This document shows positions 1 to 64,000 of a stretch of DNA of 64,000 bases, in pieces. The notes beneath the pieces are model-generated. The model ran no database searches. It worked only from the letters and a program-made list of their open reading frames with translations, and had not been told where the DNA came from. Position 1 is the stretch's first letter. Each line of letters opens with the position of its first letter. Origin of the DNA: Hericium rajendrae (Eukaryota > Basidiomycota > Agaricomycetes > Russulales > Hericiaceae); NCBI GenBank assembly GCA_033439255.1, contig CM065889.1, positions 1,860,001 to 1,924,000 of the forward strand. The letters are read 5' to 3'. The translations under genes and the position numbers were made by a program.

Positions 1-560
1 TGTAGAGTTTTTTAAGGTCATTCCAAGCCGTCTCAGCATATAGCTTCTCCTTTATCAGGTCATGGACGGCAGGGACACAAGCCATCTTCAAATAACTGAG
101 CGCTTGCTCATTATCCTCATTGAAGTCGTCTATAGCGGTTGTCTCCTCGACAGTTGGAGCTTTGGGATCCTTGGGTGAAGGACAAGTAATGGTCTTGCCA
201 ACGTACTTCCACAGATGCTTGGTCTGGAAGAAGTCAGTCATAGTCGGAGCCCAGGACTGGTAGTTGGAGCCATTCAAATGAACGAATCCACGGGGGAGTA
301 TGTCGGTCATAGTGTGTGTAGGTGAATATCTGAGTTGAGGAGCGGTCAGACCCAGGTTCTTTAAGAAGTTCAAGATGACGCCAACCCCATGTGCTGTATC
401 TCTAGCCAGGATCATAAGATCCTGTCCCATCTGTGTCCATGTGCGCTTATAGTACTTGTAAGGTATGAGATGCACAGTTGTACAGGTGCTCCTGGGTGGA
501 TTGACTACCTCCCTCAGGATTGGGACACCAAAACTATTCCCACTTAAGGGCAATAGCCAA
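1..560 (-). mobile_element. Ty1/copia-type LTR retrotransposon fossil, gag part only
   Basis: The minus strand carries protein sequence resembling the N-terminal Gag region of copia-type elements, including a GFVHLNGSNYQSWAPTM-like stretch and the downstream KHLWKYV motif. It runs off the left edge of the window, so length and LTRs cannot be judged. No pol, integrase or LTR is seen here. It is treated as an old element fragment. The family call rests on motif resemblance only. Confidence 0.55.
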
Positions 561-831
561 CCATTCACATCCCTTATAGCATCATGCCAGCTTCCCGACG
601 CTTGCCTACTACAGTAGAGGGTGAAGCAAGGACACGAGCCTTGACAGAGCCTCATGTATCGTACGTATAGTAAGCGCACAAAGGGAGCACAGACAGGTGG
701 ACTCACGCCAACTTCTAGCATCGCCATGCTTCCGTCATCGATGCTCGTGTAACCCCGAAGGGTGAGAGCACGATGGCAGTTCATTGAAGAACTCCAAGTG
801 GGGCGCAAGTTGGGAAAGGTGACTCACCTTC
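561..831. other. Unassigned flank between gag fossil and composite element
   Basis: No convincing coding frame, RNA gene or repeat is seen. The stretch ends in a CTT that abuts the left terminus of the composite element at 832. It could be the remainder of the gag fossil's leader, or older host DNA. Confidence 0.3.
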
Positions 832-944
832 ATCTGGAAAAAGTGTCCATACTACTTTAGCCTACAGTAGAAAATATAGTCTACAGTAGCTATAATAGAT
901 TATATATTTTCTGTAGCATCTGTTAATAGGTGGGTCTCTATTAC

Positions 945-1082
945 AACTACAGGTAGCCATCTGTAGCCATCTGTAGCCATCTGTAGCTGTCTGTAGCTGT
1001 CTGTACATTGTATACCTACTGTAGCTTATGTTAGTTACTATATCTTATGCTAGTCACTGTATCTTATGCTAGCTACTGTAAT
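945..1082 (+). repeat. Short tandem repeats CTGTAGCCAT and TTATGCTAG
   Basis: Three CTGTAGCCAT units and two CTGTAGCTGT units (about 954-1008) are followed by two or three units of about 20 bp around ACTATATCTTATGCTAGT (about 1028-1080). They lie in the AT-rich left flank of composite element E1. GTAGC/GCTA-rich flanks of this sort recur in the other copies. Confidence 0.7.
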
Positions 1083-1289
1083 GCTATACTGCAGTATGTG
1101 AGATTCAGTATAATATAGTTTGTTGTAATCCAATATAGTCTCTTATATCACATCTCCAACAATATATCATGCAAAATATTGTGTTTAGACCAGGTACATC
1201 TTGTACACTAATAGTACTAATGCATGATATATCCCTCTCCATATCCTTCTGCACCCACAGCACCCATCCCTCATGGAAAATGTTTTGCT

Positions 1290-2410
1290 GCAGCAAAACA
1301 GTTCCCACATGCTGTATTCACATGGGTCGACGGGGCGTGCGGGAGTCGGCAGTGATGCACATGGGTCAAGCATGGTCGGTCGCAACACGTGCAAGGATCA
1401 GCGATGTTCGTGGATTGGCGGGAAGCTCGCGGTTCCACGGGTGCGTGTGCGGGTTGATGGCGACACGCACGGATTGGTGGGGATGGGGAGGGGGTCAGCC
1501 GGGGCATGTGCGGGTCAGCGGCAAAACCCACAGATCGACGGGGGCACGCGCAGATTGGCGCATGCATGCGCATGTTGCCGGCGACGTGCGTGGATTGGCA
1601 GGGAGCTCACGGGTCGGCGAGGGCACGAGGAATTCGGCGGGGGTGTGCGCTGGTTGACGGTGACATGCACGGGTCAGTGGGGCAGAAATGGATCTGTGGG
1701 GATGTGCGCGGGGATCAGCAGCAATACGAAGCGGTTGATGGGGGCATGCACTGGTCGGCACATGCATGCACGAGTCGGCGGGGGCATACAGAGGTTGGCA
1801 GGGGCAACACGCGGATTGGCAGTGAGATGCCAGGGTGAGCGGGGGCTTGTGCGGATTGTCGGTGATGCGTGCAGTTTGGCGGTGACGCACAGGGGTCCAC
1901 GGCGATGTGTCGGGTCCGCAGCAATGCGCGCGGCTTGACGGGAGCATGTGGGGGTCCGCGGCAACGTGCGTGAGTCGGCAGGGATGTGCATGGATCTGCG
2001 GCGATACAGGCATGTCAGCATGAGCATGAGCATGCGTGGGTCAGCAACGATGCAGGCGGGTTCATGAGGAGATACGTGCATTGGCGGTGACCCACGCAGG
2101 TCAGCAGGGGCGTGTGGGGATCCGCACAGATGTGCACGGGTCGGCAACGATGCGGGCAGTTCGGCGGGAGCATCTCCGGTTCGGCGGAGGTGCGTGCAGT
2201 CAGCGGGCCATGTGGGGATGTGTGAGTCGGCAGCGACACATGCAGGTCGGCAGGGACATGTGCAGATCAGCGGCGACGCGCGTAGGTTGGTGGGGATGCG
2301 TGCAGATCGGCGGGGAACTGTACGGGGTCAGCGACAGCGTGCGCAGGTAGGCGGTGACGTGCATGGGTCGGATGCCCATGCGGGACATGGGTGAGCATCC
2401 GCGAGGGTAC
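1290..2410 (-). repeat. GC-rich degenerate array, left arm of E1
   Basis: The plus strand is built of loosely repeated GGGTCGGCGG and CATGCACGGGTC-like words with no fixed period. Open frames exist in several registers on both strands, as expected from TA-poor sequence, and none shows domain-like composition. Judging from the donor and branch-like motifs at its inner edge, the inferred transcript sense is minus. The matching right arm (3030-3990) has the complementary words. Confidence 0.65.
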
Positions 2411-2418
2411 AAAAAAAA

Positions 2419-2450
2419 GAGTATCGCTCACGTTGTCTCGAGCGATACTC
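2419..2450 (-). other. Hairpin of the intron module, E1 left
   Basis: GAGTATCGCTC pairs perfectly with GAGCGATACTC across a 10 nt loop. On the minus strand it starts 45 nt after a GTAAGT donor (2495), directly after a TGTACTAATC branch-like motif (2455-2464), and is followed by a run of eight T. The next AG in minus sense is about 98 nt away. Confidence 0.7.
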
Positions 2451-2994
2451 TCTTGATTAGTACAAGATAGCTACAAGATGACGGTCAATACTTACCTTGG
2501 TTCCCACACACCTCACAAGATCCAATGAAGACAGAATCGTACTTACAATCAATACGCCAGAGTGAAGCAGCAGAGTGAAGCAGCAAAGGGGAGAGGGAAG
2601 TGGGTGGAAGGAAGACGACGTGGCAAACAAAGTCGAGTCGCGCACAAGTTGAACGCACGGAGCCGCGTGGCCCGAGTCGTTTTAGTGACCATATATGGGC
2701 AATAAAACAGCACGGCGTGCGACGGGCCGTGCCTGCGCGCGTTTCGACTTTGAACCAAAAAAAAAACGCGGGGGGCGCGTGGGAAACGTTTGGTTACAGC
2801 CAAACATGTCCCACGCTCCATTTCTGCATCTCAAAGTTGTTCTTCACAGCAACAAAAGGTGCGTTTCTACCTGTCAAATTGCAACTTACACTTTTTCTAG
2901 GTAACTCCGGCAGGATTTGCCGCAGGGAATACAAGAGAGGGTCGCACAGTGAGTAGAAACAAACATTATGCCCTCTATTTGGTACTCATACGGA
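2451..2994. other. Core of E1 with divergent splice-like borders
   Basis: The core lies between the two hairpins. A minus-strand donor GTAAGT (2495) and a plus-strand donor GTGAGT (2949) face outward, suggesting divergent transcripts starting inside the core. A TATATG-containing stretch lies near 2690. The minus strand has an open stretch at 2549-2821 but it has no recognisable domain. Confidence 0.45.
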
Positions 2995-3023
2995 GGGTAT
3001 CGCCTGTTATACGGGCGATACCC
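2995..3023 (+). other. Hairpin of the intron module, E1 right
   Basis: GGGTATCGCC pairs with GGCGATACCC. Compared with the left hairpin of the same element, two stem positions have changed on both sides. It starts 46 nt after the donor GTGAGT at 2949 and is followed by ATTCTTTT. No AG occurs on the plus strand from here to 3242, a stretch of 218 nt. Confidence 0.7.
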
Positions 3024-3990
3024 ATTCTTTTGCGCTGCTCGTTCGCCCGACGTTGCGTGCACCCTCATGCATGGCCTTGGGTCCCATGCTGACCGACTCG
3101 TGCATGCCCCCGCTGATCTGTTCACCCCCCCCCCCACCGATCCTCACACGTTGCCGTCGACGAACGCACATACGTGCCAACTCGCTCGCGCCCCCATCGA
3201 TTCGTGCCTGTCGCCGCTGACCCGCACATCCCCCGTCGACCAGCACACATTCCTGCTGACTCACAGCACACTAGCACCGACTCGCGTGCCCGCGTGGACC
3301 TGCGCGCACATGCATCAATCTACGCGGTCCCCCTTTACCCGTGCCACATGCGCTGAGCAGCATGTGCCCCTGTCGATCTGTTCGCTTCACCATCGGCCTG
3401 CACACGCCCACGCCGACTGAAAGCTTGGGCATGCACAGCTTCGCACGCACGCGCACCTGCATACCGCGCCCATCACCGCATGAACGCATAGAGCATCCAT
3501 GTAAGTGCGGATGCACTTGCGTGCCCCGCGGCAAGGAACGTCGCGATCTGCGAGAGCACCTCACTCTCGGAGAGGCCTGGCCCACTGCGGCCATGGATGT
3601 GTGCATGAGCACGCTGAGGATGTTGCGGGCCCGTCGATCCGCCCATATTGCTGTCGACGGCGCATACCCCCACCGACTTGCGCATACCCGCGCTGACCAG
3701 TGTGCACCATCGACTTGTGCGCACCACCATCGATCCACGCGTGTCCCCGCCGATCCGCGCGCAACACCGTCGACCTGCGCACACCTCTGCCAACTCGTGC
3801 ATGCATGTGTCGAGCAGCGTGCATCCCCATCGTCCCCCTCGTGTCACTGTCGATCCGTGTATGTGCCTGTTGACCTGTGCATATCTCCCCACCAATCTGT
3901 GCATGTAAACACTGATCTGTGCATCCTGCTGCCAATCACATACTCACCCCTAGCCTGTATCCCTGGCCCGTGCACATACCTGTGCACACC
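3024..3990 (+). repeat. GC-rich degenerate array, right arm of E1
   Basis: C-rich words such as CCGCTGACC, GTCGATCCG and GTGCATGCCC recur without a strict period. This is the reverse complement, in style, of the left arm. The AG-free first 218 nt is unusual even for C-rich DNA. Long frames here are uninterrupted mainly because TA is rare. Confidence 0.6.
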
Positions 3991-4822
3991 CCTGTTGATC
4001 CATGCATACATGCGCTGCTGAACACCTGTGGATGTGGCATGTGGGAACTTTTTTGCTGTAGCAAAAGACTTCCCATGGGTGTTGGATCCTGTGGTGCAGA
4101 GTGATATGTGATTTAATTGTACCCTTATGAATAAGACTCATATGATACAAGAAGACCTGGCTATAGTGTGAGCCACAATGCAGAAAATATGAGCCACTAA
4201 CTTGGTATGTGTGTATGCAGCCTTGGCCTCTAGAATACACAAATCCTATCAGCTACAGAAGCTACAGTAGAGCCTCTCTGACACATGTATCACTGAGTCA
4301 TGATTAGTACCTAAACATCGGTTATCATATTTCACCGGTTATCTATTTGTAGCACAGGCACTGATACTGTGGCTTGACGTAACACCATCCTGGCTATCAA
4401 TCAAAAAACACTTTTTCCTGATGTTGGTAAAACAGCAAAGGTAACTTCTTGTGTAGCAGGTGTTCAGGCAGGGCCCATAACCTGAAGAAACACGACTGCG
4501 TGATATGGAAGGCCTGCGTGCCGGAAGTGCAAGGCACGCGGGCACACACAATGGGCAGGGGGCATGAGCGAATTGTTGCATTGCCGTGGGCCCATGCATG
4601 ATGCGGAAGGCCAGTGCACGAGGCGCGATGGCTGCACATGGGAGGGTGGGGTAGGACGTGATTGCATGCACGTGAAAGCGGGGCATTGTGGGCGCAGGCG
4701 GGGTTATCAGGCAAGCAGGCAGGGTGATGCTGGAGCCAGGCGCCATGCTGGTGACACGGCATGGATCTGGAAGGGTTCAGACGGGGTGTGCTTGAGGGGT
4801 TTGGACGACGAAAGGATGACGT

Positions 4823-4854
4823 TCGAGTCCCATTGCCACGGCAACGGGACTCGA
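4823..4854 (-). other. Second conserved hairpin in the GC arm of E2
   Basis: The minus strand reads TCGAGTCCCGTTGCC, loop, GGCAATGGGACTCGA, a 15 bp stem whose only non-canonical pair is G.U in the minus-sense RNA. A sister hairpin lies at 34817-34844. It sits about 290 nt downstream of the first hairpin in transcript sense. Confidence 0.6.
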
Positions 4855-5145
4855 CAACATGGGCCACGTCTGCACACGTTGTTGACGGAGCACAGAAGGT
4901 GCTGCACGGTGGGCGTGCATAGTCAGTGGCCGTGCATAGTCGGTGGCCGAGCGTGCGAAAATGGAGACCGGGGTGTGGGTGTCATGGCATATCGAGTGCG
5001 GGGTGTTGAGGCAGCATACGTGGGCAATTGAGATCGTTGATGAGGTTGTTGGAAGGCGGTGGGGGCGGTGTGAAGGGGCGGGGACATATGATGGGCAGTG
5101 GGGGTCGTGGGGTGTCGAGTGAAGACGTGGAGATGTCGAAAGAAT

Positions 5146-5173
5146 GAGTGTCACTCAAAATCGAGTGACACCC
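5146..5173 (-). other. Hairpin of the intron module, E2
   Basis: On the minus strand GGGTGTCACTC pairs with GAGTGACACTC, with one G.U pair. It follows a GTGCTAACAA branch-like motif (5175-5184) and starts 45 nt after the donor GTGAGT (5218). No AG follows in minus sense until about 4903, roughly 240 nt. Confidence 0.7.
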
Positions 5174-5218
5174 TTTGTTAGCACGAAAAGATAACCAGAG
5201 ATTTTTCTTTTTACTCAC

Positions 5219-5403
5219 CTATAGCCTTTCCTGCTGTAGATCCACCTCGGCCGTGTTGACAGTTGACAGAGAATAAAAGAAAGCTGGGGAAAGAGGAAAC
5301 CGGGAGAAGGGAGAGAGAAGAAAAGTGGGTGAGAAATTGCAAGTCTCGACGTATTAACTCGGGGCTTCAGCCACTGAATGCACGAAGACACACAACAAAT
5401 CAA
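5219..5403 (-). CDS. Small exon of unknown function upstream of the hairpin intron (E2)
   Basis: An open frame of about 60 codons ends in GGAAAGGCTATAG at the donor. The equivalent exon of the 59.3 kb copy ends GGAAAGGCCATCAG at its donor, so this exon edge is conserved between copies, as is the upstream stretch containing CGTCGAGACTT and GTGGCTGAAG shared with 39140-39230. No domain is recognised. It may be a short coding exon or a non-coding transcript. Confidence 0.35.
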
Positions 5404-5601
5404 ATAAAACAGCTAGAAATACGAGAAAAAGGATCAAACTATGTATCATTTATGTAAGTACATTACATGAGCTACATTTCTAGCAAGCATACAGTATACT
5501 ACTAGATAGCATGGTGAAGATATTGAAATCTAACACCTAGTCTCTGACGCGGGGCTCAGCAACGCCCGGCAGCCACGATTCTTGGCTTCGTCCGAGATTC
5601 G

Positions 5602-5608
5602 TATATAA
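5602..5608 (+). promoter_or_regulatory. TATA box of composite repeat arm A (E2)
   Basis: TATATAA is followed by GCTTGCATGATGCACATT. The mirrored copy at 59 kb has TATATAA followed by CGCATGATGCGCATT at similar spacing, and both are preceded by a related GGCAGC...CACGA block. Conservation between copies suggests a real promoter reading outward. Confidence 0.5.
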
Positions 5609-5639
5609 GGCTTGCATGATGCACATTGCCTTTTGCTCC

Positions 5640-5910
5640 TAAACCCTCGCCATCCCTCTTGCCATGTCATTGTCGACATTGTCGTTCTCTTTCTTATCAT
5701 CGTCGCTGCCTCCCTCTCTCCCTCATCGTTGTCGCTACCTCTCTTGTTGCCGTTGCTCCTTCCCTTGTCGCTGTTCCCTCGTCGCCATCGCTCTCATTGC
5801 CGTTGCTCCCTATCTTGTCGCTGTCGCTGTTTCTCTTGTTGTTATCAGTTTCTCGTTCATTGTTGTTGTTGTTTCTCTCTTTCTTCGTTGCTCTGTGTTC
5901 AGATATGTTT
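5640..5910 (+). repeat. CT-rich, TCGTTGTCGC-like low-complexity stretch
   Basis: Degenerate TCG/TTG/CTC triplets give open frames in all three plus registers, rich in Ser, Leu, Cys and Val. Low complexity explains these frames, so no protein is claimed. It lies just after the TATA box and may be the first exon of the arm A transcript. Confidence 0.6.
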
Positions 5911-5959
5911 TTTTATTCTTAGTTTCTTATGTCTGATGTCAAATGCTAATGCTTTTGTA

Positions 5960-6659
5960 CTTGTTATATAGTACTTGTTATATAGTACTTGTGTATGCTT
6001 ATCAGGTAAGCAATGTTATGTCTTAATGCTTTTGCAGGTTTTCGCTTTTTTTTTGTCAGTGTGGTAAGCTTCTATGTTAAGTTCATCATCATCTAAGACT
6101 AACATCTTTTTATTAATTTATATGTTCGCTTTTTATAGTTGTTATAAGTTTGTTGTCTGTTGTAGTTATCTAGTAGTTTTTATGGCTTTAGTAATGTTTT
6201 GTAATAAGACTGAAAAATATAATAATTTTTTAACTTTTGATATTTGTAATTAAGATAAATAAGATTTTTGAGCTAAAAAATGTTTTAATATGTTGGAACA
6301 ACATATTTGACAAAAGTGATATAGAGTGGATAGAAATCTTACTAGCTAGATATAATATCACAATGGTAATATAGTATATACTTGATATAGTTTTTATAGT
6401 TACTTTATACTATAATAGCTATGGCAGCTATGATATCTTATACTCTATGCTATACCAGCTATGATATCTTATACTCTATGCTATACCAGCTATATAGCTT
6501 AGACTCTATGCTATGGTAGCTATAGCAAGCTATGATAGCTATGCATAGATTACTTGACTGCTATGAGACTGCTATGTAGAAAAGAGGACAGCTATGGACC
6601 TAGGAAAGCTATATAGCCTACATAGCCTTATATACCAGTAGTAAATTTCTCAGATGTAA
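5960..6659 (+). repeat. AT-rich arm with AGCTATG/TATAGCT words (E2)
   Basis: Intron-like stretches (GGTAAGC...TTTTGCAG, GGTAAGC...TCTAAG) are followed by dense AGCTAT/GATATC words at 6390-6620 and the terminus near 6659. The layout matches the arms at 7611-8325, 58284-58985 and 60200-60458, with only loose sequence identity. Confidence 0.5.
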
Positions 6660-7610
6660 ATATAAATGTTCTGGTTGATTGAGTAGCAGACTTAGCTTAT
6701 GATATTTTTGAAGTTGTTTACATTACAAATAAAGAAGGGTTTGAAAAGTTTCTTAAGAGAGAACTGATGTTTTTTCAAGTTGGCAAACTCAAGATGCACA
6801 ATGATGTCTTTTGTATCACTATTGAGAATTGTCTCAGCATCAGTTTGTTTCTTGATCAGGGTAGTGATAATCTTGACTTGGTTTTGAAGCATAATAGATA
6901 ATGTCTAACAGTTAGACATGATTGTAGACATATACAGAGAGGATAGATATGATTGTTCACAGAAATCAGACAGTACAAAGAAGTGATTCAATAGATCAAA
7001 GAAATCTTTCTTACCACCTATAGATAATGTGATCAGGAGAACACTTTAAAAATCCTCAACCATGTTCTTTAATATAGCTTTTATCTTTTTTCTCTTCTTC
7101 TCACTCAAGTCCTTTAACTGTGACAATAAGTCAACAGTAGACTTGTTGATGCTAAAAATAGCAAGAGCAGCAGCTAAATCATCTTGAGCTACTTCTGAGA
7201 AGAGCCAGTTTTTAGCACTCAGACACAGGAAATGAGAGCATAAAAGTTGAGGTCAGCCTCAAAAGAACAGTCACAGAAGTCATAGCTCTTCTAGCAGCAA
7301 TAGAAGCAGCTACCTTCATACCTAAGATATTCATGATCGGACTCAAAGAGTAAGATTTACAGCAAAGAGATATCTGCAATAGCAACTGTACAAGATTGAT
7401 TGATAGATGTGAACTGACTTCACATAGTGAATGTGTGGAGATGCAAGTGTGCAGGGCTAGCAGGCATGAGGAAGGTCACAGATGAGGGATATGAGATGTC
7501 ATGTTAGCTACAATGTGAAGATGATGCATAGAGAGAATGCAAGATGTTGAAGAGATAGAAGGGATTATGATGTATTGAAGGTAAACTAAAAATGAAAATG
7601 ACAACAAGTC
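6660..7610 (-). pseudogene. Spacer between two arm A copies, with remnant frames of unknown origin
   Basis: The minus strand has protein-like stretches: 6692-6892 (about 66 residues, lysine-rich) and around 7045-7200 (LAAALAIFSINKSTVDLLSQ followed by a lysine-rich tail and stop). They are not recognised and no complete gene can be drawn. The two composite-repeat ends flanking this stretch point toward each other, which is unusual. Confidence 0.3.
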
Positions 7611-8325
7611 TTCATCTGAAAAATCTGCAAGTGGTACATAACTCTATAAAGTCTATCTGAATTTCATAGTTCCATAGCACTGCCCTTTTCTCTGTAGCCC
7701 ACATAGCTAAAGGGAGATGCTATATAGTACTATAGAGCTCAAGAGTGATACTATGGAGCACTATGATAGCTATGATAGCTGCCAACTATGCAGCTACTAT
7801 AGTATGCATGACTATGAGAGCTATAAGTGTCTATCAAAGCTATGAGACTTATATCACTTATATATTTTATATTCAATATATAGAACTGACATGTCTATTG
7901 AAGCAATAAAGTCTATAAAAACTATAAATTTTAACTAGATTCTCATAGCAAGATCCAAATGAAATGATCACACAAATATGAGCTTTGTTTAATGCATCAA
8001 CATTATATTCATATTATTATACTACTACAAACAAAGACATTACTACTAAATACAAAAAGATCAAAGACACTACTACTAATTATAAAGACTACATTTACTA
8101 CTAAAAGATAAACACAAGAGTTAAGTATACTAGACTTACAAAGATTATGAAAAGCAAAATTAGTCTACAAAATAAAAAGTTGATTAGTAACAAACTAACA
8201 GTAACAAAAGATTTTAAGACATACCAGAAGTGTTAGAAAGCAAATAAATGATACTAAGATATGAATGACATAAGCATAGAGCAGCAAACCTAAAGAAGAA
8301 AGACTTACCAAAGGTAGAGAGACAA
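7611..8325 (-). mobile_element. Partial composite repeat E3 (arm A only)
   Basis: It begins CATCTGAAAAATCTGC and is a direct repeat of 58284-58985 over roughly 710 bp, including the region of TGATAGCTATGATAGCT words and the GTAAGTCTTTCTT intron-like border at the far end. Similarity stops near 8325, before the promoter and core seen in the other copy. It is therefore truncated, about 560 bp downstream of the NOT1 stop codon. Confidence 0.65.
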
Positions 8326-8883
8326 GACCCAAGAAAAGTTACTCCTATGTTATGTAAGAGCTGAAAAGTGAAGCCTTTTTTAATGTTATTAATTGACACC
8401 ATATGCATTCACAGTACAGCTACAACCTTAGGGCAAGAGCAGTCCTCCTGCGAAGTTCATATCTCTATCATTTTTATTTTTCACCAAATTGATACTGAGG
8501 TGCACATTTCTTGACCATGCAACATCCTTTTATGGCTTTTGTTTATTTTAGAATGTTTTATTTTCACTCCTACAGGACTCACAATATATAGAAGGGGTGA
8601 TTTATTGACTTTTTACTATGTGCACCAAATTGTCCAAAAAAAACCAAGGTACACAAGTACTCATCAAGGCAAATCCAGTACACTTTTGTTCACGTCAATC
8701 GAATACCTCCTCGAGGAGCTATGGCAACCGGAACTTTCAATACGAAAGATCACACGACACATCGAAAACAATGCGGCGCCAACTTTACTGCAAATGGCAA
8801 TAATGATAATTCAAGATATACTAAAGTAAAAGAAGTTATAACAGGCAATTTTACAGATGATCAATATAATCATAAGAAAGAAA
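8326..8883. other. 3' flank of NOT1
   Basis: AT-rich, with no gene recognised. Short plus-strand frames at 8539-8921 have no domain-like content. This should hold the NOT1 3' UTR and polyadenylation site on the minus strand. Confidence 0.4.
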
Positions 8884-11800
8884 TTATAATTGAAAGATTG
8901 ATCGTGCCACCTAACATGTAAGGTCAAAAGCTGACAATTACTATAGATAACTGAAATACTCACACTCTCCAATAGCAATGTAACTTCAGGTAGTGATTGA
9001 ATGAAACTCTTGTTCCAGAATGCATATTTCGAGTTGTGCAAGAGCTCGATAAATGTCATCAATGCCCCCATGGATGAGGACGATGCACAATGAACCTTTC
9101 CAAAAGAGTACGAACAAGAACTTCTTCGACAAGTTCATCCTGTATCTCCTGAAATAAATGCAGCAACAATGAGCTGAACCAGTGTGTGTGTGCATTTGGA
9201 TATCGGAGATGTAATATCATTGAACTGAAAAGGTAATATTGGCCTGTTTAAATTGTTAATCAAAATTTATGAACAACAACATGAAAAACAAACCTTCCGT
9301 ATCCAGATTTGTGATAAGATATTGCAGAGCCATAACACCAGGATCACTAGACTTGAAGAGCGAGGATCTACTCTTTGCTTTGGCCTGGGCTACAGACGAA
9401 ACGCCAATGTACATGACCAATGAGTTGATAAGAGTCACATTGTACCTGGTTGCCGTATGATCTAGCACCGAAATTTTTAGTCGGTCTATCAATGACAGCA
9501 AAAAGGTAGGTGATCCCCTGTTGAGAAGAAACTGATCAAGCTGGCTACGAAGATCGCCACATTGAAGAGCAGATGTGAAGTCGCTCAAAATTGGAGGAAT
9601 TGGTCCCATCTCATGAATTGCATCAAACTTGATCAGGCGTAGATGCGGATCGGGGAGAGTAAGAGTCGGAGGAAAGGCGCTCAGGACAATGTTGCGGAGC
9701 TGTATACAGTAGGGCGGTATAGCGTCGCAAAGTGTGAAGTAGTATTCGCTGAGGAATTCCGGAAAGTCGTGAAGTAGAACGAGCAATAGCCTCAGTGTGC
9801 CCCGATATAGATCGCGGGAGGGTTGTTCCAGTTCTGCCGACTTGAGGAAAGGGGATAAAAATTTGAACAGCGATAACAAAAGCTTATGGAATGCAGACCA
9901 GCCCTAAAATATAATCAGCCGTCAATTCAATGTGAATATTCCTATTACTTACTTCCCGGTGTTCGGACAGCAAAAGCTTTGGCATGAACATACGGTGAGA
10001 AATCAAACTGAGCCATGAGAAGGCAAAGCCTGGAAAGTATATTGGTTGTAAGGAACTGAAAGTGTCACTAACCATAGGATTAGCAGAATGCTCCAGAAAC
10101 AAGGGAGAAATGCAAACCTCATCGCAAGAAGCAAGTGAAAATATGCAGACCCGAGATGTGCCTCCATAGCATGCAAGTCATTGATCAAACTTGAAAAGAA
10201 TCGTAAGAAAGGCTTTTGTGGAAAAGCAAGTCCTCGTTCCTCGTGTGTATTAGCGAGGACAAGCACAAAGATGGAAAGGATCTTTGTTAGATAGTGTACT
10301 TTAGCCTGATCGTTGTTGACACCTGAAGCATCTCCATGATACTTGATGATGTAAACAATCAGTCTTGACATGGCATCCAACGCATGGAATGCATATCTGT
10401 GGTCTCCTGAAGATATGCACTTAAGGTAGCTGTTGACACTGGACTCCGCACAGACCCTGAAGAAGAATGACGATAGGTCCTCCACTTTGAGTATGCCATG
10501 CTTGGTCAACTGAGTAATGAAGGGAACGAATGACTTCTCAGGGGAGTGCGAACGTTGAAAGATATTGACCCATTGCTGGAACCAGATGAAGAGCTTTTCA
10601 CGCAGGTGTTCAGCCTCTGGTTTAGGACTGTTCTGCTGTCCGCGCGAGGTTTCAAGTGATGCGAGTCTTCGTACGCCACGTAGGTCATCCAAAAGTCGTA
10701 CAGTTCTAAAAACATTATTGGCGTATGTTCGAAAATGAACAAGATGAATGTGCTCACTCATCACTTGCTTTTCCAGACTGCATAATCTGAACGAGAACAT
10801 CGACGGTACAATTGAACTGGCTTTGCGAAGCCAGTGGCGGATCACAAGTTAGACATTCCCTGATCAGTCCCGCGGCGAAATCTTGTAAACTAAGTCGCTG
10901 GTCCGAGAAAAGGAACTTTGCAAGCTGCTGATCTTGCTGTGCGATAGTGATGAGACCGCTACGCAATAACATGACTGTCACCGGTATGTTCAACTTTCGC
11001 TGTAGGATATTCACACATTAGCACAGATTTAGAAGGTGATGTGCAGGACTCACTTCGTCATCTGCATAAATAAGCCATGTAATCGCTTCCTTGGCTACGT
11101 CTTCAAACGAATGGCAAAGCTGATCAAGTAAGGCGACATATATTTCCCTCGCTAATTGATTATGGGTCTTGTAGAGAAGTTGCACAATCTTCTGTGATAC
11201 GAGCAATGGCGTACGACGGTGGTCCCTGGAATCAACAACCACCTGTATCATTTGGCGAACAAGGTGTCGAATTTCATGATTTGGAGATAGTGCAGCCAAT
11301 GCTTCAATGGGAAGTTGAGCCAAGGCAGAGTCCAACTCCTTCACATAAGCCTGTGACATTGTCAGCCTGATAGATAACTAAAATATGAATAGAACCGACA
11401 TTGAAACGATCCATGGCCTCTTGATGGGACAATGCAGACGATCCTGTTGCCGATGCGTCAGCTGCCGGCGACGTCGGATACATCCCGGTTGATAAAAGGT
11501 CGCTGCGCGAGTAGGATGCAGCCGAAGAGGGTCGGCTTGCCCAAGATCGCTTGGATTCAAGACCTGCCAATTCTTTAGTTACAATACTTAACAATGTAGT
11601 TTGTGAGATACCAAAGTTTTCGTAAACCCCCAGTTGATGCTGCTGGATTCCCGATGATTTGACTCTCAAAGGATCGGGCAACGAGGTCGAAAAGCTGGAG
11701 TGCGCAGACGCAGGATCCCAGAAAGACTGTCCGCGATTCGCCTGTAGCGCAATACCGTGTCAGCTCCTTGTTTAAGCCTGGAAAGAGATGCATACTTGAC

Positions 11801-14800
11801 GATGACGACGTCGAGTCTCATACGCTGGGGCCAGACTTTCATCTATGTCCACGATGGCACGGTCCATAGCAGCCTTCTCAATTGCTTGACAAGCCACCTC
11901 GATATTATCTTGTACAAGGATGATAACTGCCTCGTTCGTAACCATTTGCTATCATCCCGATTAGTACGTGACAAGTGCGTAGAAGAAACGAACCACACCT
12001 CAGTGAAACCGTGTTCATTCAAAAGATGGCGAACGTGACTGGACAGATTGCTCCTCAAAGGTTCTTTGCAAGTTACTAATGCCAGACTCCCAGCCAATTT
12101 CCGGGCCATACGATGCGATGCTTGACGCAAAGTTTCTTCGCTGGCTTCGGTGGCGAAGTCTTTGATCACAAGCTCACGTGTCGAAATGCAGGCAATTGTC
12201 ACAGATCTTTCCACCACTGGCAGGATAATCTGAAAGAAAACATAATGAGAAACATATATGCATAACAGGAGGAAGCGGAATATTAACCTCGCGGACAGAA
12301 CGGTCCAGGGCGAGGATTACCGCGCGTTTGAACGCCGAGTTACTTGACAGAGGTACTAGCTGTGGGTTGAACATCGCATGTTGCGTAAGGTCAGCAAGGA
12401 TGACCTCGATCTGAGAACCTAATGCCCGATGAGCGTCCGTGCTGCCGCCTCCGAGTGTTAATACTTGATTTTCGGTCTGTAAATTGGTCACATCGTAACC
12501 GCCCATAGGTAACGCATCAATATCCGCCACATAATCCGGTAGGGGTGGCCCTGCCATCGTCTCTGCCAGAGGCCGATTGCGTAAAATAGAGGCTGCTTCT
12601 ACGCTTTCAACGTCAATTTTGAGACTTCCACAAAGGACTTCAATTTCAAATTTCTGGTTTAACTTCAAGTCTGCAAAGTGATAGAGTTCCACCAGCAGAT
12701 TGATGACACCCATGAGCCAAGGATTTGGAGGCCTGAAGATCTTCGATGCTGAAGCGGATTCGAGAGTTTTGCAGACGAATGGTATAGCGACAACAAGTCG
12801 ACCACCTTCATGAGCCTCGAGGAGAAGGTCCTTGAAAGAAAGGACTTTATGCCTGATTGGTATGTTGCGAGCAAGTGTAATCGCGCCAAGCCAGGCAGCT
12901 ACGTTCTTCAAAATGTTGCGTTCGGCGCTGGATTGTAAAGTCTTGTCAGAATTGAGCATTGCAGCTGATTTGACTATGGTCTCTTGAAAAACGAGTTGCA
13001 TCAAAGATCGAGCACCAAGAGCATCGAGAAAGCGTAGATAGAGCTTGTGATTGTTGGGCTCGATGCAAATGCGCTGCTCTACCAGGTAACGCGCAAACCA
13101 CAAAGAATAGTCGGTATTGAAATTCGCTTTCATGTCGCTCACTTTCGAATCGAAGTTCGTTGGTGCAAGGTTATTGACAATGAAAAGGATTCTATCTGAC
13201 ACTTCGTCAGGTGGCGTACAGAGCATGTCATCGTGCCGATCTGGCCTGATGGCAGTGAAGACGGCAGGAGGATCCAGGAAAATAGGCTTGAAGTCCGCGA
13301 TGTCCGATGTGACACCGTCGTTAGATGCACTGATTGCTCTACGTATACTCCCAGCCAGATTTGGTCTGACCTCCAAAAGATGAGGGATATCGAGAAGAGC
13401 CTGGCAAAGAGGTTGCCATTCAGAGAGTCGAGATTCAAATCGGGAGAGCGCTTGAACACCGAATTTAAAGAGATTGGTATCCGGAGGACAATTTAAGGCA
13501 TCAATCACATAGCGTATGGCGATACCAAGTGGGATGTAGTCGACAAGCTCGAATTGAATGATGGAGCCAAATAAGTAGCCAGTCATTGCCAATTCCCGCG
13601 CAGGGTACCAAGTCTGGAAAAATTTGTATTCATCGAAGAGAAAATGAAGCATGCAAGAGAATATTTCTTGGTCGCGAGGATTAGAAGAACTCTTGTTCCG
13701 CTGAAGCATGGCAATGACTTCATCGATTGTGATTTGTTCATCATACATTTGCTTGAAAATGCTGTCGACTTCAGCCTCGATCTCCAGAGAGTAGGTGACC
13801 ACGGAGAAACCGGGTTCCACGTCTGATCCTGGGGAAAGCGTCATGAGGCGCGGGTGAATCTGCAAGCAGGCGTTGCGAACTTCCAAGCAATAATCGACGT
13901 CACTGGAGAGCATAACACTTGAACTGCGATGGGCAGTCAATTAATGTTATGATAATAGGGAACATTGCGCGCACCTATTCCGAAGAATGCGAAGAAAAAT
14001 AGAGATTGTAAGTGGATTCAAAGCCATTGTCCGGCTCTCCACGACAGGGTCTGACATCCGCGATGCTTTCTCACTCTCCATTTTCGCGTCCAAAAACGCG
14101 ATCACGGCATGGAGAAATTCCGCCCCATGGATGCCAACATGGTCAGCGAGCCATTTGTCCAGGTTCAAATATTCTCTCCGCGAGGCCAGCGCAGCAATGT
14201 CGAGGGCAAAGTCGAAAGGGCGAACATCAAGTAACGCATCCAGAATCTGCTCGTGATGCCATGAGATCTGATGTACAATATAACCTGTTGCAAACGTACT
14301 TTGAGATCCTGGGCGACATCAAGTATTCTGGTAATGTTGAGGGGTTTTCTTCGTAAAAACCACGGAATGCCGTGGTCAAGTATGTAGGCTGCGTTTGCCA
14401 TATACGCATGAAAACCAATTGATGATTTGGGTGTCCCGCTAAGAACATGTTCAGGAGCTTTTGTGAGTATTCCACTCGTATCTTATTCCAAGTTGTCTGC
14501 TAGTGAGTCGAAGATAAAGTGTTAATTTTCGGACGAGTGAGGAGAACAATGTGCATACCGGTGCTTCCAGTAAACCCATGTGCACTAATTCGGCACTGAT
14601 GCGCATAGCTTTGTCTAGCATATCTCGCACGTGACTTTGGACCTCAACTGAATCTGAAGCAGCTAAGCGCACGAGTACCTCGAAAAGATCTAAGGAATTC
14701 CAGGTATGACCTTGTACATTAGCCGCAAGTGTCTTGATCGTGGGACTGGCACTAGCCACATCATCCATCGTGACGATACGTTTTCCCGGTAGGGTCACAA

Positions 14801-16096
14801 AATTGAAAGTGTCCGCCGGAAGAGAAAGCAGAGCATCCAACAGTCGTAGTTGATATAATGAGTTTGACCACGTGGACCAGAAGCCGGTGACTGCGTGAAT
14901 TTGAGCGTCGCGAGGGCTATTCACGAGTATAGCGATTATCAACTTTAACGTCGCCGTGTCGACACCAAACCGATCAGGAATGTCGAAAGATTTTATGGCG
15001 TTCGCCCAGTTCAAGACAACGGGCTGTGACATTCTGAGAATTGTGAATTGAAGATAGACCACAATGCTCACAAAACTGCTTAATGCTCTGACAAACGCAT
15101 TCACGTCACCAAGAGCGCACCCCTCAGCCGCCAATCGCGCAAGACTCGACACGAATTCCAGGATATGAGTTTCATGAGGTGGATTCGCATCCGAGATGCC
15201 AAAGCGGATCAGCAATGCACGAACAATGTCGATGTCTTGGGTAACTTCGTGGCCAAGCTGATTGAAAGCCTGGACAAGCGAGGTTCCAGATGGTAAACTA
15301 AAAGACGATGTCATGCACTATAGCTTCACGTAATCATGGGGACAGACCTTAGATGAGGAAGTACTTGACGTAACATTGGCGTGACAGCATCTAATCCATA
15401 TTTAGCTTGAGCTGCAGCAATGAGTGCTTGACGTTGACCAGCATCAAGGACAGGAGCGTCCAAAGACGGTCCCACCAGAAGATTGGAAAGCAACTTGGCC
15501 ACATGACTCGGCGAGAGATCTGCATGATCGAACGAGGGGTGTTGACACAGAGACAGAACGGCATTCTCGAATTCGACACGTATGACCGTAGTAGCCTGTT
15601 CAGATAGTTCTTTGCGAGTCGATGTGGTCGTTATTGACGATGCCAGGACAAGTCGTTCCAAGGGGCGAAGGCCAACTCGGTCCATAAAACGCATGAGATC
15701 AAAATGACGAAAAATCTCGCCCTCGCCACGATCCAATGCATCCCGAAACCTTTCCGCTAGAAAAGGGTCGCGTGCAAGACGTTGGGTCTCTTGAACTAGA
15801 AGGCGAAAGGTTAAGGAAGTGGAGGTGTCGAACGCCGAGGATGTAGCAGTGGACTGTAATCGGCCTTGTGAATGTACGATGAGACGTCGAATGAAATGCA
15901 GATATGTCTCGATCCCATGTTGCTCGGATAACTGCATCGGCTGTGTCAAAAACATGAAGACAGTTGCAATACATTTGCTTACAGAGCGTATTTCAGCTTG
16001 ATTTCGGTCGAAATTATCTTCTGTCAAGGTAGAGAGAAGAAATACGATTTGTGCCTTCACGATGGTGTGAATGTTGTTGCTTGGAGGATTATCCAT
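8884..16096 (-). CDS. NOT1: CCR4-NOT transcription complex subunit 1 (NOT1)
   Basis: Scaffold of the CCR4-NOT deadenylase, which shortens mRNA poly(A) tails and represses translation. Sixteen exons: 15983-16096, 15348-15931, 14559-15297, 14300-14499, 13975-14246, 12288-13923, 11999-12229, 11796-11948, 11400-11741, 11054-11350, 10758-10999, 10118-10705, 9953-10067, 9294-9903, 8964-9243, 8884-8910; introns 49-59 bp. About 2143 residues, close to yeast (about 2100). Visible blocks: N-terminal HEAT region with ILDVAQDLK and SRREYLNLDKWL; TTP-binding-type HEAT block (about 670-835); MIF4G block that binds CAF1 (about 875-1100); DUF3819/CAF40-binding helices (about 1120-1310); C-terminal NOT module with LLHDFPEF, QLRNIVLSAFPP and RYPNAHTHWF. 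Two frame breaks fall in conserved blocks: one base short near 14341 (NP..NITRILD) and one near 9067 (PHPWG..LMTFIELL). Adding one base at each makes the total divisible by three. Confidence 0.93.
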
Positions 16097-16387
16097 AGCA
16101 GAAGGCCAGAGTCAAAAGAAGCCTGCTCGCGTGGTCAAGTATAGTCGACAAGAGATACTCTCACTAGCTGTGTATGAGGTACTCGAAGCTCCCAGAGCCT
16201 CGGTATAAGTGCGTGTTGGATTAGTAAGTTCTAGCCTGACGTCCTGACTGTTAGGGATTGTTTGGCCACTCATATTCAGGCTCCGCCTCACCCACACTGT
16301 ATATGGCACTGTCGGCTTATTCACCATCCTTCACCGTAACTCTCTCACTTCAAGTACTCAGCATCAAACGACAGATAAGCAACGAAG
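16097..16387. promoter_or_regulatory. Divergent promoter region NOT1/MBF1
   Basis: A stretch of 291 bp separates the two start codons, which face away from each other. CT-rich tracts and CACTCTCTCACTTC-like words lie upstream of MBF1. No canonical TATA box is obvious. A shared bidirectional promoter is inferred from layout only. Confidence 0.5.
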
Positions 16388-17163
16388 ATGAGCAACGTCG
16401 AGTGGGACAGCCAACTCGTTATAGGCAGCAAGGCGAAGGCGCCGAAGGTCACTAGAACTACTTCTGATCTGAATGGTGCGTTTGTCACGCACCCTCTAGT
16501 CTGCATTTCGTGTGCAGTGTACTTACTCTCTTCCCTCCAAATGCTTTGCATCAGCGGTTTGTGTATTCATACAGGAACCATCAATTGAAGACTGACTGGT
16601 ATATCTAGGCCAGACGAACCGGGGCTATCGTCGCTACAGATAAGAAAGTTACAAGTGGTGCGAACAAGGCGCACCAAGGTATGATTTTGCTCTCGTTCCG
16701 TTTTCTTGAATCATTCAATTGGTTTACAGGTACCGACCACCAGAGGATTGCCAAGTTGGATCGTGAGAATGAAGTTGCGCCCCCACCGAAAATTGCGCCG
16801 AGCGTGGGCAGGGTATGTTTCCTTTCTCGTCGCTCCACAAGCTCGTCTTGGTTCCAATTCTGACCCTACTTCCCTACGGCCCCATGTAGGCCATGCAGAC
16901 AGCTCGCATGGACCGGAAGCTTTCACAGAAAGATGTGGCTCAGAAGATAAATGAGAAGCCTTCTGTGTTACAAGATTATGAATCAGGTCGGGCTATACCA
17001 AATCCCCAAATATTGGGCAAGCTCGAGCGTGTTTTGGGAGTTAAGCTGCGTGGTATGTTATATGATTTATAACCCGTCTGTATACTGTTGATACTGATCG
17101 ACTTCATCCTATCACGTAGGGTCAGACATTGGAAAGAAACTTGAGAGCTCGAAGAAGTCGTAG
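16388..17163 (+). CDS. MBF1: Multiprotein bridging factor 1 (MBF1)
   Basis: Transcriptional coactivator that bridges bZIP activators and TBP and also acts on stalled ribosomes. Exons: 16388-16475, 16609-16678, 16730-16812, 16890-17052, 17120-17163; about 148 residues, normal for the family. The N-terminus ([17 protein letters not shown]) matches the MBF1 domain, followed by [19 protein letters not shown] and the helix-turn-helix block [39 protein letters not shown]. The junction between exons 1 and 2 does not keep frame with the natural donor (16476) and the TAG acceptor at 16608: one base too many. The expected protein there reads about [11 protein letters not shown]. Either an unusual splice site is used or one base is in error. 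Confidence 0.92.
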
Positions 17164-18690
17164 TTTACAACTTGACATGATGTTCGTAGAATCTGTTTAA
17201 TGCCATTTGTATTGACTCCAACATGCCTAGTATTCTCCACTAGATTTTTCCCACATAAGTCAACTAGCTTGTCTGGAGGCAAACATTTGTCGAGGTCAGC
17301 ACAAGAGGCCGCTGCCTCTGACTTACACCTTGATCAGCTCTGATACCTGCTATTCGTGTCATACCGAACCAGTCCGTCGAGTAGCAAAGATGCAGGCTCA
17401 TATTACCCATCCATCCCGGGAGGCAGCCTGAGCAGCGGGTGGTCTCCTATTGACTCGGAAAGGAAAGGAAAGGACACCGAAACCACCGAAACTCTTGACT
17501 CTAACTCACTGGTTCTGAAAGGGGTGGTGGAGTAGCAGTGGGTTTTACATTTGAAACAATATCGTAGTTACTCTTCACCATGATTATTCTCTCAATAACA
17601 ATTGGGGCTGCTCAATTCCTGCTCGCCCGTCTCGTCTCATCTCACCGTCTCGTCGCTTAGTCGGGTACGGGAAGCGAAGGAAACATTTGGAAGCATTTGT
17701 CAGCGTCCGAACGATATCTGAACAATGGGAAATCGGGAAATCCGGCACAATCCGGCACGCTGTTCATGCCTGTGGCCGCTAGCATTAGTCAGCTAGCTGC
17801 TAGCGGTTTGCTGGAGGATCCGCCAGCGGATGGCTCCGGGCCGCTTGCCGGGCGTGTTAGGACGAGCGCGTCGCGTCCAGCATCGCGTCGTGCTGCGCTC
17901 AGCTCACTTCTGCAGACCGTCGCACTCGTCGAGGACTCCGCAGACGTGTTCTGGGAGACAGCGGAGGAATTTTCGCATGATGTCGGGCCGTCCGGTGTGC
18001 AAAAATCAGTAGCAGGCGCCGTCTCGGTGATGAAGTTTTGAGTGCCCACCCTGGAGAAGCCTCGAGCGCGCGAAACGGCCAGCTTCAGTTCCTACACATC
18101 AATAAGAACAGCTCAGGACATAATAGCTATATAGATAGTTTGGTCCCACCTTTTGAGGACATAAATCACTCTGCAGCTAACATAGTTCGGTCAGAACTCA
18201 GATCACAAATTACTGCAATATGATTGCTTGCGCGCGGCAGCACGCCCCCCAAAAAATAGGCATGACACGTATTCATGGTCTCCACCAAGGAATGGTCATT
18301 GTAAGCTACCTTAATATTAACAATTTCACTCCGTTCGATGATACTCGCCCCGACAAACAGCAACAGAGACCTTAGATAGAGGCCTGTGATTGGCCGATTT
18401 TTTATATTATTAATATTTGAGTTATTATTAATAAGCCCACAGGCATGAACAGCGTGCCCAAATTTTGGAAAATGCACCAGGAGCGTCGGAAAGGACAGAA
18501 AAGCACTTTCGGGAAGGGTTGGGTTGGTTCAGGTTGTGGGCCTTATACAGCCCCCAAAATTTCATATTTCCTCGAAATTCTTCCGGGCATCTGTGCTCAT
18601 GCATCCCTGCTATACATCCCAGGAGATAGTTTTATGAATGTGTGAGTGGCCATGGAGGAGTTGTCATCGCCGTCGAGGGTCCGAGTTGCT
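17164..18690. other. Intergenic, MBF1 3' side
   Basis: No supported gene. A 114-codon plus frame at 17697-18041 is Ser/Ala-rich, lacks recognisable motifs and overlaps an equally long minus frame, so it is not called. The stretch should hold MBF1 3' sequences. Confidence 0.4.
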
Positions 18691-18735
18691 TACATAAGGA
18701 GTGGTGGATTTGCACGTCGTCTATCTTACTAGACT
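18691..18735 (+). repeat. Solo terminal repeat of the 23.6 kb Tc1/mariner-like element
   Basis: CTTACATAAGGAGTGGTGGA followed by TTTGCACGTCGTCTATCTTA matches the right terminal inverted repeat at 26752-26786 and the inverse of 23563-23608. No partner end is seen nearby, so it is a relict or a deletion derivative. Confidence 0.55.
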
Positions 18736-19129
18736 GAGACATTAGGCTACTGACAAGCTACTGACAACTGACTGGATAAGAGCTGGGATCGGAACCAGGA
18801 AGGACCAGGAATTATTCCTTCAGCACGACGGTCGAATGTAAACTGGAATAGGACGAAACTCCAAATGCGAACAATTTCCCATTCTCTTTACCGTGAGCCG
18901 TCATTCTTTAACCACGGCAAGACACCCCCTCTTTTCAATCAGTACTTAGATAATAATCTAAGGAACGATATGGACTTATCTATATATTTGAAAGCGCAAA
19001 AACTCTGACACTTTGGCAGGCTGGATGACCCGGTAGTGGGGTGGCCCGGTTTTGGGTTAGCCACAGTACTGAGACAACACAAAATGCCTTTGATGTTATC
19101 AAACCACATATAGAAATACGTAGATGATT
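18736..19129. other. 3' flank of the SRP receptor gene
   Basis: No coding frame or repeat is recognised. It would include the minus-strand 3' UTR of the neighbouring gene. Confidence 0.4.
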
Positions 19130-21812
19130 CTAGTCGGAAAGGATCGCTTGGACAACATTGGCCACACGCAATTGCCTCAGGTCTGTATATGTCTGTCAAA
19201 GTCACAGAGCATTATCAATGCCTATTCGGAGGATAATTTCATGTTCGACATACCTGACCAGTCCCGACAAAGAGAATCGGTTGTCCAGTGACGTAGGTCA
19301 TCGATAGAGCAGCGCCAACCTGATAGACAGACAAGTCAAAAGAGGTCCTATACACGATAAGATATTGGTACCTTGTCATCGACAGTATCCCATTTAGTCA
19401 CTAACATCCCATCCACTCCGCGACCCTTGCCGATGCCGCTCAATCCAGAGAAGTCGCGAAGCGCCCGATCAAACTTAGACAACTGGTCCACTGCCTCATT
19501 TCCCACAAGCGCCTCGCCGACGAAGATTATTTTGTCGGGATTATTTACGGAGACGAGCTGCAAAAGCTCACTTAGAAACAAGGTCCGGTGGTCCCACGTG
19601 TTCGACTGACCTTTGCCAAGGCACGCATCAATGGCTGAAATTGTGGTAAATCATCTCATATCATCCGACGGAAGACGCACATACCTCATTATCTTGCATT
19701 CGACCAGCCGTATCGATAAGTACGATGTCGAAGTCATTGTCCCTCGCTACAGTGAGTTATGTGAAAACGAATTCAAAAATGGATCAATCGAAAATACCAA
19801 AGGCAATGGCTTCCTTCGCGATGCCAGCGGCGTCCTTTCCATACCCTCTCTCGTAGAGTTCGACCCTTCCTTTGCTATCCGTCGCTCCATTGATGCCCAG
19901 CATGCTTAAATTTCGAACATGTACCCGCAACTGCTCTACTGCGCCGCTTCTACAAATTCAGTCAGCATTGCTGTTGACCCCTCAAAACGACAGACAGCTG
20001 AGAATACACTATCAAAACTCACCGGAAAGTATCACAAGCAGCAATGAGAACTCGAAGCCCATTCTGTATGAGCCAGAAACAAACTTTAGACAAGTTCGTG
20101 CTCTTGCCAACACCGTTCACACCAACGAAGGCGATAGTATACGGCAATCGTAGCTGCGTTGATGACAACGGAGACGAAAGTTTGCTTCGAATAGACAGCA
20201 GGAGATCCGTTGATGTCTTAGGAGTTAGGATCCGCGTGATAGATATTGATAGCGCCTGGCGAACAGTAGCGTTCGTTGCTTATAATGCCCTAAGATAATG
20301 CATTATACCAACAAAAGCATGGGACGCACTCTGAAAACCACCGACCCTCTTTCCTACCAAGCTCTCCTCCACGCCTTCGCATATTTTCTCCGCGATATCC
20401 TTTGCGACATTTTTCTTCATCAGATGCTGTTTCATGTCCTCGAGTACCGGTCTCAAATCTTCCTGCACGAGCACTTTTGATCCCGTCAGCCGCGCCAACA
20501 CAGATCCAAGAGCACCAAGGGAAGTTGCTGAGGGTTTTTCTACAGGAGGCCGGTTCGTTGTGTTCAAGGCTCGCGAGACAGCATCATCTGCTTCGTTCGC
20601 GACCTGACCAAATTCCCAATCCTTCACTTCGTAAAGACCGTCACTCGTACGTATACCTAAAGATGTTTCATCCACCAGAGCATGCAGGTCCGGCGAGCCG
20701 ATTGAGCCAACATCTCTGAGTTTGTCAGAACTGAAATCGAGAGAGAAGCCATATCAGACTCCGTCGGGGCTTGGTCTCCCCACTTGCGCTGGACCTTCTC
20801 TTTAGACTTACGGTTGGCAGCGATATCGGAACTGTGATATGGAAGAAATAAGATCGGAAAATGCCAAATGATAAATTGACCTACTCAAAATTGGGGTAGC
20901 TGTCTTTGCTACTCCCAGAATGGGCTCGCACTATCCCTCGCGCTCCGCGCTTCCCGCCTCTACCTCTCAGCCTGATTTTGAGGGCTTGCACATTCCTAGC
21001 AATCTCTTGTTCATCCAATTTTGGGGAAGAGTGTCCATCGGAAACTGGTACCGCACTTCAGCATTGCAGTTAGCAAGACCTGGCCAGAACAAATGAACCC
21101 ACCCGCGTCCAGACCTTTCGAAATGAGACTTGGGGATTCCAAGGTATTTCGGATCGCAGGGCGAATACGGAACTTCCGACCCTAGCAAGCCGCATCAAAA
21201 CTGAAGGATTCACTCTCAGGGTGAGTGCGTACCTCTGCAGCCTTCTCCTCTGCACCTTTCAATAACTTGTCGAATATAGTGTCCCATCCTTCCAATGCTT
21301 TCGGAAAGTCCCAATGAAACAGGTCCAGGGCACCAGTAGAAATAGCCACGTCGCCGTCAGTGAGGGTGTGCAGGGACGCGACGAATGTGGTAAGAAATGG
21401 ATGAAACAGCTTGATAAATAATGTCTTCAATGCTGCAAGCAGATCATCAATGTATGTCAGATGCAAAATGCGCTGATATGCAATCTGGAAGAGCGAAATC
21501 AACAACGCGATTAGATGCGCATTGGCAGGTAGGGACGCACAACGATGATCAGCTCGAGATCATTGTCAAACGTCCACGTCAAAGTGCACCCATCCTTTTC
21601 GAAATTTGTTTCTGGGGTACGATCCTCGATGAGAACTTCGCGTATGAGCGAGCTCACAGGAGAAGCGGAAGAGGAAACCAAATCTGAAGCGGCCGGCGTA
21701 AAGGAACGAGACCATAACACTATGCCACCTAACGGGAGATGTGAGCGAGCGAGAACATGAAGAAAAAAAAAATCGGATGACCTTTATGGGATATAGAGCA
21801 GTGATCCAGCAT
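19130..21812 (-). CDS. SRP101: Signal recognition particle receptor subunit alpha (SR-alpha)
   Basis: GTPase that docks SRP-ribosome complexes at the ER membrane. Thirteen exons: 21782-21812, 21541-21728, 21233-21484, 21115-21181, 20885-21044, 20330-20831, 20023-20278, 19798-19949, 19685-19746, 19611-19634 (24 bp, PLMRALAK), 19372-19557, 19254-19319, 19130-19192; about 668 residues. N-terminal SRX longin-like part (MLDHCSISHKGGIVLWSRSF...RILHLTYIDDLL) binds SR-beta; a basic linker (RLRGRGGKRGARG) follows; the N domain has LTGSKVLVQEDL; the G domain has GVNGVGKST (about 450), AACDTFR, DTAGRMQ and EALVGNEAVDQL, and ends FVGTGQTYTDLR. The G4 motif reads TKWD where TKFD is usual. Exon 6 is out of frame by two bases in a TC repeat (20739-20746) just before DFSSDKL. 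Start chosen from the family N-terminus and the first-intron phase. Confidence 0.93.
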
Positions 21813-22117
21813 GGCAAGACAGAGACAAGGATATCGATAGGGGAATTTAAAATTGGCGCAGATACTCGGAGTCGCAGACAATAGGGGGATTCAAACCTTC
21901 CGAAGGTCGACTCGAAGGTCCTGTGGCGCAGCGCCACATTCAGTGACCTATCGTGACTGGTCGTTACGAGCGTGACCGTTTCGGCCTCGCAGGATCTCGC
22001 TGGCGATCTTTCTTCCGGTATCAATCGGACAGACAATGACGTGCAAACAAGCCCAAAAATTGGATTGCACCATAGAAACATTATGAATAACAACTACCGC
22101 GCATGATGGCTTTGTGG
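21813..22117. other. 5' flank of the SRP receptor gene
   Basis: The putative promoter of the minus-strand gene lies here. A long minus frame through 21566-22093 is not in the SR-alpha frame and is treated as chance. Nothing else is recognised before the TE boundary at 22118. Confidence 0.4.
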
Positions 22118-22692
22118 TACTGTACCATTACGGTCTTAGGCACTGGTCACAGGTCACAGGGCCTGCTGAGCCCCGCCTATTCGGCCTTTGGTCATGAGTC
22201 ACAGAGGGTCGTGAGCCTATGGATTTAGGGTAAAAAAATTCCCAATTTCTGTACATTTACTTAGCTACAATTATCACATAAACTTGTGGCTTTTGCACTG
22301 TAATATTAGGTCCAAGGACCCTCTACACAGGAGGCCACGAGATTGGGTGAACCCATCGATATTCGGGATCAGCGGTGACCGGGAATCTGATCGCGGGGTA
22401 CCTCAGATTTGTATCGCGTGAAATCTCGAGTCCCTCCGATCGCATATGCCCATGAATCCAGATTTGTGTGAGCCATGAATTGCATCTTATTCAGAGCAGT
22501 CTCCGATCTCTACTCGTGAAATGCAGGATTGCGCGCTTGCGCCTTCGCGCCGCGACAGCACAAACACAAGCAGCACTTGTCAAGCTAAGTCAAGCATCCT
22601 CAAACATCTTCGGAGAATATGTTATTCTGCAGTTGTCGGACAGCGCGTCGTGAAATGCGGATAAGATGAGCGTATGCGAGGATCAGCGAGTG

Positions 22693-23095
22693 TACTGTAC
22701 CATTTCGAACGGTTCGCCGGTCACGCGTCACAGGGGTCCCTGGTGAGGCGAAATTTGGCCCATGTTGCGCGTCACTAGGGCTGGTGGCGAATTGGTTTGA
22801 CGTGTGACAGTCGGTCTGATTTTCGCATTTTGGGTCCCTGTAGCGCTTGGTGGTAGATTTGACGGAGGATTACCCATAGTATTTACATTTTTATCTTCAC
22901 TGGGCTCATTGACCTTTTCCGTTGTGCAAAGGTAGCCCAGGCCAAGCCCAAGCATGTGTTTTTGGCCTGGCGAAATACACGTTCTGGCGAAATTTTCGGT
23001 CTGTCATGGTCACACCTCGCAGCTGGCGAATGAAAATATTCGCCGGGTCGGTCACAGTCACAAGTGGGTGGCGAACCGTTCGAAATGGTACAGTA
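22693..23095. mobile_element. MITE, about 400 bp, CTGTACCATTTC termini
   Basis: TACTGTACCATTTCGAACGG at the left is repeated inversely at 23067-23095, about 26 bp of arm with TA at each edge. The first twelve bases equal those of the surrounding 6.2 kb element, so it is likely mobilised by the same transposase. The interior has GGCGAA and GGTCAC words but no coding content. Confidence 0.75.
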
Positions 23096-23954
23096 TATGA
23101 ACAGGTACGTCTTCTCGTACTTTTTTAACCACTTGTTGCGGGCTGAAGCTCGTACGAGCTCGTAGTATTCACATAGAATTTTGTAATAGTGGGTTATAGT
23201 GTTTAGATTGCTCGGTACATAGTTCAATTCGTGCAAAAGATGAGATTTTTGATCTTTACCTCTGCAAATGGCATCTGTGGAATAGCACGGACATTCTCGG
23301 GCCGCGCGAACTGATTCCGTACTGCCACCAATCCCCACCAATCGTGAAAACTGCAAGTCTGATTCATGGCTTTATGCGATCGGAGGGACTCATGGCTATG
23401 ACAAATCCGGATGTCGGGCAATCGGAGATCCCGAAATATCGGTGGCAGCACCCGATCAGATGGTTGGCAGTGTAGAGCAGTTATGACCACACATGTGTAA
23501 ATTATATGCAAGTTTGAGACAGATGAGGCTTGAGATGGCCCCAAACCAAGCCCAAATGAGCTTAAGATAGGCGACGCGCAAATCCCGCACCCCCTTATGT
23601 AAGCACGCGGTACCCTCGACGGCGGCGACATCTCCTCCGCGGTGCATCAACTTGCTGCAAATCTGCTCTCTGGGAGCCATAGAATAGATGCTTGTTAATG
23701 AATCCCTGGAGACCGTTTTCGAAAATTTTAAGAAGTGAAAGAGTTATAGTCTCATCTATTCAAAGTCACGAAAAACTTCAGCAAACAGCTTTTTCGGAGG
23801 TTCTGAGCCCTCTGGAGCATTTTTATGTTTTCGACCTCACAACATTTGGCGGCATAAGCGCCCATCATGTGACTTAAGCGCCCTACACGTGATCGCGTTG
23901 AAGTTCGCCGTGCAGGGACCATAGGCATACGAAACAGCACCGGAAAGTGTCAAG

Positions 23955-26649
23955 ATGCCTGCAAAGTCGAAAGCCAACCGTGCGCGTGCAAGAAATCTTC
24001 GTTCTCGCGGCCAGACTCACCGTGATCCCATCCCAGAGATTCAATTTCCCGAGCCTGTCAGTCGAGATGACCCGGAATCAGACTTGGATGCCGAGTGGGA
24101 TTCAGAATGGGACGAGAACGACTCGTCAGCTCTCACAGATGTCCCGGATGACAATTCTGATCTCGAAGTCGAGCCGGATCTGGATGAAGAAGAGAAGCGC
24201 ATCCAAAACGAGGCAGATCTTGCTGCATTCAATAACCGCCTCCGAAAAGGCCTGGCTGACGCGCTTGCCATCGAGAAGCACGAGAAGCAAGAGGGGAAGA
24301 AGCGCAGAGGGACGCGATATGACAGATTAAGCAAGCGGACTGCCGAGCGCAAGCGAGCGAGGATGAAGAGAGAGGCAGACGATGACGAACGGCGTGGTTT
24401 TCGACAGATGTCCTTAGCGGCCATGTTTCATTCAAGCTCTGCTCCAAGCGAGCCTGAGCTGCCATCAGATTGTGAGGAGGTGAGTGCGAGAATTGTCTGC
24501 CTGAGCAAATCAGAAGGACTGATGGAAGGGCAGATTGATTGTTCCCAGCAGGATCTTCTCGACGATGGGACAGATGTTGACGAAGCAGAGTCTTCTGATG
24601 AGATTTCTGTTTCTCAGAAGCTCTCGGCTCTGATGGACGAGTATCGAGCACGAAAGAAGATGCCCAGCACAGTCGCATTCCTGCCAGCTGCTGATGCTAA
24701 GGCTGCGAACATCTCAGTGAACCAATATCATCATGAGGACAAGGAACGCCTGAGGTGCGCACGCAACGAGCTCACCAAACTCGCAAAGAGCAAGAAACTC
24801 GATGTTCTTTTCCGCTCCCGCATCAATTTGATGGTCAGCAGCCTCAATCTTTTTCTCAATGCAGACACATCGTTCTCCTGGCACAAAGTGTCAGCAATCG
24901 TCGCGAAAACAGCCGAGCGCAAGGAGTCGACGGCGCGAAGCATTCGTGACTGGATCCATGCATATCTCACATCGGGAAAGCTGCCCCTGCATCAATATGG
25001 CTGCTTCTCGAGCTCAATATTGGAGGAAGAAGATTTTGCACAGCAGATTCAGCTCCATCTCTTGGAGATCGCCAAGGATGGCTATGTTCGGGCCCAGGAC
25101 ATCGTTGATTATGTCACCAAACCGGAAATTCAGGAACAGCTCGGCAACACGGGCAGAAAGAAGACAACAATATCGGTGCGCACAGTGCAGCGATGGCTCC
25201 ACAAGATGAGCTGGCATTACAGGAAGAAGAAGAATGGAATGTACATCGACGGGCATGCATCAGGAAACTCCTCACTTTCCTGGCTTTACTGTTGTAGGTC
25301 TGATGTTACTGTTTTGAGCCTGATATTACTGTTTTCAGACTGCTTTCAGACATCTAGATCTGACATGTATCTGAAGACAGTCTAAAAACAGTAATATCAG
25401 GCCTAAAACAGTGACATCAGACCTACAACAGTAAAGCCAGGAAAGTGAGGAGTTTCCTGATGTGAGCGCGAAGATGTTGTGGACTACCGCAACAATTTTG
25501 TTATCCGCTAGAAGGAGTACGAGCGACGAATGGTGCATTATGACCAGGACGGCAATGCAAGCGCACCGACTGGGTTTCCTGTTCCACAGGGACCGAGGTT
25601 CCGGCTCTATCTCATCACGCACGACGAGTCAACATTTTACCAGAATGATCGCTGGCGGCAGGTTTGGTCACACCCGAGCCAGGGACCGACTCCACAGCCA
25701 AAGGGAGACGGCGAGTCATTGATGGTGTCTGATTTTCTTTGTCCTGACTTGGGTCGGCTCGTGCATGAGTGCCAGTGAGTTTTGAAGTCTAAATAATTTT
25801 GAATGTCACTCAATCTTCATCAGAGAGGCTCGGATATTTTTCAGAGCAGAGAACAACCATGACGGTTGGTTCAACAACGGTCATCTGCTTGCACAAACTG
25901 AAAAGACAATTGATATCTTCGAAGCCTTGACACACCGGCAAGCCACCGGACTCTTCATGTTCAACAATGCTTTGAATCACAAGAAGTGTGCCGATGACGC
26001 GCTCTCGTAGACAAAAATGCCGAAGCAGCCGAAGCATGGATGGTCGCATGTCAAAGATGGCCCGAAGATGCACGATGGAATCTTGCCGGACGGCACCCGA
26101 CAGCCGCTTTATTTCCCTGACGATCACCCAACCATGCCCGGCTGGTTCAAGGGCATGGAAGTGATTATCCGGGAACAGGGCCTGTGGCCGGACAATGGCC
26201 TTCCCGCAGCATGCGTGCCGAGATGCAGCAAGGACGGCATCAATTGTTGCTGCCATCAGGTCCTCTACCACCAGGCAGACTTTGCAGGGCAGAAATCTGC
26301 TCTCGAAGAGCTCATCGAGAGACGGGGTCACATTTGTGATTTTTACCCCAAGTTTCACTGTGAGCTCAATTTTATTGAGCAGTACTGGGGAGCAGCAAAA
26401 TTGCACTACCGCATCAGTCCTCAGACAAGCGATTTTGCCGAGATGGAATGCAACATCAAGGCATCGCTTGACGATGTCCTGTTGCTCACAATCCGGTGGT
26501 ATGCTAACCGCTCTGCACGATTTATCTCGGCTTATGGACAAGGTCTATCGGGTCCACAAGCAGCTTGGGCAAACTGGAGGTATCATGGGCATCATGTTCT
26601 ACCTTCCGAAATGGTAGCAGAAGTAAAGAAATCACTTCCGAATAGATAG
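23955..26649 (+). pseudogene. DDE transposase gene, Tc1/mariner-like (broken)
   Basis: An acidic, Lys/Arg-rich N-terminal part is followed by a helix-turn-helix-like block (KKTTISVRTVQRWLHKMSW) and a long DDE part typical of basidiomycete elements: FRLYLITHDESTFYQNDRW, GLFMFNNALNHKKCADDALS, LYFPDDHP, GLWPDNGLPAACV, FYPKFHCELNFIEQYWGAAK. One intron is likely (GTGAGT near 25777 to an acceptor near 25830). The frame is cut by the MITE at 25258-25462, and there are two further in-frame TAG codons (near 25508 and 26008). Neighbouring genes show it was inserted in a TE-rich gap, not near host genes. Confidence 0.8.
25258..25462. mobile_element. 205 bp foldback MITE inside the transposase
   Basis: Nearly its whole length is an inverted repeat beginning CATCAGGAAACTCC and ending with the complement. 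TG lies on both sides (256-257 and 463-464), a 2 bp target duplication; removing it gives the family-typical GHER residues of the transposase. The same CATCAGGAA terminus marks the 579 bp MITE at 52950. Confidence 0.85.
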
Positions 26650-26836
26650 TTTAGATGTATCATACATTTCCTGTCCTCGCTGACTTGATTAGGTGGTATA
26701 CAAAGTCATACCCAGCAAATTTGGCGTTCCCACACCACATTACATAATGCTGTGAGGGGTGCGGGATTTGCACGTCGCCTATCTTATTTTTTTCTCGATC
26801 ACAGGTCCTGTCGGTCAGTGAGCCTATCACTGAAAC

Positions 26837-28245
26837 AAGCTATGTTTAGTTCGTGCTGGGACACAATGTTAGTCAGCTTATGTCAGGGTCCTAACCCTAG
26901 TCCGAGCTCGCCCGAGATGCCCGGCGACCGCCTCCGGACGTCGTCCATGGCGCAAGTCGCTCGATACTCCCTCTTCCACCATGATTTTTGGCAGGGATGT
27001 GCACCCAGTATGTATATACATGTGGAAGAAAAATAGGATTTTTCGTGTAAAGGGGAGGGCACGAAAATGCGTCCGAGTCGCCATTTTTGCTGAATCTGGC
27101 CCTTTTACCTAAAGTTCCTGCCCGCATCACGTCGAGAACCCTGCTCGGCATGCTGCTGAGCATGTCCCAGAGAAAAAACAGGACCTTAGGCATCCATGGG
27201 ACACGCTATTTTGGCTGGCCCAGTGCCTTTTGCTGGCAGGGGATCGTGTCCCATGAAAAACTCGATTTCTCGTGTCCTTAGGACATGCAGCCACATTGGG
27301 CAGTCAATTTGGGTGTTCCTGGTGGCGCTAAAATTCATCAAAATTCATTTCCTGCCCCGCTGCCTTAGTGCATGGGTCCCTCAGTCATCCCCGCCATCCC
27401 CAACACGTCCCCGCCGCCTCGGTCATCGTCACGAGCGTTGCCCGACGCCTCTCCGATCTGCCGCCACATCACGTGCCTTAACGTGTCCCGGGACACGTTG
27501 TTAGTCAGCACCCCCAGCAACCCTTCATGTCCCATGAACACTAAGCTATGTTTAGTTTGCACTGGGATACAATGTTAGTCAGCTTATGTCAGGGTCCTCG
27601 ACCCTCGCCCGAGATGCCCGGAGACTGCCTCAGGACATCGTCTACAGTGCAAGTCGCTCGATATTCCCTCGGCCGCCGCGATTTTTGGCAGGGACATGGA
27701 TCCGATGTGTAGTTACATGCGGGCGAAAAATGAGATTTTTGGCGCAAAGGAGAGGGCACAAAAACGCGTCCGAGTCACCATTTTTGCTGAATCTGGCCCT
27801 TTTACCTAAGTTCCTGCCTGCATCATGTCGAGAACCCTGCTCAGCATGCTGCCGAGCATGTCCCAGAGAGAAAACAGGATCTTAGGCATCCATGAAACAT
27901 GCTATTTTGGCTGGCCCAGTGCCTTCCACTGGCAGGAGAGCATGTCCCATGGAAAACTCGATTTCTTGTGCCCTTGGGACACGCAGCCACATCGGGCAGT
28001 CGATTCTGACATTCCTGGTGGTGCTAAAATCCATCAAAATTCATTCCCTGCCCCCCCCCACCTCGGTGTACGGGTCCCTCGGTCATCCTCACCGTCCCCG
28101 ATGTGTGCCCGCCACCTTGGTCACCATCGCGAGTATCGCCCGACGCCTCCCCGACCCGCTGTGGCATCACATGCCGTAACGTGTCCTGGGACATGTTGTT
28201 AGTCAGTGCTCTGCCAACACCATCATGTCCCATGAACACTAAGCC
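26837..28245. repeat. Tandem duplication, two units of about 0.7 kb
   Basis: 26837-27540 and 27541-28245 are aligned copies. Both start AAGCTATGTTTAGTT and end ATGTCCCATGAACACTAAGC, with shared blocks such as GTTAGTCAGCTTATGTCAGG, AATCTGGCCCTTTTACCTAA and GTTGTTAGTCAGC. Unit identity is roughly 85-90% by eye. No coding frame is conserved across both. GGGACA words recur at unit edges. Confidence 0.8.
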
Positions 28246-28303
28246 TACCTAATTTTTGGTCATGGCTTGACCCCCTCGAGCCTAAGACTGTAATGGTACA
28301 GTA

Positions 28304-28751
28304 GTCTTGGTTCCAGCCATTCAAGGAGGGAGCAAAATCCTGGCCCGGTACCCGAAGCGGAAATGAAAGCAGAGGCAAAAAAAGAGATCCCTTGCTCGGA
28401 GAGCAGGCTCTTCAGTCTCACAATGTTGCGTGAAAACATGCAGGCACAGCATCCTCGAACAAACAAATGCCTTTTTAGGATAAAATTTCTATTTTGGCTG
28501 GCAATGACCTCAGTTGTGATCTCATACTGAAGTTATCGTGCTGCGCACTGACTGCCAGCCTTTCAGCTGAACTCAAACTCAAATTTGAACACAAACAGTA
28601 CTCAAACTCAAACTCCGAGCAAGGGCTCCACTGCCCCTGGCAGCACTCGAGTAAGGTTCACTTGCTCGTATCTCTCCTCGAACGTCTGGTGCAGTTCATA
28701 TTTCATGGTGACAGAGTGTCACAAGTCATGTGAGAACCATGTCAGGTGCTT
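28304..28751. other. Gap between the 6.2 kb element and the hAT element
   Basis: ACTCAAACTCAAA-like short repeats at 28568-28615; otherwise no gene is recognised. The sequence continues past the hAT element at 39870. Confidence 0.4.
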
Positions 28752-30238
28752 CGTGTCCTTAGTGTTGCCAAAGTTCAGTTTGGTTCAGTTCTTTGAGGTA
28801 TTTTACTGAACCTGAACCTGAACCTAGTTATTAATACCTGAACTGAACTGAACTTGAACTGAACCTATATGAACTGGTTCAATCAGGTTCGGTTCAGATT
28901 CAGAACCAGTTCGAACCTCAGAACCACATTTAAATATTCTCAAATTTTTATTCTATAGTAGTAGCTAGTAAATAAGCAAATTACATGATATCAGCTGTCT
29001 AAGGCTGAGGTTCAAATGCAGCAGCCTCATTTTCAGCACTGATAAGCCCATCATGATAGCCATCTTTGAGAATTTGAATGGCCTCAAAAGTTTCAGGATC
29101 TAACTGATTATGCTCCTTAGTATCTGTCTTACTCTCACTTGAAAAAGCCCTCTCAGACTTGACAGAGGAATCTTGAATAGCAAGATAATCTCTTGCCAGC
29201 CTGGATAAGATGGGATATTGTGAAGCATGATACTATAATAAAATTAGAACAAAGTTTCAAAAAATATTGAGAAAATCTCATACCCCTCACCACTTTACAA
29301 CATCAGAGACTGTAGCCTCCAAAGGACTCTTAAGATAGTCATCAAGCTCTTGCTGAGGGTTTCTGGATACTTGCTCCTTGTGCACATGGCTTTGAACAGC
29401 ATTGCACAAATAAGATGCTGCATAGCCACTAGATTTTATAGGAGAGTCTAGAGATATCAAATTTAATACAAGTAACATAAATTTATTAAATAAACTCACT
29501 TGAAACTGAGAGATTAGAGGCTTTCTCAGAAGAAGTTGATGATGCAAATGCTTCAGCATAGCTATCAAACTAGATATCATTAGAATTAAAAAATCTTAAA
29601 AGAAAAGATCACATACTGCCTTGTGCAAAGCTTGATTACCTGCTTGAAAGTGTCTTCTATTTCACTTTTGCTTGGTATATTCAAGCTTTACTGAGGGATC
29701 AAGAGCTGATAAAAAATGAGATAAAAAAAACTATACCCAAACAAATAAAATAAATATCAGAGTCATCTGTTGCCTGATACCATTTTCTCAGCTTTCCAAT
29801 TCCTTTCTCAATGCCATCTTTCACTTGTGCAAACTTTTCATTCTCAGCCATAGCCTCCCATCGATCTATCAAACACTCCAAAATAGAAAGTGTCCTCCAG
29901 ACTGTAGGAGACTTCTCTGAAGAAAAAAGTGACTGAGCTTGTCTAGGCTCCTAAATCAAATGAATAAAAGCATGCAAGATGGGCAATCATAAATAAATCA
30001 AACCTCTATAACTTCTCACATCAAATCTAAAAACTTCCACTCTTTAGCAGTAAGCTTATACTCAGCATAGAGCTTGTTGCAAAGCTTAGGAACATGAGGA
30101 CTAGTATCTGCAAGTAGACAGAATTTATCCACTGCCTGTAACAAATGAGATATATAGATATATATAAAAAGACAATAAAAATACATACCACTTTATTCTT
30201 GAGGATATGCTGAATAAGATCATACATACTTGCAGCTG

Positions 30239-31532
30239 CCAAAAGTAACAAGAATTACATAAGGATCACGTGACATACCCCTCGTTGTTTGCCTTCGGAA
30301 CAGTCGACAACGCTACTTGATAGTGTCATAATGCAATGTATGCTTGAATTCCATCTACTCTAAGTGTTCATGGGGTCAGAAACCTGTATGTCCACCTTTT
30401 GCCTTCAAAACTGCCTTCACTCTGTCCGACATGCGTCTAACATGCTTGTCGATATCCTCCATGGTGAGAGCATTCCATGCATAGTGTACAGCAACTTTGA
30501 GCTGGTCAAGGGTATTTGGAAGATGTGGAAGAGCATGTATATGGACCTTGAGCTCATACCAAACTGGTTCAATGGGGTTCATATCAGGAGAAGATGATGG
30601 ATGAGGGAAAGTCTCAATCAAGTGAGAGGTGAGCTAGAGTTTTGTTGATTTGCTAGTATGTGAGGGTGCACCGTCCTGCTGGAACTTCACTGAACCCCTC
30701 AGCTCCATCATCTCCCTATAAAAGTCCTTCAAAAATGGCTCCAGAACCTGTTCCTGATACCACTGAGAGTTCATCCCACCACCTTTGCCTCCAGGATACT
30801 CCAGCACCACCGATGGCCCTTTTTTTCCCCACATAATGCATCCCCACACCATAACACGTACAGGTGACTGCTTGAAGGTTGAAACAACACAATTCTCCTG
30901 CAGGACCTCCTCCGAGTGACATGTAACATAGATACGACCTGGAGTACCACCGATGTAGATGTAACACTCATCTGACCAAATGATGTGCTTCCAATCCTCA
31001 TCTCCCAGCCTCTGATTGACCTGAGCCCAAGTCAGCCTAGCCTTCTTCTGGTCTAGAGTGAGATATGGGACCCTCCTAGCAACCCTCCAGTGGTATCCTT
31101 CCTTGCTCAAAATCTGTCAAATGGTGGTTTCACTGATTGGTGGCTCGACTACCTTTCCAATAGCAGCAAGTGGTTCTTGTCAATGGTTTCGAGCTTCTCG
31201 CACCACTTGATGCTTGATATGCTCTGTGGCCTTTGGTGGATGGCCACTTTGTGGGAGAGAATATGTCAAGCCAGTTTCCTCATACTTGTGAAAGAGGGCA
31301 TAGGCTGTGGGAAGAGGGATATTTTCTTGGTAGGCAGCTTGAGAGACATTCATACCAGATTTGACTGCACCAATGAACCGGTTCTTTTTAGGAGAGTCAT
31401 GATGGCAGTAGAAGTTTCTGATAAGGAGCATCTGAAGGCAGAGGAAGGAAGTAGGTAGTGGTATGTGATAAATTTTACAGTGCCAGCACATGATGTGTCA
31501 TGCATCACTTACATAATTCTTGTTACTTTTGG
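30239..31532 (-). mobile_element. Tc1/mariner-like element inside the hAT transposase
   Basis: Inverted ends share CCAAAAGTAACAAGAATTA (30239 onward; inverse ending 31532), about 1.3 kb apart, the usual Tc1 size. The expected TA target duplication is not evident at these exact edges, so the boundary may be a few bases off. Confidence 0.75.
30376..31491 (-). pseudogene. Tc1-type transposase (broken)
   Basis: N-terminal paired-like helix-turn-helix (SGMNVSQAAYQENIPLPTAY), then DDE core: WSDECYIYIGG, VMVWGCIMWGKKGP, VKFQQDGAPSHTSK, SPDMNPIEPVWYELK, ending SDRVKAVLKAKGGHTGF. The three catalytic acidic positions are visible. Several in-frame stops separate the blocks (after REARNH, before ILSKEGYH, after SKSTKL), so it is not functional. 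Confidence 0.85.
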
Positions 31533-34319
31533 CGACTGTGAGTAGAACCCCACCAAGTGCGAACCCACTGAATAAGCTCAAGCTCAGGAACACCTTCCTC
31601 TTTGCACACTTTGAGAAAGTATGCCTTAGCCTGAGGGGATGCTCAAACTTAAAAGATAATGGAACAATAAGATAAAGACTTTAAAAGGTAAAAGAGAAAT
31701 ACCTGATTAATGAGAGCAAGAGCTTTTCCCAGAACATCACCAGGATCAAAGTCAACTGCATCATCAATCTCTTTAACTTCTTTCTCATCATCAACAGCAT
31801 CATCATCTTTTTCATCAACTACATCTTCAAGCTTAGATGGTTCTCACATGACATTATCACTCACCTTCTGTTTGTTACGAGAAGGAGCAGAACATATGGT
31901 CTCAATGAAGTCCTTCACACCCAGATTGATGGTATGCTCCATGCAGCGTGCACGATGATGACGAGCAATCCATAACTGACCATCCTTGTTGAGAACACAT
32001 TGAAGAACGCAGCATACACAATCATTGGTGGTTGCATTGTCAGATGTAGTCCATCCAAGCTATACAATCATTGAATTAATTTTACAATAGCATATGTTAA
32101 AGACTTACCTTGTGTTGAAAGTCAAAACAATCAACAACTCGAAGTATAATAGCGGCCTGATTTGTGCCACTATCACTTCCCTCAATGCTGGTGAAGCCAA
32201 CTACCTTTGCCTTCAAGCTCCACTCATTTGGTTGCTCCAGTGGTGAGTCAATGTAATGTGCAGTTACTGCCAAAAAGGGATCACTAGCCTGTGACGTCCA
32301 GGCATCGAACATGATTGAGATCTTCCAGGAATGTTCTGTAAAAACATTAGTAACATTAGTGGCAAAAAAAAACACAGCCGTACCATAAATACCTCATGTA
32401 GATGCTGTTCAATGTCACGTGCCTTTGTGAGAACCTCTTCATGCAGCTTCGTCTGATGTGGAATATCTGATTCTTTTGTCTCTGAGCATTGATAGCGTAA
32501 TAGGCAGCAGAATGGGGCCTTATCAACAAGGCTGAATGCCTGTGCAAAGGTTCTGCAATATGATATAAATAAGAACAATACAACTTACCTTGTCCTCACT
32601 AACAATAAGTTCGACAATATACTCTAATAGCCCTTCTTTTATCCATTTGAGGGGTGCCTTGATGAAGCCATCGAGTTTCTGTTGTCCGCTGACTGCATCC
32701 TAGACCATCTCATCAGGGGTTGCTTTATCGGGAAGTGTGCATGCATTTGGATCAATGTCAATGTCCTTGCACTTCTTCAGGTAAATTGCACCATGTGTAT
32801 TCCATTTTCTGTATAGGTCAAGACAAACTATTAGCATGATAACTGAAAGATAATTGACCACTTACCATTGGATATGAGCACACAGTGTAAACATATCACT
32901 GGTGAACCAGCAGTCTGCCTCTGGGCACTTCAGAGCCCTGGATGTACATGATCAGCATCAGGGACATAAATTAAATAGACTTAAAAGCATGAGCACAGCT
33001 GCTAAGAGCTGAACCCTTGCAAGCACTGCATGTGTGTGCATGGAATCTGGGATCTTACACATGTAGCTGAGAAGAAGAAATAAACTTACTTGCAAACTTC
33101 GCACCAGTGGCTGGCTTTCATACTGCCACTGCCAATATTGTGTTCATCGACAGTGAAGATCATCCACATCAGCAGTATGCTCATCCCTGCCCTGCATGTT
33201 ATGGTGCTTGAACCCCTGCGAGAACAAATCAAAGAAAAAAAAATGGTTAATGTGAAGTCACAACCAACGAGCATCAGATACATACCTGCCGCTCAGTGGT
33301 GATCTCATCTTGCATATGCTCATATGCATCCATTTCATCCCCCACCTCTTCTTCACCTGTGGACTCATCCCCTGCATCTGACTCATTATTGCCCTGTGCT
33401 TGTGCAGCATCCTTGCACATGCATTTGCCTTGGTTAGCTGAAGCACCTGGTGCTGGGTGCTTGCCGTTCATGTTTGTTGTGTCTGGTGCCTCGCATGCAG
33501 TATCTGTATGCAAACAGTAAGTAGATATCTAAGAAAATAAAATAGAACAAATGAAGTGAAAAAAAATCATACCTGTAGAGACCCTTGATGAACCTGCACC
33601 ACCTGAGTTCCAGAAGTGCTTGATCTCTACGGAGACATTGTTCACATCAGACACCTTCATCGACAAGCACTTGATATGTGTCCCCGCAATGCGCAGTGCG
33701 AGGGGTGGCTTTTTGGCTGATGCACGCAGTTTGGCAGTTGATGCATGGCCATGTGTGTTGGCAGTTGATGCAAGTGCATTGACATTGTGGGGGGTTGTCG
33801 AGGAGCCAGAGTCAGCTGGGGCAACGCATCATTGTCACCTTCTGAGTTATAGAAGGTGATTTCTGATGCGTCTTTGAGCAGACCGTCAGAGCCAACTGCG
33901 CAGCCTTGAGCATCCATTTCAAGTGCTGCTTCTTTGACAGCTTGTGTGCAACAATGGAAGGTTTGACTCAACTAAGATCAAGGTTTGGCATGCTCAGCAG
34001 CATCTGAAGCATGCACTCTCATTGTCTGCTGTAGGGATGGACACGAGTCAGAGTCACCTGCAGGTCAATACAGGTATACCTGTGAAATTTACCCACGGGT
34101 TCCTGACCCACAGATCCGGATCACCCGGTGGCGCAAACCCGTCCGGGTCCAGGTCAAAGTGTTACTGAAACATGTTGACCCACGAGTTACCTGCGAGTTA
34201 CCTGTTGTATTTATTTAATACTGGTATATCATCATTATAATGTGTACACTATATACATGAACTTTCTAATACACAATTCTACTGTGGCACACTGCCATCT
34301 TTGAATTACGGATGTGGCA

Positions 34320-35071
34320 GAGCTGTGCACGAGGCGCGCACGAGGCGTCAAGGGACAGCGGATGGCGGAACCTACGCGAGGTGGCCAAGGGCGGCAGATG
34401 AGGTGGGGCATGTGGATGAGGGGCACGCAGCGCGACAGGGGGCGGGACATGCATGCAAAGCATGCAGCGACTGGCACCGCGCCGTGCGCGCCGTGAATGA
34501 GCGAGGTGCACAGTAGATGCATGAGGTGTCGGGGGCGGCAAGAGACGTGCGGAGTGGTGTGCAATGTGGCAGACCCATCACCGAGAGAGATGCTGGGAAC
34601 ATGCGAGGGGCGTGCGCGAGGCCACGGGCCCGTGCACCATGCGCGCGGGGCGTACACAACACCGCAGACCTGCAGGTGAGACGCACAAGATAAGCAAGGG
34701 ACATGCGACAGTCCCTAGCTATCGCGTGCCCGTGCGGGAGACGTTCGACAGCCGCGGGCCTGTATGCGACGCGAGATGCATGCGGGACCGCGGGCAACGG
34801 GCACGAACGATGGACAAGCCCCATTGCCATGGCAACGGGACTATACCGCGGGTGCCCGCACGTCATTGACAACGCACAGACGGCGCGGAACAACGTGGCA
34901 CGACGGCCATGCATGGCCGTGCGCGCGAACGGGGAGCAGGGGGATGTCGTGATGTGTTGGGCATGGGGTGTTGGTGCGCCCGGGCAGCTCGACGCATTGA
35001 TGACGTTGTGCGATGCCAGAGGGGGCAATGACGTTGGACGGGCGATGGAGGAAGGGCGGGGACAAACAAAC
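34320..35071 (-). repeat. GC-rich arm of composite repeat, hAT-borne copy
   Basis: Same orientation as, and patchily alignable with, 4480-5145: both keep the CATTGCCA-GGCAACGGGAC palindrome, GGCCGTGC words and a GGGGTGTTG stretch. Minus-sense sequence is free of AG for about 82 nt after the hairpin. Open frames on both strands have no domain content. Confidence 0.55.
34817..34844 (-). other. Second conserved hairpin, hAT-borne copy
   Basis: In minus sense AGTCCCGTTGCC pairs with GGCAATGGGGCT: 12 pairs, two of them G.U. The sister hairpin at 4823-4854 has the same loop-proximal stem but different outer pairs. Confidence 0.55.
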
Positions 35072-35099
35072 GAGTGTCGTTCGTTTTCGAACGACACTC
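35072..35099 (-). other. Hairpin of the intron module, hAT-borne copy
   Basis: GAGTGTCGTTCG and CGAACGACACTC pair perfectly (12 bp, TTTT loop). With the 3.9 kb insertion removed, the hairpin starts 44 nt after the donor GTGAGT at 39011 and follows the branch-like TTGCTAAC (38971-38978). The insertion's 7 bp target duplication overlaps the base of this hairpin. Confidence 0.7.
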
Positions 35100-35221
35100 T
35101 GAGGAGGTGTCCCAGTCACTGAAATACATTATATAGGGCAACTTGCCTAAAACGTATTACAAAAAACCCAGCAACTGCTGATCAGCCAGTCGCCGGGCAC
35201 ATTACAATTCACACAGGTAAG

Positions 35222-35298
35222 GCGGCACCCAGGGTGCCGCGAAAACATATGATATTCCAAACAAAACATATCGGCCGAGATCTTAAGGATCTCGGCAC
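35222..35298. other. Two short palindromes near the left end of the 3.9 kb element
   Basis: GCGGCACCCAGGGTGCCGC (35223-35241) and a GCCGAGATC...GATCTCGGC stem around a TTAAG centre (about 35273-35296). The opposite end has an ATTATAAT...ATTATAAT stem at about 38838-38866. Confidence 0.6.
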
Positions 35299-35321
35299 CA
35301 TTACAAAAGAAGCCTACCTGC

Positions 35322-35445
35322 GTGCTCGCCGGCGCTTCCCCCCGCGCTCGCCGGCGCTTCATCCCGCGCTCGCCGGCGCTTCATCCCGCGCTCGCCGGCG
35401 CTTCATCCCGTGCTCGCCGGCGCTTCATCGCGCTCGCCGGCGCCT
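35322..35445 (+). repeat. 22 bp minisatellite, about 6 units
   Basis: GCTCGCCGGCGCTTCATCCC-type units in direct tandem, nearly identical, at the start of the left GC-rich arm of the 3.9 kb element. Confidence 0.85.
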
Positions 35446-36023
35446 ACCATCCCATCCCGCCCTGCCGACGCCACCCCGCGCCCGCTCATGCTGCTCCGCC
35501 CCTACGCTGCGGCTATGCACGCACTGCACGCACACGCCGCGTGCTACTCGCCGTGCACCAGCTGCAGAGCGTATGCGCCGCGGTCCGGTCGGCACAGGCG
35601 CTCGTTCTGCTCTGCGCGCGCCGGCCACTGCACTGGCCGCACATCAGCTGCGCACCGCCGATGGCTCCTGCACGCAGGAGTGGGCGGGCAAGGTGCACGC
35701 ACGAGGATCGGGGTGGGGCACTGGGGTGCGGGGGCGGCGCTGGGACGGCAGGCACGGACCTGGGACGGCGGGCGTGGCGCTGGATGCGCGGGTATGGGGC
35801 TGGATGCGCGGGCGCAGCGCTGGAGCACGCGGACATGGTGGGGGCAGGCGAGTACGGTGCTCAAGTGGGCATGGGCACTCGGGCACGCGAGCTCGCTGCT
35901 GGGGCGCGGGGGCTCGCCGCTAGAGCGCTGGGGGCTCGCGGGGAAGGTGAGAGTGCGGACGGTGCTGGGACACGCGGGACAGGGGGTTGGGACGCGCGCG
36001 GGCAGGGTGCGGGCACGCGGGCG

Positions 36024-36128
36024 CAATGCTGGAGCGCGCAGGCGCGATGCTGGAACGCGCGGGCACGATGCTGGAGCACGCAGGCACGATGCTGGAACGC
36101 GCGGGCGCGATGCTGGAGCACGTGGGCC
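36024..36128. repeat. 21 bp tandem repeat, five units
   Basis: ATGCTGGARCRCGCRGGCRCG units in tandem. The 21 bp length keeps frame on both strands: heptad MLERAGA on the plus strand, CSSIAPA-like on the minus. Confidence 0.85.
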
Positions 36129-36582
36129 TAACACTGAAGGGTGCGGACACGTTGCTGATGCTCCCGGCACGCAACACCATGGTGTATGTGCGGGAGGGGG
36201 GGTGGGGCAAGCACGGGGAGGGCATCTTGATGGTGTACGTGGCGTTTGCGCCCGCGCGTCGTTTCTGCTGGTCCGTGCGCATCGATTCCGGGCCTGTGCA
36301 CGTGGGAGTGGGGGTGGGCTGGCGCGAACACAAACGCACGTGCGGGTGGGGCAGGGGGAGTGGGGATGGGGGTGTCCACGGGAGTCGTTCCGCGCGACTC
36401 CGCCAGGCCTTGATGACGCGCGTTTTTGAGCGCGGGGTCTTGCGTGCCAGCGAGTTGCCCTTCACACAGCTGGGAGATGTCGGGCGCGCATTTGCAAGCG
36501 CGAGGGAGGTGGTGGTCGAGATGGAGGCCCTGGCACGAACGCGCGGTTGCTAGGGCGCGTGCGGCGTTGTCAGGTGGACGAT

Positions 36583-36926
36583 ATGTCGTGTCGTGCGAGT
36601 GTGCGAGCGCGCAGGCGATGCTGGATGCGCGTTTGCGAGCGTGAGGGGAGGGAGGTATTGTGGGGGGGCTCGTCATGTGGCCTGCTATGCCACGTCAGCG
36701 CACTCGGGAACTAAAAAAAGAGAAGAGATAGTAAGTATAGCACGATAAACAAATGTACGAACAAATAACTTACGAATTTGAGGGCTGTTGAGCCCTGGAC
36801 TGTCCCCGCTTGATCATGGGAGGACGAGGAAGAGGATGGGCTTAGCCACGAGCCTTGTGGCACCGATCGGCAATTGCCGAACAGGGCACCGAACGAGGCT
36901 GGCCGAAATTCGAGCACGACTTTCAA
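36583..36926 (-). CDS. Small two-exon gene of unknown function in the core of the 3.9 kb element
   Basis: Start MKVVLEFRPASFGALFGN at 36926; a serine run (SPSSSSSSHDQ) follows; exon 1 ends at donor GTAAGT (36773). A 63 bp intron with a clean T-run and TAG acceptor (36711) leads into about 45 codons (FPSALTWHSRPHDEPPHN...) ending near 36583. Splice sites are good, the protein is unrecognised. It reads outward from the core into the GC-rich arm, as in the composite family, but without a hairpin in the intron. Confidence 0.4.
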
Positions 36927-37539
36927 GGGTAATCAATTTTATTAAATTCTACAAATAATAGTGGAGCTGTAGATACAAAGCATTGATGTAAATACAAAGT
37001 TTCGTATGAATCGAATGGAGAGGAAGCATATTGTGTGTGAAGCATTGTTAAGCACGTCTAAAATGGACGGCGTCTGTTGATAGTGCTAATGCGTCGAGCT
37101 CGAATTGACGTCTCGGGCATGCCGGACATCCGATTCGAGTCGCGATTTCTTAGCATACCTGCCTACCACCATCAATCGGTTTACTGTACTTTATCGGGCC
37201 ACACTTGAACTATATGATCATACTTTATTAGATTTTATTGCTTGCCAGATCTCTAGGATCTGGGTAGGAATGATGTTTTTTGGTCGTTTCAGACTAGATT
37301 CTACAAGTTTTTCGAACCTCGAGGTCTCAACTCTTCATTAAAATATTTGTACTCTTGAACATATATAATCCATAGCCTTTTAAAACGTTTCGCGTAACTT
37401 TCCTGTCCAATTTCGAAGTGGTGAAGCATGAATCACCTGAACTATGCATTAGGGTTACCTAAGTTTACTGTATTTTCGCTCTTCTGACTCTAATTTTGCT
37501 ACTAGTCATTCAGTTTTTCTACTGTGTATTCTATACTAC

Positions 37540-38572
37540 TATAGGTACGTATCGAGACTTCAATGTCTGTCTTATGTGGTCCAGAAATCGCGCAAGACTC
37601 GTCTCCTTCTCCACCCTCGGTCTTCTCGGCCTTCAGCCACCGAGGTTCGGCGACTGCCGAGGTGCATCACAGCTGGTACGCGGCTCGTCACGGTCCTCGT
37701 CCTCTCCCTCTGCACCCACCTCCCTTTCCTGCCCACCCTCCTCCCTCTTCGTGTTCACGCACACCTCCGTGCTCTTTGCGCATCCCGCCCCGCTCTCTGC
37801 TCGCCATCAACCTCTGGCACGTCCGCCGCGCATCCGCCGCACTCCACGCGTCTCGACCACGCCCTCCACGGCCCACCATAGCCGTCCACCCACCTCCACC
37901 CACGCCGGACATGCGCAGAAGCGTGTACAAGATGCCCCGGATGTGTGTGCCCCGCGTATGATAACGTGGACGTGCGCCCGACACTCGCGCTTTCGTAGCG
38001 CCAGCACCCACGCCCACGACAGCACCCGGCGCACGTGGCCGCGGCCTCTACGCGTCGCGCGTCGTGCGCCAGCGGCCCTCAACATCCCCAAGCATCGCTC
38101 GATGCTCGCGACGGGTCAGCAACACCTGCGCGCGACGTGCAGCACCTCGGCACCGGCACGCGCAGCGCAGCAACGGCGCACCGCCCCCTACCCTCACGCT
38201 CTCGCGCTCGTGCCCCAGCACCCCCACGGAATGCCAGCACCCGCGCGTGATGCCCAGCGCTCACGCAGAATGCCCCAACAACGGCACGCCTGACGGCGCC
38301 ATGTGGTGCGTAGCACCACGCTAGCAGCGCAGCAACGACGACGGCAGCAGCGCCTGCGGCGCTGGTGACGTACGTCGCAGCAACGAGCGAGCGGCGGTGG
38401 CGGCAGCGGGGAGTGAGCGCGGTGGGGGCGGGGGCGGGGAGCAAGCACGGCGGCGGCAGCAGGCAGCGAGCATGGCGGCGGGGGTGGGGAGCGGCGCGGC
38501 AGCGGGGGCAGGGAGCGAGCGCGGCAGCGGGGGCGGGGAGTGAGCGCGGCGGCGGGGGCGGCGGGCGCAGGC
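37540..38572. repeat. Right GC-rich arm of the 3.9 kb element
   Basis: C-rich on the plus strand up to about 38300, then GGCGGCGGGGGCGGG-rich. Long open frames occur on both strands and reflect composition. An intron-like border (TACTACTATAG) lies just before it at about 37542. Confidence 0.5.
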
Positions 38573-38733
38573 ACGTAGCCGAGGGCGGGAGGCGGTGAGC
38601 GCGTAGCCGAGGGCGGGAGGCGGTGAGCGCGTAGCCGAGGGCGGGAGGCGGTGAGCGCGTAGCCGAGGGCGGGAGGCGGTGAGCGCGTAGCCGAGGGCGG
38701 GAGGCGGTGAGCGCGTAGCCGAGGCGGGAAGCG
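38573..38733. repeat. 28 bp minisatellite, six units
   Basis: GTAGCCGAGGGCGGGAGGCG begins at 38575, 38603, 38631, 38659, 38687 and 38715, an exact 28 bp period. Units are almost identical, implying recent expansion. Confidence 0.9.
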
Positions 38734-38971
38734 CGCAGGGCGGCGGACGGTGCCGAGGCAAAGCGGCACGGTGCCGAGCGAGTAGGCGCGCTAAGCGCGC
38801 GGCAGTGCATAGTGTACGGCCCGGTAAGCGGCCCTGACCTACATTATAATACGAGTGAATTATAATATGCACGGCAAGGTCCCGGGCAGCAACTGCTGGG
38901 TTTTTTGTAATACACTTTAGGCAATTTTCTGGTACACAATATAATTTCATAGCTGGGACTGGTGCTCTGAG

Positions 38972-39480
38972 TTAGCAAAAAGAAACACGGAAAAAACTTT
39001 CATTTACTCACCACATTCCCCTCCAGCTATAATCCTCTATAAAACCGTCTTGACTATCGATAGGCGTCAAGGACGAGGCGAGGCGAGAGATGAGAGATAG
39101 AGGAGGTAAAGGAAGGAGTGGGAAGCATAAGCGAGTGCGAAGTCTCGACGCGCTTCAGCCACCGAAGTCGAATGCTATGTTCCTCAAGCTTCAACAAATC
39201 AGATAAAATGGCATAAAATAAGAGAAAAAGAGTACAATAATAGATAGTACTTGAAATTTATATGTATGAGAAAACAATGTATTTACCGTACTGTGCATCC
39301 ATGAGCAACAACATCACCTTAGTGAAGTCTGCTGCCCAGTCTCTGATGCAGCTCTCGGCAGCTCCCGGCAGTCACGATTCTCCTGCAGCGCACTCGTCGT
39401 CGCCGGCGCTGTTCTACAAGCCGTTTTCACTGCACCGGTGCATAGAATTCTGTCGCTCGATCACTACATAAGTTAACTGA
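38972..39480 (-). other. Core of the hAT-borne composite repeat
   Basis: Contains the minus-strand donor GTGAGT (39011), an imperfect CGTCTTGAC...GTCAAGGACG stem (39050-39079), the conserved CGAAGTCTCGACG...TTCAGCCACCGAA block (shared with 5340-5385) and GGCAGTCACGATTCT (shared with the promoter-proximal part of E2). The TATA box of the other copies is not seen; the copy is cut off by the hAT end at about 39480. Confidence 0.5.
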
Positions 39481-39869
39481 CCTGCGAGTGACCCGTGATG
39501 TCACGGGTACCTGACCCGCGGCTCCGGATCACCCAGTGGCTGAAACCCGCGCAGATCCAGGTCAGGCATCGCGCTGTGTTGAATACCCGCGGGTTCGGAT
39601 CCGGGTCACCCGCGAGTGCACTCATGTCCATCCCTAGTCTGCTGAGACTCAAAAATATTCAATTGTTGAGTTTTTACTACACTACAAGTTCAGGTTCAAA
39701 CCAGTTCTAAACAGGTTCAGGGAGGTGCCTCCTCTCTCTGAACTTTGAACTGGACCAACAGCTCTATGGCTGAACTGGACCAGGACTGGACCTGAACTCA
39801 AGGTCTGGTTCGGAGGTTCAGAGTTTGGACCTGAGTTTAGGACTGAACTTCGGCAACCCTACATGTCCT

Positions 39870-40084
39870 CATTTCATCTGTACAGTGCAAGTATGGTAGT
39901 CTGTGTAGTTGGCTCACAAGATCACAATAATGACCATATGTATCATAACAGAACAATCAGAAAAGTCCATACGGGCTGCACTTAGGCATATTTCGAAGAG
40001 AGACCATATATCGTGGCACCTACCAGTCTCGCTGTTCTCCAAATCACCTGAGGGCCAAAAGGATGACATAACTTCTCCTAACAA
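39870..40084. other. Host-like gap right of the hAT element
   Basis: No gene recognised. It continues the sequence left of 28752. Confidence 0.35.
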
Positions 40085-40390
40085 GAAAAGCCTTGATGGT
40101 TTAGTGGTTGGCGTGTGGCCCACATAGCCATTTTTGATTTTTGTGGCCCTGGATTTAAACTGTGAAGACAACACGAAAGCTATTGTCCTTTTTTTTGTGC
40201 CATAATAAAAGTAGGGTACACACTGTTGTGCCTGTTCTCAACTAGAAAATTTGCAAAAGAACTAGCATTTCATTGAGATCTAAAAGTGAAGTGTAAAAAA
40301 AGATGCCTCCTTGAGATTCGAACAGCACAGAGGCAAAATGTTCAAGTCAAGGATACCTCAGCCACTAAACCACACAAGCATATATAATGA
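40085..40390. repeat. Two tRNA-like heads in inverted orientation (SINE-like)
   Basis: Plus strand 40098-40160: A-box-like GGTTTAGTGGTTGGCG and B-box-like GGCCCTGGATTTAAACTG. Minus strand about 40385-40297: GGTTTAGTGGCTGAGG and GTTCGAATCTC. Neither folds into a convincing tRNA (acceptor stems poor), so tRNA-derived SINE relicts are more likely than functional tRNA genes. Confidence 0.4.
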
Positions 40391-41365
40391 GTCCAGCATC
40401 AAACTTATCACCCCAATTGCAGGCTACTTGCCTTGGGTAAGATGGCTGTTACATACCAAGGAGCAACGATATTGACAGCTCAGTGCAATTAAGTCAATTA
40501 TACTACTTTCTGAAATTAGTTCAAACTCTTTTCGAGCTCAAATTCGTGAAGACTGAGGTTGAACACGAGATTGATGCAGAACACCCTCTTGCGCTCCCTT
40601 ACGATGAGATCACATGCAATGTGTATCTGATCACGCAATATCACGCAGTACTGTTCTCTATACGGACTACACCAGACATTCTAGGAGGGATTCCTGCGCA
40701 ATGAACCTTACCACATTTTTTGCCTCTGACAATCAACTCTGACTCAGAATGATCTGAATTGTGGCACGATCCATTCCACCGGTCCCTATCCCCCTCCGGG
40801 CCCTCCCTGCATCTCGGAATCAGAGCGCAAAAATCTCTCCTAGAATGGCGGAAACAAGACTAGGCTTGTGGCTGTCTCGGGCAGCAAGCTTAGTTTTCTT
40901 TCACTTGTACTATACACACATACCATGTCGATGGACAAGTCTCATCTGTGGCTAAGCCTTGGCAAGGCTGATAAGTCCGGGAAGGATTGGCTCCGATTAT
41001 GAGCATGGCAAATTCATATGGTACATGTACATAGCCTTGGGATGAAATGTGGCATCCTCACCAGATGATGGAGATTGTGACCTTTGTAAACCCTTACATA
41101 CCATTGTAAGCCCTTAGCATTTTTTCACACTTTTGCTGATGGGCCAGTGTCGAGCCTCTGATAGAATGGGCGCTTATTCTCGGCCCGATATTTAATGTTG
41201 TTTGCTTACATACATAGGTCGATTTCAAATTCAGTTAGGTCCTGTTACCGCACACCTATAGGGTGACCGCCATTCCAAACCGCTTACGTAATCGTGAGAG
41301 CATCATTGCATTCACTTTCACTTACTTACTCAAACTTCTTCTACCGAGTAATCTCGGATTATAGT
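40391..41365. other. Intergenic region upstream of gamma-tubulin
   Basis: No supported coding frame. It would contain the gamma-tubulin promoter; a CTTTCACTTACTTACTC-like pyrimidine tract lies just upstream of the start. Confidence 0.4.
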
Positions 41366-43191
41366 ATGCCACGCGAGATTGTCACGGTTCAGATTGGACA
41401 ATGTGGAAACCAAAGTACGCAACAATTCCCGAAAAATGTTTACGATATATTAATGGTTTTCAGTGGGTTCTGTCTTCTGGCAACGCCTATGTGCGGAGCA
41501 CGGTATTAACAGAGAAGGCATCCTTGAAGAGTGGGCAATTGAAGGAGGGGATCGCAAAGACGTATTCTTTTATCAAGCTGACGACGAGCATTATATCCCG
41601 CGTTCCATTTTAGTGGATCTTGAGCCACGGGTATGACTGTTTGGAATGTCATTCTCATCCAGCTGTCATTCTCATATGGCCCGCCCGCTTGTACACATTA
41701 TAGGTGATCAACAACATCTTAGCCTCACCTTTCGCGAATCTGTATAACCCTGAAAACATATTTTTGTCCAAGGATGGTGGTGGTGCTGGAAATAATTGGG
41801 CCCAGGGCTATTCCGCAGGCGAGCGCTTGTATGAAGATATAATGGAAATGGTTGACCGAGAAGCTGAGGGAAGTGATTCTCTCGAGGTACGTAGTTATGT
41901 TTGATGCTCCGATCCTGCCGCCACTAACCTTTGACTGAGGCAGGGATTTATGCTTATGCATTCCATCGCTGGCGGTACTGGTTCCGGCCTTGGTTCATTT
42001 CTTCTGGAGCGTCTTAACGACAAATTCCCCAAAAAACTCATTCAGACATATTCCGTTTTTCCTAACGCTCAAGAGGGAGACGTCGTTGTGCAACCATACA
42101 ATGCACTGTTGACTTTAAAACGACTAACAAATCATGCGGATTCCGTGGTGGTCCTGGACAACGGCGCACTTGCAAGAATCAATGCGGATCGTTTACATAT
42201 CCAGACACCCTCGTTTGACCAGACAAATCAGTTGGTATGCTATATTCCGTGTAACATAACAATCTGTATCTTACGACCAAGTCACGATTCCCAGGTAGCA
42301 ACGGTCATGGCAGCGAGCACGCAAACCCTCCGATATCCTGGATACATGAACAACGACCTCGTTGGCATCATCGCTTCTCTCATTCCAACTCCCCGCTGTC
42401 ATTTCCTCATGACTTCCTATACCCCTTTCACCAGTGATCAACCCGATAAGGTTGGTCCCGTTTCTTGCCACGTATGCGACAGCCTCACTCATTGCTTTTC
42501 AGGCGAAGCCAGTGAGAAGAACAACAGTACTAGACGTAATGCGTCGCCTGCTTCAACCTAAGAACCGTATGGTATCAACTTCAGCGAGCAAAACTGCCTG
42601 CTATGTATCTATCCTGAACATTATACAAGGCGATGTGGATCCAACGGATGTAAGGCCAACATAGTTGCCCATGGTGCCCAAAGTTCATTGTACTACTATA
42701 GGTCCATCAATCTCTCCTACGAATACGGGAGCGACAGCTTGCCAACTTCATTCCGTGGGGGCCAGCTTCTATTCAGGTCGCTTTAACCCGTCGATCGCCT
42801 TACATGGTTACAAATCACCGAGTGAGTGGTCTTATGCTAGCAAATCACACCAGTGTTGCTTCAGTAAGTCTTATTTGCCACATCATCGGTGAACTAACAG
42901 AAACATTTCACCGCCTAGCTCTTCAAGCGCATACTTGATCAGTTTGATCGGCTGCGTAAGCGAAATGCATTTTTAGAGCAATACAAGAAGGAGAAAATGT
43001 TTGAGAATGGCTTGGAAGAGTTTGACGATGCGCGGTGCGTGTCGAACAACAATAACGATGCCTTGACTCAAACTAGATTATCCGACAGAGCAACCGCTGA
43101 AGAGTTATTGAAAGAATACAAGGCCTGTGAGAGCCCTGAATATATAGGTTATGTATGTGACATTTAAAATATTCAATATTCACAGCAATAA
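41366..43191 (+). CDS. tubG: Gamma-tubulin
   Basis: Nucleates microtubules at spindle pole bodies as part of the gamma-tubulin complex. Ten exons: 41366-41414, 41464-41630, 41704-41886, 41944-42234, 42295-42450, 42503-42649, 42702-42863, 42919-43034, 43077-43152, 43186-43191; 450 residues, the usual length. Visible: [16 protein letters not shown] start; [31 protein letters not shown]; the GTP-binding signature [74 protein letters not shown]-terminal FEEFDDAR region ending SPEYIGYQ. All splice junctions keep frame, with a two-codon last exon. Fully intact, unlike its TE-rich surroundings. Confidence 0.96.
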
Positions 43192-43497
43192 TGCTTTGCC
43201 ACTCTTGCCAGGGTACTCGAGAATCCTAACATATGGACTGACATGCCCATTGTTTGACGAGTTCAACAACTGTTTTTCTTTGTTACAATGCAATGCCTGC
43301 AAAAGTGCTGAAGCCATGGACTTAATTCATATAGTGGCGTGCGAAAAGAATGCACACTCTGCCACTTCGACATAAAAATGTAAATTCAAGTAGATCGAGC
43401 GAGTATTATAGAAACTTCAGTAAATAGATCTTGATGAATATGTGCTGCATGACCACGTGATGCCATGCTCGACGCGTCACTGTGTTGCAGTTTGAGG

Positions 43498-43862
43498 GTA
43501 TTAAACAATTTCAGAAAAAGTTCAAAAAAACCAGTAATGTGTGTAACCACCCCTAGCTGCCTTTAGTGCCTTCACCCAATCTGGAAGTGACCTATAAAGT
43601 TTCTAAATGACCCCAATATCCAAATTCTCCCATTCCTCCTTCAAAGCAAGCCACAACTCCTCTATGTTGCGTGGATGGACTGGTCAGTGGCAGACAGCAT
43701 GATCTACAAGGTCCCTTGCATGTTCTCTAATATTCATGTCTGGAGAAGAGGGTGCCCAGGGGAGTAAATTGATATAATTCTTGGTGAACCACTGTGCAGC
43801 TTGGTGGGATGTGTGCTTGGGATCAAGATCCTGCTAAAAAATGATGGCTGAGGGATCATCGA
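43498..43862 (-). pseudogene. 3' fragment of a Tc1-like transposase
   Basis: Minus strand reads QDLDPKHTSHQAAQWFTKN, WAPSSPDMN (third acidic position region), ELWLALKEEWENLD, and ends WVKALKAARGGYTHYWFF. There are in-frame stops and no N-terminal half; it is truncated at about 43862. It lies 300 bp after the gamma-tubulin stop. Different from the Tc1-like copy at 30 kb. Confidence 0.8.
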
Positions 43863-44411
43863 TCAAGCCCAGTCAAAACCGCCTCTACTCCTAGCCACGG
43901 AGATCTATTGAGATCTATTACGTAGATTTCCATAGACGATTTGCCATATAGTAGATCAATTTGTACTTGCAACTATCGAGGGCTACGCTTAATAGATAAC
44001 AATACATGGCAATAATCTCACTCAATCTGCCCATCTGTACTGGGATATACTCCAATATATTTTGCTTCAACTATGATCTATGGCTGGGTATTATACATAG
44101 ATAGGCTGATCACATCATTCTCGATAACAGTATACCCGCATCTATGCATTTTTAGACACTATTCTACTGTGATCTACCACTGTCTATGCTCTTCGATGTC
44201 TGCTAGGGTTCGCTAATTGTTGTCGCTTGGATTGCGGTCAGCCCAAGCATCACAGCCCGCAGCACTGGTCTTCCTCCACGCCGTCGCACTGTCGCCCGTT
44301 GGGCACGGTGGGTCCACATCAGCCCTTCAAAAGAAGTCAACAGTGTATGATGGCATGCGGTGCTGACAACAGCGCCGGCCAAGCATACTCACCGTCATCC
44401 CAGCATCAATT
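43863..44411. other. AT-rich stretch and 3' flank of the next gene
   Basis: AGATCTATT/GATCTATGG words at 43900-44200, no coding content. A short plus frame at 44227-44532 overlaps the terminal exons of the minus-strand gene and is not called. Confidence 0.4.
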
Positions 44412-47145
44412 TCATTCCTTCTCGTGCTGGATTTCATTGAATCAGTCATACAATGTACGAGTATGGTGGAAAGATTTGTACATACCTGCCGTTTTTCGAG
44501 ATCATGGAATTTCTGCGATACGGTCGCATTAGGCGTCTACCAAATATCTATGAAGTTGCGATAAAATGGTATGACTGACCTGCTGTTCCGGTTCACTTAA
44601 TTGCTTCCAATATTTATCAAACTCAACCTTTGTCTTTTCTTCGTTTCCTGCTTTCTGAGACCAATCCTTCGCACAGAGGGAGCTGGAGGTGTGTGGATCA
44701 GTGAGTAGTCGTCGAACGTCACAACAACGCGAAGCACATACTAAGCTGTGCCATCATTTTTGTGGCGCATGCCACGGCGGCCACCTTTTTTGGTTTTCAT
44801 CCCGTCCAATGGATCTGCAGCATTTATTGAGTCCGGTGCATCATGTCCTTTAGTTTTACTCTCTTACCTGTGCAAGGAGCCGCAACGGGAATCCTCTTAG
44901 GTGGTGCTGTATCCGCCAATGCAGTGGATGTATCCGTCACTGGGACCAAGGCATCGGGCCCATCATGCGCCACATTCGACGTATCGATTGCTGCGCTCGA
45001 GGTATTGCTTGCCACGCTCGGGGTATTGGCCACTGCGCTCGGGGTATTGGTCGCCGTGCAGGACATATCGGTTGCTGCGCTCGAGGTCTCAGTCGGCATG
45101 TTGAATGTATTCATTGCCATGCTGAAGGTATCGGGTACAGCGTTCGAGGTATTGGGCACAGTGTTTGATGTATCGGCCACAGTGCTCGAGGTATCGGGTC
45201 TCGAGCTCGAGGGATTCGGTGTCACGCTCGCGGACTTCATTGCCACACTGGAGGTATCAGGCGCAGCACTCGTGGCATCCATGCTGCCGGTCAGGGCATC
45301 GGTGTCGGCCACGATTGAGGTGTCATTTGCCATGGTCGAGGTGGAGCTGGCCGGCATGGCTGAAGTCGGAATAGTCAAAGCTGAGGGGACAACAGCGTTA
45401 TTCGTGGACGCTCCTATTGTATTGTTAGCAACAGATATCATATGAGGACTGCAAAATAAACGCACCAACTCCCAACGTACTTGAAGGTGCGACGGGCACT
45501 GAAACTCGAAACGCGACTAGATCAGCTTATTTGACTATCTCATGCGAGGTGCGGTACCCTTACCGTGTTGTGCTGTAGCTGGTGGTTGGCTACTGTCCGT
45601 AATTTTATCCATCCTTTCGGACCGGCTATGGGACAGACTCGCTTGCAATGAAGGGATAGGTATGGATGGACTGAAATCAATGCTATTACTAACGAAGAAG
45701 CGTGAGTGTAAAAGTTCCGCAGTAATGTTGTTGACACATACAATGGATCATTGACCTATGTATTATTACACAAATGTTGCTGGTCAGTGCAGAAATGCTG
45801 GAGCGCTGAATATATATCACGCACCTCTGAGCCACCAAAAAGCTGGACATCGTCCACGCACCCCTGTTTGTGGACATTCTTCACTTTCTTCACCGTGGAC
45901 CTATCCGCGCTAGCAGATGGCATGCGCTTGTGTGACGGGATCGCTGACGTCTCCGACAGCCCAGAAGAGGCTGACGTAGACGGCAATGCATCTGCTGCCT
46001 CCTGCTTGATCGGTAGGTCTTTGGACTTCTTTGTCTGCATCCACGATGGATACCTGTGAGTCGCCAAGTGGTCCGCCTTCCAGTTGTTGTCACAGTATCG
46101 AAGTTCTTCATAGTACGTGCTCATCTGTAAATAAAAATACTGTTTAGCCTCTAGCGTCGTATTACCCCACGTTTTGGCCGCAGCATTTCTTGAGGACAAC
46201 TCGAACCAGGCATCGCGTGCAGTCCGTAACATAGACTTGAGACGAGTCTCTGTGACCGTAATGCCATCCTTATCTTCCAGAAATTGCAGGGTGATGGGAA
46301 TACCCTCTCGTGTCTGCTTGCCATGCCGTTTTGGTTCAGAGGGAAGGCTCGGGACCGCGAGGTCCGCGTTCTCATTGCCACTGGCAGTCCACGCCTCCTT
46401 CTTCCAGTAACGGATGTCCGGGAAGTTGGCCTGGTCGAGAGGAAGAAGATGGTTGGAGTTTGGATGCATGAAGATACCAGGGCTGAGATTGTTGCTGCGT
46501 ATCATGTTCTTGTTGGCGAAAAGTGATGCCGTCAGGTCTGATGCATCTGTTGGCTCATTCTTGACACCACTGCTAATAATGTACTGCCTGATAATTCATT
46601 TTAGAAGCGACGGACACTAAGCGATGGACACCTGATAATCAACAGGTAAAAGCCAAGACGTACTGGACCGCTTTCGTGGCGATGAGCTCCTTCTCAGCGA
46701 CATTGAGTTTCTGCTCAAGATCCACCGCTCTCATCACGAGGTGCTTGTAGCTTGCATTGCCGCTCCGAAGCAGAAGATCGTGACTTGCATCACGAAGGAG
46801 TCGGACGGCGGACATCTCGCTGCTGCTATGCTAGAATTTTTTTTTATTACTATAATTCATGACAAGTAACAGGATGATACTGACCGTCATGCCCGCAGAC
46901 AGCGTCTTCGCAGGTGAAGGAGAGCCTAGAAAATCGAAGTATGGATGAGAATCGAATTGAATTCCTACATCTGCTGGAGTTGGGGTGGGTGATTGCATGC
47001 TCGAAGTCGAGGAAGACGAGATCAAAGAAAGCGAGCTGCTTGGCAGAATAGCCAGCGGTCCACCCGAGAGGCTGTCAGAGGACGGTGATGCAGCGCCGGC
47101 TTGCGGCAAACTGGCCCAAGGAAAAATGAAACTGCTGTCAGCCAT
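44412..47145 (-). CDS. Hypothetical Ser/Thr-rich protein with a basic C-terminal tail
   Basis: Not recognised. Exon 1 46885-47145 (MADSSFIFPWASLPQAG, serine-rich); exon 2 46664-46830 (amphipathic, LLRDASHDLL...VDLEQKLNVAEKELIATK, coiled-coil-like); exon 3 from 46587 to about 45830, with a block DIRYWKKEAWTASG...FLEDKDGITVTETRLKSMLRTARDAW...YYEELRYCDNNWKADHLA that looks like a folded domain. A middle exon is unclear. Then a repeat-rich Ser/Thr part to about 44873; basic DPLDGMKTKKGGRRGMRHKN; and a tail AKDWSQKAGNEEKTKVEFDKYW faintly like an HMG-box helix; stop at 44412. Final exons are short, with 60-70 bp introns. The phase between about 45850 and 45440 could not be settled. It could be a DNA-binding regulator; that is a guess. 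Confidence 0.6.
44960..45330 (-). repeat. Degenerate 27-30 bp coding repeat
   Basis: GCGCTCGAGGTATTGGCCAC-like units about ten times. On the minus strand they encode DTSSAVADTSN-like repeats inside the Ser/Thr-rich part of the 44.4-47.1 kb gene. An equally long plus-strand frame is the mirror of this repeat. Confidence 0.75.
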
Positions 47146-47268
47146 GCCAGCGTGCAAGAACCACCAGGATGAAAGACAAACTTGTTGACTTGCCGCCGGC
47201 TGGTGTTTGGTCTTGTTTTAGGAAACGGAACTGATGGCAGTCGAGATTAGCATCCTTTCCCGAGACAA
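47146..47268. promoter_or_regulatory. Short divergent promoter between two unknown genes
   Basis: Only 123 bp separates the two start codons facing apart. No TATA box is obvious. A shared promoter is inferred from the layout. Confidence 0.45.
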
Positions 47269-48107
47269 ATGTACGTCGCCCCGTACAAAATTACCTTCGA
47301 TAGACCTTCTGCTTCTGCCATAGTGAGCGAAAGTGTGGTACCGTCTTTGCAACCACCGCATCGGTCCACAAGTCCCGCACCCGATGGTCCTATTTTAGCA
47401 GGGATCCGCCCTCGTACACCCGATTCCCAGCTAGCTTTTATTGGTGGCCCTCAATCCAAGGCCCAGTCAGTATTCTGATATGCATAGACTGAGCTGGATT
47501 TACTCACCGCCCATCAGACTATTTGCAGAGCAAAATTATGTGCCCGACTCGGGCACGGCTGCCCCGCCTTTCGTTGGGGAGCTGCATCATCTCGAGCCTC
47601 TCCTTATGCCGAAACATGTCTTCGAGGCTGATAAAGAGAACATCAACCCAAATACGAGGGACCCCTTATGTGAGTAAAGCCGCACCTTATCTTGTGACCG
47701 TTCTTAATTGTCCTTCACCAGGGCAAAATCCTGGCGGCTGTATGAGATGCTACCGCTACCAAGAAGACATGGTCCTTTACCGCAGCCACTACTATAAGAT
47801 GGCCGATGAACACAAGGCCATCAGCAAGGCTCTCGTTGAGCGTATTTCACGTGCTGAATTGGCCTGCAAGAAATATCATCAAGAGGTAGAGGAGCTGGAA
47901 AAAGAACTCACCTTGTGTCAACGTCGAATCACGGCAATGAAGATACTTTGCCGAGACTACCTGGCTTGTCCAGACATGGACAATGCACTCTGGGTGATGT
48001 CGCAAGAGAACGGTATCACAATCGACGTGGCACCGGAGTGGCGCTTTGGATCGGAAGGCGCGACCGACGGGGGAGATCGAGGGAGCACTGAAGATGAGGA
48101 CGTGTAA
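47269..48107 (+). CDS. Hypothetical coiled-coil protein, 244 residues
   Basis: Three exons: 47269-47465, 47518-47669, 47722-48107; introns of 52 bp, phases consistent. The N-terminal half is Pro/Ser-rich and disordered-looking, with VFEADKENINPN. The C-terminal half has CMRCYRYQEDMVLYRSHYYK followed by a heptad-like helix (KALVERISRAELACKKYHQE onward), then CRDYLACPDMDNALWVMSQE and an acidic end EDEDV. The CxxC pair could bind metal but there are too few cysteines for a known finger. It starts 123 bp from the divergent gene, suggesting co-regulation. Function unknown. Confidence 0.7.
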
Positions 48108-48439
48108 AGTGGCCTTGTCGTAGGGGTTAGATGCATGTAGGTATCTGTCTCCAAAAAAAACCGATGTTCATTCCATCTGACAAGTGTGTGAACGTACTTG
48201 GCCTCGAGGCGCGCAATAGCCACCGCCGACTTCTTGGTCCATTGTTGACATGTCTTCCCATTGTTCCCAACTTGCTGCGTGTTCTGCTCGCAGCGGTTGT
48301 AGTCGCTTTTCCTCTTCGTTACAATACGATCCCCGGCCACAGCCTGACTCAAGCACACAGCCATTCAAGCTGGCTATGAGTTCTTTGGCCATGTCCCCTG
48401 CGTCCCTGCACTGGATATGCTACCGCGACGGTCAGTGAT
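48108..48439. other. Spacer before the decayed coiled-coil gene
   Basis: Short frames on both strands, none convincing. It may contain the 5' part of the decayed gene that follows. Confidence 0.3.
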
Positions 48440-51360
48440 CTGGTGACGGTGCGTTAATCCCTCTGCATTCCCCGTCCTCGCGCTCTCACATCATCGACCG
48501 CCTCGAGGCCGATTGGCTGCTGATCCTGCACCAGTGGGACGAACTCGAGGAGACGATCTGCGCACACGGTGCTGCGGAAGGCCCCCGACTCGCCGCATCG
48601 CACGGCCCATCTCGACGACCTCTTCCCCGAGCCCGCGGCCGCGATGCGCCTCACGCGCACGCTCGACGTCCCATGCATCCTCTCCACCGTATCTCGCACT
48701 CATTCATGCCTCGAATTATCTGCCGGGCACACCGATGCTGAGAGTCGCCTGCACCTGAGAGCGACGAAACCCAGCCCACCGACGAGAGCACGAGCCCCGT
48801 TGCGCCCCTGCAGGCTGCCTTCGCAGGGCTGACTCGTTTGTCGGGACATGACGAGGACGGCGACCAGGGCGACGACGTGATGAACACCGCGCAGAAGGAC
48901 AAGAAATGGGATGACGCGGGCCAGGGTTCTTCATCGGCTGCTGGTCGGAGGAAGCGATCGAGTGCAAATGGCAAAGGCATCAACCTCATACTCCGTGACC
49001 AGAAGGTGCATGATCTCCCTATTTTCTTTATCATAACTGACTTCTGTCTGCACACAGCACATCGACAACCTCAAGAAGAGGAACTTCAGCATCAACCTCC
49101 AGGTGCACCTCCTTGACGAGCACCTCACGCAGCTCGCGCCCGACCAGATCGATGCCACGCTCAAGTAGAACATCAACGTTGCGTCAACCTCAAGATCGAG
49201 ATCCAGCAGCACGGCATGGACTTCAAGAAGCTGCACAGGCTCGTGCTCGAGCTCGAACACGAGCTCGAACACTTGCAGAAGGACGGCGCCGGATCCCGCT
49301 CGCACGAGCGCGAGCTCTAGGCGCTGCTCCAGGAGCGCGAGAACGAGCTGCGCGACCTCAGGCGACGCAGGGCCGTCGGACCGGAGGATGGTGCGCTGCG
49401 CGATGCGGAGGAGCGGAGTGCGGAGCTTGAGGACGAGCTTGAGGGCGTGAGGGGGCTGCTCGCGGCGATGCGCGGTTGCAGGGGGCAGTTCGCAGCTCCG
49501 GCGGCTGGAGGAGGACAACGAGGATCCCTTGAAAGAGGTAGTCTGTTGCCCATCCGGTCATTCTCCATTTCTCACAGTCTCTGCCTCAGAAAGTCGCAGA
49601 TCTCGAGACCGAGCTGCAAGTCATAACGTCGACCGACATCTACGAGGCCTGCAGCCAGGACGTCCTTGCACATTGATCGCGACAGGAAGAGCTCGTGCAG
49701 CATATCAAGCGCCTCATCAAGAAGTCCGCAAAGAGCGTGAGGTGCGTGAACGCGCAGAAGGCGGCGCCGACAAACTCAGGCGGCGCCGACAAACTCGAGT
49801 GGCAGTTCGACGCAGACATGCGGTGCGAACAGCGCGTGCTGGAAGCGAAGGAGTCTGCACTGCAGGATGCATGCGACGAGCTCGTGCGGACAATGATCCT
49901 GCTCGTGCAGCGCGGGTCGGACCTGAAGGCACCATAGAGCACGCTGAAGGGGCAAGACGCCGAGTCGAAGAAGCTCAGCAAGAGCCACACGATGGCGCGC
50001 TTCGCTGCAGCTCGAGGTCCATCGGCTATAGTGCGACCTGGAGCCACTCAAGGACGAGCTCACGCGTGCGCAAGGCACTGGATGAGCGCAAGACGGCAAG
50101 CCGCGAGTGCGACGGCGTCGTCGACCGGCTGCATGCGGAGGCCCGCGAGCTTGCGTCGCAGCTGGCCGCGCAGATGCAGGTGCAGCTGAACGTGTTGGAG
50201 AAGCTGCATACGGCGCAGAGCGGCCTGAGTGCGGCAGAGGCGGAGATCGCGGCATTCCGTACACATATGCAGGAGCTTGAGCTTGAACCGCGGCTGTCGA
50301 AGGACCAACGGTCGTTGCTGGCAATGGAGAATCAGTATTGGGATCAGTTGACGGAGCGGAACATGCTCTTGCTGATGATCTACCAGTACATGGTCAAGAT
50401 CCTCGGCGTCGACAAGACACTGGTATGCTGTCTCGTATTCTGTGTTGGTTTCAATTCTGATGTTCCTTCCGTCAACAGAAGAAGAGCGGGCAAGCCGAGA
50501 CGAAGTCGTTCAGAAGTCGTTCACGAACTTCAGCGTCTTCCATGACAACCTCATCTCGCGGCTGAAGGCCCTCAGCCAGATCCAGCTCGACTTCGACAAG
50601 CACGTGAAGGAGGCTGAGAGCCGCTTTGCGGAGCGCTTGGGTGACATGAAGAAGCAGCTGGACAACCGCTGGCGGTAGATTGACAAGTTCGAGGCGAGCG
50701 TGAAGACCTGTGCTGATGCGAAGATAACGTGGAAGCGGAGGCTTACAATCAAGGACGGAGAGCTGGAAGCTGCGAAGGTGATATCTGGCTTTGTTTGTCA
50801 GATACTGCGATCCTTACTCACGCTTGATCGCAGGCGATGAACGTTGAACTCAGAGCTCTCTTCACAGCTGCTCACCCTGAAGTGTCCAGGCCCAGGTGAC
50901 TCAAACGAAGTCAAGGCGCTGCACGCCCGTGCGAACAACGCAGAACACCGGCTCATGAACGCGCAGAACCAGCTCGCGGCGGCGGAAGAGAAGATGGCTA
51001 CGATGAAGGACCCGAAGAGCTCGCGTCCGCACAACATGTTGTAGGGCCGGATGTTCTACTCTAGGAGGATGACAACTTGACCGAGAGCAAGGACACAAAA
51101 CAGCTCGCCTTGCACGATGTCATCTACCCCGAGGGCCTCCTCGACGGCAAGCTCTTCGCGAAGTGCCACGCCATCGGCCTCAAGCTACGCATCGACGAGC
51201 TGCCCGGTGGCCGCGGCATGTTCAGCGTGACGTGCAACATGCATCTCTGGCGCATCAGCACGTTCCCCGCCCAAGCTCCTCACCGCCTCGCCATGGCCCT
51301 CTTACACCCGACACCGATGCTGATACCCATGCCGCCCAATGCAGCACCGAGCCCCTAGAT
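48440..51360 (+). pseudogene. Decayed centrosomin-motif (Cnn_1N / Mto1-like) coiled-coil gene
   Basis: GC-rich plus-strand gene remnant. Around 49058-49300 it reads HIDNLKKRNFSINLQVHLLD...LAPDQIDATLK...LKIEIQQHG with the LKKxNF core of the centrosomin N-terminal motif used by spindle-pole proteins to recruit gamma-tubulin complexes. Upstream LEADWLLILHQWDELEETI; downstream long E/K/R/Q-rich coiled-coil stretches, ANNAEHRLMNAQNQLAAAEE near 50930-50990, and a Pro/Ser-rich tail. Frame is lost repeatedly, for example one base short near 49180 and again near 49480, and there are in-frame TAGs at 49167, 49318, 49935, 50676, 51042 and 51357. Most TAGs sit where CAG (Gln) would fit. It is clearly non-functional as read here. 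Confidence 0.65.
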
Positions 51361-52017
51361 GCATATACCCATTAGCATCAGCCCGCCATCACCTGTGACC
51401 GCGAGTCTGCAGTCACCGTCGCCGTCGCCGAAGTTGTACTTGCCCGTGCCCGGCTTCTCCATCCCACGCAAGATCTTCGTGCGGTGCCCGCGGATGCTGA
51501 TCTCACAGGGCTCGTGGGACTCAATGCTTGCCAGTGCGTAGACGGCCGCAACATCCATCGGTCGGGAGTGCAACGCGAGTGTGGGCATGCTCTTGCAGCC
51601 TCTGGTAAAGTCCTTCCTTGGATGGCCGCTTCAACAATCACAGACTTGTGCCCTACGCCACTTGAGGCAGCCTCAATGATCATGAATGCTGCTTTCAAGC
51701 TATCTGTGCCGTTGCTGGTCTGCGAAACGCACGCTGCCGCCGGGGACACATATGTGCCTGAACTGCTGTACGGCCTGCATGCTGACAGCGGTGATCTGCA
51801 CGACATGCCAGTGCTTGACTTGTCGCATAGGGAGTTACTCCCTATGCGACATGCCGAAGACTGCAGTTCTTGGCCGTACAGTGTGTGATGCACACAGATG
51901 CAGAAGACACAGCCAGACTGCAACAAGCGATGTGCGCATGATGCTCCGTGCGCACTGTTGCCTCTCCTCTCTCTACTATCAATCTCACATTTGAAATTCA
52001 ATAGGCATATTATATTC
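51361..52017. other. GC-richer spacer with a strong palindrome
   Basis: Probably the tail of the decayed gene to about 51540, then unassigned sequence. CysCys-containing frames at 51690-51890 occur on both strands. The palindrome at 51830 dominates. Confidence 0.3.
51830..51860. other. Perfect inverted repeat, 14-15 bp arms
   Basis: TTGTCGCATAGGGAGT is followed directly by TACTCCCTATGCGACAT. The arms are almost contiguous, so it can form a cruciform or an RNA hairpin. Function unknown. Confidence 0.85.
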
Positions 52018-52949
52018 TAGTCCTCCTCAGCAATGTCTTCACCACGACCTTGGTACACAATTTCCAATCCCAACCTCTCCACAACAAAATACCTGTCCAC
52101 CCAGTTTGGATCACTTCGGTGAGGAATCATTGCTACCACCGAGTGGATATCCTTCACACCCACCACCCTGATTGCTGCATCTCCATGATACTGACAGGAC
52201 CAGACTGTCTGATAGGACTCCTCCAGAAGATGTTGATCAGGAGGGCCATAGATTGAAGTCATGGCAAGAGGATATTCCTGGCCATTCACCTTGGCCCTAA
52301 AATAGTACAGAACTTCACCAAAGTCCCATTTGCCATTGTAATGAATCTATCTGCTTGTTAACAAGATGGATAAAATTTATTTGAGAGAATTTACCTTCAC
52401 ATTGCATGCTGTTCTGAGATTGCGCAAGTCCTTGAGTTTCTCCTTCCAAGCAGATCGAGCCACCTGTCCATTTGGAAGACGAACTTGGGCCCACTTGGCA
52501 AAAGAGTCAATATACACATCATTCAAGCCCTTCTGCTGAAAATAAGATGCAATGGCCTGAGTCTCATGTTCTTCAATCTTGCTGGGTGAGCGTTCACATG
52601 CTCGCAGGAGAGCATAACCATCTCCTAGATCCTTGGCACCTCTAGGCAGTCCAGAGCGATCACGTTCCAATTCAGGAACCATGGCCTTGAGAGCATTGAC
52701 TTGTGCTCGTCTGAGGCCACGCTGTGAAAGATTGGCAAATGGATTTGATGGCTGTCTGATCTCTCGCCCCAAATCTCCAATGATTCGCTCCATAGGCCAC
52801 TGAGTTGTGAGACCCAGACTTCCTGTTCTCCTACACTCTGGTGCTGAATGACGCATCTGATGAACACTTTGTCTGCAAAAATGAAGTCGCTCTGTCTTCC
52901 TCTGATAATATAGGACTTCAAATTCTTCACAGAATTCAATGAGATACTT

Positions 52950-53528
52950 CATCAGGAAGGTTGACAACTTTCTGATTGACCTGATAATTTCTAACCCTAC
53001 TGATAGCTTCTGATTGACCTGATCCACCTGAAAGCAATCTTAACAGGCAAATATCTAATCAAACTTTTACATTTAAGTAAAGACATTTATTGTCAGATAT
53101 ATAAGTTTGTAATCTCTAACTAATAGATATAACAAAATCTCTGATATCTGAAATTTTCTAAATCTGAGAGTGTCTGATCTGAGAATTTTTTCAAATCTGG
53201 AGGTCAAATATCTGAAAATTATCTGCAACTGTCTGAGAGCATCTGATGGTGTGACACTGTCTGATCCATCTGACTGATATTTGACCTCCAGATTTGAAAT
53301 CAGACACTCTCAGATTTTCAAAAATTTCAGATATCAAAGATTTTGATATATCTATTAGTTAGAGATTAAAAACTTATATATCTGACAATAAATGTCTTTT
53401 CTTGAATGTAAAAGTCTGATCAGATATTTGCTTCTCAAGATTGCTTTCAGGTGGATCAGGTCAATCAGAAGCTGTCAGTAAGGTTAGAAATTGTCAGGTC
53501 AATCAGAAAGTTGTCAACCTTCCTGATG
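52950..53528. mobile_element. 579 bp foldback MITE inside Tnp2
   Basis: Begins CATCAGGAAGGTTGACAACT and ends with its inverse; the arms run about 250 bp. TT on both sides (52948-52949, 53529-53530) is a 2 bp target duplication, and without the element the transposase reads DLVMAHKYLIEFCEEFEVLY, as in relatives. Same terminal motif as the 205 bp MITE at 25258. Confidence 0.85.
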
Positions 53529-54576
53529 TTGTGAGCCATGACCAAGTCCTGTGAGGTGATGCGACGCTGATGCAGGAGTCGAACACCCAAGACAAGCTTG
53601 CAGAAATTCTTCCAGTACTTTTCTGGGAGAATTCCATAAAGCATAGCTGGGCAATATCCAAAGACATAGGTGAGAAATTCCCAAGCCTTGTATCCACTGG
53701 AGATCTTCTCAGCAGGATTGCGTGGAGGGCGATCAAATGATCCAGGAAGATATGGAGTTGCATCTGCTACCATCTTGCCATGAGTGGTCCATGTATCACC
53801 ACGCAGCACCATCCAATCCCATGTAGTTCTGCTATCCTTGAGATCACAGTCAATGGTACCTCTCCATAGGCCCAGCAAGAGATCTGTAAGATTGAGAGCA
53901 GCAAGATGCATAAGATCTCCAGGAAAACATGCAGGGATCAATAGACAATGAGAGACTGAAAAGCCCAAGTATATGCTTGGCTTGCATATACTTGGGGGAA
54001 GAGGGCCGATGCTCTGCACGGCAATACGATTCTTTTTGAATTGTTCTAACTTTGTAGTGTTATTCTCACAGAATTAATAAGATAATAGAGAGTTGAATAT
54101 ACTAGTATTGTAATGCTGCAAAGATCTCCATATTCAAAGTATATTGTTTTACACTTATCTCTTATTTTTAAACTTTGTTACCAGCAAGAGTTGAACTAAT
54201 GACAAAATAATGGTCACATGCAACAGTGAGCCCAGTCAGGCTCGCTGTTGCATGTGACTTCTCAAAAATTGTGTTTACATTTATGAAGTACATAAGTGTG
54301 GCCTTTGAAAGTCTGTCAACTGTTGTATGTTGCCTAGATTGATTTTATTTTTGCCTTCTAGGGGTCTGAATCAGTAATTTGGCTATATCTCTGTCAATTC
54401 TCTAGCTATAAACATAAACTCAAGTGTTTCTGAATAGTACTATCAATGGCCATATTGACACGATTTTTACTGATTTTTTACACTACTCAGTATGTGCCTA
54501 TTCTCAGATGATTTGATGATTTGCCCCTAGACTTGAATGATTTTTTCGATTTTTTCCTGCTTATAAATCGCTTATG

Positions 54577-54666
54577 TAATCCGCAGCACGGGCAAAATGA
54601 CGTACTCCCGTCCCATGACATCATGAGGGGGACGGGAGTATGTCATTTTGCCCGTGCTGCGGATTA
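54577..54666. repeat. Palindrome with 38 bp arms
   Basis: TAATCCGCAGCACGGGCAAA at the left returns inverted at the right (54629-54666), with one or two mismatches and a spacer of about 14 bp. It could be a minimal MITE. No clear flanking duplication beyond TTATGTA-like AT sequence. Confidence 0.85.
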
Positions 54667-55329
54667 TGTAAAACCTTGAAAATAGTCAAATAGGAGGTTT
54701 TGTGATAATTTGAGTGTACCTCCTTAACGACTGGAGATATCACCGGTCCCTTGATTGCGTCAAAAAGATCTCTATTATGCCTTTTCAACGACGCTAGGTA
54801 CACTACAATTGGATGAGTCAATAAAAAGATATGGCCTCAACAAGTTTGCCCTTACCTCTAATACCAACCCTTCAGTAATCGCTACCGCGTTTTCTCAATA
54901 CTTACCCGATTGTCTTGTACAATATACCGTTGGAAAGGTATGAATCAGGTCTTTCCAACGGTATCTTTATCGTGTAAATAGCACCACTCGTTGCGCCGCT
55001 ATGATGCAATCACTATGATCTTCTCCTCAAAGGTATCTTTTGAAGTGATTTGCTCATATCTCAGTCATTTCTGAACCTATTCTCATGGAAAAACATGTTC
55101 TGAGGAGGTAAAATTTGCCTTTATCATGTTATCATACATTCCACTCACTTACATCAATAACAAGGTGTAGAATATCCTATTAAATATGTTTATCTGTTAT
55201 TTCAACAAGTTTGCACTTTCTTATACTAAAATCTTTCAGTTCCAATAAGACTAGCATTGATTTACATATGCATATAGTTTAACACTAATAAAATTTGATT
55301 TAGTAAACTGATATCTCTAAGAAACATTT

Positions 55330-55412
55330 AAAATTACAAAAATGACAATTGTTAGAATCGAACCTACAACCTTACTTTAAGATGTGAGAAATTATTACTA
55401 TAAAAGGCATTA
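55330..55412 (-). repeat. tRNA-like relict
   Basis: Minus strand: TGACACCCAGCCAATGTAAT (A-box-like) and GGTTGTAGGTTCGATTCTAA (B box), ends TGACA/TGTCA complementary. The D and anticodon arms do not fold well. A tRNA-derived SINE or dead tRNA is more likely than an active gene. Confidence 0.35.
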
Positions 55413-57665
55413 CATTGGCTGGGTGTCATCTTTTTTGAGTTGAAAAGCGGGTTAGAGTAAACGATTCTAAGGAATCGTAACCAGTTTTGAGACGCTTTTT
55501 CTTATACTGAGCAGGATTAGAAGTCGCCATGACTTCTAGGAGATTTGTTTCATAGCTGTAAGGAATATTTAAGATTTAGAAGAAATATTTGAATCAAATA
55601 AAACTCACTGAGTAGCAATCTGTTGTGATGTTTCAGTAAAATTTCGCAAGATGACATCAGGATGATCACATCCTTCCACTGTATAATTATCAGGTTTGAG
55701 ACAGGCAGGATAATAGTGAGATGCTCCAGGTTTGTGTCGACCTCTTAGAGAACAATAAAATCGACATCCAGAAGCACCATGATGTCCTACTCGACCATCT
55801 AACATGGCCATAGCAGGAGTGTCTGCAGTTGCAAAGGCAAGAAAGGGGTGATCTACACATATCTTCTTCTTTGCAGCATCCCAGACCTTGAGACCATCAT
55901 TTTGCAGAGCTGCAAGATGATAAAAACCTGGAAAAAGAAAAGAATCCAGATTCTTGGGCTTGGTAGGGCCAGGGATAAATCCACCAGGAAGAATGTGAGC
56001 TTTCTTGTAACGAACATCAGGGGCCAAATCTAAAAGAATCCAGATATACATCCAACAGTCTGAGGCCTTGTTTTGATAGAGCTGAGCACCATCAATAGAG
56101 AAGAGGAGCACTGTGTCATCATCTGTGATATTGCCTTGCTGAACAGCATTGAGAAGGTCTGTTCCATGGCAGAGGTCATCATAAACATCAATTTGATGAT
56201 TAGCCTCCAGTTCTGCAATAATCTCTTGCATGCGCTTGGAACGATATTGCATCTTCTCAGCCATCTCAGGCATCCGACGGCGAGCTTGAAGCTGTGGACC
56301 AAGTGGAATGGTGTGAAATTCTTGCCGAGGAACCTGATATCAAATTTAGCAACATGTCAGCACAAATACAAGTTTGCAGATAGCTCACTTTCACCCTGTT
56401 CTTGCTTGCCTGCAGTTTGGCCTGATCATAACGATATTCACCACACATTGGACAAGTTTCACGATCACTGAAAGGTCCAGTAAAGGCAACACATGTATTG
56501 ACACACATGTGATGGATGATAGAAGTCACACCACTGAGTTCAGTGACTGTCTTCTTAGCCATGTCATGTGAAAGGAGCTGGATTGGAGGATTATGAGGAT
56601 ATTCTGCGACAGATGCTTGCACTTCATTGTATATCTCCTGAGATCCACTAGTCGTAGCAAGATATGTTTTGATGGACAGCATAATATCAGGATCATCGAT
56701 GACAGGAGGATGTGAAAGAGGTTTATCTGAGAGGCGGCAGATGACATCAGGAGGGAGATTATCATGCTCTAAAGATGCATTCCGCATGGCTTCAATAAAG
56801 TGCTGTGTGATGCGAATGTCATCTATCTGCGAGAGCGCCGCATCTGCCATGGGTTCTCGGACATCCTCGTGTAGGAGTGATGCTCGGGCGGCAACAGCTG
56901 GCTCGCTTGGCTCGTTTGAGAACTCCTCATCGACCTCCGAAAGACACCCGGGATCGGGTCCATCTTGTGATTCAGGAGGCCTGTCACCCTCAAAAGGTGG
57001 GTCATGCTCCACAGATTGCTGAGTGCCAGTGGGTGGAAGTGGCGGAGAGGGAGAGGGAGAATGTGACAATCGAAGGTGAGGTGGTGATGAAGCAGAGGCC
57101 ATGTCATGCTCCGGAGTGGAAGGTGCTTGATCCTGGGAGGAAGAGCGTGCATTAGCGAAATGGATCTAGTTTATGCATCAGGCATATTCACCTGAGGCAA
57201 TGCTGACTCGGTCTGCTGCGGTTCGTCATTGCTTCCGGGGTGGGTGTCTCCTAACTGGTCACTGAACATGTGAAGATCCTACGGTAGCAAGATCAGAATC
57301 AGAAAGTCAAATTAGCATGAACGAGGGGGACATACATCTGATAGGGTGTCCTCGTGCAGGCGCGGTTGTTTCGCACTTGCTTGAGCATCTTCGTCTGCAC
57401 CGAGACCAAGCGAATGTTTGTGTGAAGCCACATTACCCTGATCGAGTTCATGCTCCTCGGCAGAGGGAAGGGAAGAGCTTCCAGCGGGGGCAGGAAGACC
57501 GGACGACTGAGGATGTGTAGCGAGTTGGAACTGGTCGAACAGCATTGTTAGAGGAGTGCGGTAAGGCGCATGATGGTCGTAGGTTCGACGAGAACACTCC
57601 TTGAGGACTCCTTTGCAGTATCTCTGGCAGTCACAGTAGTACTTGTTCGGGTTGGAAGCAGCCAT

Positions 57666-57959
57666 ATTAGAGAAAAACGAGAGCTATAAGAGACGAACGC
57701 GATGGTAGACGAACGCAATGTTGCAACCTAGCGATAGCAGTGGTGTAGAAATTAGTTATGTAATCTTATCTCATCCTCAATACTACGAGATCTTTCCTCG
57801 CTCTCGCACCGAGTCCATCTCTCCAGGCACGTTGCTCATCCAAGCTTTGTAAGTCTTTTCAAATGACTGTGTTCTCATCACTTATAGATTACAGTAGACT
57901 ACATTGATATCACTATCTCTCGGTAGAAATCCCTAGCGGCAGTTTTCACTGGGGATCAA
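57666..57959. other. 5' flank of Tnp2
   Basis: GACGAACGCGATGGTAGACG and AACGCAATG words near the start codon, then ordinary AT-balanced sequence. The element's terminal repeat was not identified. Confidence 0.3.
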
Positions 57960-58283
57960 GCTGGTGATCAGAGAGGGAGCTCTTGAGGGATTCTTCCAGA
58001 ATGGCACAAAACTGGGCTGCATTCATTCGTTCTTTGTCAGAGGCAGCCGAGAGTGCACACAACAAGAGGCGAAGATGATGGTGAAGACACTGAGTTAAGA
58101 GCTTGAGGGAAAAACGAGTGAGAGCTGGTACGTATATACATGAACAGATAAAAATGAACTAACCCCACCAGATCCGCTGAATGCCCGTGTCATCATCGGT
58201 GACAGCTGACCCTTGTCCACCAGACACCATCTTGTCTCCGGACACCCTCACATCATCCTCCTCCTCAGGACTGAGCACCTGCA
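57960..58283 (-). pseudogene. 3' part of an unknown gene split by composite repeat E4
   Basis: Minus strand: VLSPEEEDDVRVSGDKMVSG...TDDDTGIQRIWW, then an intron-like break and an amphipathic LTQCLHHHLRLLLCALSAAS...AAQFCAILEESLKSSLSDHQ ending at a TGA near 57955. The upstream part continues beyond the element at 60459. Not recognised; it could be a second gene of the Tnp2 element. Confidence 0.4.
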
Positions 58284-59045
58284 AGCATCTGAAAAATTTG
58301 CCAGTGGTACATAGCTCTATAAAGTCTACATAGATCTCCTAGCTTCATAGTATTGCCCTTTATTGTATAGCCCACATAGCCAAAGGGAGATGCTATGTAG
58401 TGCTATGAAGCTCAAGGGTGATGCTATGGAGTGCTATCATAGCTATGATAGCTGACTATGCAGCTACTATAGTATGTAGAGCTATAAGAGCTATAAGTGT
58501 CTATTAAAGCTATGAGACTTATGTCACTTATATATTCTATATTTAATATGTAGATCTGACATATCTATTAAAGCAATAAAGCCTATTGAAACTATAAATT
58601 CTGATTGAATTCACATAGCAAGACTCCAAATAAAATGATCACACCAATATAGGCTTTGTTTAATGCATCAAGATTATATTTATATTATCATGCTATTATA
58701 AACAAAGACACTACTACTGATCACAAAAAGATATAAACATTACACTTACTACTAAAAGATAAACACAAGATAAGTATACTAGACTTACAAAATTTACAAA
58801 AAGCGAAAATAGTCTACAAAATAAAAGGTTGGTTAGTAACAAACCAATAGTGACAAAAGATTTAAGACATACCAGAAGTGATAAAAAGCGAAAATGAATA
58901 ATCCTAAGATATGAATGACATCAGCATAGGACAGCAAACCTAACAAAGAAAGACTTACCAAAGGTAGAGAAGAAAGGTCCGAAAGTCGGAGTGAAAGGGG
59001 AATGTAGTGGTTGAAGAGAGAGAGAGAATGCGCATCATGCGAGGG

Positions 59046-59052
59046 TTATATA
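59046..59052 (-). promoter_or_regulatory. TATA box of arm A (E4)
   Basis: Minus strand TATATAA followed by CCCTCGCATGATGCGCATT, matching the E2 promoter at 5602 in both TATA and the GCATGATGC element. Reads outward (leftward) into arm A. Confidence 0.5.
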
Positions 59053-59273
59053 GGTGAGCGTAGGTTTGCCCGGCGGAGCCCCAAATGTGGCTGCTGGGTG
59101 CTGCCGGGAGTCGTGGCTGGGGCTAAGTGGTAGACTTCAATAAGTGGCCGTTGCTGCCCAGTAGTATATGATATGATACATACCTACTAAGCTCATTCAA
59201 TTCACTGTACTAAATAATTTCTCCTCTGTCGTTTTTATTCGAATTTAATAGCATTTTATTTGATTTACTATGC

Positions 59274-59671
59274 ATGGGACAGTTTGAACTCGCGTGTTCG
59301 GTTGCTGATGCACCGAAATCACGTCGTTCGACTCAGACTCCACTAGCACTCAGTACAATCCCTTCGTTTGCTTTTAACTTACTCCTCTCTCCCCTCGTCG
59401 CTCCTCAAGTCGAAGGTCAGAAGGGCTCGGCGGGAACTGGAAAGGCCATCAGGTAAGTAAATAGAGTCTCTTATCTTTGTATCTGTGCTAATCTCGAGAG
59501 TACTGCTCGTTATCGAGTGGTACTCTCGTTTCTTTTCAGTTCTCTACTCCCCGCGACACCCCGCTGTCTTCGACATCCTGTCACTCCCCCACGCACCTCT
59601 GCACCTCTTCTCACCGCTGCCTCTGTCACCTATGATGCCCATGCATCACCCCCCGGGCACCGACCACCTAC
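59274..59671 (+). CDS. Small two-exon gene of unknown function across the hairpin intron (E4)
   Basis: Exon 1 59274-59452 (MGQFELACSVADAPKSRR...GSAGTGKAI), donor GTAAGT at 59453, branch-like GTGCTAAT at 59485-59492, hairpin 59495-59528, acceptor TTTCTTTTCAG ending at 59539. Exon 2 then adds about 45 codons (SSLLPATPRCLRHPV...) to a stop near 59671. Splice signals are textbook, so transcription is likely; protein function is unknown and it may be non-coding. The start codon is the first in a frame continuing into the conserved exon edge. Confidence 0.45.
59495..59528 (+). other. Hairpin of the intron module, E4
   Basis: CGAGAGTACTGCTCG pairs with CGAGTGGTACTCTCG over 15 positions with a TTAT loop. 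The two non-canonical positions are U.G and G.U in plus-sense RNA, mismatches if read as DNA. It lies between the branch-like motif and the 3' splice site, 42 nt after the donor. Confidence 0.75.
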
Positions 59672-60090
59672 TGCCTGACACCCTTGCCTGCTTGTGTCCA
59701 TGGACACCACGGGCAGGCCAGTGCACGCATGCATGCGCAGGGCCCCACCAGCTCACGGTGGCCCCGTCAACTCCGCTGGCACGTATGTGGCCCTGCCAAT
59801 GCGTGCTCACGTCCCCTAACGACAGTGCCAGCGGACAGTGCCATGCATTCACATCAGCCCACACAGACCAACCATGGCATGCACACGCCGGCACCTTCTT
59901 CTATGCCTGTCACACATCCCGCGTTCCCTCCCTGCATCGTGCACCCCACCGTCCGTTCCTGCCCTCCACGCACTGCCGCATCACCTGCAACCCATGGCAG
60001 GTCCGCCACATCACGCAGGCCCGCTGCGCCTCGTGCGTGCATGTTTTGTCATGCCCAGCCAGCGGCACATGGCCTGCCTGCAGATCACAT
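59540..60090 (+). repeat. GC-rich arm of E4
   Basis: C-rich plus strand with CATGCATGC and GCCCACAC words, not periodic. Open frames are compositional. Equivalent in position to 4480-5145 and 34320-35071. Confidence 0.5.
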
Positions 60091-60199
60091 ATAACTAGGT
60101 ACCTCCATTACAATACTTGTAGTACATTTGACTGTAGTAATAATGTCATTGAATATGATTAATTTTGACTTATAATTTTTCGTACCTACTTGACCTGAC

Positions 60200-60458
60200 A
60201 TAGTACCAGTAGTACTCATAGTAGTCATAGCTCACCTTACTAAGTATGATAGTGTATGATAGTGCTATATAATTGAAACTGTTGGCTATGAAAGCTATGG
60301 TAACACTATATGGCTGACACTACTAGCTGTGGAAGCTATGAAAGCTCTCATAGCTCTACATAGCTGGATAAGCAAGCTACATAGCTCTGATAGCTCAGTC
60401 ATAGCACCCATAATGTAACCTGCAGCTATATAAAATTCAGTTTTCTCAGATGAAGGAC
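60200..60458 (+). repeat. AT-rich arm with AGCTATG words (E4 right end)
   Basis: GAAAGCTATGG, CATAGCTCTACATAGCT and similar words recur up to the terminus at 60458. Same style as 6390-6620 and 7740-7830. Confidence 0.6.
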
Positions 60459-61159
60459 TCGAGATAGACGGGCCACCACTCGATGACCACATAATGTACG
60501 TCACTGGGCATTGGTTCCTTGTTATCAACCCACTCATCCTCGTAATGGGTGCAGCTGCTGGGACACTCACTGCAGCAATGCACGCACATGCAAATGCACA
60601 CAGTGCAGGCATGGGCATGAGCGCGGTCATGGGCATGATGAGCGTGGGTGTTGGTATGGTGGGTGCAGGTGCAAGCATGAGCGTGAGCACAGGCATGATG
60701 AGCACGAGCATAGGCAACATGATGAGTGTGGGCATGGAGGCAACAGGCATGGGTTCAAGCACTGCAGCCACCGGGATGCCTAGTGCTTGGACGAGTACAA
60801 CCATCACAGGCATCATCGCGAGTATGAGCACAATGAGTGTGGGCACGAGCAGTGTGGGTGGGGTCGCGACGAGTGGCACAGGCATGTGGGCAACAGGCGT
60901 GGGTGCGAGTCCAGGTACAGGCACAGGTGTGGGCACAAGCGCAGACATAGGTGCAACAGGCACAGGCACACTGAACACAATGAATGTGCACATGTGCGCA
61001 ATGAGCGCAGGCATGGGCACAGGCATTGACAAACAGAAAGCTCGGCAGGCTTAGCTGTGGGAGAGGATGGGAAGGGGACATCCAACACATGCTCACATGG
61101 TCAGTTATATCTTTTTCTTCGACTTTTTCTTCGATTGCAGGCTCCGTGATGCCCCTCAC
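60459..61159 (-). pseudogene. 5' part of the unknown gene split by E4, with hexamer repeat
   Basis: Minus strand reads MRGITEPAIEEKVEEKDITD... at 61159, a long repeat region, and CPVTYIMWSSSGGPSISSPS up to the E4 border at 60459; the rest lies at 57960-58283. The repeat (60590-61030) is a degenerate hexamer, GGGCAT/GAGCAT, open in several frames on both strands. No family recognised. Confidence 0.4.
60590..61030. repeat. Degenerate hexanucleotide array
   Basis: ATGGGC, ATGAGC, GTGGGC and CAGGCA words alternate for about 440 bp. It gives low-complexity frames rich in Met, Gly, Ser, Pro or His depending on frame. Confidence 0.75.
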
Positions 61160-62696
61160 ATCTTGTCGTAATATATTACATTACATCTATGATCTAATTC
61201 TATTGTTCTTGGTACCTACCTAAGTGGTTGAGAATGGGGAATGGCACTGGGGACGTGGATCGTGCGACGTTCGACTTAGTCGCTGGAGCCCGGGGTTGGT
61301 GCCAGATCTTGCGGGAGGGGACCAGATCCAAAAAGGTCATGTGATGACTGTGGCACGTGAAAGAAATCGGTGAAAAAATGGTCGCTCTTGCTCAGGAGGA
61401 TGGTCGACCGTTTTTGACCGTTTGGATCCTGTGTATACCACGGCCCTACGGGCATATCCTGGTCCCTAGAACGTGTAGGCAAAGGCAAAAAAGAATAAAG
61501 CAAGGCAAACAGATCAATTCAGAAAGAAGCAGGAGGGTATATATGAGTACTAGTACAATGTATAGTAGCATGCAGTTTACAATCAGTATGAAACGATATT
61601 TAACAGTCTGAGATTCCCAACATTTCTAGGTCCCCCGCACTCCAGCAGAAAGAGCGCGGTGCAAACACGTGAGGCAGATGATAGGAAATTCACTAGTGAC
61701 GACGTCAACATCCCGTCCGGCAATGCCGATCCATCACAACTACCAGTGACAATGGATACGAACCTAAATAAATCGCTGTGCAAACTTTGACGAACGTAAG
61801 GCAACGTGCGCATCAATCCTATTGCCTGCAGCATATCATCATGTACAAGCATACGATCAACAGTGAACACAGCTCGCACCTGCAGCCATTGTTAAAACAT
61901 TTGGGAGCCTGCCAACATGAGCCCCGGGGCAGTCGAACTCCTGGCTTCTGCAGGGCCCGCAGCTACTGATGATATACGATGGTGGCCGCAATAGTCTGAT
62001 GTCACTCTTGACAGGGCTGTGGAGTATGTCTTGTAGCTTTGTTAGCCTGCCTGCCTTAGAGTACAACTGAAAATCTGCTCGTACGAAGATGCGAACGCAC
62101 TATCCATCGGCTGCGAGCACGTGTGTGCTGTAGGAATGGTCGCAGACGACGATGCATCGCCTGCTCTTGAGGTCAGTAGCCACCGCACGGAGGTAACACC
62201 AGACCAACCGCTCACCTACATCGTGCCCAGAATTGCTAACTTACCTACAGCGGCCGAGCATCGGCGCTTCTCTGATCTGCCGGTAGTCGATGACACCTTC
62301 TGGCCATGTTCATTTCATGGTTGTCGACAAATGTTGTCTTTTGTTCCATGGTGTTTCGTCGACAGTAGTACTTTAACTTAGACAGTTTGGAAAGCGCCTG
62401 AACCTTAAGCATCAACGGCTCCTCGACTCACCTTGACTGCGGCAGCGTCAGCATGCTCCTTGCTTCCTACCACCACCTTCCCCTTTAGGCACCCCACGTC
62501 TAGGGCGGTGGGCATCGTCGCTTCGCGACGACGACGGCCCATCTACACTACCGATCCCTCTAATTCCAACACTCCCCAGAAGCCAGCCTACGACGACGGG
62601 TCCCTTGGTCGTCACCGCCGACTGGATCGGCCCCGATCACCGTGCATTTTCACCGCTCTCTTCATCCTCCTCCTTCCTCCATTTCCTGTGACATAA
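61160..62696. other. Unassigned region
   Basis: Several frames of 60-100 codons on both strands (for example 61583-61879 minus, 62121-62381 plus, 62433-62696 plus) without recognisable domains or convincing splice patterns. The last may be the coding tail of the LINE-like element that follows. No gene is called. Confidence 0.3.
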
Positions 62697-63347
62697 ACCC
62701 CACCGCCCCCACTCAGCCCGTCTAAAAAGATTAACGGAGCCCCCGTGTGTGCTCCTCGATGCTGGAAGACCCCCCAAGGCGGGGTTGCCCATTCGACGAA
62801 ACACCAACCCGAGGATAGGTGTGCACGGGGGTGGGTAGATGATGGTAAAGCCCTTATGGTATAGTGGGCATAGAGGTATACTTCCGCTGGCATGGGATGG
62901 GTCGAGGCATCAATAGCGGGAGGTTGCCACCTTCGAGGGGCCGGAACTCAGCCGGCCATCGTTTGCATGTTGTCTAGGGTATGGGTTTTGCACGCTTTTA
63001 CACTCCTTTGTTCTGTTTTCTATTGTCATCTTCGCGACGTACGTTTCATCCGTGATGTATTCTCGCTGCACTCACTTCTGGGGCCTTACGCTGTTTTCGA
63101 GCCCACTGCCCCCCCCCCCCACTTCTAGGTCCGGCCACAAGGCCGCTGACCCTTCTCCTCTCGTGGTCCATCTAGGATTCGCCGGTCTGGGTATATATTT
63201 TTGCCCCTTGTTTTGAGCAGGACTACTTTACGATAACATACTGTACCACCGCTCCACCCGCCACCTTTCTTGTCGTAGTTACAAGGCGCCACTGGCTATG
63301 CCGGCGCGTTATAAATACTTGATTTTTAAAAAAAAAAAAAAAAAAAA
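62697..63347 (+). mobile_element. LINE-like 3' end with poly(A) tail
   Basis: About 650 bp of non-coding, C- and T-rich sequence containing GGTATAGTGGGCATAGAGGT and a C-run ends in TATAAATACTTGATTTTT followed by 19 A (63329-63347). A 3' untranslated region plus genomic poly(A) is the mark of retroposition by a LINE. No reverse transcriptase is seen upstream in this window, so the copy would be 5'-truncated. The family is not identified. Confidence 0.45.
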
Positions 63348-63640
63348 GACTGCAGCAGCGTACAAACAAGAGCAAGCTCCATTTCACGTGACACGTTTTT
63401 CCTAATGAGGCAGGAATTCCTGAGAGAGACCTGCTCCCTTACGGGACCAGGAATGACGAAGCAGCCCAGACCTTCGACCCCCACAAAGACCCGGTGCTCT
63501 CCCTTGGAGAGAACCGGGGACTCGTGACCTGTACGTTTCCCTCGTCGAATCAACACCCGTAACCGGGTCCTCTTGTTCGCGAATCCCTTGCGCCTCGCCT
63601 CGTTCACGAGCCTTGACCATTACAGGGGCGCGCTACGTGG
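63348..63640. other. Unassigned sequence after the poly(A)
   Basis: The minus strand contains a GGTCACGAGTCCCCGGTTCT stretch resembling a degenerate B box, but no tRNA fold is found. No other feature. Confidence 0.25.
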
Positions 63641-63654
63641 TTTCTGATGCACAG

Positions 63655-63880
63655 AAGAAGACAGAGCACGAGAACGAGCCACGCCGGGCTCGTTCTCATT
63701 GCTGGGCTGGGGCTGGGGCTGGTGATGGGCAGATGAATGATGGACACGAGAACGAGAACGAGCCTTTTGAGGCTCGTTCTCATTGTTCGTGGCCTTATAC
63801 CGGGGCTGGCCCTCCGAAGAATGTACACCACAAGAACGAGTGCACTGGGACTCGTTCTTGTTCTTGCTGGGCTGGAAACT
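63655..63880. repeat. Three tandem hairpins, about 80 bp unit
   Basis: Stems: GAGAACGAGCC/GGCTCGTTCTC (63672-63699), GAGAACGAGCCT/AGGCTCGTTCTC (63754-63781), CAAGAACGAGT/ACTCGTTCTTG (63831-63860). Each is perfect; they differ from each other by paired changes. Units share CAC before and TTG..GG after the stem. Loops differ completely. Confidence 0.85.
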
Positions 63881-64000
63881 GGTTCGACAACTTAAGGAGA
63901 CAAGTCCACATCTGTTAATGTTTTATCTGGTGTTACTTCAATTTGGTCATATAGTATAACAAGAAAATATACATATTATCAGTAAGATATTTGAACTCAA
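63881..64000. other. Right edge of window
   Basis: AT-rich, no feature seen. Confidence 0.3.

Follow-up and report, generated by a model that had tools for sequence, protein, structure and literature searches.

The locus

The window analysed here is a 64,000-nt stretch of the Hericium rajendrae genome (assembly GCA_033439255.1, contig CM065889.1, positions 1,860,001-1,924,000 of the forward strand), which contains five copies of a hairpin that follows a branch-like motif in an intron-like setting. A sequence-only reading had placed these hairpins and described the order in which donor, branch-like motif, stem and T-rich run follow one another; both the positions and the order were found to be correct, as was the remark that one copy has a weak branch motif (CTCAT in copy 2). 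The features of the window are listed below.

831..4423, strand unassigned: non-autonomous element carrying copies 1 and 2, with ends CATCTGGAAAAAGTG / CATCAGGAAAAAGTG and the duplication TT at 829-830 and 4424-4425 (terminal repeat scans)
2419..2450, minus strand: hairpin of copy 1; donor G at 2495, branch A at ~2457 (TACTAAT)
2995..3023, plus strand: hairpin of copy 2; donor G at 2949, weak branch TACTCAT at ~2988
4832..4845, minus strand: second palindrome of the copy 3 unit body, core GTTGCCGTGGCAAT
5146..5173, minus strand: hairpin of copy 3; donor G at 5218, branch A at ~5178 (GCTAAC)
7613..8320, plus strand: left part of a further copy of the same transposon type, with end CATCTGAAAAATCTG and without a model match there
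34823..34836, minus strand: second palindrome of the copy 4 unit body, core GTTGCCATGGCAAT
35072..35099, minus strand: hairpin of copy 4; donor G at 39011; ~3.9 kb of inserted sequence splits the intron
35104..38966, strand unassigned: separate insertion within the copy 4 intron, with CTCTGAG at both flanks and approximate boundaries
58286..60452, plus strand: element carrying copy 5, with ends CATCTGAAAAATTTG / CATCTGAGAAAACTG and the 3-bp duplication AAG
59495..59528, plus strand: hairpin of copy 5; donor G at 59453, branch GCTAAT, first AG at 59538-59539 (TTTCTTTTCAG)

Copies 1 and 2 are two divergent units of the same single element. The stem starts 45, 46, 45, 44 (joined) and 42 nt after the donor in copies 1-5, exactly as had been claimed, and the proposed joining of 39011 to 35099 in copy 4 also holds, the inserted sequence being bounded by a CTCTGAG repeat on each side. 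Terminal repeat scans placed the left end of the copy 3 element at 6656 and found no right end for it, and found neither end of the copy 4 element. When 53-101 nt around each of the five copies were folded using RNAfold, stems of 12-16 pairs were predicted, with energies of -26 to -32 kcal/mol for the entire folded stretch, and every aligned stem pair in these copies is either Watson-Crick or G.U. A search of the window with the Rfam covariance models returned 0 matches at the gathering threshold.

Copies across the genome and retention of the stem

The hairpin arrangement is real and is far commoner than the five copies first noted. One stem pattern, allowing at most two mismatches, matched the forward strand of the genome 289 times and its reversed form 0 times, whilst a second stem pattern gave 156 matches, again with 0 for the reversed control; the two sets overlap because a perfect stem of the second type lies two mismatches from the first pattern. 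Twenty stem-pattern loci were hand-picked among the perfect matches listed for the first pattern, and all 20, which are kin by descent, have a full-length model match and, as read by eye, a GT donor. Their donors comprise 18 GTRAGT, one GTAAGC and one GTCAGT, and their branch-like motifs (by eye) 15 CTRAY, three CTCAT, one CTAAA and one CTGAA. The stem is kept despite an unusual donor at L015 (GTCAGT), L024 (AT) and L001 (GC).

The collections of copies assembled for the tree, identity and AG counts described below admitted only copies with a paired stem and with a donor and branch-like motif at fixed spacing; since they select for a paired stem, retention rates were derived only from samples chosen by the upstream motif. 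These samples were taken in list order, skipping places already collected and, in the second sample, also TTTTATCTGATTT variants. The first (n = 20) yielded 16 places with the stem, two without the 3' arm (L067 and L083), one that is interrupted (L071) and one that is not this element (L082). The second (n = 40) yielded 37 with the stem, of which the scan gave 35 and inspection by eye the other two (L111 and L112), together with one interrupted place (L141), one that ends at the branch (L104) and one that is not this element (L105). Across the 60 places, 55 have an intron that continues beyond the branch and 53 of these 55 keep the stem (53/56 with L104 scored as a loss; 44/45 after merging copies at least 95% alike). 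One lineage has lost the stem: the 3' arm is missing from L067 and L083, and L104 stops at the branch.

Covariation and conservation of the stem

The partners within the stem had been said to change together, and this has been borne out on a larger set of copies. In a 39-row alignment, both sides have changed at 11 of 15 pairs, accounting for 42 cells against 12.9±5.9 when shuffled. A tree was built from 121 of the 123 distinct copies that came from 149 sites (two had no upstream sequence); on 31 of its branches both partners of a pair change, with pairing kept in 28, against an expectation of 5.76±2.11 and a maximum of 14 in 2000 under a simple tree-based null, with the qualification that the core pattern allows three substitutions and not all rows were inspected one by one, so a few chance matches may sit in the set. 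No other segment is as well conserved from copy to copy as the stem, whose median identity is 0.79 compared with 0.55 when shuffled (500 random pairs among 61 copies); the body is near the shuffled level and the sequence past the intron is hardly conserved. In 35 of 41 cases the stem core begins 6 nt past the branch A, in a search that permitted up to ~16 nt. The hairpin persists in almost every copy sampled while its letters change, which points to selection for the fold. The earlier suggestion of selection on a fold beside the branch point is supported by the covariation beyond the tree null, by retention in introns picked blind to the stem and by the fixed 6-nt position.

An explanation that we consider unlikely is that the palindrome is kept as DNA, either as the site of a dimeric protein (a transposase or host factor) or through equalisation of its arms by template switching, without selection at the RNA level. 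The stems are near-perfect palindromes, with a loop of 4 nt in 89 of 123. The proposal that all non-canonical pairs are G.U stands for the five copies in the window and fails genome-wide: among the 121 copies, Watson-Crick pairing was lost 27 times to G.U and nearly as often, 21 times, to A.C (48 against 24 tip cells), a near balance that is compatible with a palindrome kept as DNA. Palindromes are also not restricted to the intron, given that a second one is found in the element body of 14 of the 46 copies with sufficient sequence, and that additional ones lie in the element shared by copies 1 and 2. Nonetheless, a DNA palindrome predicts neither the fixed position of the stem relative to the branch A nor the deficit of AG downstream of it, and the commonest non-Watson-Crick pair, a G.T in the transcript sense (pair 2, 17/121 copies), also counts against it.

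Splice-like signals and the path to a putative acceptor

Most copies have a GT donor and a branch motif as expected of a U2 spliceosomal intron, the motif being near-perfect in most copies (TACTAAT/TGCTAAC). The typical intron unit has its GT donor ~45 nt upstream, then the hairpin of 12-16 bp, an AG-poor, C-rich stretch and the first AG; some loci have tandem exon-donor-branch-hairpin units. Across 43 diverged clusters, the 60 nt past the stem contain 27 AG against 55.3 expected (GA = 82), with 34 clusters below expectation and 8 above. This deficit close to the stem, the sole hint of its kind, suggests an acceptor AG beyond it. A milder shortage that persists further out tells against the preferred reading given below: 64 AG where 76.8 are expected between 60 and 120 nt, and 59 where 73.3 are expected between 200 and 260 nt. 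C or T precedes the first AG in 59 of 85 cases compared with 121 of 163 for the second and third; the first AG is not enriched in this respect, and hence the acceptor site is not pinpointed. The distance from the branch A to the first AG is long (median 111 nt), and the hairpin takes out only ~30 nt of it. In some tandem units (L044, L045 and L050) an AG lies 17-29 nt past the stem, and pyrimidine-AG ends are found 9-29 nt past it in copy 5 and in the same three units.

The reading that we prefer, with a probability of roughly 0.57, is that of a transposon-borne intron of spliceosomal type in which a 'downstream stem' would mask AGs and shorten the path to the acceptor, splicing itself being judged from the sequence. 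Non-autonomous, non-coding transposons with PlavakaB-like ends would carry the units, exon 1 ending at the hairpin-bearing intron, and the host would transcribe and splice them. The hairpin would conceal the AGs inside its own arms and draw a distant AG nearer to the branch, so that an AG past the stem would be used, and selection on active copies would preserve correct splicing of the leader. The long and only partly shortened path from branch to AG, the lineage without the stem, the palindromes outside the intron and the stems behind unusual donors weigh against this reading. It is also conceivable, though rather unlikely, that the element is a parasite producing a non-coding RNA via the host spliceosome, in which the hairpin directly past a near-perfect branch site would delay or block the second splicing step, exon 1 would be released by spliceosomal cleavage or by a hairpin-gated choice, and the released RNA, or escape from splicing-coupled silencing, would sustain spread.

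By analogy with the telomerase RNA of Schizosaccharomyces pombe, only the first splicing step might take place, which we hold to be improbable: with a strong branch site, a far 3' splice site and the hairpin between them, the spliceosome would cut at the donor and set exon 1 free, yielding a short non-coding RNA. According to excerpts of PMC4299874, the 5' exon of TER1 is released through the combination of a strong branch site with a 3' splice site far from the branch; the Hericium introns resemble this fungal RNA in their branch motifs near TACTAAC and their long distance from branch to AG, release of exon 1 being hypothetical here, and the low conservation past the intron would be compatible with it. 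Against it stand the AG deficit and the nearby pyrimidine-AG ends, which suggest a genuine second splicing step.

The transposons that carry the intron-like units

Their termini suggest that the hairpin introns sit within non-coding DNA transposons resembling PlavakaB elements. Both ends were located for 18 elements, which measure 2.2-3.6 kb, have inverted CATC ends and contain the intron inside. Their 36 ends comprise 18 CATCA, 17 CATCT and one CATTT, as counted in a terminal scan which itself sought CATC-like ends. Target duplications were assessed in the 17 of 18 elements with enough flank (L013, with a single flank base, was left out): 15 have equal 2-bp duplications, the element of copy 5 has its 3-bp AAG and L064 has none. 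An alternative possible end without a 2-bp repeat was noted for L041, L064 and L066. Seven long ORFs from five elements (831-4423, 58286-60452, L064, L065 and L066) matched no Pfam family at E 0.01. Plavaka domains give 132 matches elsewhere in the genome, and no autonomous partner was found when the Plavaka and KDZ matches listed were compared by eye with 100 element ends, the first of those listed. As no transposase was found in the examined elements and no Plavaka gene tied to their ends, they are named only 'non-autonomous, with PlavakaB-like ends'. One element end adjoins a split Plavaka gene on C3, which was read as a nested insertion.

The idea that the copies multiply as introner-like elements, in which the intron itself spreads into host genes, draws on the numerous related structured introns within one genome, but it is very improbable and was rejected, since the mobile unit is a transposon much bigger than the intron that lies inside it and the exon-like flanks of 13 of the 20 stem-pattern loci showed, by eye, element-like C-rich sequence only and no coding exons.

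Comparison with known systems

The downstream stem of the preferred reading has a counterpart in Saccharomyces cerevisiae, where, according to excerpts of PMC12350175, such stems occur in 21 of 88 introns and have been proposed to shorten the effective distance. The yeast stems lie in host genes and were probed in cells, whereas the Hericium stem, predicted from sequence, is one homologous, covarying stem in many transposon copies and starts 6 nt past the branch A. By definition a downstream stem has 6 bp or more, forms in RNA and lies between the branch and the acceptor; here 12-16 pairs are predicted, with covariation. Masking of AGs is cited in the part of PMC4691836 consulted.

PlavakaB elements of Agaricomycotina have termini CATCA..TGATG and target duplications of 2 or 3 bp (excerpts of PMC12730594). 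The Hericium elements share the CATC ends and the 2- or 3-bp duplications, and differ in having A or T as the fifth end base and in the lack of a transposase in those examined; the same excerpts make no mention of hairpin introns for PlavakaB. Introners and introner-like elements, as described in part of PMC9860276, likewise involve introns of spliceosomal type spread by DNA transposition, but the Hericium intron makes up little of the transposon and does not mark its ends. The repeated stwintrons of Hypoxylaceae (PMC9024468, in excerpt) likewise recur within fungi and have inverted repeats and a predicted structure; each of them is a twin intron bounded by terminal inverted repeats, whereas that of Hericium is a single intron with a hairpin past the branch. 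In the literature listed by our search, no description of this branch-hairpin arrangement was found; the genome of Hericium coralloides is the subject of PMC11508549, likewise seen in excerpt.

Structure between branch and acceptor is usually approached one intron at a time. More than 100 distinct homologous introns with differing, compensating stems in one genome amount to a natural mutagenesis, and the copies are suited to the counting of junctions in Hericium RNA, for which the stemless lineage of L067 and L083 is a natural control. They also raise the question of why a transposon without a visible protein would keep a structure at a splice signal.

A single tubulin intron in the window (41415-41463, 49 nt, by eye) has ~10 nt between its branch A and its AG, a gap that leaves no space for a comparable stem.

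Hairpins in the window and in the genome

Copies 1 to 5 of the repeat carry the five hairpins proposed in the sequence-only reading, and reading the sequence directly confirms all five in place:

2419-2450, minus strand, hairpin of copy 1
2995-3023, plus strand, hairpin of copy 2
5146-5173, minus strand, hairpin of copy 3
35072-35099, minus strand, hairpin of copy 4
35104-38966, insertion of ~3.9 kb in the intron of copy 4
59495-59528, plus strand, hairpin of copy 5

The order described there, with a donor (GTAAGT or GTGAGT), branch-like motif, hairpin and T-rich run, likewise holds in 5/5. RNAfold gave -26 to -32 kcal/mol per hairpin region (53-101 nt around each copy), and a covariance model built from 39 copies recovers all five. 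Copy 4 (stem of 12 bp by RNAfold) appears as two weak matches only, because its intron is interrupted by the insertion, which has CTCTGAG at both flanks. The insertion contains tandem repeats of 22, 21 and 28 bp and inverted arms (35140-35212 and 38855-38927), and L002, another locus of the family, is interrupted by end sequence resembling that of this insertion.

The genome comprises 46.8 Mb in 19 contigs, and a blastn query made of copy 5 plus the region upstream of it returned at least 45 matches. Stem pattern 1 (up to two mismatches) occurs at 289 forward-strand places and stem pattern 2 at 156, with no match to either reversed pattern. Since a perfect type-2 stem lies two mismatches from pattern 1, the two sets overlap, and the claim is therefore limited to at least 289 stem matches. 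Family matches were obtained for four of ten scanned window ORFs, comprising Not1 domains (two ORFs), tubulin and Transposase_21; the NOT1 segment shares 98% identity with a protein of Hericium alpestre, which points to a Hericium or a near relative as host. The Transposase_21 (PF02992) ORF lies at 55605-56339 on the minus strand, and neighbouring ORFs reach 57165.

Covariation, conservation and retention of the stem

The stem covaries beyond what relatedness explains under a simple random-placement null, which is not R-scape. FastTree was used to relate 121 copies with the stem itself left out, and parsimony mapping onto this tree put changes at both sides of a pair on 31 branches, of which 28 finish with a standard pair; scattering equal numbers of changes at random gave 5.76±2.11 (maximum 14 in 2000). 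An earlier run with 87 copies had 12 double-change branches, all still paired. In a 39-row alignment made without using structure, 93.9% of cells were paired, falling to 31-54% in slid registers; 11 of 15 pairs showed both-side changes, and 42 cells had changed on both sides vs 12.9±5.9 in shuffles. Over 500 random pairs drawn from 61 copies, the hairpin is the best-conserved part (identity 0.79 vs 0.55 shuffled), followed by the intron upstream of it (0.70 vs 0.58) and the exon end (0.63 vs 0.58), with the C-rich body near the shuffled level (0.63-0.65 vs 0.61-0.62).

Free loss of the stem had been named in advance as evidence against a selected fold. Places were chosen by the upstream motif TTTTATTTGATTTNNT alone, in list order and omitting copies already collected. 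The stem was present in 16/20 places of sample 1 and 37/40 of sample 2 (35 by scan; L111 and L112, with branch motif CTTAC, by eye). Pooled, 53/55 introns extending beyond the branch retain it, or 44/45 after merging copies at least 95% identical. Stemless places in sample 1 were L067 and L083 (mutually 98% identical), which keep donor, branch and 5' arm and lack the 3' arm, L071 (broken by another insertion) and L082 (not the element); those in sample 2 were L141 (interrupted), L104 (breaking off at the branch) and L105 (not the element). L067, L083 and L104, none with a complete stem, belong to a single lineage, which could serve as a naturally stemless comparison for RNA data. The stem is retained in a GC-donor subfamily (GCAAGT; L001, L035, L036).

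A putative downstream stem

The intron of the element probably carries a downstream stem (probability roughly 0.57), which would shorten the path from branch to acceptor and mask AGs. In yeast, such a stem is proposed to reduce the branch-to-acceptor distance (available text of PMC12350175); the intron-like unit, known here from DNA, has the same anatomy. The hairpin would bring the acceptor closer to the branch in the same way, and pairing would mask the AGs present in its arms, an effect cited in the accessible part of PMC4691836. Downstream stems and Plavaka elements are already known; a non-exhaustive search of open-licence literature found no description of a covarying downstream stem across many copies of a non-coding transposon.

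Among the 41 clusters in which an AG was located, 35 have a stem core that begins 6 nt past the branch A. In 43 clusters (<75% identity across the 60 nt after the stem), these 60 nt hold 27 AG vs 55.3 expected from composition, and 82 GA; AG is below expectation in 34 clusters and above in 8. Counts at 60-120 nt (64 vs 76.8), 120-180 nt (59 vs 83.7) and 200-260 nt (59 vs 73.3) are also low, so a milder deficit persists downstream, whereas the last 60 nt upstream of the donor are AG-rich (232 vs 191.7). The AG deficit suggests candidate acceptors beyond the stem; they remain candidates because C or T precedes the first AG no more often than later AGs.

A palindrome acting at the DNA level is the foremost rival, though an unlikely one. 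The proposal that all non-canonical pairs are G.U, made for the five window copies, does not extend to 121 copies, where Watson-Crick pairs changed 27 times to G.U and 21 times to A.C. Internal branches show nine changes to G.U and four to A.C, and tips 48 and 24 cells, respectively; the direction is as RNA would predict, and the event counts do not decide. G.T occurs at pair 2 in 17/121 copies.

Cleavage that stops after the first step is a long shot, argued by analogy with S. pombe TER1, in which a strong branch site combined with a long distance frees exon 1 (available text of PMC4299874). Branch motifs in 89 copies are TACTAAT (32), TGCTAAT (18), TGCTAAC (13), TACTAAC (10) and rarer ones; the median distance from branch A to first AG is 111 nt, and in copy 5 and some other units the first AG lies only 9-29 nt past the stem.

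The mobile unit

L042 and L043 are 99.9% identical across 2872 bp and then stop abruptly, with inverted ends and 2-bp flank repeats (TC and TT). Both ends were located in 18 elements of 2.2-3.6 kb; flanking sequence suffices for 17 of them: the two flanks match over 2 bp in 15, copy 5 is bordered by a 3-bp AAG and L064 has no such repeat. PlavakaB has CATCA..TGATG termini and 2- or 3-bp duplications (available text of PMC12730594); the duplications here are similar, and CATCA stands at 18/36 ends, but 17/36 have CATCT and 1/36 CATTT. Seven long ORFs from five elements matched no Pfam family. The ends, duplications and ORFs thus define non-autonomous elements with PlavakaB-like ends. Comparison of Plavaka and KDZ coordinates with element ends found no autonomous partner among those listed. 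That the unit is an introner is scarcely credible.

831-4423, one element, with copies 1 and 2 inside, divergent
58286-60452, element of copy 5
4832-4845, minus strand, core of the second palindrome
34823-34836, minus strand, core of the second palindrome

Of 46 copies with sufficient sequence, 14, including L001, L031, L038, L076 and others, carry the second palindrome 103-300 nt past the intron hairpin. It has the core GTTGCC-N2-GGCAAC in a longer stem (e.g. GTCGAGTCTC...GAGACTCGAC), and this core presumably resembles an RFX X-box. By eye, element 831-4423 also holds three related palindromes, GGGAA..TTTTGCTGYAGCAAAA..TTCCC, close to both body ends (1275-1310 and 4040-4075) and, more diverged, between its divergent units (2785-2815). 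Loci L044, L045, L050, L051, L054 and L055 have two to four donor-branch-hairpin units, tandem or divergent, some incomplete or weak-stemmed, with AG-rich exon-like stretches in between. A putative divergent promoter is suggested by TATA-like sequence read, by eye, on the opposite strand from the hairpin unit (59040-59060, 5590-5610 and the L042 element).
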